NCBI GenBank assembly: GCA_961205875.1
Contig: OY540812.1
Span: 10,602,001-10,666,000 of the forward strand
Reading direction: 5' to 3'
Source of the DNA: Sialis fuliginosa
Taxonomy: Eukaryota > Arthropoda > Insecta > Megaloptera > Sialidae
Length of the DNA stretch: 64,000 bases
The position numbers and the translations under genes were made by a program. Within the stretch, counting starts at the first letter, position 1; each line of letters opens with the position of its first letter. Positions 1-64,000 of the stretch are shown piece after piece. The notes under the pieces are model-generated. The model was given only the letters and a program-made list of their open reading frames with translations, searched no databases and had not been told where the DNA came from.

Positions 1-119
1 GAGAATTTTGTTTTAACAACTGTACACAAGTATAAAAGAGTCTTATTTTTCTGTATCTGTCACGAACACGTACAGTAATTATTTAATAGGTACATTTTAC
101 TTAATATATATGTTTTAAA

Positions 120-362
120 CAATAGGTGTCCAACCTTTTGAACCTTCCGGGCCGCATAGCAAAATTTTTATTTAACTTGGTTTACTAAGGGCCGCAGGTC
201 ATAATATAAAACTGGGGACCTTTTTTTTTTTAGTCGTAGATACTATTTTCTATGTACATTTATTGTGATAAATTTTTTTATTTTTTTAAATTATGCTCGC
301 CTGCCGCACCAAGGGTCCTCGAGGGCCGCATGTGGCCCGCGGGCCGCCGGTTGGACAAGCTT
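120..362. mobile_element. Non-autonomous hAT-like element (MITE)
   Basis: A 243-bp insertion is bounded by imperfect terminal inverted repeats (GGTGTCCAACC at the left, GGTTGGACAAG at the right) and flanked on both sides by the identical 8-bp duplication GTTTTAAA (112-119 and 363-370). The interior is GC-richer than its surroundings and repeats the words GGGCCGC and GGCCGCATGTGG. Eight-bp duplications and CAnnGGTGTCCAACC-type ends are usual for hAT elements. There is no coding capacity, so it must have been moved in trans. Confidence 0.8.
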
Positions 363-1318
363 GTTTTAAATTAACATTTTATGAGTAATACATATATCTA
401 TTCTTACATTATTGTATTATTTTAAATCTATGTTAATTCATATTCATTCACATTTTGTATCATGGAAAGTTCAGATAAAGATGTTATTTATATTTCTCGT
501 GACACATAATGTGGGGAGATAGAAGATTTGTTGTCAAGATTTCTACGTAACGGTTGTAGTAATTTTAGAATAAGTTTTTTATCTGATCAAAATTTTCCTT
601 TTAGTTCACCGTTAAGTTCCGGTTCGAAAATCTTGATAAAAGTATGTTTCATTATATTTCTGCTATACAAAAAACATAACTTTTTAAAATTATTATAGTT
701 TTATTAATTAAATTAGTTACCCTTTTAAATTCGAAACTAACTGCAAATTCAATAGGAAAATAATGGAAAGAAATATCAAATTGATTTTAACACAGTTTTA
801 ACTATAGTTTATTAAAATATTTCGAAACATTCTAAAAATTAAACTAAAATCGGAATATTAATTACTATCCAACATTAAACGGCTGTCAAAAACTAAAAAA
901 TGTCCCCAAATGTTCTTAAAAAAATTTATTTGTATTCATTGATCAATTCGAAGAATTTTTTTCTAAAAGTAGGCCCTTCAGAAAATAAAAATAAATATAA
1001 ACATAAAATTCTTCTCCCTGGAGCAGAAATTTTGGATTTTCATATGTTGCGCCCTTTACAATTTTTGATCAGCACACTTCTATCATTTCCACACAAAAAT
1101 TCAACCAAAAGGTAAAATTCATTGCATTTGTGTGGGGTCCTTTCTTTTCCTCTAATGATAAAACAGCTCGTTTGCGGACATACTAACAAAAAGCGATTGT
1201 TTTAATACCCTCAACAACTCCTGAAAGTATTTCGATATGTTTATGGGACACTCTGTATATTAACATTTTTTTATATTTAACATTGCATTGATTTTCCCAC
1301 TTGTTAGTTTTCTGAACA
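363..1318. other. AT-rich intergenic, nothing recognised
   Basis: Low-complexity AT-rich sequence. The short open frame at 900-1115 has no recognisable domain and a composition like its surroundings, so I do not call it a gene. Confidence 0.6.
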
Positions 1319-1873
1319 AGGTACTGGCACCAGTTATGGTCGCGGAGCAAGGTTTACTGTTTTTGTGATTGACGGGTTTCTTTTTTTTTTAATTTTCATG
1401 AACTCATGGTACTAATAAAACAAGTAACTCTTTATTTAATCAATTTAATTACCAAAGTCCGCAAATATAGTTTGTTTTTTAAATTATAACCTTTTATTTT
1501 GTTTATCTATGTTTTTTCTCCAGTAATGGATAAAGTAAAACCAGTAATGGGCACTTGCATTTTACAAAATCATAAGTACTACAACACAAAAGATATAAAA
1601 GAAAGAATAGTCAAATTTGAAACAATGTAAAGCAGTTGCAATAATAATATAATAATTAATAAATAAATTATACTAATAATTAGTTTAAATGTCCACCGTT
1701 TTGACACTTATTGGCCGATTGTCATCAAATCACGCTGTAAGACAGTTAAATGTATATAGATTAATATTCAGAAATGGTAGTAATCAAATATCAACAGATA
1801 TTTCTAATTCAATACATTTAAATAAAAAATAGCCATTACTGGAGTAATATCTAAGACTGGTGCCAGTACCTTA
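1319..1873. mobile_element. Short element with perfect terminal inverted repeats
   Basis: AAGGTACTGGCACCAGT near 1319 is matched exactly by its reverse complement ending near 1872. The 555-bp interior is AT-rich and non-coding, and it contains several further CCAGTAATGG words near 1524, 1541 and 1836, suggesting sub-terminal repeats. No target duplication longer than a few bases is obvious, so the superfamily is not assigned. Confidence 0.65.
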
Positions 1874-2541
1874 TAGTATCATCGATATATTAAAATTTAA
1901 TATATTGATGATATTATAATATTGAATAATTCAATCAAACAAATACAATAGCAACAATTAAGATCTCCAGCTTTTCGACCTGAGATTGGTTGCTGCAATA
2001 TATGTTATTTATAAATAAATGTAATGTAAACTGCATATGCCAAGAATGCCGATAATTTTAACGATGATCCAAAATTATTTCATGCTATCAAAACTGTAAA
2101 TCTAATGTAAGAGAAAAATAAACAATACAAATGAAGATGTTGGTGTGTGACCGTTAAAACTACAAAGTACAATTTCCACATCATTTTGAAATGTCCAAGG
2201 TTAATATCGCATTGTATTTATTAACATTACGATGCATAATTACATATGTAACGATGGGAGAGGTGTGCCTCCTAAGTCTGACTGTACCAGTTATATTTAT
2301 ACACACTGTTTTCCTGTTTTACACATTCGTATATTCATTCAAGACGAATCGAGTGCAGCTCTTATTAAGGTGCGTTCCAAGCATTAGCTGTTTTTTATAT
2401 CTTGTTCGTGATTCATACTTTTTTTTAAATTTTATTATTGTTATTAAATGTAAATATGTTTTTATATCAATTTGAATTTGGTATTGCGTATCAATTATGA
2501 ATTTTTATATTTGAACGCTTTCAAATTGTATTTACTGCGTT
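1874..2541. other. AT-rich intergenic, nothing recognised
   Basis: No gene or element end was identified. The open frame at 2191-2475 is hydrophobic because of T-rich codons and resembles no family I know. Confidence 0.55.
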
Positions 2542-3247
2542 AAGGGGTTATATACCTCCAGTACTGGTGAAAATTAAATTAATTACTTTTATGATTGTAT
2601 TTTGAGACTATATTCGGTATTTAAAAGTATGGAAAAAATGGAAAACAAAAAAGCCACTGTTGGAAAAACGTTGCTTCATGGTCTGCATGATTTCTTTTGT
2701 GTAGGTCAATGGATCTAAAAAATTCAAAAAGATTCCTGTATAATAGTAATGTTTTTATTTTAGTCTGTCGAGCCAAATTTTGAAGATTAAAAAATTTTAT
2801 TCTTGATTTATATACAATTTATTAAATATAATATTAAAAAATGATTCGACAGACTAAAGGGAATGTATTTTGGAATATTAAAAAAAGACATCTAAAAATA
2901 TTGAAAACTTTTCAAGTATTGTTTAAGACCGTATAGAAAAATTATAAATTACAGTGAATTTTGTGGATAATTTGCGTTTAATCTGCCATTATAAGTTCAT
3001 ACTGCATGCCTCCTTCTGATTTTTTTTTTGTAATTTGCGGGCTTTTTTCGTTGCACGAGTCTCGCGAATCCTAGTATGTTTTAATCAGTTGCGCGGCTAC
3101 ATTTTTCGTTATAACTTTGTTATTAAAAGGAATTTTCGAGTAATTTTTTTAAATGTTCATAAAAAAGGTATAGAAAATAATAACAAATAATTTAAAAAAA
3201 AAACGTGTATTTTTTTAATTCTGGAGGTATATAGTACGTAACCCCTC
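2542..3247. mobile_element. Non-autonomous element with inverted ends
   Basis: The left end AGGGGTTATATACCTCCAG is answered at 3221-3246 by its reverse complement, with a 7-bp insertion in the right copy. Just inside the left end lies CAGTACTGGTG. The interior of about 650 bp contains two inverted copies of TAGTCTGTCGA/TCGACAGACTA (near 2762 and 2846), a smaller fold-back. There is no coding capacity. Confidence 0.6.
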
Positions 3248-4330
3248 TACTGAAAAGATTATATTTTATAAATCATTGGTTCTTGAATTAAACAAGCAAC
3301 AGGCCCGATGACAGAAATATTGCAGCCCGTTGCTATCGTCTTTTTTTTCAAGATAGCTTCGATAGGCTTGATTTATCTCATTATCTAAATCAAATGGGGC
3401 CCTCAAAATGCGGGGCCTGGTATAATTGCACCCGTAGTCCCCTCTTGTCGCCGGACCCAACAAGCAATAATGCATATAAACAATTCTAATTAAATTATAT
3501 AAAGGACTTTATCAACTCTCGACGGAGGAAAGTTGAAGTCATTGGTAAAATATAAATTAGTAATAAGATTTAACCATACAGACAACCCTCAAGCGATATC
3601 TCTTGGTATTGTACTCGAGGGGATAGTGAATGGTTTCTAGAAGGGGAATGATAATGCATACATACAGTAATAACGTTTCGAGTGAATGCAGTTAGTTTTT
3701 CACATTCAGCCATCTTATTAAGTCCTATTGTATTAGTAAAGTAACTTTAATAACTAAATTTATAATTAATTATAATTAATTTTTTTTTAGTTAGGGAAAA
3801 AAAGAAAAAGGTCATAGTAACAAGTGTATAGGTCTTCAAATATTATTTCTGCACATTCTTTCTCCGGGGCCCCCCGAATCAGGAAATTTTGAATCTGTGG
3901 TCAGGGAAAGTCAGGGAATTTTATTTCCAAAAACCAGTTAACCCTTCGGACCATGTCGCGAAACACTTATTAACATTTTATGTTTCTGTCTCGATCTCAC
4001 ACAGCACATTAGTAAATTTATTTGGTTGGAAATTATTTTGGTTTGTGTTCGATAAAACAATAAAGCATCTGTTCGCTAACTGAAAAAAAATAATGCAGTA
4101 TTTATGGGCAAAATGAACACCCTATACATGGTGTTTTATTTTATTTAAAAAAAAACTTGATGTAAACATAACTGCATTAGAAAGATTTTTTTATTTGTTA
4201 TGGTGAACGAGCTATCGAACTTCCACTGATATTCGTGTGTAGTATATCGAGGATTATTGATTTAGTAAATATTTTTTTTTTTAATATAATTTTTATTTTA
4301 CATAAATATAAAATTTACATACAATAAAAT
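3248..4330. other. AT-rich intergenic, nothing recognised
   Basis: Non-coding, with homopolymer T and A runs. A patch near 3390-3480 is less AT-rich and a short minus-strand frame crosses it, but I see no conserved motif or splice context. Confidence 0.5.
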
Positions 4331-5611
4331 GGCCAAGTGCGTGTTGGGCACGCACATGATAGGTTTCCGTAGTCATTACGATTTATAAACAAGAGTTATT
4401 TCAACGGACGCTCTGATAACGACATTTAAATGCAAATATATCGTGACTGAAGGGTTAAAATCAAAAGGTCATATAACATTTTTTGTTGCATTTTAGGAGA
4501 CCTATCTAAAGATACCCCACTCAGTGGGTTAAGTGAAAAAAAATTTGAGAACAATTTTCAGTCTATGGGAGGGAGTCCAAAATAATTTTGACAGTGTTCG
4601 TTATAATTTTCAGTGAAAGTACTAACTCAAAGCTACATTCTGAATTTTTTTCAGATTTTTTGAATAGATAGTTTAGAAATTAGGGTGGGGGGGTCGCTCT
4701 GATAACGACATTTAAATGCAAATATATCGTGATTGAAGGGTTAAAATCAAAAGATCATTTAACAAGTTTTGTTGCATTTTGGGAGACCTATCTAATGACA
4801 TCCCACTCAATGGGTTAAGTGGAAAAAAAAATTTGAGAACAATTTTCAGTCTATGGGAGGGAGTCCAAAATAATTTTGACAGTGTTCGTTATAATTTTCA
4901 GTGGAAGTACTTATTAAAAGCTACATTCTAAAAAAATTTTAAGATTTTTTGAAAAGATAGTTTAGAAATTAAGGGGGGGGGACGCTATGATAACGACATT
5001 TAAATACAAATATATCGTGACTGAAGGGTTAAAATCAAAAGATCATTTAACATTTTTTGTTGCATTTTAGGATACCTATTAAATGACATCACATTCAATG
5101 GGATATGTGAAAAAAAAGTTGTGAGTTCATTTTTCAGTCAATGGGAGTGGGTGCCAAAATAATTTTGACAGTGTTCGTTATAATTTTCAGTGGAAGTACT
5201 AATTAAAGGCTACATTCATGAATTTTTTCAGATTTCTTAAATTGATAGTTTAGAAATTAGGGTGGGGGGACGCTTTTATCACGACTTTGAACGCAATTAT
5301 ATCGTGACTGAAGGGTTAAAATCAAAATGTCATATTGCATTTTTTTATTGCATTTTAGGAGACCTATCTAAAGACTCCCCACTTAATGGATTAAGTGAAA
5401 ATTTTTTTTTGAAAATACTTTTCAGTCTATGGAAAGGGGGTCCAAAAAATTTTTTTTTTCAAAAATATTATCATTTCTGTTTTTGGGTTATCAGTCTTCG
5501 TCTGTATACCAAATTTCATCTTAATCGGCTTAAAATTTTTGAGGACGGACGGACGGACGGACATGGCGAAACTATAAGGTTTCCTAGTTTTCTACGGAAA
5601 CCTAAAAATGG
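4331..5611 (+). repeat. Compound hairpin-ended repeat with four ~288-bp units and GGAC array (type A)
   Basis: The 5' end has a perfect 7-bp stem hairpin, GTGCGTG (4337-4343) and CACGCAC (4349-4355), followed by GGTTTCCGTAG (4362-4372). Four head-to-tail units begin at about 4409, 4695, 4983 and 5271, a spacing of 286-288 bp. Each carries the words ATATATCGTGACTGAAGGG and TTTTCAGTCTATGGGA or close variants. The 3' end is a short GGAC array near 5542-5561, then a hairpin AGGTTTCC...GGAAACCT, whose CTACGGAAACC (5592-5602) is the exact reverse complement of the 5' GGTTTCCGTAG, followed by TAAAAA. The design is like that of the two type B copies at 20,737 and 24,633, with different internal sequence. 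I recognise the style from insect genomes but cannot name the family. Confidence 0.8.
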
Positions 5612-6770
5612 ATAAGCAAAGGGTGGTGTGAAGGATTTAATTAACTGAATATTTCACTGACATTTACATTTTTTTTCTAAAATAAAAGTAGATATCCGCG
5701 TGTAACGGTGTTTTTTCGAGTCGTGGACTAGAGTCGATTTTCGCGTCGAAGAGAAAAAATTATTTTATTGAATACTTTAGTTAAATGATAGATATGTACG
5801 TTTGAACTTGTAGATTATAGATATTATGCAAATAATCGAAAGACGTGTGAAAGTTTTAAAGCAATATTTTTAGTCTTTAAAATAAAATTTCCCCTTTAAT
5901 GCATAACAAAATAAAAGCTTCTACGCATTTCAATTTTCAAAAATGTATTATTATTTTTTTATACCTATATAAAATGTAGGTTTATTATTCTACAAACATT
6001 CTTGGCATGTATTTTTGTTGGAAATATTAGTCACATTTTTTATTATTTTAAAATTGTTTCCAACAATTTTTCATATATAACCAGGAATTTTTTTAGTTAT
6101 ACATTCTATTATGTTCAAAAGCTCTATCTCAAAAATCAGCATAATTGAATATTAAATGGTTCTGATAAATGTTAAATGTCTGCACTTTACTATGATAATT
6201 TTTCACAACTCACATTTTACTAAAAGAATTATGTTAAATAGATATTGATTGAAGACTTCCATTTTCGTGAAAAATTACGTTTTTAAAACGTATATCTGAA
6301 ATAACCTTTTAGATTACACAAACAATGAAACCAAGAAAACATTCTACGAAAAACCAATTAAAGAGACAATTGTACTGTGAACACTTGTTGAAGGTATTTA
6401 ATTACTTTTTTAATCAGAATTAAATCCAATACAATCCTGGTGTAAATGTTAAAGGTCACAATATCGCTCTGAAGGAAGCGGGCCATTGTATGTATTATAA
6501 GTATGTATACAGTTCTTCCCTAAACACAAATTAACTTTTACTGAGTTTGCTAATAATAGTGACCAATTATTTGACCCCTATATACGAGTTTTATGTTAGA
6601 TGATATTTTTGGTAACAAAACAACTGAAGGCCCATTATCTTGCTTGCCGCAGAAAAATATTGGATATAAAATTATCAGAGCTAATTGCAGTCTAAAACAC
6701 ATTTTTTTTAATATAACCCATCTTTCCCCTATATTGAGGTACGGTGTTTGGAGCAAGATGAGTATACCGG
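5612..6770. other. AT-rich intergenic, nothing recognised
   Basis: Non-coding AT-rich sequence. The two overlapping opposite-strand frames at 6550-6781 show no domain. Confidence 0.55.
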
Positions 6771-7078
6771 GTGTTTTTTAAATACTTTCCAGCGGATTAT
6801 TTCCAAAATGACGAGTTTTCGGCAGAAATATTTCAGACAAAAGTTTCATGGTTTCGAAGGGACTAAATATTGACATTATGGGGTGACTTTAGAAAGGTCA
6901 CTTTGATGAGTTTTCAGGTTCAACTTCTCTTTTTCAAATCTAAACTTATATTTTTTGTTACAGATTCGTAATTTAAGAGATAAACTAAACAACTTTTGTT
7001 TGAAACATTTTTTTCTGAAAATTCGTCATTTAAATTTGGAAATAACCCGCTGGAAAGTCTTTAAAAAAACACCCGATA
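6771..7078. mobile_element. Fold-back MITE
   Basis: Inverted arms of roughly 90-110 bp begin CCGGGTGTTTTTTAAA at the left and end AAAACACCCG at the right. Both share ACTTTCCAGCGG, TTATTTCCAAA and ACGAGTTTTC-type words in inverted order. About 110 bp of unique sequence separates the arms. ATA flanks both sides, consistent with a short target duplication. There is no coding capacity. Confidence 0.7.
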
Positions 7079-7706
7079 TCTAATAATATTAATAATACCT
7101 ATATGTATTTTAAATGTAATTAAAACGAAAATGTTATGTTATTCGCAATTCATCTTGCGTTTTACATCATGCTTTTGATTTATGTCAAAATATTGTTTGA
7201 AGTCAAAAATAAGTATGATTTCTAATATTTTAAATAGTCTTAAAATGAAAATGAAAATTATAAGATATCTCTAAAACGACGAAGAAAATGGTACTTAAAT
7301 AAAAGTTGATCTGAAAGTATAACAAAGGTCTAGAGAGAAATGGGAATTGAATGGAAAGGCTGACATAGCATTTTGAACAGGACTGATGTTGAATCTGTGT
7401 TGTGATTAATGGAAGCTTGAAAAAATAATAACTCTTTTGAAAAGTAAGCAATTTTTATCGTTTATAAGTTTCATAAATTATGGCACAAACGCAAAAAAAT
7501 GTGAGAAAAGTTCTAACGTTCATGCATATATTCATATGTATAATTTTCGACATCAATTTAAACTAAAATTATGAAAACAAGCTTATTACAACATATTTTA
7601 CATGAAATTAAATCAATAACACTTTTCATTAATTCATGATTAAAACAAATAATGTAATCTGATCCTATTATAAAATACAAAAATTAATTAATATTCGCAG
7701 TATATA
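7079..7706. other. AT-rich intergenic, nothing recognised
   Basis: Non-coding. A minus-strand frame at 7230-7451 is a chance opening in T-rich DNA. Confidence 0.55.
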
Positions 7707-8531
7707 CTGCATGGGTTGAACAATGAAAAAACGATTTTTTTAAATAAAAAAAACTCTTTTATTCTTTGACATAATCTCCATCTAAAATAATGCACTTGTT
7801 CCATATTATAGTGGTTAGAGTAACATCTTTTGCCAGAGAGTCACATTTTCAATTTCGGAAAAAGGTAGTAGTCGCTGGGGGTTAAGTCGGGAGAATACGG
7901 TGGGTGCAGTACCAATTTACAGCGCAATTCCTTCAATTTATTGATCGTAACGTGAGCCTTGTGAGATGGTGCATTGTCTTGGTGAAACAACATTTTTGGT
8001 ACTCATTGCGCCAATGTTTTTTCATATGTAAACATTCATGAAAGACATAAATTCCTTTGATTTGTCTATGGTGTTAGCTAACTCACTCATTTCCACTTTG
8101 CGGTCATTCAACACAATTTCACGAATTTTTCAAATGTTTTCTGGAGTAACTGCCTCATTTGGCCTTCCTGAACGTGGTGCATCATTTGTGATAGTACGGT
8201 CACGACGAAACTCAGCAAACCAATATTTTACGGTTGAATTTGCTGGGGAAGATGTGCCGAAACACTTATTAAACCATTCTTTTGTTTGGACGATATTTTT
8301 CCCTATCAAAAAACAATGTTTAATCAAAACGCGAAATTCATTTTTTTCCATGATTAAAAAAAATAACAAAAGTAGCGTCACTTCGAAGGCTGTAACTTGA
8401 ACAAGAATACATTAAATGTCATGAAATTTGGACAGTATTCTAGTTAAGATTTGTACTCTATAGGAAGCATAAAGATTTTTTGTTCATGTCGCCATCTGTA
8501 TGGCAGGCCAAAAACTTTTCAGCCCGTGTAG
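7707..8531 (-). mobile_element. Defective mariner (Tc1/mariner, DD34D) transposon
   Basis: A minus-strand element of 825 bp is flanked by TA on both sides (7705-7706 and 8532-8533). Its ends match imperfectly (CTGCATGGGTTGAA against CTACACGGGCTGAA). Reading the minus strand from 8351, the transposase N-terminus MEKNEFRVLIKHCFLIGKN with the helix-turn-helix region and SGRPNEAVTPENI is typical of mariner. After a stop and a large internal deletion, the frame resumes with QDNAPSHKAHVTINK and HPPYSPDLTPSDYYLF, in which the last two catalytic aspartates are 34 residues apart. Full-length mariners are about 1.3 kb, so roughly a third is missing, including the first catalytic Asp region and most of the C-terminus. 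It cannot encode an active enzyme. Confidence 0.93.
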
Positions 8532-9743
8532 TAGATATGAGTATACGTTAACACACCCAACTGATGTAAGTTATTTTTTTCATACAATTGTGAGATGAAT
8601 CTGACGTAAGTGGTATAAATAATGAATTCAACAGCCATCAACTGCAGCGGGCTTAGGTCGTTCGTTCTCTGGAAAGGTTACCGAATAAATCACAAGAGTA
8701 TTTGCGAACAACACAGACAAACAGAATACACGGGTTTTTAATTTATTATTCTCGTACTGACATTTCACTTAGGTTGTTAGAAATTATTGTCGTTGCGTAG
8801 CCAAATTTTCGTGTTTTCTTTTTATTATATATTATCTTATGTAAACGTTTTTTGAATGCGTATCTATGTTGTTTATTTAATTTGAAACTGATGGTATTGA
8901 TTCACTCTACAAAACTAGATGTGACTCCACTCTCAAATCTTGTGCGGTCCCCCATTTAGAGATTCACATATCACGAGTTTTGTTTATTTTAATTTTTCAA
9001 AGATAATTCGTAACATTGACCTTTATTTACTCAACTATTTAATTTCTATACATTTCTTTCATCCAATTGACGGTCCGCAAGATTTAAAACAATTTAGTGA
9101 ACAAACATTAAATATTTAAACAAATTTTCAAATTGTTATTTAGTAATTCATGTTAAATGAATAAAAAAGGAAAATAACACACTTACATAACTGTAACTTC
9201 TAATGGCGAGGGTAAATAGGGGGTAGTTTTTTTTTAATTTTCAACTAATTGTAAGATTCAAAATATTTACGACTTTGTATAATGTTTAAAGAGCAATTTT
9301 TTTATTCCATCACCTGTCACGTATGGAGGATTTTAATTAGTTTCATTAGATCCGGCGGGAAAAATAGTACCCTCTATCTTGCATAGGAGCCGAGATATTT
9401 ACGAATTTATTTGCCAGATTTCTAAAATGCTCCAGCGGGGCAGTCTCGGACCGAGGAGGGAGGGTAATTTTAGGTTGCAGAATTTTTTTTTTTTAATTTT
9501 TTAACATACAAATAAATTCAACTACTAGTTATATACTTCTATATCAGTGGCGAAGCGTCCATGGAAGCAGGGGAAGCAATGTTTCCCTTACTTTATGGGT
9601 AAATTAATATAAATCTGTGTTTTCAGTTAATAAATAATTTAAAAATATTATTAGAATATTCGTCTTTATGCGCAACTCAAACATTTTAATCAAAAATAGC
9701 ATTTAATATTAATTTACATGCTCAGTTATAAAACTATAATACC
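8532..9743. other. Intergenic, no gene recognised
   Basis: Mostly AT-rich. The stretch at about 8635-8760 is of more balanced composition and could be a non-coding exon or old repeat, but I see no coding frame. A CAGTGGCG word near 9546 resembles an hAT-type end whose partner I could not find. Confidence 0.5.
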
Positions 9744-10473
9744 TCTACGTCTTATTTTCTTGTATTTTAGTCTATATTTGTATGACGAGTTGAAGTTCAC
9801 TGCAGGAAATTTCACTAAAAAATTTTGAATTTTTGATTACGTTAAAAGTATGTTTATTGTATAGAAAATTACGTGAAAAGTTGAAATTTTCAAACCGCAG
9901 GTCTGTATCTCAAACCGTTCTCGAGATACAGCCTCTCAAATTTTTAGTTTTTTCAAATTTTTGGAGAAAAAAGGCCATAACTTTGGAACGCGTGGTCGGA
10001 ATTGATTTTAGTTGACGGATTTGGAATCAGCGTGTCAAAATCTATATAATGACATGTATAATACCTTAAAACTCGAGAAAAAAAATTTCACGAAAAATCG
10101 AAAAAATTCAAAAAAATGTCGATTTTTGGCCAAAATTTTTTTGTCGGATTTTAAAGTATTATACATGTCATTATATAGATTTTATCACGCTGATTTCAAA
10201 TCCGTCAACTAAAATCAATTCCGGCCACGCGTTCAAAAGTTATGGCCTTTTTTCTCCAAAAATTTGAAAAAACTAAAACTTTGAGAGGCTATATCTCGAG
10301 AACGGTTTGAGATACAGACCTGCGGTTTGAAAATTTCAACTTTTCACGCCATTTTTTATACAATAAACATACTTTTGAAATCAAAAATTCGAAATTTTTT
10401 AGTGAAATTTCCTGCAGTGAACTTCAACTCGTCATACAAATATCGACTAAAATACAAGAAAATAAGACGTAGA
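9744..10473. repeat. 730-bp near-perfect fold-back element
   Basis: Arms of about 330 bp (9744 to about 10,075 and about 10,140 to 10,473) are inverted copies. TCTACGTCTTATTTTCTTG at the left is answered by CAAGAAAATAAGACGTAGA at the right, with internal words such as ACTTCAACTCGTCATACAAA and GTTTGAGATACAG paired throughout. Only scattered mismatches are present. The centre is an A/T-rich loop of roughly 60 bp. The short open frames inside are by-products of the arms. Confidence 0.85.
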
Positions 10474-12250
10474 ATCATTTAGTCACTATATAAATATATA
10501 TATAAGAATTTAAAAAAGTAAAATCTTGAATTTAAGGTGTTTCATAACTAGTTTTTTTTGTTAATAGGAGGGGGAGGATTGACAAAACGTTATAACGTAC
10601 GTTGTTAATGTAAATTTGGATTTAACAGATCCTCCATCCCCTAATTAATCCATAAAATCGAGGTTTTACTATACTTATAATCCAATTTTATGCAAATAGT
10701 AATATATTTCAACAATTACAAAAATTGTTTTTCTAGTAAATTGTCAAATATAAATCAAGTTAAAACTTTTTAAAAAGTCCAAAACTTTTTTTATTAATAT
10801 TTATTTCAGTTTGGATAACTTTGTTACTGTATTATTTCGAAACTTTTTCATGATAAAAACTGCATTTTACTGAAACTTGACGTGTGTTTAGATAACGATG
10901 TTTTTCAACATCTATTTAAATTTGATTTAATATTAGAATCTTAATTAGATAAAATGTGATGTTGAATATAAATAAATAGCCCTGAAAATATGTAGGTTCA
11001 GTAGCTATTAAAATGTTTATATAGGTTAAAAGATTTGCTTGTTTAAATAAACTAAAAATCAGTAACGGTAAAAAAAAACTGAAAGGTACTTGTCGATGAT
11101 TTTGAATTGTTTGCAAACATTTATTTTGAAATAAGAGCTTAAATATTTTAAAACCGTGTTTCAATAACTTCAGGATAAATTGAGAGTAGATACGTAAATA
11201 ACCTGAAAAGGTGTTTTCATTTTTTTCCCGAAAAGGTCAGAAAAAGCTTCACTTTATTTAAATGTAGTTAGGCAACGTGAAATGTGAATTACATGAAAAT
11301 ACAAATTATTTGAGAAAACTCTTATTTTATTATTTTCCCTTTTATTTAGGATTATTTAATTCAAATCAAATATTGCACGTTTTTCCTCATCACTTTTAAA
11401 ATGTCTTGGCACTTAAAGAAGAGAATTTTTATATGATATAAAACAGACATATTCTCTTGAAAGGTCAGTGGGTGCAAAATAACTCTTACAGTTTTTCATG
11501 AAGTCATAAAACCAGATAGTAAATTTATAAAAATGGAACAGTAGTAAACGATTTTAAAATTTAAATTTAATATTGATAATTTATTTTTTAAATATTATTC
11601 AATTTATATTTTAAATATTATTCAATTTGAGATCCACTAAATTTGATATAAGAAAATACGTATCATATATATTTTAATCTATTTATAAAGATACGAGTAA
11701 AATACTTATTTTAAGCTCAATTACATTTTTGGTAAAAATAGAATAAACTGAAAACAAGTAAAAAATTGCTTGTTTTCTTTACCAAATATTTTTTTTGAAT
11801 ATATTAAACACACAATTATGTATATTTTAAATTTGCATTAATTTTCATTTTGGTCACATGAAGATGATACCTCTACTCACATTTTAAAAACTTCAAACTG
11901 TCAATTTTTATTTACCCGTCATAAATATTTGTTGATTTTTAAATAAATATTAACTTAGTATTTTATTGTTTATTTAATGTTTGTTTTTCACTTTGAAATG
12001 AATTTTGTAAATGATGTCATCGATTTTCTGTGTAATTATGTTACTAACAATAAGTACATTGGTATTATTCATGTTTTAAGATTTGTAGAAAAAATGGATG
12101 CATATTATAGGTTATATTGATGAAATTAACATTTCTTTTGTCGATACAGAAATATCTAGGTACATGTATTATGTATGTATTACTATGTATAATAATGTAC
12201 TATGGGCTTCAGAAATCGTCTACCACCATAAAGGTCAGAATTGCTTACAT
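10474..12250. other. AT-rich intergenic, nothing recognised
   Basis: Very AT-rich. A short local duplication of TTTTAAATATTATTCAATTT lies at about 11,588-11,630. No gene was found. Confidence 0.55.
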
Positions 12251-12583
12251 CATTTTAAATAAAAACACAAATATACGTCTATTTCATTAATTAATTTTAT
12301 ATCAAGTTTGACTTATTTAAATACTAAAATTCGGAATATCAAATATTTATCACCGCAAAATTAACTTATACAATTTTCAATACATTACATAATAATTTAA
12401 TTGCACAAATATATAAGAGTACTATAAACGAAGAGCACCTCTTTATCCAGCAAATGAGTTTCAAAATATATGTCTTTGTTTGGTACATGGAGAAATGATT
12501 TAAATATTATAATAATCAAATTGCAGGAGCCTACTAAGGTTGTGATGAGCGAATTTGAATGAAAACTGGTCGACCACTTCTGC
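12251..12583 (-). repeat. Dispersed repeat, copy 1 (inverted partner at 22,960)
   Basis: This stretch of about 333 bp recurs in inverted orientation at 22,960-23,291. Shared blocks include TTTAAATCATTTCTCCATGT, GTAGGCTCCT, ATTCAAATTCGC and the end GCAGAAGTGGTCG. Identity is high apart from small indels. I found no transposase, clear terminal repeats or target duplication. The minus-strand frame at 12,397-12,585 is within the repeat and is not maintained in the other copy. Confidence 0.8.
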
Positions 12584-13309
12584 ATGCGACTCTACACACA
12601 TGCCATAAATGTTTTACCTATAGTCATTGAAACTATTTATATTATCTACTGTAATACTGATGTCATGAGGGTTTTTTTCTTGTTGCAATCTTTAGTAATA
12701 ATGTTGTGATATAAATATGCATTAAATAACTGTTATTTATATCTTTTGCTATATTGTTTTTAAATAAACATTACTTCCTTTTAACAGACAATACAATTTA
12801 CTTCATATTATTGTATGTTTATGTTTATTTTTTATATACATATATAAATATTTAGATCCTTATTATTTTAAATACTTAAGGAAGTAATTTCCTTTTCCAA
12901 GTATTTCGCACAATTCTCGAAAGAGGAAATTGTAACACTTACTATGCAAAATAACGACAAAGCAATAAGGTCTTCTCGGATATCTGATACACTTTCAAAC
13001 AAAAATGTGAATGGAAATTAGAAAATGTCTTTTGAAATTGCTTTTGAAAATATACGTATCACAATATCTATATGCAGGTGTATAGTTCTTACTTTAAAAA
13101 TATATTAAAATATTTGATTCACAAAAATGTAAAATTATGATTTGCAGATGCGAAAAGTAATAAAACATTTAATAAATTAACATTTAGCAAGATGTACATA
13201 CCTACCTAAAAAAATTAACACGTGATCATGACAATTTTATATCGATTTATACGGTTTTAAAATTTTTACTTCTTGATATACAAGCTTTAATGTTTCTGCG
13301 GTGATTTTG
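12584..13309. other. AT-rich intergenic, nothing recognised
   Basis: No gene or repeat end identified. Confidence 0.55.
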
Positions 13310-13425
13310 ATATGAATCTTGGCTTCTGGGCATAAACCGTGTCGGTTTGGTCTAGAGTCCTGAAGATGTCCACTGCAATATGCGACGAAACGTTAGCTGA
13401 AAGGACGACATCAACAAATACGAGT
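13310..13425 (+). repeat. Short copy of the palindromic CTGAAGATGTCC repeat family
   Basis: Begins near GAATCTTGGCTTCTGGGCA and runs through CTGAAGATGTCCACTGCAAT to GACGAAACGTTAGC. It is related to the copies at 27,867-28,069 and 54,166-54,308 but is shorter, lacking most of the central hairpin. Upstream GGTGATTTTGATATG matches flanks of the family elsewhere (TATCAAAATC at about 28,074). Confidence 0.75.
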
Positions 13426-15155
13426 ACGCTCCTAGTATCAATATTTAAACCTAAAAAAACCGCTGTTTATTGAAAGAACTACTCTGTTCCGGTACTATTT
13501 TAATTATTAGTTAGCCATTACCCACGTTTACTCGTTCAAATTATCTTCTTTTTTTTAATCTTATTCACATTTAAGTAAATCAAAATTAAAAATTCAATAA
13601 TAAATATTACTATATTTTTAAAACTCAATTTATGTAGGTATATAAAAAACGTATTTGTATCATAAATACAAATTATAATCAAACTTCAAATAATACGAAA
13701 TATATCGCAATCAGAATTTCACTTCACTTATTTTCAAATACCCATACTAGCATATATCCTGTCTCCGGTTTACAAACCTCGATCCATCTGAATCTATACC
13801 TAACCCTAGATCATAATTCCTACTCAATTACACCCTTTTCCCTTCATACAATGAATGGGATTGATCAATCAGCTAGTTGACAAAGAATTCGCCAAGTCAA
13901 CAACATCCCTGACAACAAAATGCGTTACTACTCCATTTATGCGTGTGTATGTGTGTAATCTGATTTTATTGATTTTTGTATTCGAGAGAGGGAGAGATGT
14001 ACTGGGATCCAGAATATATATAGCTGCGTTCCACCAACAGGCATGAGTGATATCCGGAAAGACCGAACCACACTGCACGATTTATGTGTTGATGTTGGTA
14101 ACGGTTGAGTTGGGTTTTAATTGTTGATAAAACAATTGACGATTGGGATTTGAGGAAAAAAAAATTTAATGGAATGATTTATTGCTAGTTTTGTTCTAGA
14201 AAGTTTGATTGGATTCATACCTAGGCAAATAAGACCCACCTTAATTAAAAATAAAAATAATAATATTAATTAACATAGCCTTTTTAATATAAATTACTTA
14301 TAAGTAATTTATATTAAAAATGGTAAACTTTGTTTTATTATTAATCTAAAGAAATATGAAAACCAACTTTTCTTAAATGATTTTTTCATTTTTAAGATTT
14401 TAAGACATCTTAAACAAAAAGTAACTTTGGGCCTTATTAAACTAGTCTGTAGGATCGCGCCAAGCTGAGATATTAACTATTCAACTTATTTGTTAATTTA
14501 TCAATTTTAATTTGTTAATAATAGGGGAACCAATCCCGGTTTTGTAGTTTAAGATAGCGATCCCCTAAATTGGGCCTTAGGCACTTGTATAATTTACTTA
14601 CTGTATAATGTGCCACTGTTTTAAGTAAGGCAAGCTTTCATCTTGTATTACAATAAACATCTTCAGATTTTTTTATAAAAATCTATTTTAGCTTTGTGTT
14701 TATTGCTTTACACTGCAACGTCTAATGAAATGCATCCATGTTATAATAAATAACACCAATGCGCACGCGATTGCACATAGTCTCGTGATCGTTGTATTTA
14801 ATAGCACCGAGGGTTAGGGTACATGGTGCATAAATGCATTTACAAAAAGAAGAGACGTTTCTCACTTTTATGCACTTCCCGTGATGCACTAATGTATCAT
14901 GTATCTTGTACATTTTTAATAGAGCTTTGATGCATAGATTACTTTGAAGTCATTCCTTTTTTAGATTTTTACTTCATATTCATACAAACTTTGTATATCC
15001 ATGCGAGAAGGATTAGTTATTTTTATATTTTTATAAAAATATAATTAAATTATTTATCGTTATCCTTATTTTCATGGATATTTTTAGGAACCCTTTATTT
15101 AAAATGTTAACCCCCTCCATAACAACATGGCGTAAAGTAAAACTATATTATATTG
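13426..15155. other. Intergenic with a perfect 40-bp palindrome
   Basis: No gene is supported; the opposed frames at 13,855-14,078 show no domain. Positions 14,281-14,320 form an exact palindrome (TTTTTAATATAAATTACTTA followed immediately by its reverse complement) with no spacer. Confidence 0.6.
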
Positions 15156-15378
15156 CTATGTAGGAAATGCCAGCCTTGAAGATAGGCCCAAGCTTGGGGT
15201 TGCCAAGTGTTGCTTTTTCAATTTTGGTCCCAGTCTAGGCCAACCTTCAGTCACCTATTCTTTACCAAAAATTGGGCCGAGTCTTGAGCGAAGTTATCAT
15301 TTGTATCTTGGCCCAGTGTTGGCTAACATTGGCGCAAGCCTGGACCAACCGGGGCCCCTTCGTAATTTCCTACATGGG
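15156..15378. mobile_element. MITE with ATGTAGGAAAT ends
   Basis: A 220-bp stretch of balanced base composition sits in AT-rich DNA. Its ends are inverted (ATGTAGGAAAT at 15,158 and ATTTCCTACAT at 15,365-15,375). The interior repeats GGCCCAAGCTTGG-like and TTGGCCCAG-like words in both orientations. No coding capacity. Confidence 0.7.
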
Positions 15379-17619
15379 TATTCGAATATTCACTAATGAA
15401 AATTCAATTTAAAAAATGATACTTTTACTAAAAAGGAAGAAGGATATTCTATAATGATTATTTTAACTTATTAAGAGCTACGATAGGAAGCCAATATATA
15501 TATATTTTACAAGTCGTATAGAGGGGTTACAAATGCTACAAGCAAATATTATTACTAGAGGAGGGGGTAAAAATGCTTTCAGAATAAGTGAATATTTATA
15601 GTTGTATACATAACTATCTATACATGCACGAAAAACGAACGAAGTGCCAATTTTTTATTTTGTTGGTTATTTCAATTTCAAATGTAATATGGGAGCCATT
15701 TGTTGGGCACCACTGACACAATGCGATCCAATTTTTCAAATTTACATAAAACATCAAATATAGCAAGTGAGAACAAAGTAAAAAAAGTTACGAAAATGAT
15801 AATAAAAAATAATATAAATAATATATAATATAATATAAATAATAAAAATTCTTATTTAGACAGAAACTTAAAATAAATATATGTACTATGTAAGTACCTC
15901 TCCTAAATTTTTTGTGTACGGTTTTTATTTAAAACTGACGAGCTACAAAAAATAGGGTTTGAACCAGACATACGACAAAGTAATTTAAGTAAGTCTTGAA
16001 AAACAGTTTAACATAAATTTTCCATGATAAAAATACACACGAGATATACGAGTAACATGAATAATTTAATTATAAACATCAACAAATATGTCGTATTTAA
16101 CTTGATGAGAAAAGCCGTAATGATTTGAAAACCGACGCCCTTATTTACAAACTCTACCTTCTCTCTCGTATCAAATGTCATGTTCATTGGCGGTCTGTAG
16201 AGAGAAATGTGAGAACATAAAAATACCGACCATAATGAGAAAAATTGCAATAAAAAAACTCATATTGACACATTGATTGAACATCACTTTGATACTTATC
16301 ATTATATTGTATTTTGCTTTTGCGTTTAAATCTCGTTTAATGAATTTTTCGATCATGTAAAAACATTACTTCAGAAGAGGTACATTATGTTACAGTTAAG
16401 GTTATAACTTTATTTACTACTATATCATTTATTATTATTCTCTACAGTCGAAACTAAAGCTTTAACTTTTATCAGAATAAGTAATTATATTCCTTATTTT
16501 AAGGATACAAAAGAAAAGTGATGTAAGAGCCTATATCTGCCTCCGCTGACCTTTATTTTCGAAATGTACGGTTTCATTTTCCTTATTAATAAATATGAAA
16601 GGTTTTTGAGAGATTTTTTTAAATTTCAATACCATTCATTAGAAAATAAATCCTTAACTTGGGTCGATCAAAATTAGTGAAAAATCACATTTTTTTCACT
16701 TTGTTTATTGTTGTTTTTGTATAATATTAAATTTATCACCCATTCAAATTGTACTTGTACCTCGTAGATTTAATCGAGATCTATAATTTGAGACCAAAAG
16801 CCGCGTGGTAGCTACTCTGAGTGTCGAGATATACTGATTATAAATTTACACTAGTGCGCAAAACTGATCTCTGCGCGTTACATCAAATTTCTGAAATGCC
16901 CACCCAGTATCAGACATTTTTCACGTCAAAAACAATTTTATTATAGTTTGAATACATTAAGTAAGCATATAGTATGCAGTTTTACCAACCCCCAGGTTGC
17001 CCACCACTGATTTTGTTACCGTGCGCCACCTTAGACCGAATTCGTTTTAAAAGCCGCGTATTTTATTATAGTTGATTAAAATATTACTGTAACACCCTTC
17101 TGTTTATTTTATGATTTAAGTTCTAACACACCCACTGATATTTCCTGCATTTATTTTAGGTTATAGTGCGGACGAACAGTGGCCTTTTTTAAACCAATAA
17201 TTACTTCCGCTGTTACATAATTATCAACAGCATTGTGCGTGCATTGTATAAAGTGACATGATTTTTCTCATCTTTGTTCAATCTTTTTTTCGTAAACTAA
17301 TTTAAATAGCCAGTTGCAGATAGGTTTGATTGATATGTATTTTTATAAGATTGGTAAAGAACGATTGAAACAGTTGAATAACCTATTCTATTTATGTAAA
17401 TTGATATTCATGTATTAAATTTTGTAATGCGATACTTACGAAAAAAATGTTTAAACTTTAACCAGCATATGTATTTCCTGATAATTCAATAAGTGCGTGT
17501 ATTTGTGTAATAGTTCCTATTTAATTAATTTCTAAACTGTATTGTAATATTTAATTATACCCTATGCTTTTGCAATTATGAAAAATATTGAGGGTCACGA
17601 TTTTGGTGTCTTAAGTATG
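15379..17619. other. AT-rich intergenic, nothing recognised
   Basis: No gene. The overlapping minus-strand frames at 16,008-16,356 are hydrophobic from T-rich codons and show no family resemblance. Confidence 0.5.
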
Positions 17620-17840
17620 CAGTGTAAGTGTTAAGTATATAGTGTACAGGAGGGGATGGGACAAATTTGAGGTAGCAACCAAAAAAAAGGTCATCAAAAT
17701 TACTAGAAAGACGCAAAATTGTGGATTGCCAGTGATAAATTTGAAAAAGTCTTCAATTTTCATATTTAGTATATAATGCGGGGAGGGGGGGGGGGATTTG
17801 CCATCTACCCCGGGCGGCAGAAATCTACGGTACACCACTG
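17620..17840. mobile_element. Non-autonomous hAT-like element
   Basis: A 221-bp insertion starts with CAGTGTA and ends TACACCACTG. It is flanked by the identical 8-bp duplication TAAGTATG (17,612-17,619 and 17,841-17,848). The interior contains a G-run near 17,779-17,795. The 8-bp duplication and CA(G)TG ends point to hAT; terminal repeats are weak apart from the outer bases. Confidence 0.75.
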
Positions 17841-18729
17841 TAAGTATGTATGTAGTTCATCTGTTCCCCCGTACTTTGAATTGGCAAGTTTTAGCGTAGT
17901 CGGTATTGATTTTTCCTGTATTTTTTTATTTTCCTTTTCTTTTTTAAGAAATTAAATATAAGTAAATGTAATTTATTATTTCTGAAACACTAATGGCGTT
18001 AATTACTTTTCTGTTCAATACTTATTCATCTTATTTTTGTTGAATCATTACAATTTATTTAAACTTTCGGTTTGTTTGAAAGAAAAGTAATAAAATCGAC
18101 TTTAAAAATATTCCAAGTTTCTTTAAAAACTTCTACGATAAACTTGATTGACGTAAACCTTCATATTTATCAATGTCAGCAATGTAGATATCACTGAATT
18201 TACAGTAATATCGTTAAGAATAAAAAATAAATCGTACGCCACTGATCGCAATGATGTATAACATTGTCGATGTGAATCAAGTAGTGAAAAACGGTAGATA
18301 TAAATCTTTGTATTTGTCTGCAAGAACAATAAAACCAAGCCGGGTGCCATTCCCATGTTGAGACGTCATTAATTTTGATTCTTAAGAGGGATTCTAACAA
18401 AAATCTCTGAGATTTTGATCACAGCCATCGTAGAGATGACACATGATTTGAATACCCAATTAAAACTTTTTAAACCTAACAGAATTTCTCGAGTACGTCA
18501 TCTACATATTAAGTCACCGTGACACGATTCTAGCTTTCACTGGAATTTTGAATAGATATTGTCTCTCTTCGTTTTCAGTACACATTTTCGTATTTTGAAA
18601 AATATATTTTCAATTATTTTTTTATTTAAATGTATAATTATAGAAAACTATACTGTATCTACTTCTAAAATTTCTATATCCATTTTATTTTTCAAAGTAA
18701 ACTTATAAAACCTCCTGGCTCCAATACTA
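17841..18729. other. AT-rich intergenic, nothing recognised
   Basis: No gene or element boundary identified; overlapping minus-strand frames at 18,123-18,400 have no domain. Confidence 0.5.
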
Positions 18730-19393
18730 TTATAAGGTGATTTACAACGAATGTAAAAAACTTTAACAGTGGATCGAGAATGTTATTTTAAGCAAAAATC
18801 TTCGTATGAACATGTGTCCGGAAATTCTTCTTGAGGGAGCTAGAAGCCCTCAAAATGTATTAGTTTTTATTTAATATTTGTAAAGCCTATTGTGATACAG
18901 TATGAAATTTCATGTCTTCTCGGTTTTCAGTATTAATCAATAAATACTTAGCCCAGGGGTGTATGGGGTAACCGAGCCGTTTCATTTTTATCTTATATAT
19001 TTTTTGTTTTTTATTTATATCATACACCTCTGTGCTCAGTGGCACACTCAGAAAAAAAATTCATTTTTTTACCTATCATAATTGTTAAATTAGTAATGTA
19101 TATTGACAAACACAGGGGTGTGTCTAACTCCCCCCCCCCCCCCCTGAGTGCACCACTGCCTGTGTTAAATAAATTTTGGTTGTTACTAAAAATCGATAAC
19201 ATTCATAAATATTAAACCGATATTCAAATTTCATAACTTTTCACGATGGGTTCTCCAAATATTAAATAAAAACTTGGGGGGAGTTGTAGCTCCTTCACGA
19301 AAACGGATATACATGTTCAAATAAATTTTTTTGCTTAAGATAACATCCTCGATCTACTGTTAATTTTTTTACACTCATTGTAAGTTGTATAAA
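18730..19393. repeat. Fold-back element carrying a nested hAT-like MITE
   Basis: Inverted arms of about 215 bp (18,730-18,950 and 19,180-19,393) share AACAGTGGATCGAG/CTCGATCTACTGTT-type words, TTAAGCAAAAA and GAACATGT in inverted order. Between them lies a second, smaller insertion at 19,037-19,158. Confidence 0.7.
19037..19158. mobile_element. Nested hAT-like MITE
   Basis: CAGTGGCACACTCAG at the left pairs with CTGAGTGCACCACTG at the right, 13 of 15 positions inverted-complementary. The flanking 8-mers TCTGTGCT and CCTGTGTT agree at 6 of 8 positions, as expected of an old target duplication. The interior ends in a run of about 16 C. Confidence 0.6.
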
Positions 19394-20129
19394 TAAAATG
19401 TATGTATTCTTTCTACAAACAGTTGTTTAAAATTTAAAAATCCGGTGCCTATCGTTTTTGTCTGCACATCTCACAACCAGTTCATTATTAAGTTAGAAAC
19501 AGAATAACTGAGAGAGTTCATCCATTGTGTGGATCTGTGGTCCTCAAACGGAGTGTCGCAGGAAGGTTCCAGGGGGATTTTTCTCCTCCAACGGAATAAA
19601 AAAAAAAAAAAAAAAATTAAAAACGTATGTAAAACTAAAATTAGTTTTACAGCTTAAAAAAAGTGTTTTCAGCCATTTTAATCAGCGTAGCGGATAAACA
19701 AATTATTTTTTTATTTTTTTCAAAATTGAGGTTGTAGAGAATTTTATGACGAATAACTTTTATTTGAAACTTTTTTTTTATACCTAATGCTTTTTAGACA
19801 AAAATCAGAAAATCTAAAAAATTTTGCAATTGAACCATGATTAACCCCTGTCGCGGACAACCAAAATCGGAGCAAATTTGGGGTATTATTCTACACCACA
19901 TTTGTAACAAATCCTGTGAGTATTAAAACTGTACCCAAAAATAATCTGTTTTATTTTATTTTATTTTTAACTTTAATGAAGAAGTGTGATTTATTTAGAC
20001 TCCTAAAGTATTCCTTTTATTACATAAAATATGACGACTGTTTATAGAAAAACCTCAATTTCGTGCATTCAATTTAAGGACCTTTAGGATTGCATATGAC
20101 ACGAGAGTCAACTAAGTCTAGTCTCGTCG
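19394..20129. other. Intergenic, nothing recognised
   Basis: Contains a long A-run near 19,590-19,617. No gene identified. Confidence 0.5.
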
Positions 20130-20350
20130 TTAAAAATATGTCTGTCTCGTGTAGACTCGTATCGTAAACGTGACTGAGACGAGATTTTTTTAGTCTTTTG
20201 ATGTTAAATCTTTGGTTTTCATAAAGTATTAATAATTAATAGCCACGAATATGCACAGAAAAATTATCTAACTATTAGTGAAAACCGCATTGAAATCGGT
20301 TCAGTAATTCCCGAGTCTATAAGCCTCATACAAACGAACATTCATTTTTA
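20130..20350 (+). repeat. Old retroposon-like 3' tail, left inverted arm
   Basis: Contains GAAATCGGTTCAGTAATTCC followed by GTCTATAAGCCTCATACAAA and a short AT tail, a wording like the 3' ends of some insect LINEs. An inverted relative lies at 21,524-21,662, where the middle 40 bp are absent. The class is inferred from the tail style only. Confidence 0.5.
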
Positions 20351-20736
20351 CATATAGAGATAATACTAGAACGTCACCTATAAAACTTTAAGAGCCACTG
20401 GTTTTGACAGGGCGATAGTTAAACTTTAATATATCGCGAATGTTTAATAGACTGTTCGATAGCTCCCGAAAGGTCAGAGGTAAATGCAGTATGTGGAACT
20501 AGAACAAGGATATGTAACTACACACATATGTATGTACGTGCTCCCGGTGGCGCCCGGATGATAGGTCATGCGAATGTTCTGACCTATTTCCGTATGTGTC
20601 TGTTTTGCAGGGAATTATTTATGGAATTATGTAGTGGTGTGTAAATCACATAGAATATTCCCGTTAAATTTATTGTTTCTCAAAAAGAAAAATCATGAGT
20701 AAAATATAAATCAATCAGTCTCTATATACATATAAT

Positions 20737-21527
20737 AATTCGAGCAAGACATACACGAGTGTATGCCATAAGGGTTCCGAAGTACGTACTACATGGAATG
20801 TTTGGAACCACTTACAGGTGCATTTTTAAGTTAGAAAAAAATATATAAAAGTGTCAAGTTCTACTAATTGAGATCTATATTTTGACACCCCACTTGCCTA
20901 GATTTCAAAATAAAAAAATCTATGACGCCCCTCCCTATAATTCCATAATTTAAAATTATATTGTTGACTTTAGTATTTGTCGTTGGTAGTCCTACCAAAG
21001 ACTCGTTACCAAATTTTTTTCAGATTTTTTGAGCCAGTAGTTACAGAGTTAGAGGGGGGGGGGACAAAATAAAATACTGCTTTTAGCCCCCTACAGGCGC
21101 CATTTTTCAGTTAGAAAAAATAATAAAAAATATGGTCAAATTCTACTAATTGAAATGTACATTTTGATATACAATTTTTTTTTATTTGTTTTAAGCCTCC
21201 TACAGGCACCATTTTTGATTTAGAAAAAAAATAGAAAAATGGTCGAATTCCGCTTGTTTGGTTATACATTTTAACGTGCCACATGCCTTGGTATAAAAAA
21301 AATATTTTTTTAAACTAGCTTTAGCTCCTTATTGCCCCCCCTGAAAAATTATTTATTCAATAAATTTGTACATATTTTACTAGAGTGTCATTTTACATGT
21401 TCAGTAAAAATTTCAAGTTTCTAGCTTATATACCTACATAGTTTACGAGCTATTTAGCTTTGAGTGAAACGGACGGACGGACGGATGACAAAGTGAAATT
21501 AATAGCGTTTCTTCGGAACCCTAAAAA
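20737..21527 (+). repeat. Compound hairpin-ended repeat with GGAC array (type B, short copy)
   Basis: The 5' hairpin is CATACAC-GA-GTGTATG (20,750-20,765), then GGGTTCCGAAG (20,772-20,782). Unit starts marked by CAGG(T/C)(G/A)C(C)ATTTTT lie at about 20,816, 21,095 and 21,203, giving one full unit of about 280 bp and one short one. A GGAC array (about 21,470-21,485) precedes CTTCGGAACCC (21,511-21,521), the exact reverse complement of the 5' GGGTTCCGAAG, followed by TAAAAA. A longer copy with more units is at 24,633. Confidence 0.82.
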
Positions 21528-21662
21528 TGAATGTTCGTTTGTATTAGGCTTATAGACATTGTTAGATAATTTTTCTGTGCAAATTCATCGATGTTAATAT
21601 TTTATAAAAATCTAAGATTTAAGATCGAAAGACTAAAAAATCTTTATCAAGTCGTGTTTTGT
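21524..21662 (-). repeat. Old retroposon-like tail, right inverted arm
   Basis: Reverse complement of parts of 20,150-20,350: AATGAATGTTCGTTTGTATT and GATAATTTTTCTGTGCAAAT are shared in inverted orientation. It directly abuts the 3' end of the type B repeat, so the GGAC-array repeat lies between two inverted copies. Confidence 0.6.
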
Positions 21663-22959
21663 TCCATGATGTCACAGCATCTAACTAAAGGCAATAAATT
21701 AAATACATTATAAAAATCGTTTTACCTGTTTTGAATAATCGACAGAAAAATATCGTTATGTAGATAAAATAAAATAAAAATATTGATACAATTTTATTTT
21801 TATATTTTTGAGGAGATTAAAATTTTATCAAAAACATACATAATTTATGTAGGTACAAGAATATCTTTTAAATAGAAACTGTCGTAAAACGTGAAGACTT
21901 CTATACGATTCACATTTCAAACCGTTCTCTAAATGTATCTTCTGAATGAATTATTATTTATTTTTAAATAAAATGCGTTGGAAGTTTATAAATAAGTTTT
22001 TCCCTTTCATTCAATTTAAAAATGTTGTTTGGCAACATGAAATTAACTATGTAATTTCTAGAACCAAATATAACATCCTCATCCTAAATTGTATCCTACC
22101 TAGTCGTATTTCTGCAATTGCTTGCCCTACAATTGTGTAATTGTAGAACGAATTAAACACTTTACTTGATATGGGTATAACTGCCAGGCGCTCTCTTATA
22201 TTTATTGTTAATACAGCTGATGATAACTAAATGCTTTGTAGACTCCTATGTTATATTTAACGATCGTTTTTTTAAATCATATACAATTTAATTAATTTAG
22301 AACCTAAGCTCACAAGTAACGAATGGGATTTTCAAACGTACCTACTTTAAAGACAGTTTTTTTGTTTTGTTTTTTTTTCCTGCATGATTTCATAGCTACA
22401 TATATATATGGTCATAATGATTGATATCATTTGAAAGATATATTTTCTCACATAAAAATAACAGTCGTGTTTTGAAAAAATTGAGTAATAAATTCTCAAA
22501 TATTGAAAAATGCACTGGATTAAAATCAGATATTTTTCAGGAGGTAACAAGGCTCACTGCTTTACCTATATATTATAACAAAGATAGAAATATTGCGTGA
22601 CTTGTGTAATTTCACGGAAATTTTAAAAAATATCACGAATAAGCCCAAATTTTATAAATAACTAAATTCAAAATCCTGAAATGATTCACCACCTGTATGC
22701 AAAGATATCTTCAAAATAAAATCATTAAATTTAAAAAATACCTTAACACCAACGAACTCCATATATCTTTAAATGTCACTAAAACGAAACGATATTTTTA
22801 TATTAAAGTGGAGAGAAAAGGCGTTATATGAAGAAAAAACAAAAGGTTGCTTGAAAAGTGCACTTGAATTTCCTATTGAACTTTTATGAAAACATTTTAC
22901 GCAAATAAATCGCCAGGTCCTTACTTTTGACTTAAAATATGTATTAAGTACAGTGAAAT
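21663..22959. other. AT-rich intergenic, nothing recognised
   Basis: No gene; frames at 21,946, 22,347 and 22,769 show no domain or splice context. Confidence 0.5.
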
Positions 22960-23291
22960 GCAGAAGTGGTCGGCCAATTTTCATTCAAATTCGCGTATCA
23001 CAAACTTAGTAGGCTCCTCCCATTTGATTATTATAATATTTAAATCATTTCTCCATGTACACCAAACAAAGACAGATATTTTGAAACACATTTGCTAGAA
23101 GTACTCTTCATTTATAGTACTCATATATATATATATATTTGTGCGATTAAATTATTATGTAATCTATTGAAAATTGTTTAAGTAAATTTTGTGGCAATAA
23201 ATATTTGATATTTCGAATTTTAGTATTGAAATATGTTAAACTTGGTATAAAATAATGAAATGGATGTATATTTGTGTTTTTATTTAAAATG
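22960..23291 (+). repeat. Dispersed repeat, copy 2 (inverted partner at 12,251)
   Basis: Runs from GCAGAAGTGGTCGG to TTTTTATTTAAAATGA and matches 12,251-12,583 in inverted orientation over its length. This copy has an expanded TA run near 23,123-23,138. Confidence 0.8.
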
Positions 23292-23894
23292 ATTTTTGTT
23301 TACTATTTTTCAAATAAATCACCCATTTACGATACTCAAGTTAACATTGCTAACGAGACGAGTTTCCTAAAACGTGTGTATACATAAATTTATATAAAAA
23401 AACGTTTCGGAATCTGGCTACTTATTGTTTTCACTAGGACCGGAAATGTGTAAATTAAAGACGTCACGTTTTAGTATAAATAGTGACGGAATACGTGAAA
23501 ACATCACCATCCTAGTAGGCTTTGTATGTTGTTGTTGTGGCATAGCCGTCTGCGATTCTGTTGTTTCTGTCAACTCAGTATAAATAAGACAACAAATTCT
23601 TACACGAGTTTCTGACAGATTACACACTGTTGAAATCAGAATTTCCTCTCAACAGTTATGCGAGTCGTTCAGAAGAAAAATCGATCAACAGTCGAAAAAA
23701 TCGATGTTTGTCAATAGGCTAAAACTTATTCAATTTGTAATAACATTTTTGTAAAAAAAAAGAACATTCTGTTCTTGAGTTTTATGAACCATTTTTAACT
23801 CCCAATAAAAAATGGGGTTTTGCGTTTCAAAACCTACATTTCTTTAGCTGTATGTTCGTATATACATATATACATATATATTATAAGTTTATAT
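23292..23894. other. Intergenic; GC-richer island at 23,400-23,700
   Basis: The part from about 23,400 to 23,700 is less AT-rich than its surroundings and contains GACGTCACG (an ATF/CREB-like site) at about 23,461 and ATAAATA boxes. It could be a promoter or non-coding first exon, for example of the tetraspanin downstream, but no coding frame was recognised. This is inference only. Confidence 0.35.
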
Positions 23895-24102
23895 CAGTGG
23901 TTCTTAAACTTGGGTCCGCTAAACTTTTGTCGGGGGTCCGTGAAACATGTTTGGCATAAATTAAAGTACTTTTAGATTTCTATTTACCAGTGATTAATTA
24001 GTATCTAATGACCTTCTTTGTTTTTCTATCCGGGGGAGGGGGTCCCTAAAAAATAATTGTTCGAATAGGAGTCCCGAAACCTTATAAGTTTAAAAACCAC
24101 TG
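23895..24102. mobile_element. Non-autonomous hAT-like element
   Basis: CAGTGGTTCTTAAACTTGGG at the left end pairs with TAAGTTTAAAAACCACTG at the right, classic hAT-style ends. The 208-bp interior has two GGGGGTCC-like words and is non-coding. A clean 8-bp duplication was not seen, so the flanks have probably drifted. Confidence 0.72.
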
Positions 24103-24632
24103 ATCTAGATAATTTCTCTTTCTCATTAACACGGATCTTCACTTTATATAATTATACATTTTGGTAATATTAGCACTTTATTCATACATGACATAGGTAC
24201 ATGTATTATAATACAAGGTGTAAAGTTATTTGTTTGACAAACATCAAAGGTTGTGAACTCTTAGATGATGAGAGTTAAGATTATCATCTTACTTGTAAAC
24301 ATGCTGCGAGTATTTGTAAACCATACAGTCATCGGCCTTCCACAGAACTTTGGTGTGCATGGGCGTCTTCAAGGAAGGGTATAAAAGGGCATAAAAAGAA
24401 TAGTACCTATCTATAATATACTCTACAGATTTTTACATCACATAGAACTCATTTTCCTGTAGAACGTTCATAATCAATATCTTCAAAATGTTGATTATTA
24501 ATTTAAAATAAAAAGTATACTTAGTTACGCAAATTGGCGTGAATTTTATTATTAAAAGGGAATATTTTTGTACTACAATCAGTTCTCGACTTACGGTCAT
24601 TCGGACTTACGACGGAGAATAAAATAGTAATA
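24103..24632. other. AT-rich intergenic, nothing recognised
   Basis: No gene or element found. Confidence 0.5.
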
Positions 24633-26015
24633 ATTCGGGCAAGACATACACGAGTGTATGCCATAAGGGTTCCGAAGTACGTACTACGTGAACTGTTTGA
24701 AACCACTTACAGGTGCATTTTTAAGTTAAAGTTAAAATATAAAAAAGTGTCAAGTTCTACTAATTGAGATCTATATTTTGACATACCACATGCCTAGATA
24801 TAAAAAAATAAAAATTTTATGACGCCCCTCCCTATAATTCCAAAATTTAAAATTATATTGTTGACTTTAGTATTTGTCGTTGGTAGTCCCACCAAAGCCT
24901 CGTTACCAATTTTTTTTCAGATTTTTTGAGCCAGTAGTTACAGTGATAGAGTAGGGGGGGACAAAATAAAACACTGCTTTTAGCCCCCTACAGGCGCCAT
25001 TTTTGAGTTAGAAAAGAAATAAAAAATATAGTCATGTTCTACGAATTGAGATGTACATTTTGACATATCACATGCCTAGATATGAAAATAAAAATTTTTA
25101 ATTCTCTTACACCCATCCCTATTATTCCAAAATTTAAAATTATATTGTTGACTTTAGTATTTGTCGTTGGTAGTCCCATCAAAGCCTCGTTACCAATTTT
25201 TTTTCAGATTTTTTGAGCCAGTAGTTACAGAGCTAGAGGGGGGGGGACAAAATAAAACACTGCTTTAAGCCCCCTACAGGTGCCATTTTTGAGTTAGAAA
25301 AAAAATAAAAAATATGGTCATGTTCTACGAATTGAGATGTACATTTTGACATATCACATGCCTAGATATGAAAATAAAATTTTTAAATTCTCTTACAGCC
25401 CTCCCTATTATTCCAAGATTTAAAATTATATTGTTGACTTTAGTATTTGTCGTTGGTAGTCCCACCAAAATATCGTTACCAAATTTTTTTCAGATTTTTT
25501 GAGCCGGTAGTTACAGAGTTAGAGGGGGGGGGACAAAATAAAATACTGCTTTTAACCCCCTCTAGGCGCCATTTTTGAGTTAGAAAAAAAATAAAAAATA
25601 GGGGCATATTCTACTAATTGAGACGTAAATTTTGATATACAATTTTTTTGTTTTTTTGGATTTGCTTTAAAGCCCCCTACAGGCACCATTTTTGATTTAG
25701 AAAAAAAATAAAAAAAAGGGTCAAATTCCGCTTGTTTGGTTATACATTTTAACGTGCCACATGCCTTGGTATAAAAAAAATATTTTTTTTACCTAGCTTT
25801 AGCTCCTTATTGCCCCCCCTGAAAAATTATTTATTCAATAAATTTGTACATATTTTACTAGAGGGTGTCATTTTACATGTTCAGTAAAAATTTCAAGTTT
25901 CTAGCTTATATAGTTTACGAGCTATTTAGCTTTGAGTGAAAAGGACGGACGGACGGACGGACATACGGACGGACGACAAAGCGATATTAATAGGGTTTCT
26001 TCGGAACCCTAAAAA
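24633..26015 (+). repeat. Compound hairpin-ended repeat with GGAC array (type B, long copy)
   Basis: It has the same ends as the copy at 20,737: hairpin CATACACGAGTGTATG (24,645-24,660), GGGTTCCGAAG (24,667-24,677), a GGAC array (about 25,943-25,962, extended to 25,975) and CTTCGGAACCC (25,999-26,009) plus TAAAAA. Internal unit starts lie at about 24,711, 24,991, 25,276, 25,562 and 25,678, so three full units of 280-287 bp plus one short one. Each full unit carries TTGTCGTTGGTAGTCCCACC or a close variant. The two type B copies therefore differ mainly in unit number. Confidence 0.85.
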
Positions 26016-27866
26016 ATGGATATCTGTGGCTCAGATGATGAAAATACTCCTTAACGTACTACACACTTTTATGTCTATTATTTCTAAAAACAAATTGTAT
26101 GAAATTCGACCTATGACTTACGTCCAAAATAGTGGTACGGAACTCCGTTGTAAATCGAGAACTACAAGTATACTAAGAAATGGCTACTAATATATAATAT
26201 AATATAAATATGTATATGTAGGTACTAATAACAGTTCTGGTTATACGCAATTATCTTTTAATTTGCCTGCCTTCAACAAACACTATCGGTAATTATATAT
26301 TTTGAACAGAAATAAACAAACATGTTTTTTTCTTCCTTATTATTTTTATTCTTTGTATATTACATGAACAATTTTGATCGAAAACAGTAATTTTAGTATC
26401 AATAATCTGAAAGTAGAAAGTGTGTACAGTCAAAGCAATTTTATGCAGATAAGTAATGTCCCTACTCCTTGATAAAATCAAAATTTTACCCATAATGATG
26501 TGTTTATTTATGCACATGCTCCTAGACACATAATATACATTCTTGGTTAATTGGGATGGTTGCCAAAATATTGAAACAAAATGAAATTAATGACATATTA
26601 CTCTAACTCTAATAATAGAAGTAATTCCTATGCTGTCATTTATTAAAGAAATAACGTTGTTTTTCGTTGTTATTAATTCTAATGATGATGCCATGAAGGT
26701 TAAAATATATACCGAGATGCATACTAAATATGTTTTTATTATTTTTCTATTTTACACTATGATGAGATCAGTACAAGGTTTGATTTCTTATTGTTCTTTT
26801 ATAAATGTGTTTTTTTTAATTAAAAACAAGGACGGACTGATTAACTATTATAAAAAAAAATACAAGAACGCCGATATGAAATTTTTCTCGGTTTCGGTCT
26901 CAGTCTTGAAACGAGATCAAGAACAAGACGATATTAGTTTAGATTCGGACGAAATCGAGACGATATTATCTACTTAATCCTTAATATATATAAAGCTCAA
27001 CGTCTCTCTGGTCTGTTTGTCTTCCGTTATTGCGCTTATAACTCAAATCAATAATTAAAGTATAATAATATTAAATGATTCCTTATATTATTTCAAAAGT
27101 TCTTTGTTTATTACATACGAATAAATGGAAACAAAAATTTAATTCACTCATTTTCGATCTCGTGTGGTCTCGATCACGTGTACGAGACGAGAATGTCGTA
27201 AAATCCGAGACATCCGTAACTGACCAAATAAAAACGTTTTTAAGTACTATACTATAATTCTTCATTTTAATTTATATGTAAACAAATAATAATAATTTAC
27301 GTATGTGTTTCAATCTACTTTTTTTGCCCTCCAAGAACTACTGTTTTAATGATAAAAAACCTAAAAAATTAATATTGGTACCTACTGATAAAATAAATTA
27401 CATTGTTGGCGCAACGAAAAAACTGAATTCACTTGTTATTCATCTTATTTTGTAAGTAAATATTTTAATGAAATTGCGTTCAGGCACGTGCGAAATATCC
27501 GCTAATTTATTTAAAGTGTAAATTTTTAAACCGTCGAAAAGTATTTTGTAAGTGAAAGTCGTGTAGGAATAACATCAAAATTTCAATTTACACATGAATG
27601 TATTTTCTGCTCCAAGCTATCTTATTTAAAATCTAATTTGATAAAGTTGTATCAATATACATGGGTACTCAATATTTACCCGATACTAGGCATGTATTTT
27701 AAAAGACATGATAGTTGCATATTAAATTAAATATATTCTTATCGTACTTTGTTAAAAATAATATAATAACTTATTTATTAAATATTGAAAAAATTCTCTC
27801 CCCTCTCAGGGTCATGAGAAATATAAAAATATTTTTGTATGTGTTATTAATTCAAAATAAAATATG
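26016..27866. other. Intergenic, no gene recognised
   Basis: AT-rich. The frames at 26,630-26,977 and 27,075-27,265 include stretches rich in GAGACGAGA and GTCTCG words that also occur near 20,105-20,180, so they are probably repeat debris rather than coding. No splice-supported gene seen. Confidence 0.45.
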
Positions 27867-28069
27867 GATCTTGGCTTCTGGGTGTAAGCCGCGTTGATTT
27901 GATCGTATTATCGACCAACGTTTCGTCACACATTGCAGTAGACATCTACAGGGTTTTTCTAAAACTGCACTTTTAGAAAAACCCTGAAGATGTCCACTGC
28001 AATGTGTGACGAAACGTTGGCCGTTAACACGACCAAATCGACGCGGCTTACACCCAGAAGCCAAGATCT
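27867..28069. repeat. Palindromic repeat (203 bp) of the CTGAAGATGTCC family
   Basis: Two arms of about 100 bp are inverted copies: GATCTTGGCTTCTGGGTGTA at the left and its near-complement ending CCAAGATC at the right. They meet at a central hairpin GGGTTTTTCTAAAACTGCACTTTTAGAAAAACCC-like turn. Each arm contains CTGAAGATGTCCACTGCAAT and GACGAAACGTTGGC (or the complement, with changes in the left arm). The downstream AAGCCTCAAGACTTGT also follows the copy at 54,166, so it belongs to the family. Confidence 0.85.
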
Positions 28070-28594
28070 ATATATCAAAATCAAGCCTCAAGACTTGTCA
28101 AAATAAAATAATTGATTTTTTTTTAAATACTCGGTACGGGACACTAATACGCGAGACTCGACTTATTGTTAGCATATTTATTGGAACATTACTGAAATTA
28201 TATTACCTTTAATATGAATAACCGATTTAAAATAGATTATTATTATTATTATGTTCTTAAAATTCGCAAACACTCTTCAAATAGGTTCTGTTTGCAATGT
28301 TTAAAAATAAACTATTATAGTATGTACTACATTAAGCCGAGAAGTAGTCAAAACAAATTAAACATTATCAAGGATTCTTCTGGCGACACGACGATTCAAA
28401 TTAATTTATTGAACAGAGTTCACTCAACTGATACACAAATACATAATTTCTACTTTCATTTTCGAAATTTCTCGTCTTGACATTTTGATCTTAAAATTGT
28501 AAGTAAATAAAAATATATATAGTGTTAACAGGTGATTTATAATTTATGGATATAAATTCTCTTTTTGATGTTACTCATCATTATGAGTTATGAC

Positions 28595-28824
28595 CATAGA
28601 CATAGAGCATGGACCGCACATTCTGTATTAACATAATGGTGTAACATTTCTTCAATAAACCGAGAGAGATGCAGTGGCATTTGGGATATATCTATCTCTT
28701 TTTCTAAGAAGTTATTTATGTGTAAATAAGGACAAGTATATCCCAAACCATTTTTTATCTCTTTCTTTTGACACGACTCTGTTTTCGAGTCAGATGCGTG
28801 GTCCATGCTCTATCTATGTCTATG
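28595..28824. mobile_element. MITE with 8-bp target duplication
   Basis: A 230-bp element has ends CATAGACATAGAGCATGGAC and its inverted counterpart (one 4-bp insertion in the right copy). It is flanked by GTTATGAC at 28,587-28,594 and 28,825-28,832, an exact 8-bp duplication. A second inverted pair, TTTGGGATAT/ATATCCCAAA, lies inside. The small frames read from it are by-products. Confidence 0.85.
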
Positions 28825-28858
28825 GTTATGACCAACATTTTATATTATGCAGTATGCA

Positions 28859-29122
28859 TAGGGTGACCAGGTCTCCGGTTTTGACCCGGAGTCTCAGAGT
28901 TTGCACACTGGATCTCCGGGCTCAGGGTTTGGGTGCAATTTCTTCGGGTTTTCCAAAAAATGACGACTAAAAAAAAAAAAGATCGTCAAAAATAGAGCAG
29001 GGGACATAACAGTGCAGATTATAGTAACAAATTTTATGAAAATAAACATAAAAAGAATAAAATAAAAAAGGGGTCTTCATTTACATCTCAGGGTTTACCA
29101 AAACTAAAATCTGGTTATCCTA
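28859..29122. mobile_element. MITE, TAGGGTGACCAG family, copy 1
   Basis: Ends are TAGGGTGACCAGGTCT and AATCTGGTTATCCTA. Flanking 8-mers AGTATGCA and AGTATGAA agree at 7 of 8 positions. A second copy at 54,542-54,749 shares TTTGACCCGGA, TCTCCGGGCTCAGGGTTT, AATTTTATGAAAATAAA and GGGGTCTTCATTTA. The 8-bp duplication suggests hAT. No coding capacity. Confidence 0.85.
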
Positions 29123-29211
29123 AGTATGAAGTAGACATCTGGGCCAGGACTAACCAAATACAAACACAGGTCATGAACCTACGTTAGATGTATATTATTA
29201 ACTATTAAGAA

Positions 29212-29356
29212 TTGGCAAATAAGACAGCGCTGTAACGTAAATCAATGAAGGTGGTGTCAAAACGCGATGCTGGTTTAAATTCCAGCTTCATTCATTTACA
29301 CGCTTTAAATTATCACGGTTGACACCGCGACATTACAGCGCTGTCTTATTTGCCAA
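29212..29356. mobile_element. Short MITE with 24-bp perfect terminal inverted repeats
   Basis: TTGGCAAATAAGACAGCGCT followed by GTAA at the left is matched exactly by its complement ending TGCCAA at the right. The element is only 145 bp. Inside, AATGAAGGTGGTGTCA and TTGACACCGCGA-like words extend the pairing partly. No clear target duplication. Confidence 0.8.
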
Positions 29357-29826
29357 ATCAGTCATATTTGTTTTTTATAATATACTAGTATCGCCGGTCG
29401 AAATTTGACCAATATTTTACCTGCCTTAACGGCAACATACACACATGATTTTTTTGTGCACATTTATGTCACAGTACCTTTCGAATGATATAAGTTTCAT
29501 TCCACCTCCTTTTATAATAAATACTAAAAAAAAACGTACGACAATTTTCGATGTACACGTATTTAATATATGGATTTTATATATGCATTTTCATTATGAA
29601 TGTAAGACCCTGGATTGGAGCCCATAAAACCATTATTTTCAATGTGATACTAGTATTTCAGTAATTTGAAATTTGTTAAGTATTGATAATATAAGCTTTT
29701 TTGTTCATAACATATTATATTGTTATCTGGTACAAGACGTTATAAATTTTTTAATTACTATTTGAAGTACTTTACTACAATTATTTTCAAGGATAGAAAG
29801 TTAATTATATGTTTTTTTTGTTTCAG

Positions 29827-30992
29827 TTGGTGGCGTTAGGAGTTATATCATTAGCAGTATGGATGATTGTCGATCCATCTTTCTACTTATCGATGACGCA
29901 AGATGAAATGAACTATTATATCGCTCTCTACATATTCTTAGGAGTTGGACTTCTTATGCTGATTGTTGCTTTACTAGGAGGTTGTGGTGCTTTGAAAGAA
30001 TCAAGATGCATGCTTATCTTTGTAAGTATAATTATCGTAATTAATTAAGTCTTTTTAGACCGGTCAATATTTTGTGATCCACAGATAACATCATATCGTC
30101 CCCTACAAGGCAAAGTAGCATAAGCAACGTTTTTCTAATTCCACAGAAGGCACAAAAACTGAATAATATGACCTCAGATGATATAATTTTATGAATAGTA
30201 ATTTTTATTTAATTTGCCTTGTAGAGGATGATATATTGTAATTATAATTCAAATAAATAAAATACCATTTAATATTGTTTTCAGTTCTTCAGCTTCTTAC
30301 TCATAATCGTGGTAGCTGAGGTTGCAGCTGCAGCATGGGCATATTTCAATGCTGATCATTTGGAAACCATAGTTCGTAGCTCTGTCAAGACGACTGTACA
30401 ACAAGAATATGGTGTTGTTGACACCAGAACAATTACATTTGACGCTATTCAGAAAGGAGTAAGTAAACAAATGATAAGAATATCAAAACTTAAAAGAACA
30501 ATTTGAGCTGCATATATATAATAAAAACAAAATAATATAATTTATGTATTATTATTTTTAGTTGCATTGTTGTGGATCCGATGGTCCAGGTGATTGGGCT
30601 GGAAGTGCTTATAACAAAGTTGGTAAAACAAATATTGAACTGGGAATCTCATCGTACATGCAAGTTTACAATATTCCTGAAAGTTGTTGTCAACAGAACA
30701 TTTCTCAAATTCTTTGCAAACAAGCTACAAAAATAGGTGTTGGTGCGAAAATCACCAACATTATTTATGGCAAGGTAAACTTATTTGTACAGCGATTAAC
30801 TTAAGTGTTAATTTTAACATGTATATTTTTATATTTCAGGGTTGCATTGATAAATTAGTAGAGACTGTTCAGTCGCATACACCATACGTACTTGCTATCG
30901 GACTTGGACTTGCAATCTTTCAGTTTCTTGGATTGGTATTCTCGTGTGTTTTATGCTATGCAATTAGAAACGCCGATCGTTATAAAGCTTAA
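29827..30992 (+). CDS. Tetraspanin, 5'-incomplete in this annotation
   Basis: Tetraspanins are four-pass membrane proteins that organise partner receptors and integrins into membrane microdomains. Four exons join in frame: 29827-30021, 30285-30458, 30562-30774 and 30840-30992 (stop at 30990), giving 244 residues. Exon 1 carries the end of the first transmembrane segment and the second (LLMLIVALLGGCGALKESRC, including the small GCGALKES loop). Exon 2 has the third segment and the start of the large loop. Exon 3 has the diagnostic HCCGSDGP plus PESCC. Exon 4 has GCIDKLV, the fourth segment and a short tail ending NADRYKA. All six large-loop cysteines expected of the common type are present. The start codon and cytoplasmic N-terminus lie in an upstream exon I could not find; the ATG at 29,809 lies in the intron's pyrimidine tract and is not the start. 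I cannot assign the subfamily. Confidence 0.95.
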
Positions 30993-33900
30993 AATGCATT
31001 TTGTAAGGTAATTATGTTTTACATATTTTCATCAAATCAAAAGATTTTTTTAGTGAACATTGCTAAGTTTATATTCTTTTAAAATATATAGTTGTGAATT
31101 TTCATTTTATATGTTGTATAAAAAATTATATGAAACTGATATGCTCATAAATTTTAAAGTTTGGAAATCTGCCAATTCTTTTCGTACAACCTGATGTGTG
31201 TAATTTGTTTTTAATACCTAATTGATTTATTATTACATATAATATAATTATTTAAAGGTATTTAGCGACAAAGCCTGAAACAAGAAGCCAGTTCCACCTG
31301 TTAGCTACTACAAAGTGCAAGTAATCAAAAAGTATTGCATTAAATTTCATTTGTACATTCTTCATTATATTTTCATTTGTTTTTATTATCCATTCTACGG
31401 GGAATGGTATATATTGCTCTAAGGTATTTTGGACTACCTTGTTCTACTCACGAATCTCATTTTTATATTAGTGTAGATTTCTCTAATTCCTATATAAAAA
31501 TGGTGGTTTCTTCAATTAATTTTATAAGGAATAATTGAATAAACCTATAGTTCATTTAAATGTGCATTTAAAAATAACACTGTATTGAAAATGTAAAAAT
31601 TGTAAAAAGTTTACAATGTTTTTTTTAAATGTATGTTTAAATATTTTTTTATTAAATAAGTTTACTAATGTATATAAATTAGTATAAGTGGTAATTTTTT
31701 CAGAATTTAATCTTTTCATTATTATTATCTTGATCAGATGATATTTAATAGTAATTTATATAACGTAATATTTTAATGATATTTATATTTTTCAAAGCGT
31801 GGTTACTACCGAATTTACTGTTTCTAAAATGTGATTATCATTTTAATCTAACCATGTTATGAATACTTTATTGTTACCAGTTATATTCCCAATATAAAAA
31901 ACCATATATTTTTTTAATTACGGAAATATCCTATATAATATTCTTATATAATAACTTTATGATAATATATATATAAAGATATAGTATATTCATTACACTT
32001 CGCAAAATATTTTTTTTAACATTATACTCAACGAAATTTGTAACAATATTTACTATATGATCAAATCATTACCTTTAACTGAAATGTCATTCATTCTAAT
32101 AATAAGCAGAGTATATAAAATTTCATATGAAAATAAATTACCATACGTATAATGTGTTCTGATAATCTGAAATAATTTTTTAAATTCAAAACAGACGGAA
32201 ATGTATTGTAATTAATATGTAACAGAGTTTATTATAGATTTGTAATGATCTATTCCTAAGTCATGTATTTTATAAGCTCATAAATTATTTGTATGCTGTA
32301 ACATTTCTGTCCTTTATTGTCTGTATAATTTTAGTTGACGCTACTCGTACACATTGTATTGCTATTATTTAACTGATATCTCTAAATGAAAGATATTAAA
32401 ATTAATAAACAATACTAATGTGTTCCTTTAAATGTTACAGCACCAGAATATGTTATTAATCATATATTATTAACATTCATGCGTACGACTGAAAGTACCA
32501 TGTGCCAACTTAGTAATGTTAAATTTTTTATACAAATCGAAGATTTTTTTACAATTTAATCTATAACGTAGTTTGGTTTGTTATGAGTTTTGATAACTTT
32601 TTAATGCTGTACTTATAATAAATAATATGTAGTAGCAGAGAATATATTTCTCATAATATTGTAAAGTTAATTAGTTTCATTAACAGAGTTTGACAGCATT
32701 TTATATTTTTATGTTATAATAATATTTAAAAATTAATTTAACAATACTTTTGAAATTGTAATTTAAAATTTATTTTTATTTTTAAATGTAAGTTAATTTT
32801 TCAAAAACAGTTGACAATCTCTGTATTTATTTTGTATTTAAAAGAGTCACGTATGTATCCAAAATAAGTCAGAATGCTAAATAACTTAGCAGTCGATGCG
32901 CCAAGAAAGAGACAATTTAATATATAATATTTTATTAAATATAAGAGATTAATATTTGGTGTAGTACAATTAGAATTGTAGTTGTTCATTTTCCAGTCAT
33001 TTAAAAAGATTATATTTACTCTCATGTTTAAGTTTCACTATTTTCAAACCTATTGTTCTTCCCTCCATTTTTGTAAAATAGGCACTTAAATGAATTTTAA
33101 TGAACGTATTGTAGTGTGTGCAAAAAAAATAAATGTCAAATTTTAATAGTAGATTAGGGCAAACTGCCCGCTATATTTTAAAAAATTTCTCTGTTTTTGG
33201 TAATTTTTCAAAAACTTTGCAAACATCACAAGTAAATGATTGATATTAGTGATTAATATTATTTATCTATTTTCAAACTACCTTTGGTGATATTTTCTAT
33301 ATTAGTAAGGTACTATTTTCATCAATAGATCTTTTTATTATTTAATCATAAAAAAAATATTTAATGTAAAGCAAACATTTGTATATTATACTACAAAGTT
33401 TTTGGAATATTCCACATGTGTAGATTTAAACAATTAAATCTGCCCACATTTATGCAATTTATACATATTGCTTCAAGTAATGTACGTACAAATTATCTTT
33501 TTCAACTAGTGTCAAAACAAAATATTTAGTACATGTTAAAAATTTATTGGATTTATTAAATATATATTGCTTATGTGTTATGTTGAATGTATAGCTTTAA
33601 AATGTACTAAAATGATTGAACGTATAATTGTACAGTTTATGAAATATGTAGCTTTAAAAAAAAAGCTATTTCTTTCACAAAGCAGTGTGTACAGAGACAT
33701 CTGTTGCAATATATAAATTTATTTTACATTAATAAATTATTAAATGTTCAAATTATTATGTTAACCAGTATAACTTGTAAAAGATTTAAAATAAATACTA
33801 TATTCCATGTACTCGGCTTATTTTTTTCATTAATTTCAATATTGTGATGATAGGAATAACAAGAACAAAATATTGTTTCTATTTATATTTAAAAATATTA

Positions 33901-35735
33901 AAAAATAGACATTACGGTCTTGATATACAAAGCATTTTACTTACGTAAATATGGTAGTGTTTATAATCTAACCCTTTAACTGCATATTCATAAGTCATTT
34001 TACTGTGTAACTGGGAACTGCAATTGACTTTCATAAGCTGCAAGAAACATGCCACAGCGAAAGGGTTATAAATTAAATTACAAAATAATATTAGTTTACA
34101 AAATAAACAAACTCACATTTATTCCAAGTTAATTTTGATGATATTTATTGTCTATATTAATCTACCATATGTTATTACGATAAGTTTTACATTGTTCACT
34201 AAAAAATATATAATCTTACCTAAATAAGTACATATATCAATACATAGATAGAAAAATAACACAGTTTACGTAAATACATGTCATACAATAATGACATACT
34301 TCAGCAGGTGATATGAAACTGAAGTTTACACTTATCAGTATAAGTATCAATATACAATTCAGTAATCGTAACATTTTTCTATCTACTTAGCATTACGGTA
34401 AAGTCTTTCTTTATGCAGTAGATCCACTCAACAGAAAACAGCATATAAAAAAATCGTACAAAAAGACATAACTTACAATATAAAGTTAAGGATATGTTCC
34501 ATAAAAAAAGCAATGAGATAAAATATTATATTACTGCTTACATGTTTACTAATTGTATGTAAATGTGAAAGTCAGAATGGCACTCTCTCACTACAGATGC
34601 AAGGAAAAAAGACTTGACTGTTCATTAAATTAAACTACGTAGTTATATATATCAAGGATGACCAGTACATCGGCCACAGAATAATTATGGTCAATGGCTA
34701 ACCACTGGCCAAAAGATATGCCCATCCCTAATGTATAACAACCAATTTATTTTATTTTCAATTGAAATAAAAATAAAATTTACTACAATTCATTTCTAAA
34801 TTAATAAACTATAATTTAAAAAAAAATCACTTATTTTAATATTTTATTAAAGAAAAGAACAATAGACAACAAATTGAATTTATAAACACATTACCCTTTT
34901 GCGTTGCGCAGTCGGGGAAAAAATAGTCTCAATTTAAAAATAAAGATTATATAAATAGTAAAAATCACAGCAAATACTAATTTATCATAATGTAAAACAG
35001 CCCTTTTTTGATTTCTCAAATCATTTTCATTCCAAAAAACTACAGTTCAAAAATTTAACGACTAGCTACTAACAATATCAATTCATTTTAAAGCGCAAAA
35101 TTAGAAATTACACATATTTTTAATGTAACTTAATACATAAATTAATACTCTATCATATAATCTGTTGATAGTAACACTGTATTAACACACTTTGAACTCA
35201 AAGGCAACAGAAATATCAAATGTAAAGTCAGTCTACTACGTTTTTATCACTGAACAGTCCGGTAATCCCCCCCCCCCCCCCCTCCCCAGCTTTCTTGACC
35301 AACTAATAATCTAAGGACTAAGGCTTAACACTTCAATCGCTGTTAAAAAAAATTTAGTCCACTAGGTCATCATTTATTTTTTAAAATTCATTCATTTTCT
35401 CCCAATCATTTCTACCAATTCACATTTGATTTCTCCAGCCACGTATTTCAAATATACAATGAGGAGTGAGAAACATGAATCGTTCGTTAAAAACCTTATG
35501 ATAAAAAATTCAGATCAAAATAATACTAATATTAAATATTATAAATGTGTAAAACTAAGTTTTACATAAATTAAAATTTAAATACTATTTTCAATAGTTA
35601 ATTACTGAATATTGAAATATATCACTCGTTTTACATACAGTATAAACTGCATTAAAAGATTTCATATTTTAGAACTTCATAAAATATTGTCGATGCCAAA
35701 ACATCTGCTGCATTTGAATAAATTAAGTACAAACT
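30993..35735. other. Tetraspanin 3' UTR and intergenic
   Basis: Extremely AT-rich, with many AATAAA-like words, so the polyadenylation site of the tetraspanin cannot be chosen. No coding frame beyond chance. A C-run of about 18 bases lies near 35,269-35,286. Confidence 0.5.
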
Positions 35736-37963
35736 TCAGTCTTCATTTAATAATTGCGTACGATTCCATGTCAAAAATAAACTAGGAGTAGGAATTCCAG
35801 ATCTTTTCAACAAAAACCAGCGAGATAATGGAACAAGCATTAAAATAAGCAAAAGCACTGAAAATAAATAAAATAAACATCTGAATAGCAAAATATACAT
35901 ATTGCAAAAATAAACCTGGCTTAAAAAGCATATAACGCTATAAAATATATAAAAATAACTTACAAGCAATAGTAAATATTGTAATAGCGATGATACTGTT
36001 ATTGGCAACATGAACTTTATCGATAATATTTGTGTGGTCACACTGGATATGGTTACTGACATAACGATTCTTATGTATGCATTGTTTAAACGATGAATTT
36101 GTTATGTATGGTCCGTGTATTCCGACAACTGGGCCGCATTCTCCTCTAAGGAATCCAACTGTCTGGGCAGTACGGTTGAAAATTAATTTAAAACCTTCCA
36201 GTGCAACAACTCCTACAAAGAATATTATTTTATTGTCTAGTAGTAGCTAATTGATTAATGTAAATTTCAGACATAATACTTTTCTATTAAAATAAAAATA
36301 AATTCAAAGGAGTTTGTCCTCGTTCATTCATATAAAACATAAACATTTTTTGACACATGCACCCTTTTTTGTTTTGAATGTAGAGTAAATGCAGGTAATA
36401 CAAAGCATAGATTCAAATTTATTACAAGCATATGTAGTGGTTATAATTTATTATTATTAAATAATTACCTAATGTTGTTCCCGTGTCAGACTTTTCAATT
36501 GCTATCTTATAGCAATATTTCAAGGGACTTGTTTCATCTGAATTTTCAAAAACTCTTCTGATGTAAGACTGAAAATTAAAATTTAATTATTTCAGAATGT
36601 TGTCTATATTATAGTTTCGGCATTAAGCCTATCTCGTTATTTTAAAAATAGTAATATGAATAAAGAAATAATATATAAACTTACGGATCCTGTTAATTCT
36701 ATAGAAAAATATGAACTGTGATTCAAAGCAATCGACATACTTATATTTGGTAACATGTTCCATTTTCTAGGAGAATCAAAACAAGATGTTTCATGTGGAT
36801 CCCAAAATGTTTCAGTAAGCGGAATTTTATTTTCAACAGTAATGTTATACAGTAAAGCAACTAGCTTGTCAAAAACCTGTAGATAATCAACAATTATTCT
36901 CAAACATTAATTCAAAATAAATTTTACTTACCTTATATGGGAGTCGTAAATTAGTTGTTCCACTATCGATAATAGTTTTATCATTGTTTAAATCCATACA
37001 TGGTACAGAAATTTCATGTTCGTTTACCATAATATTTGTTAGTGTTATTTCATAATACCAATTACGAACTAAAGGTGCAATTAGTAATGAGTCATTCGAT
37101 AAAAAGGAAGAGTCATCTAAAAGGATTAATATATAATTTATTTTAGAATAAACAATATTAATAAAGATTATATATAAACCTAGTATTTGAAGAGCACCAA
37201 AATGATCTTCACCGCCTCTTGTTCCACAAAGTTCAAGAGAGAATGAAATGGACGATAGATTGTTTTGTTTTTGATATTCATCAATCCAAGATAAAGTGGT
37301 GTGATCAGGCCTTGATATTGAAGGATATGCTAAGCCTAAAATACCCTAAAAATAAATAAATCACCTTTCTTTATCTTATCTTTTCTATATTAAAACAAAA
37401 ACAATTAAATTAGGTCATTCATACCTGCCAGTTAGAACTGTTCATAAAGAAATCATTAGAATTGAGTATTAAAGATATTTCAGTCTTAGTTAGTACATTT
37501 GAGTTTAACGTTGGAAAATTGACTAAATCGATGCCTAGTGAACCAGACCAGCTGCCTTGGGCATATTGAACACAAACGTTTTTACTAGTATTTGAAAAAC
37601 TTGACGAACTAAAAGGTAATTAAGTTTATTAAAACAATGTAAGTTTAATTTATACCTTTTCTTATACTTTGAAGCAATGAAATAGCTGTCCGTTATATTA
37701 TTTTCTGATGATGCTATGGCAAAATTTGTGCTACCTGTATCTACCACCATCTGAAACTATTTATTTAAACATTATTATTTATTAAAAAACATTTTATAAC
37801 AAATTCTAACCTTTTGTGGCGGGCTACCGATTTCAACATCGATATAATAGCCTTTTCCATGTTTTCCTTTTAAATTAATATCGAAACTATTGACCCTACT
37901 AACAAAAATAACTAGATATATAAATAAGTTACACTTTGTGCCATAATTACATTTTAAATTCAT
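35736..37963 (-). CDS. Beta-secretase-like aspartyl protease (BACE family)
   Basis: Type I membrane aspartyl protease; family members cut the ectodomains of membrane proteins in Golgi and endosomes. Nine minus-strand exons join in frame: 37963-37811, 37750-37656, 37608-37425, 37345-37180, 37116-36932, 36876-36685, 36568-36469, 36212-35964 and 35857-35736, giving 481 residues (human BACE1 has 501). A signal peptide (about 1-26) precedes GKGYYIDVEIGSPPQK. The catalytic motifs are VDTGSTNF (Asp 55) and IIDSGTTNLRLP (Asp 250). BACE-type blocks include YAQGSWSGSLGIDLV, SNWQGILGLAYPSISRPD, APLVRNWYYEI, CYKIAIEKSDTGTTLG and ALEGFKLIFNR. One transmembrane helix (about 430-454) and a 27-residue tail follow. 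The tail contains QLLNED, possibly a sorting di-leucine. I chose the ATG at 37,963 because it gives a clean signal peptide; an in-frame ATG lies 18 codons upstream at 38,017. Both catalytic aspartates are intact. It is divergent from Apaf-1. Confidence 0.95.
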
Positions 37964-39041
37964 TGTTCTGTATCCAAAAAGAAATGTCAATTCTTCCTTA
38001 TCACATGGCGATAACAATAGATGTTTACAGAAGGATGGACTGATAGGGGCCGTTGCAGATGCAATAGAGATAGAGTATATTTAGTAGTATTAGACGCGCG
38101 TTAGATCGTTCTTTATTTTTTCTTGATATTTGTGTAGTGTAGTGCAAATTTAATTAATTTGTGATCATTTTTCTATTCCGGAATTATGTATAAAGGTAAA
38201 TAGTTCAATAAATCAACATATTTTACTTATATTTAACTTTTACTCTTCTTTGTTTTGTTAAGCTTCAATCGCATGTCATGACAAAGGGGTTGTTTAATGG
38301 CGCTCGTATGTGTTTACATATAAACAAATAAATATAAATATGTAATGTGGACATGTGCATGAATAATATCTAATTATATTTATCGTAAGATTTTATTGCA
38401 ATTTATTTATCTGATTTTTCATTTGCATTTTCAACATTAAGCCAATGACCCTATTGTTTTCTGACTGCGTAATTAATTTCCAATATTTCCTTTGTCTGAT
38501 TTTATCTTTTGTGAGGTGAGATTCGCCTAATAAACACTTTATTTCTTAATGTAAACGTAAATTATTCCTATTTATTTTCGTATTTTTCAATGTTATTTTG
38601 TATTTCATAAAAAATAATATAGTTCGTAAACTTTTATGTAATTTCCCCCTCTCTAATTACTACTTTAAACAAGTTGACACCTGTCCTGTGATTCACCTGA
38701 AATGGTTGCATCTTATTGGTGGGTGAATCACCCCTAACAAAAAGATGATAAAAAAACTTTTGTTTACAGGTTACTACGTAGTATAGTAATGCACTTAGCG
38801 TCCGTAGTTACAATAAACTTAGTTAATTACAATTTATATGTACTTAATGGCTTCTAATTATTTATTAAAAGGTACGCGTGTGTTAATATATTTTCAAAGA
38901 AAGTGTTGGCAATGATGCGATTTCATAATAATTTATTTAAGGTCATAGACCTATTATTTTTCTGACGAAGTTTCAGGGTCATATGTGGGATGATCGTTTT
39001 TCGCCAATAGTACCTATATATTTATTTTACAGATTTTTATA
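37964..39041. promoter_or_regulatory. Divergent BACE/Apaf-1 intergenic promoter region
   Basis: Only about 1.08 kb separates the two divergent start codons. The part at 38,030-38,200 is the least AT-rich and includes GACGCGCGTTAGATCG near 38,092. A donor-like AAAG/GTAAAT at 38,195-38,196 and an acceptor-like TTTATTTTACAG ending at 39,032, nine bases before the Apaf-1 ATG, suggest a non-coding first exon and 5' UTR intron for Apaf-1. If so, the shared promoter is within about 38,000-38,190. This is inference from splice-like signals; no TATA box stands out. Confidence 0.5.
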
Positions 39042-42000
39042 ATGGACGAGTTAAAAAAATTAACGTTAAAAAATTCCCAAAAACAAATTGTAAAGGATTT
39101 AAAAGTATCCAATGTCTTGGATGATTTGTATCAGCAGAGAATTCTAAGTGATAGTGACATAGAAGAAATCGAAAAGCTAGTATGTATATTTAATTAAAGG
39201 TTAACTTTGATTTAAGTATATAGGCACTCAGTACACTTTGATAAAAATTCAAATATAAATATTAATATTATGTACTAACAGATTTTCTGTAGGTGAAATC
39301 GGTTAATATTTTCAAAATCTTTATCATTCTCTATACTGATAGGATTTAAATATTATAAATATGAGAAAATGACATTAATAATTTTTTTGTACATTTTTAT
39401 TTGCTTTTCTTAAGTGCAGAGCCCTCAAAATCAATACTGCATTGAAAAAAATTATGTATTTGGTTACTTCAATTATATACATTGTTTAAATTAATAAATT
39501 GAATAAAAAATATTCTCATCTAAGACAAATCAAGATAATTTTGCTTTCAGAATTTCAAATTTTAAAAATAGCTAGATATGTTACATTTTTTTTAATGAAC
39601 TGTATTTTAATTTTTAGGCTACAGAAGATGCAAAAAACAAATTATTGTTAAATATTATATTGACCCATGATTCAAACGATGTTTATGAAAAATTTATTAT
39701 TATTTTGGAAAAAAACTATGACTGGTTAGCAAAGGTATTAAAAGATACAAAGAAGCATAACCCTGAACTAGAAGCAAAAATTGATACAGATTATGAAAAT
39801 GCATTAGTAAGAGGCGATGTTCCGCTCTTGCCTAAACATTATATTACAAGAACAAGTAGTGTAAGTATTTATACTTGATAAATCTTAATAACAACTAATA
39901 TAACTACCTAAATCTTCCACAATTAAATAACACATAAAATGCTAATTTCTATTACCAAATTAGTAAAAATTGACATTGTGATGTATTTTTGTTCAATTCA
40001 GATAGAAAATATTTCTTGTAGAATGGTCCCAAATAAGTAAAACAGTATAATATTATCTAATGATGTGGTACACAAAATGAACTTCTATAGTATATGCTAT
40101 ACTGAAGAAATTTATGTATGACCATATAGATCCACCCTCTAAACTAGTTCCACTGTTTTTATTAAAGGTATTTTAGTCTAAATGTTTGAAGAAATAAATT
40201 TTTTTGTTTTTGCACTTTCTTTAATATAATTTGCAAATTAAAAAAGTTAATTTAAAAAAATCAGCTTAAAAAACAAAAATTGCTTTCAAAAACCTAAAAA
40301 GTTGTGTAAATTACATATGTTGCCATTTTGTATTTTCTTTTAAATGTTAATTGAAATAGAGATGATACCTGTAAATAATAATTAATTAAATTTATAATTT
40401 TTTTCCTTTCGACCAGTGGTCACCAAACTACGGCTCGCGGGCCGGATCCGGCCCTCCATAGGTTTTCATCCGGCCCCTGATTTTTATACATAAATATTTT
40501 ATATACATATAAGAAATATTAATTTTATATGATTTAAGGATTTTATGTAGATATGTGTATTTATCTACATTTTAATAGATATTTTCCATTATAAATTTCG
40601 ATATATACTCTATTTACATAGCTAATTGCATATGTAAATAAATGTTCTAATAGGATTCCAACAAGAATATTTTTCCTCCGCCCCCCCCCCATGTTAAAAA
40701 AAAATTCGATCCGGCCCGTTTCTCGAAAAGTTTGGTGACCCCTGCTTTAGACACATAAAATGCAAATTTACTTAAAAATCGGCCATCTAAACTAAAATAC
40801 TCTCTCAAAAACTTTATTATAACTTTTATTAAATAATAAATTGTCTGTTTATATGCATTCAGTTTTGGATTAAAACGGTTAGTATAGCTTTTAATTTAAC
40901 TGTTATTTCTATCTAACTGATATTTTTATTTTAATATTTTTTTCAGCAAAATGAATTGTATTCAAAATTGGAAAAACTACCGCGGGGTCATTCAATTGTT
41001 ATACATGGAATGACGGGCATGGGTAAAACATGCCTTGCAACTGCAGCTGTTAGAGATAAAGACCTTTTGAGAGCATATTTCAATAATCATGTCTACTGGT
41101 TAGATCTTTCCAAAGTAGATAATGAAGAAAAAATAATGGAACATTTTACTGATCTTTATGAAAAATTAAAAATATATGAGGTAAGCACATTTTGTGTTTC
41201 TTATATTACTCTTTATTATGTGAGGATGCCTTGTGGAATAATTTACATAAAATTGATTTATTTACAGAACACATCTCGTCGCCATTCATATAATATTCCA
41301 ACTGATCTAAAAAACATGCGATACCGTTTAAATACTATATTCATGGAATCAAAGTTAAAAGATGCTCTTTTAGTATTGGATTCTGTAGAATCAAGTATAG
41401 TTATTAAACATTTTAATTTAAATTGTAAAATTCTTATGACTACTTGTGATACGAGTGAAATTAAATCAGACGGAAGACCAAAAACATTCATTCTTGTGAG
41501 TAATTTTTTTATTTTTTATTTTCTAATAATAATAATACTTAATAATTAAACCCAAGGGAAAAATAGGTATTGGCAATTTTGTAATTTTCTTTTTAGAATA
41601 GCCAATGAATAGTTACAATATGATGTCCATTTTTCCATTGGGGCAACAAGTGATCGAGAGGTCCTTTATGTTTTTCTTCCAGGCTCTTTGTTTGATTGAT
41701 TATTGTTTTATTATTAAATGTGTTTTTATTCTTGTAATATTTAATTGTGGGTTACTTTGGTCTAATTATTCCATTTAGTTTGCGATTACAATGAAAAAGC
41801 ATAGAGTCATATATGATATAAACAGATAAACTGCACAACATTTCATTAGCTCATGAACTAAATGAAATTGCAGGAATTGAAACACTTGCCAGAGTAACCC
41901 ACATAGGTTAAAGTAACTCGAGTTTACGGTTGTGAAAAGTTATAAAACTTATGTTTTTAGGTTAATTCGGGCTTTACTGAATCTGAGTCATTATTGCTTT

Positions 42001-45000
42001 TTTCTAAATGTTTAAATAAATCAGTGTCAGAATTACCAAAAGAAGCCAAAAAAATTCATACCCGTTGTAAAGGTGGTCCATTAGCTATCCATATGATTGC
42101 ATCTTGTCTTGAACAAAGTAAACACGATGTTGATAATCCAAAACGTTGGAATTATTATGTTCAAAAACTTAGTCCAGATAAAATAAAGTAAGTTTTACAA
42201 ATATTTTAACTTAATACACTATGAATTTTAATATTAATAATCAATAATCAAATTTTGTTTACAGTTTCAACAATAAAAATGGTTCCTACAGTGACCAATT
42301 GAATTTTAATACGATTGTTGCATGTGTTGAAGATTCACCATCAGAACTTCGGCAGTATATAATATCTCTTGCACTCTTCATGGAAGATATTAACATTATG
42401 CCACAAGTTTTACAGGTAGGTACTTTTTAAAATTTGGTTATGAATAACTTCACAAGATAATTCAACAATTAAGTTTTTAAATAGTAAATAATTTAAATAA
42501 ACTTTTTATATTTCTAAAATTATTTTATCTTCTTACAGACAATTTGGAATTTAAATGAATTTGATGTAGAACATATCATGAAAAATCTGGAAAACAGATC
42601 ACTTGTTGCATCCGAACCTAAAGATTATAAGAACTATAAATGTGAGATTTATGGTATTCATATTCTTATATCAGCATATCTCAAGAAAATGTTATCACAA
42701 AAAGAAAAAATTGAATTACATTGTAATTTAATAGAATCATACTGCAGAAAATGCAAAAATAATTTTGCAAATTTACCCGATGATAATTATATTTATTCTT
42801 ATATCGGCTATCATTTATATGAAGCACAATTGTGGTCACTATTTCCTAAACTTTATCTTGATCTTTCGTTTATTGGTGCAAAAATCAAAGCTGTAGGCGT
42901 AGCTGATGTAGAAGCAGATTTAAAACAATATGAGGAATATATTATTGATAACGTAAGTATAAAAACGTTTTATGAGTATATTGTAAAGACATTTTTTTTA
43001 TTCATACTAATATTAGTTACATTCATTTATTTTTAGAATGAAGAAAACAGAGTTAAATTTGAGGAAATACAGTATTTTGTATCTAGAAAAGGGCAAGATT
43101 TAAAAAAATACATTAATACAGATATTATACAAAGTGCTTTACAAGAACCAACGTCCAGTATAATCTATAATGAAGCTATTAATAAAGCTCTCGAAAATGT
43201 AGACCAAGTTTATTTTGACGTGAGGTATGATTTTTATATTAAACATTTATCAAACAAATCTTATATCGGAATTTTTTGCAGGACTAAAAATGATCATCTA
43301 CATACAAAGACTATATTAGATGTGCCACAAGATGTTAATTTTGCATGCTACACTTACGATAATAATCAAATACTTATTGGTACAAATAATGGCCAAATAC
43401 AATTATGGAATCAAAAATATAAGAATCAACAAAACAACTATAGTGGTCATGTTGACAAAGTCACGAGTGTAGTATTACGCATTGATGGCAAAGAATTTCT
43501 CTCTACATCTGATGATGGAACAGTTAAAATATGGACACTTGATGATATAGAATACGATTCTTCAAGTGAAACTTTTGAAGAAAATGGTAATTTTATAGTT
43601 ATATTTATTTACTATTTTAGTTTATTTGATATTTATCAGACACTTTGTTATGGATACATACTGATTAGTATTTTTGTTTACAAATTTTTTTTCGAAATTA
43701 AAAATAATTTAATTTTTAGATGCTATGTATATAGATAAAACTCGCTCCCCACGTCTTAAACAAAACAGCTGGAGTAGTTTTTACGAGAACACATCTGAAT
43801 TGTCAGATCAGAGTCGTTTAAATTTGCATACATCGGACGATCCTTTCATTTGTGCAGCATATTCCTTTGAAGATGCTGACCGTATTGCATGCGGATCAAA
43901 ATTAGGTTTTGTGTACATATTTGATTCAGATGATGGAAAACTTTTAAGTAGTAAGTATTATTATTTGTGATTTAGTCTATTTTTCTTTACATATTATATC
44001 AAACATTAAATAATAATAAAAGTATGGTATACTTCTTTCATTATCAATATTATTATAATTTACTTCTGAATATTATCAAAAAAATATTTTTTGTGTGTCA
44101 TTATTTAATTAAGATTTCTTGCTTGTCCTATAACTGTTTCATCTAATATTAATTTGTTAAGGAATCGATTCATCATTGGGCAGATCAGTATCAAGTGTCA
44201 CCTTTACTCTCTATAATAAACTAATTATATTCGCATGTGATAAGGTAATTCTTGTCTACTCCGCTGATACAATGGCAATGTTATCATCATTTCACAATAC
44301 TAACAATGTGAAACATATAATGGTCGTACCCCATGAGGATAACAAAGTAAGTGATAGATGTTTTTTCTTTATCTAATTTATGTATTAAAACATTGTTTGA
44401 CATGCGTACATCATTTTTAGATTATTGCAATATGTAATAATACGATAGAACTTTGGTCATGGAAATATCAAACTACAGACTTAATAGAAAATCCAAATAA
44501 GTTGACATTTTATACAGATAAGAATGTTACATTTACTTGCGGAACTGTAACTCTTGATGGGAAATATGTGATCACTAATACAAGTGATAATACACTCTTC
44601 ATTTGGGATATTGAAACCCTATGCTGCGTGACAGAAATACCTGATCGAAATGGGTAAGATAATTGATATTCAATTAATTAGTTCTTCGATTAATTAAATA
44701 TTATTGTATTTTATTTCAGATTTCTACTTTCATTAAATACATTTCTTATTGAATCAAATCTCAATGCTACATATTATAAAGTCCTGTCAGCATCAAACGA
44801 TAAAGCAATAAAACAATGGAAAATATATCCAACAGACTTACAGAAAAACCAAAGCGTAGATTTGAAAGAACCTTCTGTTGCATTTTATGATGAAACATCA
44901 AAATGGATTTTCGCATCTGCTGATACAGAAAATAGAATACAGGTATTTTTTATTTAATATTGTTTAGATATGAAAATAAAACAGAAAATTTTCTTTGTAC

Positions 45001-46314
45001 ATTGAGCAATTTTTATTTTATTTTAGATATACGAAGATCTGGTGCTAACTAGAAAAACTGATATTATTAAACAAATAATAAATGAGTTAACTGTTTGTCC
45101 TAAAAAGATGAAAATTGCTTATGGATGTGTTGATGGCCACGTATATGAATACTGCTTAAAAAGTTACACTTACAAATGTGTTATCAAATTGCCACAATGT
45201 GTTGATTATCTAAAATATTTAGATGATGTATTCTTAATCGCAGCTTCAAATTTTGGTGATTTAATAGTCAGGTAATTAATTAATTAACCTGTTCTTTATA
45301 AGACATATATACCTATATAATATTTATTTTCAACAGGCGTAGAGATGTAAATAAGTGCTTATCAGAATCAAAGTCTACAAGTATTAAAATAAATCCAATC
45401 GTACAATGTTTTTATTACAATTCTGATAATTTTCTATCTGTACATACGGATGGATCTATTAAATACTGGGATTGTAATAAAGACACACCTGTTATTTTGG
45501 TTGGAGGTTCTAAAAACAAGGAAATAACAACAACTTCCTTAAGTTCACAAAACGACCTGATTGCAATATTATCTGAAAAAGATTTTACTGTATATCGATT
45601 AAAAATAGAAAATAATGCAATTTTATCAGCTGGATTTGTATATAGCCATACATTGAAAGAAACTTTAAGATCATGTTGCTTCTCTCCAGATGGAAACCTG
45701 ATTGCAATTGGGCAAAATAATGGAAACATTCAGGTAATTATTTTTACATCATAATAAATTTATTACGAAGGAAAAAAGTTTGTAGATAATCAAAGTTTTT
45801 ATTTTAGCTTTGGTCATTGAAAGACAATTGTATAATGTCAGAACTAAAACTACATCACACAGCTGTACGATATCTATGCTTTAATCCAGATCCCTTTCCA
45901 CAAATTTTAGTTTCAATTGGAGAACAAATAGCTTGGTGGGATGTGGAACTTGTAAAAAAGGATAAAGAACGATTTGTGAAGTCACGAAATCGGTAAGTTT
46001 TATATTGTCAACATTAAATAATACTAATTTAGTTTTAATAATAATATTTAAATTGCAGAGGAAGTGGGCGTTTCAAGAACTCAACATTAATGTTAGACGA
46101 GCCCTTGTACATAAATGGTAATAATACGTATTCTACAAATGTTTGGCAAGGATACAAAGGACGCAAGAATAAACCTGAGCTCCTAGCCTGCATTAAATTA
46201 GATGGTTTGTATGCTAACAAAGTATACACTTCTCGAGATTTTAAGTCATTCAAAACGATTGACAACATTGGACATATTTACATTTTGAATGTATTTAAGC
46301 CAGAACTGTACTAA
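39042..46314 (+). CDS. Apaf-1: Apaf-1/Dark apoptosome scaffold
   Basis: Adaptor that oligomerises into the apoptosome and recruits initiator caspase through its CARD. Seventeen coding exons join in frame: 39042-39179, 39618-39860, 40947-41180, 41268-41495, 41961-42187, 42265-42415, 42539-42952, 43037-43224, 43282-43586, 43720-43950, 44162-44346, 44421-44653, 44720-44942, 45027-45271, 45337-45733, 45808-45992 and 46059-46314, giving 1,360 residues (human 1,248). Residues 1-90 are a CARD-like helical domain. The NB-ARC has P-loop GMTGMGKT (148-155), Walker B LLVLDSVES (Asp 243), sensor-1 strand ILMTTCD, CKGGPLAI and winged-helix IHIL. Residues about 410-600 are helical, followed by WD40 repeats to the end. 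Unusual residues: Ser 244 where human has the second Walker B Asp, and Cys 265 where human has the sensor-1 Arg. The frame is intact across all junctions, so it looks functional. The intron before exon 3 holds an hAT-like insertion. Confidence 0.96.
40414..40744. mobile_element. Non-autonomous hAT-like element in an Apaf-1 intron
   Basis: CAGTGGTCACCAAACT and its complement AGTTTGGTGACCCCTG bound a 331-bp insertion. The flanking 8-mers CTTTCGAC and CTTTAGAC differ at one position. GGCCGGATCCGGCCC and ATCCGGCCCG inside make it locally GC-rich. It lies in the intron between the CARD exons and the P-loop exon and does not touch splice sites. Confidence 0.88.
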
Positions 46315-46934
46315 GATTAAGTGTGATAAAAGAACTGTCATTGACTGACAGATTAATTGACTATTGGATATGTTTTCACAACGATCAAACAACGACCAAA
46401 TATGTGTATATTTTAATTTACGTACATATACGTATTTGTAAATAGTACATCGTAAATTTTATATTATATTTGTATATATAGTGACAATTTATGTGTTATT
46501 TTTAGTTTAGATTTTCGTGCAAGTCATCTGTTGTTTCTTAAAGTGCATGCGATTATAACAGAATTTATTTTTGTTTGCATTATGTTAAAATCATTAAAGT
46601 CAATTTTTTTTTTATGAAAATCTTTAAATGTTTATATTTGTTTTTAAAAATGTGAAAAAAATTATAAAAGAATTGTAAAAGTGTGGTGTGTATATAAATA
46701 TGTAGCATTTGTATGTTAATCTTTAATTTAAAGATAACATTTTATTTTATATGTGAGAAACAGTATTTGATTTGCTCTCTTATAAAAATATTTTATATAA
46801 TTTATTATTGAATTTTTTTGTGAAATTTACATTAAACTATTGCTATTTTCATAATTGTTTGTATGAAAATATATAAAATATTTTTGACAATTTTATTTAG
46901 TAAAACAATTTGTCAATTATTAGTTAAATGTCTC
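46315..46934. other. Apaf-1 3' UTR and downstream
   Basis: AT-rich, with several candidate polyadenylation words; no further coding sequence. Confidence 0.5.
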
Positions 46935-47237
46935 ATGTCCGGTATTATAAAGAATTTGCTTGGCTGCAAATGCAAATTAGCTCCCAGCTAACGCTATCTG
47001 ATAAGTGTTAAATTGTTATAAAATTGTTTGATATTTTAAAACAGTGGTAATAAATGTATAATAACGTAAATGCTATGCACTGATTTCTACTTAATACGTA
47101 TGCGTCAAAGTCATTATATGTTTGATTTCATTCGCTACATCCGTGAGTGGTCATTTATATTTAATACCTAGTAGATATCGTTAGCTGTGAGCTAATTTGT
47201 ATTTGCAGCTAAACAAATTCTTAATAATGCCGGGCAT
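46935..47237. mobile_element. MITE with ~65-bp inverted ends
   Basis: ATGTCCGGTATTATAAAGAA begins the left end and its near-complement ends the right (TTCTTAATAATGCCGGGCAT). The pairing runs on through AGCTGCAAATnCAAATTAGCTC and CAGCTAACG to about 65 bp with a few mismatches. The 303-bp element is non-coding. A partial relative is at 48,600. Confidence 0.82.
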
Positions 47238-48599
47238 ATGTTATTTTCTTTTTTGACTTTATGATCTTTGATAAATATAATTGTATTTTTTATACATTAT
47301 TATATACTTAAAAATTGTAGTGTAAACATTTTAAAATATTTTCTTGTGATAAACATCTATAAAATTATATATAATATATCTATATTGATAAAATGATTAT
47401 TTTAAAATTTATATATAAAATAAATTAATTACAATATATCTACACGTGTAAAGTAGATATTAAATGAACGTAATTTGTTTAATGTAAATTGTTTGTATTT
47501 TTGATGTATATATTTATTTCATACACATAGGTGCTAAAAAGGCATAGCATGATCTCAAATTTTAATTATAAAGATGATATAAATCGTAATTGTATTTTTA
47601 TGTTACTCTTAAATATTTTATTTTTAATTATATTTTTAAAAATATTTTAACTGAAAGTTAATAAGATAATTTTAATATTTTGGGAAAATTTTTAATTAGA
47701 AATGTTCCCATTTTTATTACACGAGATCTCTTTTTTCCAAAGCATTTTGCATTATCGTAAAAGTCATATAATGTTAATTTTTATATCATTTATTGCTTTG
47801 CGCATTTTTGTTTTTAGAGATTTATTTACATGTTTTCATTTTATTAGATATATGTTTACTAACTGGTTAATACATTGTGTGCTGTAATTGTATGATCAGA
47901 AAATAAATTAGATTTAATTACATATAGTAAATAGAGTGACATTAATGTAAATTGTCACAATTTCATTAAAATTGTGCTTCCCGTTAAATAGAATGTGTTC
48001 GAATAATTAAGCTTTTAAGATTTTTGTAAAATAAATAAAATTTTCTGATCATTGATTATTTTCTAAAATGTTAAACCATATAGATTTATTTTATTTTAAT
48101 TTTTTTCTAATTGTAATAAATAAACATCACAAAATCGAAATTATATACAATTTTTTATAAAAATATATAAATATATATTAAGTATATGTAATAACAGAAA
48201 GATATATTTCAGAAAATGATTTTAAATGTGATTTTTTTATAAATATTCTCTATATTGTAGATTGTATAAACATAAAAAAAGTATATTTACACAAGTGCCT
48301 TAAAAATTTAAATCAAATAATTCAATATTATTTTTGGAAAAAATTTAGAAAAGTAAAATGAGATTAATTATTCTCGTACCAATTAATTGTAAATACTTAT
48401 ACACACATATATATTCTCTAGAATAATGTGCCAAGTGGCAATAAATTTATTGTTATATTTTCTACCTATATCCTTTCTTAATATAAATGTGTATTTTATT
48501 ATAGTCAATTTTTGTTCATAGTATATTTTCATGTTATCAGATGAATTGTTTGTTTGTTGCATATAGATGTTTACAAATCAACATTATAAGTACTTAAAT
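47238..48599. other. AT-rich intergenic, nothing recognised
   Basis: No gene; the frame at 47,702-47,887 has no domain. Confidence 0.55.
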
Positions 48600-48810
48600 G
48601 CTCGGTATTATAAAGAATTTGCATACAAATTTGCTTCCAGCTAACGCTATCTGCCAGGAGTCAAATTGTTATGAAATTGCTTGATATTTTTATATGTGTA
48701 ATAACATAAATAATTAATACGCATGCGTAAAGTCATTATATGTACGATTTCATTGGCTAAAATGAGGTAAAAAAAAAAAAAAAAAAAAAAAAACGTCCGG
48801 TACAATGTAT
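48600..48810. repeat. Partial copy of the 46,935 MITE ending at a poly-A run
   Basis: CTCGGTATTATAAAGAATTT, CAGCTAACGCTATCTG, AAATTGTTATGAAATTG and TAATACGCATGCGTAAAGTC match the left half of the element at 46,935. The right inverted end is replaced by a run of about 26-31 A followed by CGTCCGGTAC, so the copy is truncated or rearranged. Confidence 0.7.
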
Positions 48811-49594
48811 CTAGAAAATATCAAATTTTCAGCACTGTTAATTTTGTGAATAATTCAATTAATATAATCAACAAAAATGTAAGACTGTTTAAATTCTGTA
48901 AGTAATAATCAGCCTTAACTACTACTAATTATAAACTGCATTGCGAACTGACTTAGAAAATAAAACGACTGCCATAATTGTGATTTAGTTTATGATTGGT
49001 AAATATATAAGACTAATGGGCTATAAGCAATAACAATTAAAAGATATTAATCATGTGCCATTAGTTTAAATTTTTTTGTTAAAAGGGGGGGGAGGTGGGC
49101 AAATTTTATTTGAATTCAGTTTTATATTTGAAAATAAAGTTTCAGTTTTTGAAAATGATATTTTAATTAATTTTGTAAATTTGAAAATAAAGACTGATTC
49201 ATAATTCTGTAAACTGTTGAAATTATTAATTTTAAATGATTCACAAAATTAACTAATGCTAAAAGAACTATAATGCTTTATAGACAGACATCTATATGCA
49301 ATTAAGAAACAATTTTAAATAATTTAACTGGATTTGTACATATGAAATTTTACCCGCTACATAATGGTTATAAAAAAAATTTATAACAAAACGTATGTCA
49401 TTCCAACTTATTGTAACAAAATTGTCGATAATGAATCTAGTCTCATTTAAAACTACCGGCATTTGATATATATATAATACCAATTACCATATTATTTTTA
49501 AAATATTATGGGTATTTTATTTTTTATCTGAAATTCTGAACAAGCAGTTATGTAAAATGTATTATTAATTGTATATGCTTTAATTTTCATACAA
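48811..49594. other. AT-rich intergenic, nothing recognised
   Basis: No gene or repeat end found; a short G-run lies near 49,085. Confidence 0.5.
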
Positions 49595-49789
49595 TAAGGG
49601 TTGATCCAGACTATTGTGCTGGTCACGATCCGGTCTCGCTCCAATCAAATATAAATATACAATAAACAATGAAATCATTCACACTATAGGTATCGTGCCA
49701 GTCTCGGTCCAATCACGCTCCGATACAGTATTACTATACTGAATATTTGACTGGAGTGAGACCGGCACGATAGTCTGGATCGACCCTTA
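49595..49789. mobile_element. MITE with TAAGGGTYGATCCAGACTAT ends
   Basis: The 20-bp ends are inverted with one mismatch. Inside, CGGTCTCGCTCCAATCA, CAGTCTCGGTCCAATCACG and the complement TGACTGGAGTGAGACCGGCA form three related copies in alternating orientation. Length 195 bp, non-coding. Confidence 0.8.
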
Positions 49790-51547
49790 AACAGTAAATA
49801 CGTAACAATTTTTTATAATGTTTAGTTTTGAGACAAAGTATATTTAATTTTATCGATAATGGTTACATTAAGGCTATACCTTAGCTTTTTCATTTATTTC
49901 TAAATGTAATTTTTATTTTTTTATGGAATATGATAAATGTATTTGTACTTTATTAAAATTGTCTGTATTGTTTAGAAAAATGAGTTTAGTGTGGTGTTTA
50001 ACATATTAGTATTACAAGTTTATAAAAATTTACAGGCAAAAATTTTATATTTAGAATTATCAAATAATTTTTAATGTGTCATTTTCAATACTTGATGAGA
50101 TTAAAAAATCCTAAAAATATCACAATAAGTTTTAATTTAATTTATATATATATATTTATTATTTGGTGATTCTGAAACTCGTAATTCATCTAAATGTGAT
50201 GATCTGAGATTAATAAATTTTATTTCAGAAATAATATCATTTACAAGCAGGTTGTGATTAAAATATATTAATTTTAATGCACAATATTTTTTACATATTT
50301 AATTTGTGACAATTATTTGAATTAAGACTTATACTAATTCAGCAGAAATTTTCAATTAGTAGAAGCTTCATTCCTTTTTAGATTTTGAAATCGATAAGTT
50401 AGATTTTATGTGTATCTATTAATGGTATTTCAATAATTCCAAACTTTTATAGAAAAACCTATTATTTGGAATTCTTATGTGTTTTGTCATAGATTTATAC
50501 ATAACAATAAATTGTGGTTGTGTACGTATAATTTAGATTAGAAATGATAGCTGTTAGAAATATCTCATACATTCTGATAATTTTTTTATAACAATGTCTA
50601 TACGTTTGTTCAGTGCTGTAGCGTATCTGAAAATGAGGTAATTGAAGCCTTTTTTGTTCATTGTCACTCCAAATTTGCTGCCCCCAAACCACAATATTAC
50701 ACCTCATAGTAATTTTGATTACCTACACTTGCTATGATAAAAACATAGATACCCATTGAATCCAACAATTATTAGACCTTTCCAACAAACTTTTTTGTAA
50801 TAAATTCACAAATATAGTCTAATGGTGATAATATTATATTTATTATATATATTATTATATTATATCATATATTAAGTATGTTTAATATATGATTATATTT
50901 ATATTCACAACTGATATTGCTGGTACAGAAACACATCAGAATTTCATAAGTTTTTCAATTACAATCGATAAACTAAATCTCAGTTATGAAGTATGGTAAA
51001 AGTCTACTTATTTATTTTGAATTTTTAGCAAAATGTTATGACAAATACTATTGATTAAATGTGCTTTCACATGATATTAAAACCGATAACATAAACTTTG
51101 AACAATATGTGGAATTAAAAAATTAATATGTCATAAAGTATTAAAGTTTTTTTTATTAATTATGTGAAAGCATATTAAAAATCAATGGTTTGTATTATTT
51201 ATTATACTTAAAAACAGTAATGTTAATTTAACATGACAAAACATTTGTATTTATCAATGCAGTACAAATCTCATGCATTGTCATCTTCACTAATATTGTT
51301 ATTCACACACAAATATTCATTATCATACATATAAAATAATTAGATATAATCTGCAATAATGTTGTTTATGTAGACAATTTTTAGTGTCAAATAAATATTA
51401 GTCTCAATTTGTGTTGTGTCATAATCGTAAGTTTATGCTCAATTTTTTACTCAAATATATATATCGAAAGACGAATGTTGTTTTACTTTCTTTGTTCTTT
51501 TACTTTTGTTTTAGAGAGAAAACAACAAATACTTTTTTTGTCTTAAA
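49790..51547. other. AT-rich intergenic, nothing recognised
   Basis: No gene. TA-rich low-complexity sequence near 50,830-50,900. Confidence 0.55.
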
Positions 51548-53913
51548 ATTATTAAGTATATGGGGCATTCCACGCCAAATCACTGAGGTCGTGACCCCGA
51601 ATATTTTTGATTTTCCTGATTTTTTGATATTTAGTACTTATCCAGAGTAGCTTCTACGATTTTTTTCAGATTTTTATTTTAACCCCCCTAAAAGTTACGG
51701 GGACTTGAACATTTTTGAAATTTTTCGATTAACATTTTTCAAATGCCTGTAACTCCGCGAAAAATTGAGATATCATCGAATTTATTTTTTTATTTTCTTT
51801 GTTTTGAAATGCAGTTTTATAAAAAAAAAAATACAAAAAAGTGAAATTTTTGATTCTTAAATTTTTATTTTATTTTAAAAACAAAAATTAATTTTTGAAA
51901 AAGAGTGCCGTTTTTTTTTTCTTTCAAAAAATTCTCATAAATTCTTCATTCAATTTGAAAGATTTTAAGACTAATCCGGTCGTGGTATCATTTTTCGTTC
52001 TATTTTTTTTCGAATTTTAAAAATTTTCAAATTTTATATATTTTTCATTTTTTGCAGGAAATGTACGCTTTTAAACAAAATATAAATTTGGAAGTGATAC
52101 ACGTTTATTAAAAATATATCAAAAAAAAAAGATTTCCAAAAAAATTTCCCCCACCCCCTTTTTTGGCCGAATAACGATTTTTTTAAGTTATGAAATCGAG
52201 ATTTATTTCAAGAATACCTTATTTTTCGAAATACCCCTTATTATGCATGTTAGAGGCTCATTCTCTTCGTTTTTTATTGATATTTCATTTAAAATTAGTT
52301 TTAGAGCCGAATATTCAATTTTGGCCGAATGCGGTACCAAAACATTAAATTTGTTTTTTGTCAAAATAATCGATTTTGAAACTGCTGCCAAAAATTTTTG
52401 TTTCAACCAAAATTATTCCGATATAGGTCATTTTATTTTATTTTTTATGTAGTTTTTAAATATCTTTATATTTTTTTTATTGATCAAAAACTTTTAAAGT
52501 TACGTTTGTTTTAAGATGTCTTATTTTCCAAAAAAACGCTCCAGTGGTTATGAGACACTACACTGTTTATAACATTAAAAGTTGCTATTAAATAAATACG
52601 AAATAGATATACAAAGTTTTTAGTTTTTTGTAAGTTTTGTAATTAGTCTAAAAAAATTAAACCTACATAGATTTGTAAGGAATTTCATAACGACTTAAGT
52701 GGTATATTTTATATTCGATTATCAGAAGCCCAGACATTTCAGAAAGAAAATTCCTGTAAATTCTTGTTTAATACATGAGTAATGAGTTGTTTTATAAAAA
52801 TTGTATCTCACTTAGGAGCTCAATATGAAAAAAAGTTTTTACAGTATTTTTTTGAGGATTAAAAAAATGAACTTTTGGCCAAAATTTGGCACAGTTTGGA
52901 GTATGAAAAATTGTTTTATGGGTGTGAATAAAGCGTTTTTTGGAAAATAAAACATCTTAAAACAAAAAACAACAACAAAAAAAATATAAAGATATTTAAA
53001 AACTACATAAAAAATAAAATAAAATGACCTATATCGGAATAATTTTGGTTGAAACAAAAATTTTTGGCAGCAGTTTCAAAATCGATTATTTTGACAAAAA
53101 ACAAATTTAATGTTTTGGTACCGCATTCGGCCAAAATTGAATATTCGGCTCTAAAACTAATTTTAAATGAAAGATCAATAAAAAACGAAGAGAATGAGCC
53201 TCTATAACATGCATAATAAGGGGTATTTCGAAAAATTAGGTATTCTTGAAATAAATCTCGATTTCATAACTTAAAAAAATCGTTATTCGGCCAAAAAAGG
53301 GGGTGGGGGAAATTTTTTTGGAAATCTTTTTTTTTTGATATATTTTTAATAAACGTGTATCACTTCCAAATTTATATTTTGTTTAAGAGCGTACATTTCC
53401 TGCAAAAAATGAAAAATATATAAAATTTGAAAATTTTTAAAATTCGAAAAAAAATAGAACGAAAAAAGATACCACGACCGGATTAGTCTTAAAATCTTTC
53501 AAATTGAATGAAGAATTTATGAGAATTTTTTGAAAGAAAAAAATAACGGCACTCTTTTTCAAAAATTAATTTTTGTGTTTAAAATAAAATTAAAATTTAA
53601 GAATCAAAAATTTCACTTTTTTGTATTTTTTTTTATAAAACTGCATTTCAAAACAAAGAAAATAAAAATAAAAATTCGATGATATCTCAATTTTTCGCGG
53701 AGTTACAGGCATTTGAAAAATGTTAATCGAAAAATTTCAAAAATGTTCAAGTCCCCGTAACTTTTAGGGGGGTTAAAATAAAAATCTGAAAAAAATCGTA
53801 GAAGCTACTCTGGATAAGTACTAAATGATATCAAAAAATCAGGAAAATCAAAAATAGTCGGGGTCACGACCTTAGTGATTTGGCGTGGAATGCCCCATAT
53901 ATATACTTAATAA
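51548..53913. repeat. 2.4-kb fold-back element with ~1-kb arms
   Basis: Left arm 51,548-52,540 and right arm 52,931-53,913 are inverted copies with only scattered differences. The outer end GGGGCATTCCACGCCAAATC is answered by GATTTGGCGTGGAATGCCCC; the inner end TCTTATTTTCCAAAAAAACG is answered by CGTTTTTTGGAAAATAAAAC-like sequence. A loop of about 390 bp separates them. The outer ends abut TATA on both sides, so a TA target is possible. The frames at 52,203-52,452 and 52,839-53,057 are mirror shadows of the arms, and no transposase is encoded. Confidence 0.92.
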
Positions 53914-54165
53914 TTTAATATAATATATATTATATTAACGTAATGATACTCGATAAAGATATTTAATTATTAATAACCTAATGATATTTTTAGATTGATT
54001 TCAAGAAAAAAATTGCATTGTAATTAAGGGAAGGAGGCATGGTCATTTATTTGTTTTCTTTGAAGTAAGATGAAATTATATTTTAAATTGATCCACAGGG
54101 ATAGTATGTACTTTCATTTTTAATTAATTAAGGCATAGATGATTTCAATAACGATTCTTTTGCGT

Positions 54166-54308
54166 GTATCTTGGCTTTTGGGTGTAAGCCGCGTCGGTTT
54201 GGTCGTGTTATCGGCCAACGTTTCATCACACATTGCAGTGGACATCTTCAGGGCTCTTCTAAGCGTGCACTTTTAGAAGATCACCGCGGAAGCCTCAAGA
54301 CTTGTATA
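54166..54308 (-). repeat. CTGAAGATGTCC-family repeat with 13-bp target duplication
   Basis: The 143-bp insert is flanked by the exact direct repeat GATTCTTTTGCGT (54,153-54,165 and 54,309-54,321). Read on the minus strand it runs from CAAGTCTTGAGGCTTCCGCG through a small hairpin with AAGTGCACGCTT, CTGAAGATGTCCACTGCAAT and GATGAAACGTTGGC to CCAAGATAC. It shares both ends with the repeat at 27,867. A 13-bp duplication is unlike the 2- or 8-bp duplications of the MITEs here and points to retroposition. Confidence 0.82.
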
Positions 54309-54541
54309 GATTCTTTTGCGTTATTTATGTATGGAGTCACTAACTACCTACATATTATACCCAGTGACGTAACTTCAAATTTACGGCCCCTGACAAATTT
54401 TTAATATGGGGACCTCTAAAAAATAAAAAATTAAGGAGACCAAAAAAAAGGCACCTGGATCACTAGGGTGGACCGACGTCACAACTGTCAAAATATTCAG
54501 AATAAAGATGATGTAATAATATACAGGTTAACTGTCCTTAC

Positions 54542-54749
54542 TAGGGTGACCAGGTCTCAAGTTTTGACCCGGAATCTCAGGGTTTGCATACTGGTTCTCC
54601 GGGCTCAGGGTTTCGGTGCAAACAGGGAGTGCAAAAGTGCAAATTAGGGTAATAAATTTTATGAAAATAAAAATAAAAATAAAAAGGATAAAAAAGGGGT
54701 CTTCATTTATTATGTCAGGGTTTACAAAAACTAAAATCTGATCACCCTA
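54542..54749. mobile_element. MITE, TAGGGTGACCAG family, copy 2
   Basis: Ends TAGGGTGACCAGGTCT and AATCTGATCACCCTA, 208 bp. Flanking GTCCTTAC and CTCCTTAG agree at 6 of 8 positions. It lacks about 55 bp of the interior present in the copy at 28,859. Confidence 0.82.
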
Positions 54750-55583
54750 CTCCTTAGTTAAGGCAATCTATGGGGGTGAAAAGAAGTTAATAAAGTATAA
54801 AAACTGAAACGAGTTAAATAATTCTGTCAAATAAAAATTCCCACATGTTATCATTTATATTAAGCACATTCAACTCTATTTTAATTTCCGACACGTGATT
54901 TTTGATAGTTGTGACGTCATTAACCCAAATGTCAACGTTGACAGACAGTATGTAATAAGGGGGGCGGGGGAGCTGGATTGGTATTTAATTATGAATTAAA
55001 ATTTTTAATTAAAAGACCTAAAAAAGTCCTGGTAATAGTAATAAGATTAAGATTATAATGATTCACTGAACGTATAACATGAAAAACATCTGACATTTTC
55101 ATGATTTATAAATATAATTAATTTTTGATTAATTAAATGACATTCATTAATAACAAATCACAAAATAATAAACAATTAGATAATAGGAATGATCTCCGAG
55201 ATTAATTATAGAATTGCACGTGCAATGCAAATACGGTTGTAAAATATTTCTTGTTTCTCTTTCTAGTTTCAGTAAAATAGTATCTCTTTCCTTTATTTTT
55301 TTTAAAATACACTTATCGCACTATAGTACTTCCAGCTGTTCATGTGGTTGGTTCAGAACAGTTGAATTTTGTAACGGATTTTTAACGGTTTAACTCATAT
55401 TTTTTATATTTTATATACTGAAGATCTTTTTATTTCTTTTAATAATACATTACATTTAGTTAGTTTTTACAGTAAGTCTAATATTTATTTTATAATTTGT
55501 TATATTTGGCTCGTCTGTATTATTTTTTAAATTTTGATAATTTAAAACTTGGACCTGTGATTTTATGATTTTTATAATATAAA
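54750..55583. promoter_or_regulatory. Cdc20 upstream region
   Basis: AT-rich, non-coding, and likely to contain the Cdc20 promoter and 5' UTR. No TATA box or initiator stands out. A G-rich stretch GGGGGGCGGGGGAG lies near 54,958. Confidence 0.4.
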
Positions 55584-58520
55584 ATGGCACAATTCAAATA
55601 TATGAATGATTTGAATAGTCTTTTAACGATGGATGGACCAATTAATAAAGGTCCAGTACCTAGATGGCAATTAAAAGGATCTGATAGTAGCTCTAATAAC
55701 ATAAGTCTTAATTCATCAAAACAAAAACTTGTGTCTTCGGGTTCATTTAATTCAAGCAGTGCTAATAATTCAAAAACACCAAAAAAATCTGTATCTTCTG
55801 ATGTTCTCCGAAAGAAAAAGACCCCATCAAAAACACCGTCAAAGAGTAAATCTCCTAGTAAGTAAATAAATTATTTTAATCAAATCACGTTTAATTTCGG
55901 ACAAAATAAATATTTCATTTTATTTTCTAATAGGTCGAACAAATTCTAAAACTCCAACGCCAAATAAAGGTTCAAAGACACCGACAGCAGGAGATAGATT
56001 TATACCATTAAGAAGTACCACTAATTTTGATTTGGGTCATTACAAGGTGAGATAAAAAAATATTGTAAATACCATAAACTCAGGTTATTTAACCTATGCA
56101 GATTACTTTGGTGAGTGTTTAGATTTCTGCTATTCCATTGAGTTCACAAGCCAATGAAGTATTGTTCAGTTTAGGTCATATTCGTCGAGTTACTGCAAAA
56201 TCCAGATAACTCCACTATTAAAATTTTTTTAGTTAAGTACATTTCTTACATTACTACACTTAAAAATTTTACCTACGTCTACTGTAAAAACATGATAAAT
56301 CTCTTACAGATATAAAGGGTCAGTACGCATGTGCAAAAATAAGGTAAAATCCACTTTGACCAAAATTTAACCAATTAGAACCAGATATCTTAGAAACTAT
56401 AAAATGTGACTTATTTGGTTTTTGCAGTAACCCGACGATATATGGCACTGTATACTCTTCGATTGTAATCGTGAACTAAAAGGAATGGATTAGATCAAAG
56501 TAATCCGAGTTTACTGTACATGTTATATCAACTGTTTTATGTTAGGGCAATCTTGAATTAAAATAAAAGTATTTTATGTGAAAAATTAAGTTTTTCCTAA
56601 AATGTTCGTAACGTAAAAAATATTGTACTGTATTGAAAAAATTTGGTTATTTTTAAATAGGTTAATCAAGCAACAGATGAAAATGAAATTATTATGAGTC
56701 CTTCACAAAAAGAAATGCAACGTATCATGGCTGATAATTTACACGGAGGTGACATTTCAAAACAACGTATTCTTGCATTTCAAAACAAAGCACCTGCAGC
56801 TCCTGACGGCTATCAAAATCCATTAAGAGTTGTATACACACAAACAAGAACGCCAGCAACATTGAAAAGTTCTACTCGCTTTATACCACAAGCCCCAGAT
56901 AGAATTCTAGATGCACCAGATATTATTGATGATTACTGTAAGTGATATTTAATAAATTGTAATGATCAAACATTATGAAAATGATATTGCTAATAAGTCG
57001 TTTTTGAACTTATATGTCTTATTTTATATTCTTGTAGTTTGTTTATTAAAAAAAACTTGAAATTGTAAATAAGTATAAATGTTTAAATATTCTGTATCTT
57101 TTTTTTAGATTTAAATTTAGTTGACTGGAGTAGTAACAATTTACTAGCCGTTGCATTAGGAGCTCAAGTATATCTGTGGAATGCAGGAACAGGCGGTATT
57201 GAACAATTACTTGAATTACCTTCCGGAGATCATGTATGTTCATTATCATGGATACAAGATGGAAACCATATTGCAGTAGGTACAACAACTGGCACAGTGG
57301 AGTTGTGGGATTGTGGAAGAATGAAACGACTTAGGGTTAGTAAAGAAATGTGTATTTTATTTATTTCAATTTAAAAATTAATATAATGTAACTCAAAGTT
57401 TGACAAAGACATCATAAATAGCCATTTTGTATGTGCTTAGTGTTTCCTAGGAATCTGTTTTCATTAAATTGTAATCAATTTATAGACGATGGAAGGACAT
57501 TCGTCTCGTGTAGGTTCGCTAGCTTGGAATTCATACATCGTTTCGAGTGGATCTCGTAGTGGACAGATAATACATCATGATGTTAGACAACGTGAACATA
57601 GAGTATCAATTCTTAATGGTCACACGCAGGAAGTTTGTGGTCTACGTTGGTCACCAGATGGCCGTTACTTAGCCAGTGGTGGTAATGATAATATGCTGAA
57701 TATTTGGCCACAAGTTTTAGGGCAATGCTATACGGCGAATACACCTTTATTTAGTTTTAAGTAAGTTTTCAACTTTAATTTAATTTTTTAATACCTCATA
57801 AACGTACATAACTACAATATTGATTATATTATTTCAGTCAACACCAGGCAGCTGTTAAAGCTGTAGCATGGTGCCCATGGCAACCACACGTTCTAGCATC
57901 TGGTGGCGGTACCGCAGACAGATGCATTCGTTTCTGGAACTGTCATACGGGTGCTTGTACTTACACCGTTGACACTCATTCACAAGTCTGTGCATTGTTG
58001 TGGTCGAATACTTACAAAGAAATTATATCAGGACACGGATTTGCAAATAATCAGTTGATTATATGGAAATATCCAGCGATGACTAAAGTGAGTGCAAAAC
58101 TTTAAATTTTGTATCATAAATATAATTGAATGCTAATTGTGGTTTTTGAAGAGGACTTTAGAGTCTTCCTTAAAAATGAACTGATTTAATACTTGTTATT
58201 TAAAGCAACAAAGATACCTTAAAAATTGAATTTTTTTTTTCTCTATAAAATTAGTAGGTACAAAAACGCAGTTTGCACGATTAAAATTTTTTTTTCTATC
58301 TATTTTAATATTTTTATTTCTTTCGTAGGTTGCAGAACTGACAGGACATTCAGCGCGTGTGTTACATTTAGCAATGTCGCCAGACGGTACGACTGTGTTA
58401 TCAGCCGGAGCTGATGAAACTCTCAGATTGTGGAAATGTTTCATGTCCGATCCACAAAAGAAAAAAGATCCAGTAGTAACAAAAACGAAAAATAGCATTC
58501 TTGCACAAAGTATACGTTAG
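55584..58520 (+). CDS. fzy: Cdc20/Fizzy, activator of the anaphase-promoting complex
   Basis: Binds and activates APC/C so that securin and cyclin B are destroyed at anaphase; it is also the checkpoint target of Mad2 and BubR1. Seven exons join in frame: 55584-55857, 55934-56046, 56661-56937, 57109-57335, 57486-57760, 57838-58087 and 58329-58520, giving 535 residues. The N-terminus is Ser/Thr-Pro and Lys rich with several KTP(S/T) sites. The C-box DRFIPLRS is at 112-119, [20 protein letters not shown] at 164-183, and the Mad2-binding position RVVYTQ at 185-190. A seven-bladed WD40 propeller follows, with family signatures [59 protein letters not shown] and [14 protein letters not shown]. The protein ends in the APC-docking Ile-Arg tail (SIR). 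I find no KEN motif; the corresponding place reads ATDENE. It is closer to insect Fizzy than to Cdh1/Fzr. Confidence 0.97.
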
Positions 58521-58948
58521 GTATTATAATTTTGTGATTATAAAGTGAATTCTGGAAATAATGCATCTTTCTAGTGTTTTATAGACAATTATCACGAAAA
58601 TTATTTTATTCTAAGAATTCATATTTATGTTGACTGACTATGTTATAGTAAAATAACAGCAATCATAACTGCCATTTTAGAGTATATTAGTCGTTTTTAT
58701 TATCATATTAATTATAAATTTTAATTTTATTATTTTTGTCTTCACTGTGTTGATATCTTTTTATGTATTTTAATACAATGTATCTCTTAATATTAATATT
58801 TTATGTATTTTTATTTCAAACATTTTAATAAAGGTGCAGAAGCTTCATTATTTTTTAAATACAATTGGAAACAAGATTATATTTTATTTCTTAATTAAGA
58901 ACATTATTCCAATTCCAAGTGAAAAGTAAATATAGGTTTCGTTATAAG
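58521..58948. terminator. Cdc20 3' UTR with polyadenylation signal
   Basis: An AATAAA at 58,827-58,832 lies about 310 bases after the stop and is followed by a U-rich stretch. It is the best candidate for the Cdc20 3' end. Confidence 0.55.
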
Positions 58949-59552
58949 TAATGACCGACCGAAGGTTCAGTTTTGGCTTAAAATCTGTGTTTCGGCCAAA
59001 AAATGGCCGAAACTGTGTTTTCACGTTTTGCCGAGCGCTCGACTGTACTCGACTCGATTTGTACGTCTGCCCGAATACTTGGCGTGTAACGCATGTACCA
59101 GGTAGTCAGCTCCTCAGAACAATAAAATAATTACATTTATTTGGCATATATATTCTAGAAATATTTATGAGTTATAGATATTTCTAAAATATATGCCAAA
59201 TAAATGTGATTCCACTGATTTCTAGTAATTTTATGTTCTTTGTGCAGAATTAATGTTTTTTTTCTATAAAATGGATATTTTATATAACTTTTTTGTTGTT
59301 GCAATAATAAATAATTCATAATAAATTATACTACATATTCATAACATTAACTACATATAAATATGTCGTTGCTTTGAGTTTAGTTTTAACGTTTTAAGCT
59401 ATTAATGTTGAATTTTTTAGCGTATTTAAATTATTTTATATCTATATTATTTTTCCTAACCAAAAATAAGCAAAAACATAAATAAAAAACTTGTTTCAAA
59501 TTTTTTTTTAAGTTTCGGTTTCGACTCAAAAATCAGTTTCGATCGGTCATTA
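58949..59552. mobile_element. Non-autonomous hAT-like element, 604 bp
   Basis: Ends TAATGACCGACCGAA and TTCGATCGGTCATTA are inverted, and the element is flanked by the identical 8-mer GTTATAAG (58,941-58,948 and 59,553-59,560). Just inside the ends, TTTTGGCTTAAAA and CAGTTTCGG-type words recur. A further palindrome at about 59,135-59,208 (ATTTATTTGGCATATAT and complement) lies inside. No coding capacity. Confidence 0.88.
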
Positions 59553-60084
59553 GTTATAAGATAAAATATTTGTATTATTTAACTGTTTTGTATTTTTTTT
59601 GGTATTTGTTTGATTATATATTCCACAAATGATTCAATTCAGGTAATCTCTGGATCCTAATCTCTTGTGGCGAACTTGGGGTTAATTATGGCCCAAAATG
59701 GTATAATATTGGTGCACAGGTATATTATATGTACATCTGTGATGTACATATTTTTTTCATAATAAACATAAGATATCAATATAAGTAGTTTTTTTCAGTA
59801 AATTAAAATAGTAATGATTATGGACAAATGATTTATAAAAATAAATTTTGAGAATTACTGATTTTTATTCTTTAACTCCAATTTACTAGTATCATAGTCT
59901 ACCAAATAAATAGATAAAGATTTTCTGTTGTACATACATGAATAATTAAACTGAATAACTGTAGTTCACCTACCTGATTCTACCTGAAGGTTAAGGTGGC
60001 ATATAGGTTACAGTTCAAGGATAAACTGGTTTCTTTGATTTTTTATGGCAAGTGTCACCTGTGGATGCTGTGATTGTCTACGAG
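59553..60084. other. Inturned upstream region
   Basis: AT-rich; no clear promoter element. A pyrimidine-rich stretch ending GGCAAG at 60,052 could be a splice acceptor, in which case the first coding exon of Inturned would begin further upstream. Confidence 0.4.
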
Positions 60085-63000
60085 ATGGAAAGAATAGAGA
60101 GAGAGATCGCTTCAGGCCGAGTTTTAATACCAGTCCCGATGTATCGTCGATTGTCACAACACCAGGAAATCGTAAATCGTGATGATGATGATTTCTCCAC
60201 AGGGGATGAATGGTCAGACGAATCATCTGATTCATCATATTGTCTTTCAGAAAGGTAATTTTTAAAATTTTCATAGAAATTAATTCAAATTAAAAAAATA
60301 GGTTAATTATAAAATTGATAACAATCTGAATTTAAATTTTAAATACCTACAATCAATGTAAATGTTTAAAATGAAGAAAATCTTCATATCAATTTAATTT
60401 TAGATTTAGGTAATGGTAATAGCGAAAGTTATTATTTTAATAATATTTTTAATTTTAGCTCTGAAGCAGAATGGGAACCATCGATTGACGATCACGGAGA
60501 ACTTATATACATCGATTGTCATCCACCACAACCTTCTGCAAAAAAAGATATAAATAAAGAAAATGACACTATTCAGCGTTCCAAGAATAGACGTAGTACC
60601 AGGGGAAAATTATTAAGATTAATTCGTAGAAGAGAAAGTAAAAGATACAATAAATCTTTGCATAATATTGAAACCGATAAAAAAAATACTTCAACAAATA
60701 TCGATAACACTACAGTAACTGGAAATAACAAAGTTACGTTTAGAGATTGTCAAGAGGGTGAAGTGCGAGAAGTTACCTTATTGGTAGATCCAAAAAATCG
60801 GCTCAAGTATGGGCGTCGTGCTTCAGTTTGTGAAGCAGTTTTAGGTTTAACATTAAGTTCATTTTCTGACGGTAATAGGATAATGGTTGCTGGCTTTGTT
60901 CCGAATGGTGAAGCTATAAAACATAGAAATATTAAAATTGGAGATTGGTTGAAAAGTATTAATGATAGGGAAGTTAATATAAAAACAGTTGAAAATGTTG
61001 TAGAAAGAATAAAGAATCCTTGTATGATGCGTCTTAAGTTACAGCGAATAGCTGGAGTAGAAGTAACCACAGAACCTCCTCCGAATAAAATACCTAAACA
61101 GTCTCACTTAGTACGACAACTGGTAAATCCTAATTTGGAAGATGACACAGAATTAGCTGAAATTTTATGCCAATTACCAATAGGGATTTTATTTTTAACC
61201 ACAGAAGGTTTAACTGAAACCGGACCTGAATATCAAGGAGTTTACTATTGTTATCCTGGTCCTTTTAAAGACAATACACTTTGTCGTACAAGAGGAGCAT
61301 TTTTAACACTTTACCATTTGTTACCTAATGTTTCAAAATCTAAACCAATATGTACAAGTATATTATTAAAAAATAAATTAACGCATGTTATTTACACTAC
61401 AGAAGGTAGTGAAGTAATGTTATTAGCATTACCAGATAATCGTTGTTCCATCCATGAGGCTTTACTTATTAACAATGAACTTGTTACTACATTAAAGTTT
61501 ATGTATCAGACATTAAATCGATGTTTTCTCACCGGGAACAACTTTTCAAAATTAGACCATTTCTTTTCAAGAATTTTTGCACGTATATTGAGTACTGGAG
61601 TGTCTATAGATGAAACACAGTCAGTTGAAATACAAGAATTATTAACAAAATCTGATTTACAAACAAAGCCTCAGTTTGAACAAGTTTTACCTGCTGTGCA
61701 CACTATTCCGTTACCTAGAGATATCCAACTTGATATAGATGATTGTTTGAATGATTTGGAAGCTTGTGATTATAGAGAATGGGTAAATATATTTTTATAA
61801 GAGATTGAGAGATATTCCTATTTTATTACATGATAAATGATTGTAGAATGAAGATCCTATGGATTGTCAACGGTTGTACACTGTAATTGGTAGTGCATTA
61901 TATCATTCAGGATATTTATTAGCATCACATTTTTCACACACTGATCTAACAGATGTGCATTCATTTTGTCGGCAACAAGGATTGCTTCATTTATTTAGAT
62001 CAGAATCTGTGAGATCATTTGTTCTATGGAGGGAAGTTTACCCTTCTTCTTGTGGTAGAGGGTTGACAGACAATGCACCAATAAACAGTGGATATAAGCT
62101 ACCAAAAGGAAGATGGTTCCTATTAATTGTTGGCTATGACCAAGTAATAACAATTTTATAAAATCTATATGGATATTGTTAAAAAATCATAATTTATTAC
62201 AGGATATGTTAGCAGTAATTTTTGAAGCTGGAGGATGTACTGTTTTAGCAGAAGGTTGCCCAGGTCCTGATCCATTTTATGTGGAAGAAGTTCAAGACAC
62301 GTTAGAAGATATTCAATGCATTGGTGTTACAGAAATTGCAAAACGATGGATTGCAGCAAATGTATTTCCACAAGTTATTATACCAGAAGTTTGTGGTAAA
62401 AATAATAAAACCAAACACATTTTAGGTAAATATTATCATTGTTTAATTTGCTATAATTATGAAAATAAAATTAATTAAATTTTTCATGATAGGTACATTT
62501 GGATTATCAAAATCAACAGAAACTCTTCCATCTACATCCAAATTTTCACCTTCTACATTTGCAAGAAAGCCAGAAGTTACTTCGATATTAAAAAGACGTA
62601 GTAGTCCGGAACGGCCTCCTGATAATCCTAGTCCTGCACCTTGTTTTCCTACAAGCGATGTCTCCGAGGAGTCACAGAGTTTCAAAAGTTATTATAGTGA
62701 TGAACCTCAGCCAGTGATTGGACGTCGTGAAGCACGCGAAAGAGGAAACGCAATAGAAAATGATTCTGAGTGCAGTTCCGATTGGGGCGTTTGTAGAGTT
62801 AGTTTAGTTTATTTATAATTTTAGTCTTTCTCGTATCTTTTTGCATTCAATATCTTAAAAATCACTAAACAGCGGTAAAAATTAAAACAATTAATTTTCA
62901 CCACATGTTCAAAAATTAATATTTTAATTTAGGTGTATTTTATTTAGGGTGCAAGCAACTCAGGAAGTAGTTTTGATCTGTCAGATTTAAGACAAGCCCT

Positions 63001-63601
63001 TTTGTCAGAGATTGAATCGTTCAGACCAACAAAAATTACCGCTGGCGATGAAAATGTATTACTTCACTATGTAAAGCTCGATAGCACGCGCGGTGTTATG
63101 ATGACATCGGTTGTTCCAAGAAAATATCAAAACGAAAAGTACCAATTAGTTTTAGATAATTTTAGGCGTTGCAGTCAATCGATTCATAATTTATTTGAAA
63201 AGACTGTAAGATATAAGGTAAAAATATTAAAACATCCTATATTGATTTCGATTATATTAATATGACCAATTTATTTTTAGAATTTACTCAATCCGAACGT
63301 ATCTGAAAAACCTGTAATAAATAAATCATTAGTTGCAATAAAAGAGCATGGAGTCTTATTTAAGTGTCCCTTATTAGAAAAGGAAAATAAAAAAAATCAA
63401 ATTCCGTTAAAATATTGGGTTGTTGGGTAAGTGTATTATTTTAAATATTTTAATTAAATTTGATTTTTAAATTAATACTTTTTTTTCAGACGTTTATTTT
63501 CTGATCCATTTCCATGTGAATTATACGTGTGCCATGATGAAAGTGTGCCTCAAAATATGGTAGAGATAGCATTCCGTTTAGGAGTTCTATCAGCTGGGTG
63601 A
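60085..63601 (+). CDS. in: Inturned, planar cell polarity and ciliogenesis effector
   Basis: Acts with Fuzzy (and Fritz) in the CPLANE complex, which restricts actin prehair formation in insect wing cells and supports cilium building in vertebrates; the Inturned-Fuzzy pair acts as a Rab23 exchange factor. Eight exons join in frame: 60085-60254, 60459-61782, 61847-62143, 62203-62425, 62493-62797, 62948-63217, 63281-63426 and 63490-63601, giving 948 residues (human 942). An acidic and Ser-rich N-terminus precedes a basic stretch. Then come a PDZ-like domain (VAGFVPNGEA, IKIGDWLKSINDREVN) and longin-like regions (TLKFMYQTLNRCF, LDHFFSRIF, CQRLYTVIGSALYHSGYLLASH, GRWFLLIVGYDQ, VIFEAGGC). A Ser-rich linker follows, then NVLLHYVKLDSTRGV, VAIKEHGVLF, KYWVVGRLFSDPFPCELYVCHD and VEIAFRLGVLSAG at the C-terminus. 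The start is uncertain: 60,085 is the first in-frame ATG, but the frame is open upstream to 60,025 and an acceptor-like site lies at 60,052. Confidence 0.94.
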
Positions 63602-64000
63602 ATATTTCTTCTAAGTAAGTAAATTCAATTTGATTAAGTTTTTCATTGAAAAAAAAACCCTTAAATATTACACTGGGTTATGCTAACCTAGTCTGTTCAG
63701 AGAATTTGCGTTATTTCTGAAAAATCCAGGGTCTATAATAGCCAAATAATTGTACTTTTCATGACAACATATTTTTTTCTTAAATTTAAATTTATCTGTT
63801 TTTTAACAAGTTTCAGAGTTGAAAAAAAATTTGTTTCTTTTTTGTTTGAATATCACAAGATTTATGATTTTCTCCTTTATATATTCTGACGTATTAATTA
63901 AAAACAAAAGCAAAACAAACAAAAATAATAAGTTACACTAACCTATGTTTGGTGTTCAAGGGTTAAAAAGGGCTGGTGTATTCATGAATTGAAATAAAAA
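63602..64000. other. Inturned 3' UTR and beyond
   Basis: AT-rich, non-coding. No unambiguous polyadenylation site; nothing else recognised before the window ends. Confidence 0.5.

Follow-up and report, generated by a model that had tools for sequence, protein, structure and literature searches.

GGAC-array repeats of Sialis fuliginosa as probable Helentron-type elements with ends matched by subfamily

Three repeats with GGAC arrays in a 64,000-nucleotide stretch of the Sialis fuliginosa genome (contig OY540812.1; hereafter the window) are very probably non-coding copies of Helentron-type rolling-circle transposons with the HINE / DINE-1 layout, and this gives the GGAC repeats of the genome their most likely identity. 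The matching of their two ends is a property of subfamilies and not of single copies, and selection for matched ends, resting on two inherited events, is plausible. The elements are largely an ordinary example of a known transposon kind; matched subterminal blocks (subTIRs) and the idea of their pairing are already in print in the accessible parts of the literature. Three matched end pairs (A, B, and C) occur here in one genome, A and B in hundreds of copies, and the set offers a ready system for asking what subTIRs do in Helentrons, a question which the same parts of the literature leave open.

Structure of the Elements

The window contains one subfamily A copy and two subfamily B copies of an abundant repeat (Table 1). 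The design that the initial annotation described as common to the repeats at 4331, 20737, and 24633 is borne out by the window letters. On the minus strand, the order is a T-run, the 5' subTIR overlapping a local IR, a GTCC microsatellite, tandem units, the 3' subTIR, a hairpin, and a T-rich end. The pattern GGACGGACGGAC gives seven overlapping matches in three arrays of the window and none in 100 shuffles. The terminal hairpin has a 7-bp stem and lies 12–14 nt from the terminus, while the IR arm beside the 5' subTIR reads GGTTTCC in A, GGGTTCC in C, and AGGGTT in B, where the copy at 20736 has an imperfect form. A canonical Helitron (Helitron1), characterized by 5' TC, 3' CTRR, and insertion between A and T, was considered and rejected: the ends here are AGG... 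beside the T-run and ...TTA, and the target is a T-run.

Table 1. Parts of the three HINE-like elements, in window positions.
Feature	Position	Strand	Remark
Element, subfamily A, whole copy	4325..5608	-	Transposon 5' end near 5608
A terminal hairpin, GTGCGTG-TTGGG-CACGCAC	4337..4355	-	Transposon 3' stem-loop
A hairpin arms, GTGCGTG and CACGCAC	4337..4343 and 4349..4355		Window letters
A subTIR, transposon 3' one	4362..4372	-	GGTTTCCGTAG on + (window letters)
A central tandem repeats	4406..5453	.	288-bp unit x 3.6
A GGAC x5	5543..5562	-	GTCC microsatellite, transposon 5' part
A IR arm, GGTTTCC	5578..5584	-	Complementary to adjacent subTIR, with which it folds
A subTIR, transposon 5' one	5592..5602	-	CTACGGAAACC on +; then T + AAAAA
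Element, subfamily B, copy 1	20736..21527	-	
B copy 1 terminal hairpin	20750..20765	-	CATACAC-GA-GTGTATG
B copy 1 subTIR	20772..20782	-	GGGTTCCGAAG
B copy 1 GGAC array	21471..21482	-	
B copy 1 IR arm	21504..21509	-	AGCGTT, imperfect
B copy 1 subTIR	21511..21521	-	CTTCGGAACCC
Element, subfamily B, copy 2	24631..26015	-	
B copy 2 terminal hairpin	24645..24660	-	CATACAC-GA-GTGTATG
B copy 2 subTIR	24667..24677	-	GGGTTCCGAAG
B copy 2 central tandem repeats	24708..25639	.	286-bp unit x 3.3
B copy 2 GGAC array	25943..25975	-	
B copy 2 IR arm	25992..25997	-	AGGGTT
B copy 2 subTIR	25999..26009	-	CTTCGGAACCC

Subfamilies and Genome-Wide Abundance

Genome-wide, exact patterns recovered 770 hairpin ends of the A/C type and 682 of the B type. 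The pattern for the 3' end on the plus strand gave 1214 and 668 matches, with overlapping matches within one array tallied separately, vs none with a reversed control. The 11-bp end blocks of A and B differ at positions 3 and 9, and in the window copies both differences are matched exactly at the other end, as had been proposed. In a third subfamily, C (GGGTTCCGTAG / CTACGGAACCC), the ends are likewise matched, with G3/C and T9/A retained apart from decay, which affects the majority of its copies. The first 100 listed of the 770 A/C-type hairpin ends comprise 80 A, 18 C, and 2 whose block has A as its third base. Among the ends listed, stems are perfect in 58/80 A, 85/99 B (of 100 listed, the one carrying a 2-nt insertion was excluded), and 0/18 C. 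The initial annotation also read the A and B hairpins as wholly different in sequence yet each perfectly paired. Both stems do pair; the loop, however, has 2 nt in B vs 5 nt in A and the two hairpins are out of register when aligned, so that the B hairpin is a replacement and not a series of compensatory substitutions. Among viral contigs, CTACGGAACCCTAAAAA was present in a single one, where the surroundings mark a chance match.

Insertion Sites and Flanks

Insertion takes place in an A/T run and leaves no long duplication of the target. One A copy (L007) and one B copy (L059) share their orientation and, to the base, their insertion point inside the A-run of one host repeat, which aligns over 114 and 137 columns (91–92%) up to the junctions. 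The same site carries an A-run in 41 empty copies, exactly six A in 29 of them, and the filled sites show 3 + 5 A; both an AA duplication and an A borne by the element are therefore possible. Both flanks of two-ended copies are A-rich. Shared flank sequence in 37 pairs remained at shuffled levels (at least 5 nt, 9 vs 8.7; 6 nt, 3 vs 2.3; 7 nt, 0 vs 0.46), and none of 35 copies gave a flank-to-flank BLAST match within 150 bp. One shortened C copy (L072) is bordered by direct repeats of 62 bp that are 92% alike, an arrangement outside the Helentron model unless the site was duplicated beforehand.

Of 16 B-type copies collected through their opposite end, 14 lack the hairpin end, an observation which speaks against the Helentron reading in that a LINE or SINE truncated at its 5' side would look alike. 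A retroposon derived from a SINE or LINE, ending in a short A tail (TAAAAA) and bearing a 3' hairpin, would cover this absence, the constant TAAAAA end, and the copy with 62-bp flanking repeats. Such an origin is nevertheless very improbable, since target duplications of 5–20 bp are not above chance in the 37 flank pairs, the A tail is accounted for by the A-run target, whose empty sites are known, and a terminal hairpin together with matched end blocks is foreign to SINEs. Still less probable is a cut-and-paste MITE with terminal inverted repeats: the end blocks are inverted and lepidopteran relatives were first published as MITEs, to judge from the title as cited (Coates 2011), but the hairpin-side block lies 36–37 nt inside, only a single end bears a hairpin, and there is no duplication except possibly AA.

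Covariation and Compensation of the Ends

The alignment used for covariation holds 15 distinct rows and gives a nearly unchanged result without L019. Its covariation score is 0.227 vs 0.142 after shuffling (0/500 as high) and at most 0.060 with a slid partner; paired cells reach 93.3% vs 87.5% (0/500) and two-sided cells 8 vs 4.0 (2/500). The less biased measures, which count pairs or types, do not rise above shuffles (2 vs 1.8, 293/500; 9 vs 8.5, 230/500), and the covariation signal therefore amounts to two inherited events. Covariation and selection on end pairing, both anticipated by the initial annotation, are thus upheld in part: cell-based measures and the score exceed shuffles and the change between subfamilies is matched, but the pair and type counts stay at shuffle level. 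Compensation within individual copies, on which that annotation had staked its proposal, was not observed beyond a single case. None of nine subTIR substitutions in 35 two-ended copies is compensated, nor, among the ends listed, is any of 29 changed hairpin pairs in A (80 copies) or 17 in B (99 copies); in C it is 1/25 (18 copies). The total is 1/71 hairpin pairs, or 1/80 pairs including the subTIRs. Of nine ATGATAGGTTTCCGAAG places, none lies within 3 kb of any of 16 exact CTTCGGAAACCTAAAAA ends.

The two-ended set comprised 37 pairs with 18 one-sided changes before exclusions. The L062 row (type A; four changes) joins ends of two different elements and was excluded, and L051 (block deletion; five changes) was tallied apart, leaving nine changes in 35 copies. 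The L057 row, in which a 5' end of type B was joined to a 3' end of type A, did not enter the set. L019, whose hairpin end is set off by a nested insert and lies some 600 bp upstream, is outside the 35-copy set and adds one uncompensated change. Pair alignments were made without L075 (block deletion), L082 (end partly lost), and L077 and L079 (both lacking a GGAC end up to 1.5 kb away). Two-ended copies were drawn mostly from the best matches to the window copies and thus lean to well-kept ones. Since inert copies are expected to decay uncompensated, these counts argue against compensation in copies and not against selection on active masters.

It is possible, at less than even chances, that selection acts to keep the base pairing between the two ends itself, whether as RNA or as single-stranded DNA; this would be compatible with the Helentron reading and competes only as the cause of matching. 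Between subfamilies, two pairs have both members changed, and the covariation score lies above shuffled and slid values. Under DNA parameters, the joined ends of A and those of B each fold onto one another, the pairing of the 11-bp blocks spanning 12–13 including neighbors, and combinations of an A block with a B block pair less strongly (-6.9 and -8.5 vs -12.8 and -13.9). Pairing of subterminal repeats has already been proposed, in the portion of the article available (PMC4344730). Against this stand the restriction to two independent events, the shuffle-level pair and type counts, and the near absence of compensation in copies. Moreover, a protein binding both ends predicts the same matching; two ends recognized by one protein would stay matched without base pairing. 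The 5' subTIR can also pair with the local IR arm and so has two possible partners, the long-range one not being unique. For pairing in RNA in particular, nothing offers support, and no Rfam family matches window positions 4000–27000.

Matching could also arise by copying, if one end templated the other in a foldback intermediate and a change were transferred without a second mutation. The two-ended copies of A, B, and C include no half-changed lineage, single departures being scattered, and at position 3 the local arm of A is unlike that of the others. Copying is nonetheless unlikely: it has left no direct trace, the two-ended sample is small and leans to well-kept copies, and B local-arm variants such as AAGGTT stand uncopied beside an intact block (six distinct ends among those listed). 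Somewhat less doubtful, though still improbable, is a broader scheme for Helentron-type elements: in an intermediate that is single-stranded and perhaps circular, strand pairing or copying from a template would keep three parts alike, the two subTIRs and the local IR, and end specificity would shift by matched jumps that found new subfamilies (A and B, each from C).

Proposed Mechanism

Under the preferred Helentron reading, a Rep/helicase protein acting in trans would nick at the T-run end, one strand would be peeled off up to a stop at the hairpin, and the freed single strand would be joined into a T-run at a new place. The two subTIRs may serve as marks for recognizing both ends and perhaps for bringing them together. 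If they are such marks, only elements with matched ends would transpose well, and we propose that each active lineage (A, B, C) would keep its own pair. Helitron Rep sequences gave 30 matches in the genome, grouped into 21 places. At four of these (L069, L070, L084, and L085; 7.5–9.9 kb each), no autonomous element with the present ends was found; they contain scattered one- or two-mismatch matches only, with no subTIR adjoining a GGAC array. A scan of L070 for matched ends of its own yielded nothing clear, and no Helentron endonuclease was found.

Comparison With Known Elements

Elements of the HINE / DINE-1 type have presumably been described in Lepidoptera as MINE-2, which is reportedly a MITE with a hitchhiking (GTCY)n, SIRs AGGGTTCCGTAG / CTACGGAACCCT, a WTTTT target, and a TT duplication. 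By these letters, the MINE-2 SIRs would equal subfamily C, with A and B each one matched change away. The sequence AGGGTTCCGTAG, reportedly a MINE-2 SIR, had no occurrence in the literature searched.

HINE / DINE-1 elements, which are non-autonomous Helentrons, are described, in the available part of the source, as having subTIRs of 11–15 bp, an IR nested at the 5' subTIR (DINE-1), a microsatellite, central repeats, a 3' stem-loop, and a T-rich target without target modification (Thomas 2014, PMC4067079). The Sialis elements share all those features, whereas their sequence is their own and the autonomous partner is missing from the four Rep places above. The rule stated there sets 11 or more identical subTIR bases as the requirement, which would make A, B, and C three families (Thomas 2014, PMC4067079). 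In favor of the Helentron reading, the spacing resembles that given for mite HINEs: the hairpin-side subTIR lies 36–37 nt from the terminus (38–60 in the mites), and the other subTIR adjoins the T-run (2–4 nt in the mites).

Cg_HINE of Crassostrea gigas, as far as its account is accessible, resembles the Sialis elements in the order of parts, GTCY/GTCC microsatellites, satellite-like central repeats, and element-specific changes of subTIR, IR, and stem, while sequence and host differ (PMC7492417). Helitron2_Cv of Calliphora vicina, in the excerpts at hand, likewise combines 11-bp subTIRs, a partial IR, a GTCY-rich protosatellite, and a terminal stem-loop, with a different sequence and a 9-bp stem vs 7 bp here (PMC3630058). 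FoHeli of Fusarium (Helitron2 type) is coding and fungal, in contrast to the non-coding Sialis elements, and some of its ends are ATTTT, a likeness to subfamily A, which ends GGCCATTTTA; the consulted sections also report evidence for joined ends and, as here, terminal inverted repeats that are asymmetric and vary from subgroup to subgroup (PMC5148889).

Layout, Orientation and Copy Number

The genome comprises 392 Mb in 20 contigs, and the window corresponds to C4:10602001-10666000. Direct reading of the window bore out the positions of the three repeats and motifs named in the initial annotation, and each of the two block differences between subfamilies A and B that it had described is exactly matched at the opposite end. 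The side termed 5′ there is the 3′ side of the transposon. On the minus strand the order is T-run, subTIR (the 11-bp end block), IR (an arm complementary to the adjacent 5′ subTIR), GTCC array, tandem units, subTIR, hairpin and T-rich end.

Genome-wide, an A-copy query of 670 bases returned 3994 candidates, and all of the 40 that were scored, which include the window copy, span the query at at least 95%; a B query of 364 bases returned 3200, with identities of 93-100% among the 40 scored. Exact type-B hairpin ends number 682. Hairpin ends with GGNTTCCGTAG gave 770 exact matches, and among the first 100 of these listed, block position 3 was T (as in A) in 80, G (as in C) in 18 and A in two.

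Repeat copies and other features with coordinates
Feature	Location	Strand	Remarks
A copy	window 4325-5608		
B copy	window 20736-21527		
B copy	window 24631-26015		
Short repeat	window 23893-24104		MITE-like; inverted ends ATCAGTGGTTCTTAAACTT / AAGTTTAAAAACCACTGAT
Open frames	window 40956-43738		resemble Apaf-1 as judged by eye, with WD40-like repeats and a P-loop stretch
Insert in B copy L019	~623-1215	reverse	~600 bp, at hairpin-side subTIR
Nested insertion in IR of C copy L083	~570-1165	reverse	ends CAGGGACTTGAACC / GGTTCAAGTCCCTG; flanked by repeated GGTTCCTAG; hAT-like look
Direct repeats flanking L072	~850-910 and 1600-1661	reverse	62 bp, 92% alike
Two Helitron Rep frames	G000:C3:36039380 and 36047214	opposite orientation	1987 aa each; ~7.4 kb apart

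A Third Subfamily

Five fetched ends were neither A nor B (L072-L076). The A-type hairpin is present in L073, L075 and L076, whose 5′ blocks are GGGTTCTGTAA, GGGTTTGTAG and GGGTTTCGTAG, respectively; decay aside, position 3 is G and the AG/AA is preceded by T, in line with the prediction from CTACGGAACCC. L072 starts inside the block and lacks the hairpin, and L074 showed no 5′ block over a distance of 1.5 kb. In the reciprocal sample of five copies chosen by exact GGGTTCCGTAG (L079-L083), the opposite ends were CTTTGCAACCC in L083, CTACAGCACCT in L081 and CTACGGAATCT in L080, while the end of L082 is partly lost. Two further copies carry GGATTCCGTAG (L077, L078); the other end of L078 is CTACGGAAACC, which is uncompensated. 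Thus, A and B are each one matched change away from C. C is the most decayed subfamily, with perfect hairpins in none of 18 listed copies, and is therefore probably the oldest.

Compensation in Single Copies

The differences between A, B and C are matched at the two ends, but single copies show almost no compensation. The two-ended copies number 36, of which 11 are A and 25 B, and the subTIR blocks at both ends are intact in 10/11 A and 19/25 B; besides one deletion there are nine substitutions, all one-sided and none compensated. Hairpin changes are nearly all one-sided as well: 29 of 560 cells changed in 80 listed A copies, with no two-sided change; 17 one-sided and no two-sided of 693 cells in 99 listed B copies; and 22 one-sided and three two-sided of 126 cells in 18 listed C copies, one of the three still being paired. 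The two listed copies with A at position 3 have unchanged hairpin pairs. The fourth letter combination is scattered, with CTTCGGAAACC at 16 distinct 3′ ends (19 rows), in contexts otherwise A- or B-like, and ATGATAGGTTTCCGAAG at nine places; comparison of both full lists by eye gave no pair within 3 kb.

Across 15 distinct end pairs, paired cells (93.3% vs. 87.5% shuffled) and covariation (0.227 vs. 0.142) exceed the shuffles, whereas pairs changed on both sides (2 vs. 1.8) and further pair types (9 vs. 8.5) do not; the shuffles provide no independent test because the rows are related copies, some selected by end letters.

Truncation and Insertion Site

In the rolling-circle model the starting end would be constant and the terminating end variable. 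When B copies were sampled by the GGAC end (C1:0-2.1 Mb, L014-L036), the hairpin end was missing within 1.5 kb in 14/16, with varying start points, L020 and L034 beginning directly after a tandem-unit G-run; the constant GGAC end of these truncated copies is a product of sampling by that end. A copies sampled likewise retain the hairpin end in 3/3. Of seven copies picked through their hairpin end, two (L077, L079) showed no GGAC end within 1.5 kb. A constant starting end with a variable terminating end would also arise if old copies had suffered deletions.

An A copy (L007, C8) and a B copy (L059, C13) occupy the same host-repeat base, their flanks aligning up to the junctions at 91% over 114 columns (5′) and 92% over 137 (3′). 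The A copy L002 shares 22 nt before and, by eye, 14 nt after the junction, beyond which the flanks diverge. The empty host repeat is CACAAATATAAAAAAGGCAGTATTGGG, with exactly six A in 29 of 41 empty copies, the pattern being able to match unoccupied copies only; filled sites read three A, element, five A, with one more A replacing T in L007. Such sites are consistent with an element that enters a T-run, the exact point being ambiguous by 0-2 nt, which matches the account of HINEs in the target-site section of PMC4067079. Shared flank sequence in 37 pairs showed no excess over shuffles, and BLAST of flank against flank within 150 bp matched in 0/35 two-ended copies, a set without window copy 24631. 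The direct repeats flanking the C-type copy L072 count against T-run insertion without target duplication.

Candidate Coding Partner

One of the two C3 Rep frames, L070 (1983 aa), encodes Helitron_like_N, PIF1 (PIF1-like helicase), DUF6570 and STPR repeats; a relative, L084, is split into shorter frames. The L070 helicase motif is DEISM, which is typical of the Helitron2/Helentron side, and the motif is DECSM in L085 and in the 1675-aa protein of L069. The family scan of L070 reported no endonuclease family, and the ends of the repeats were not found at this locus.

Comparison With Published Elements

The letters of ACGGAACCCTAAAAA are also contained in a primer for a microsatellite of Lymantria dispar, a moth, in a table of PMC5677484. 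The HINE/DINE-1 layout was defined in Thomas 2014 (PMC4067079), where passages note that in several animals, including Bombyx and Danaus, DINE-1-like elements were formerly annotated as MITEs; further relatives appear in parts of PMC3630058 and PMC5148889. According to a passage of PMC4344730, subterminal inverted repeats are predicted to pair with each other, and movement may depend on this pairing. In oyster elements, as described in part of PMC7492417, changes in subTIR, IR and stem are element-specific and GTCC arrays are present.
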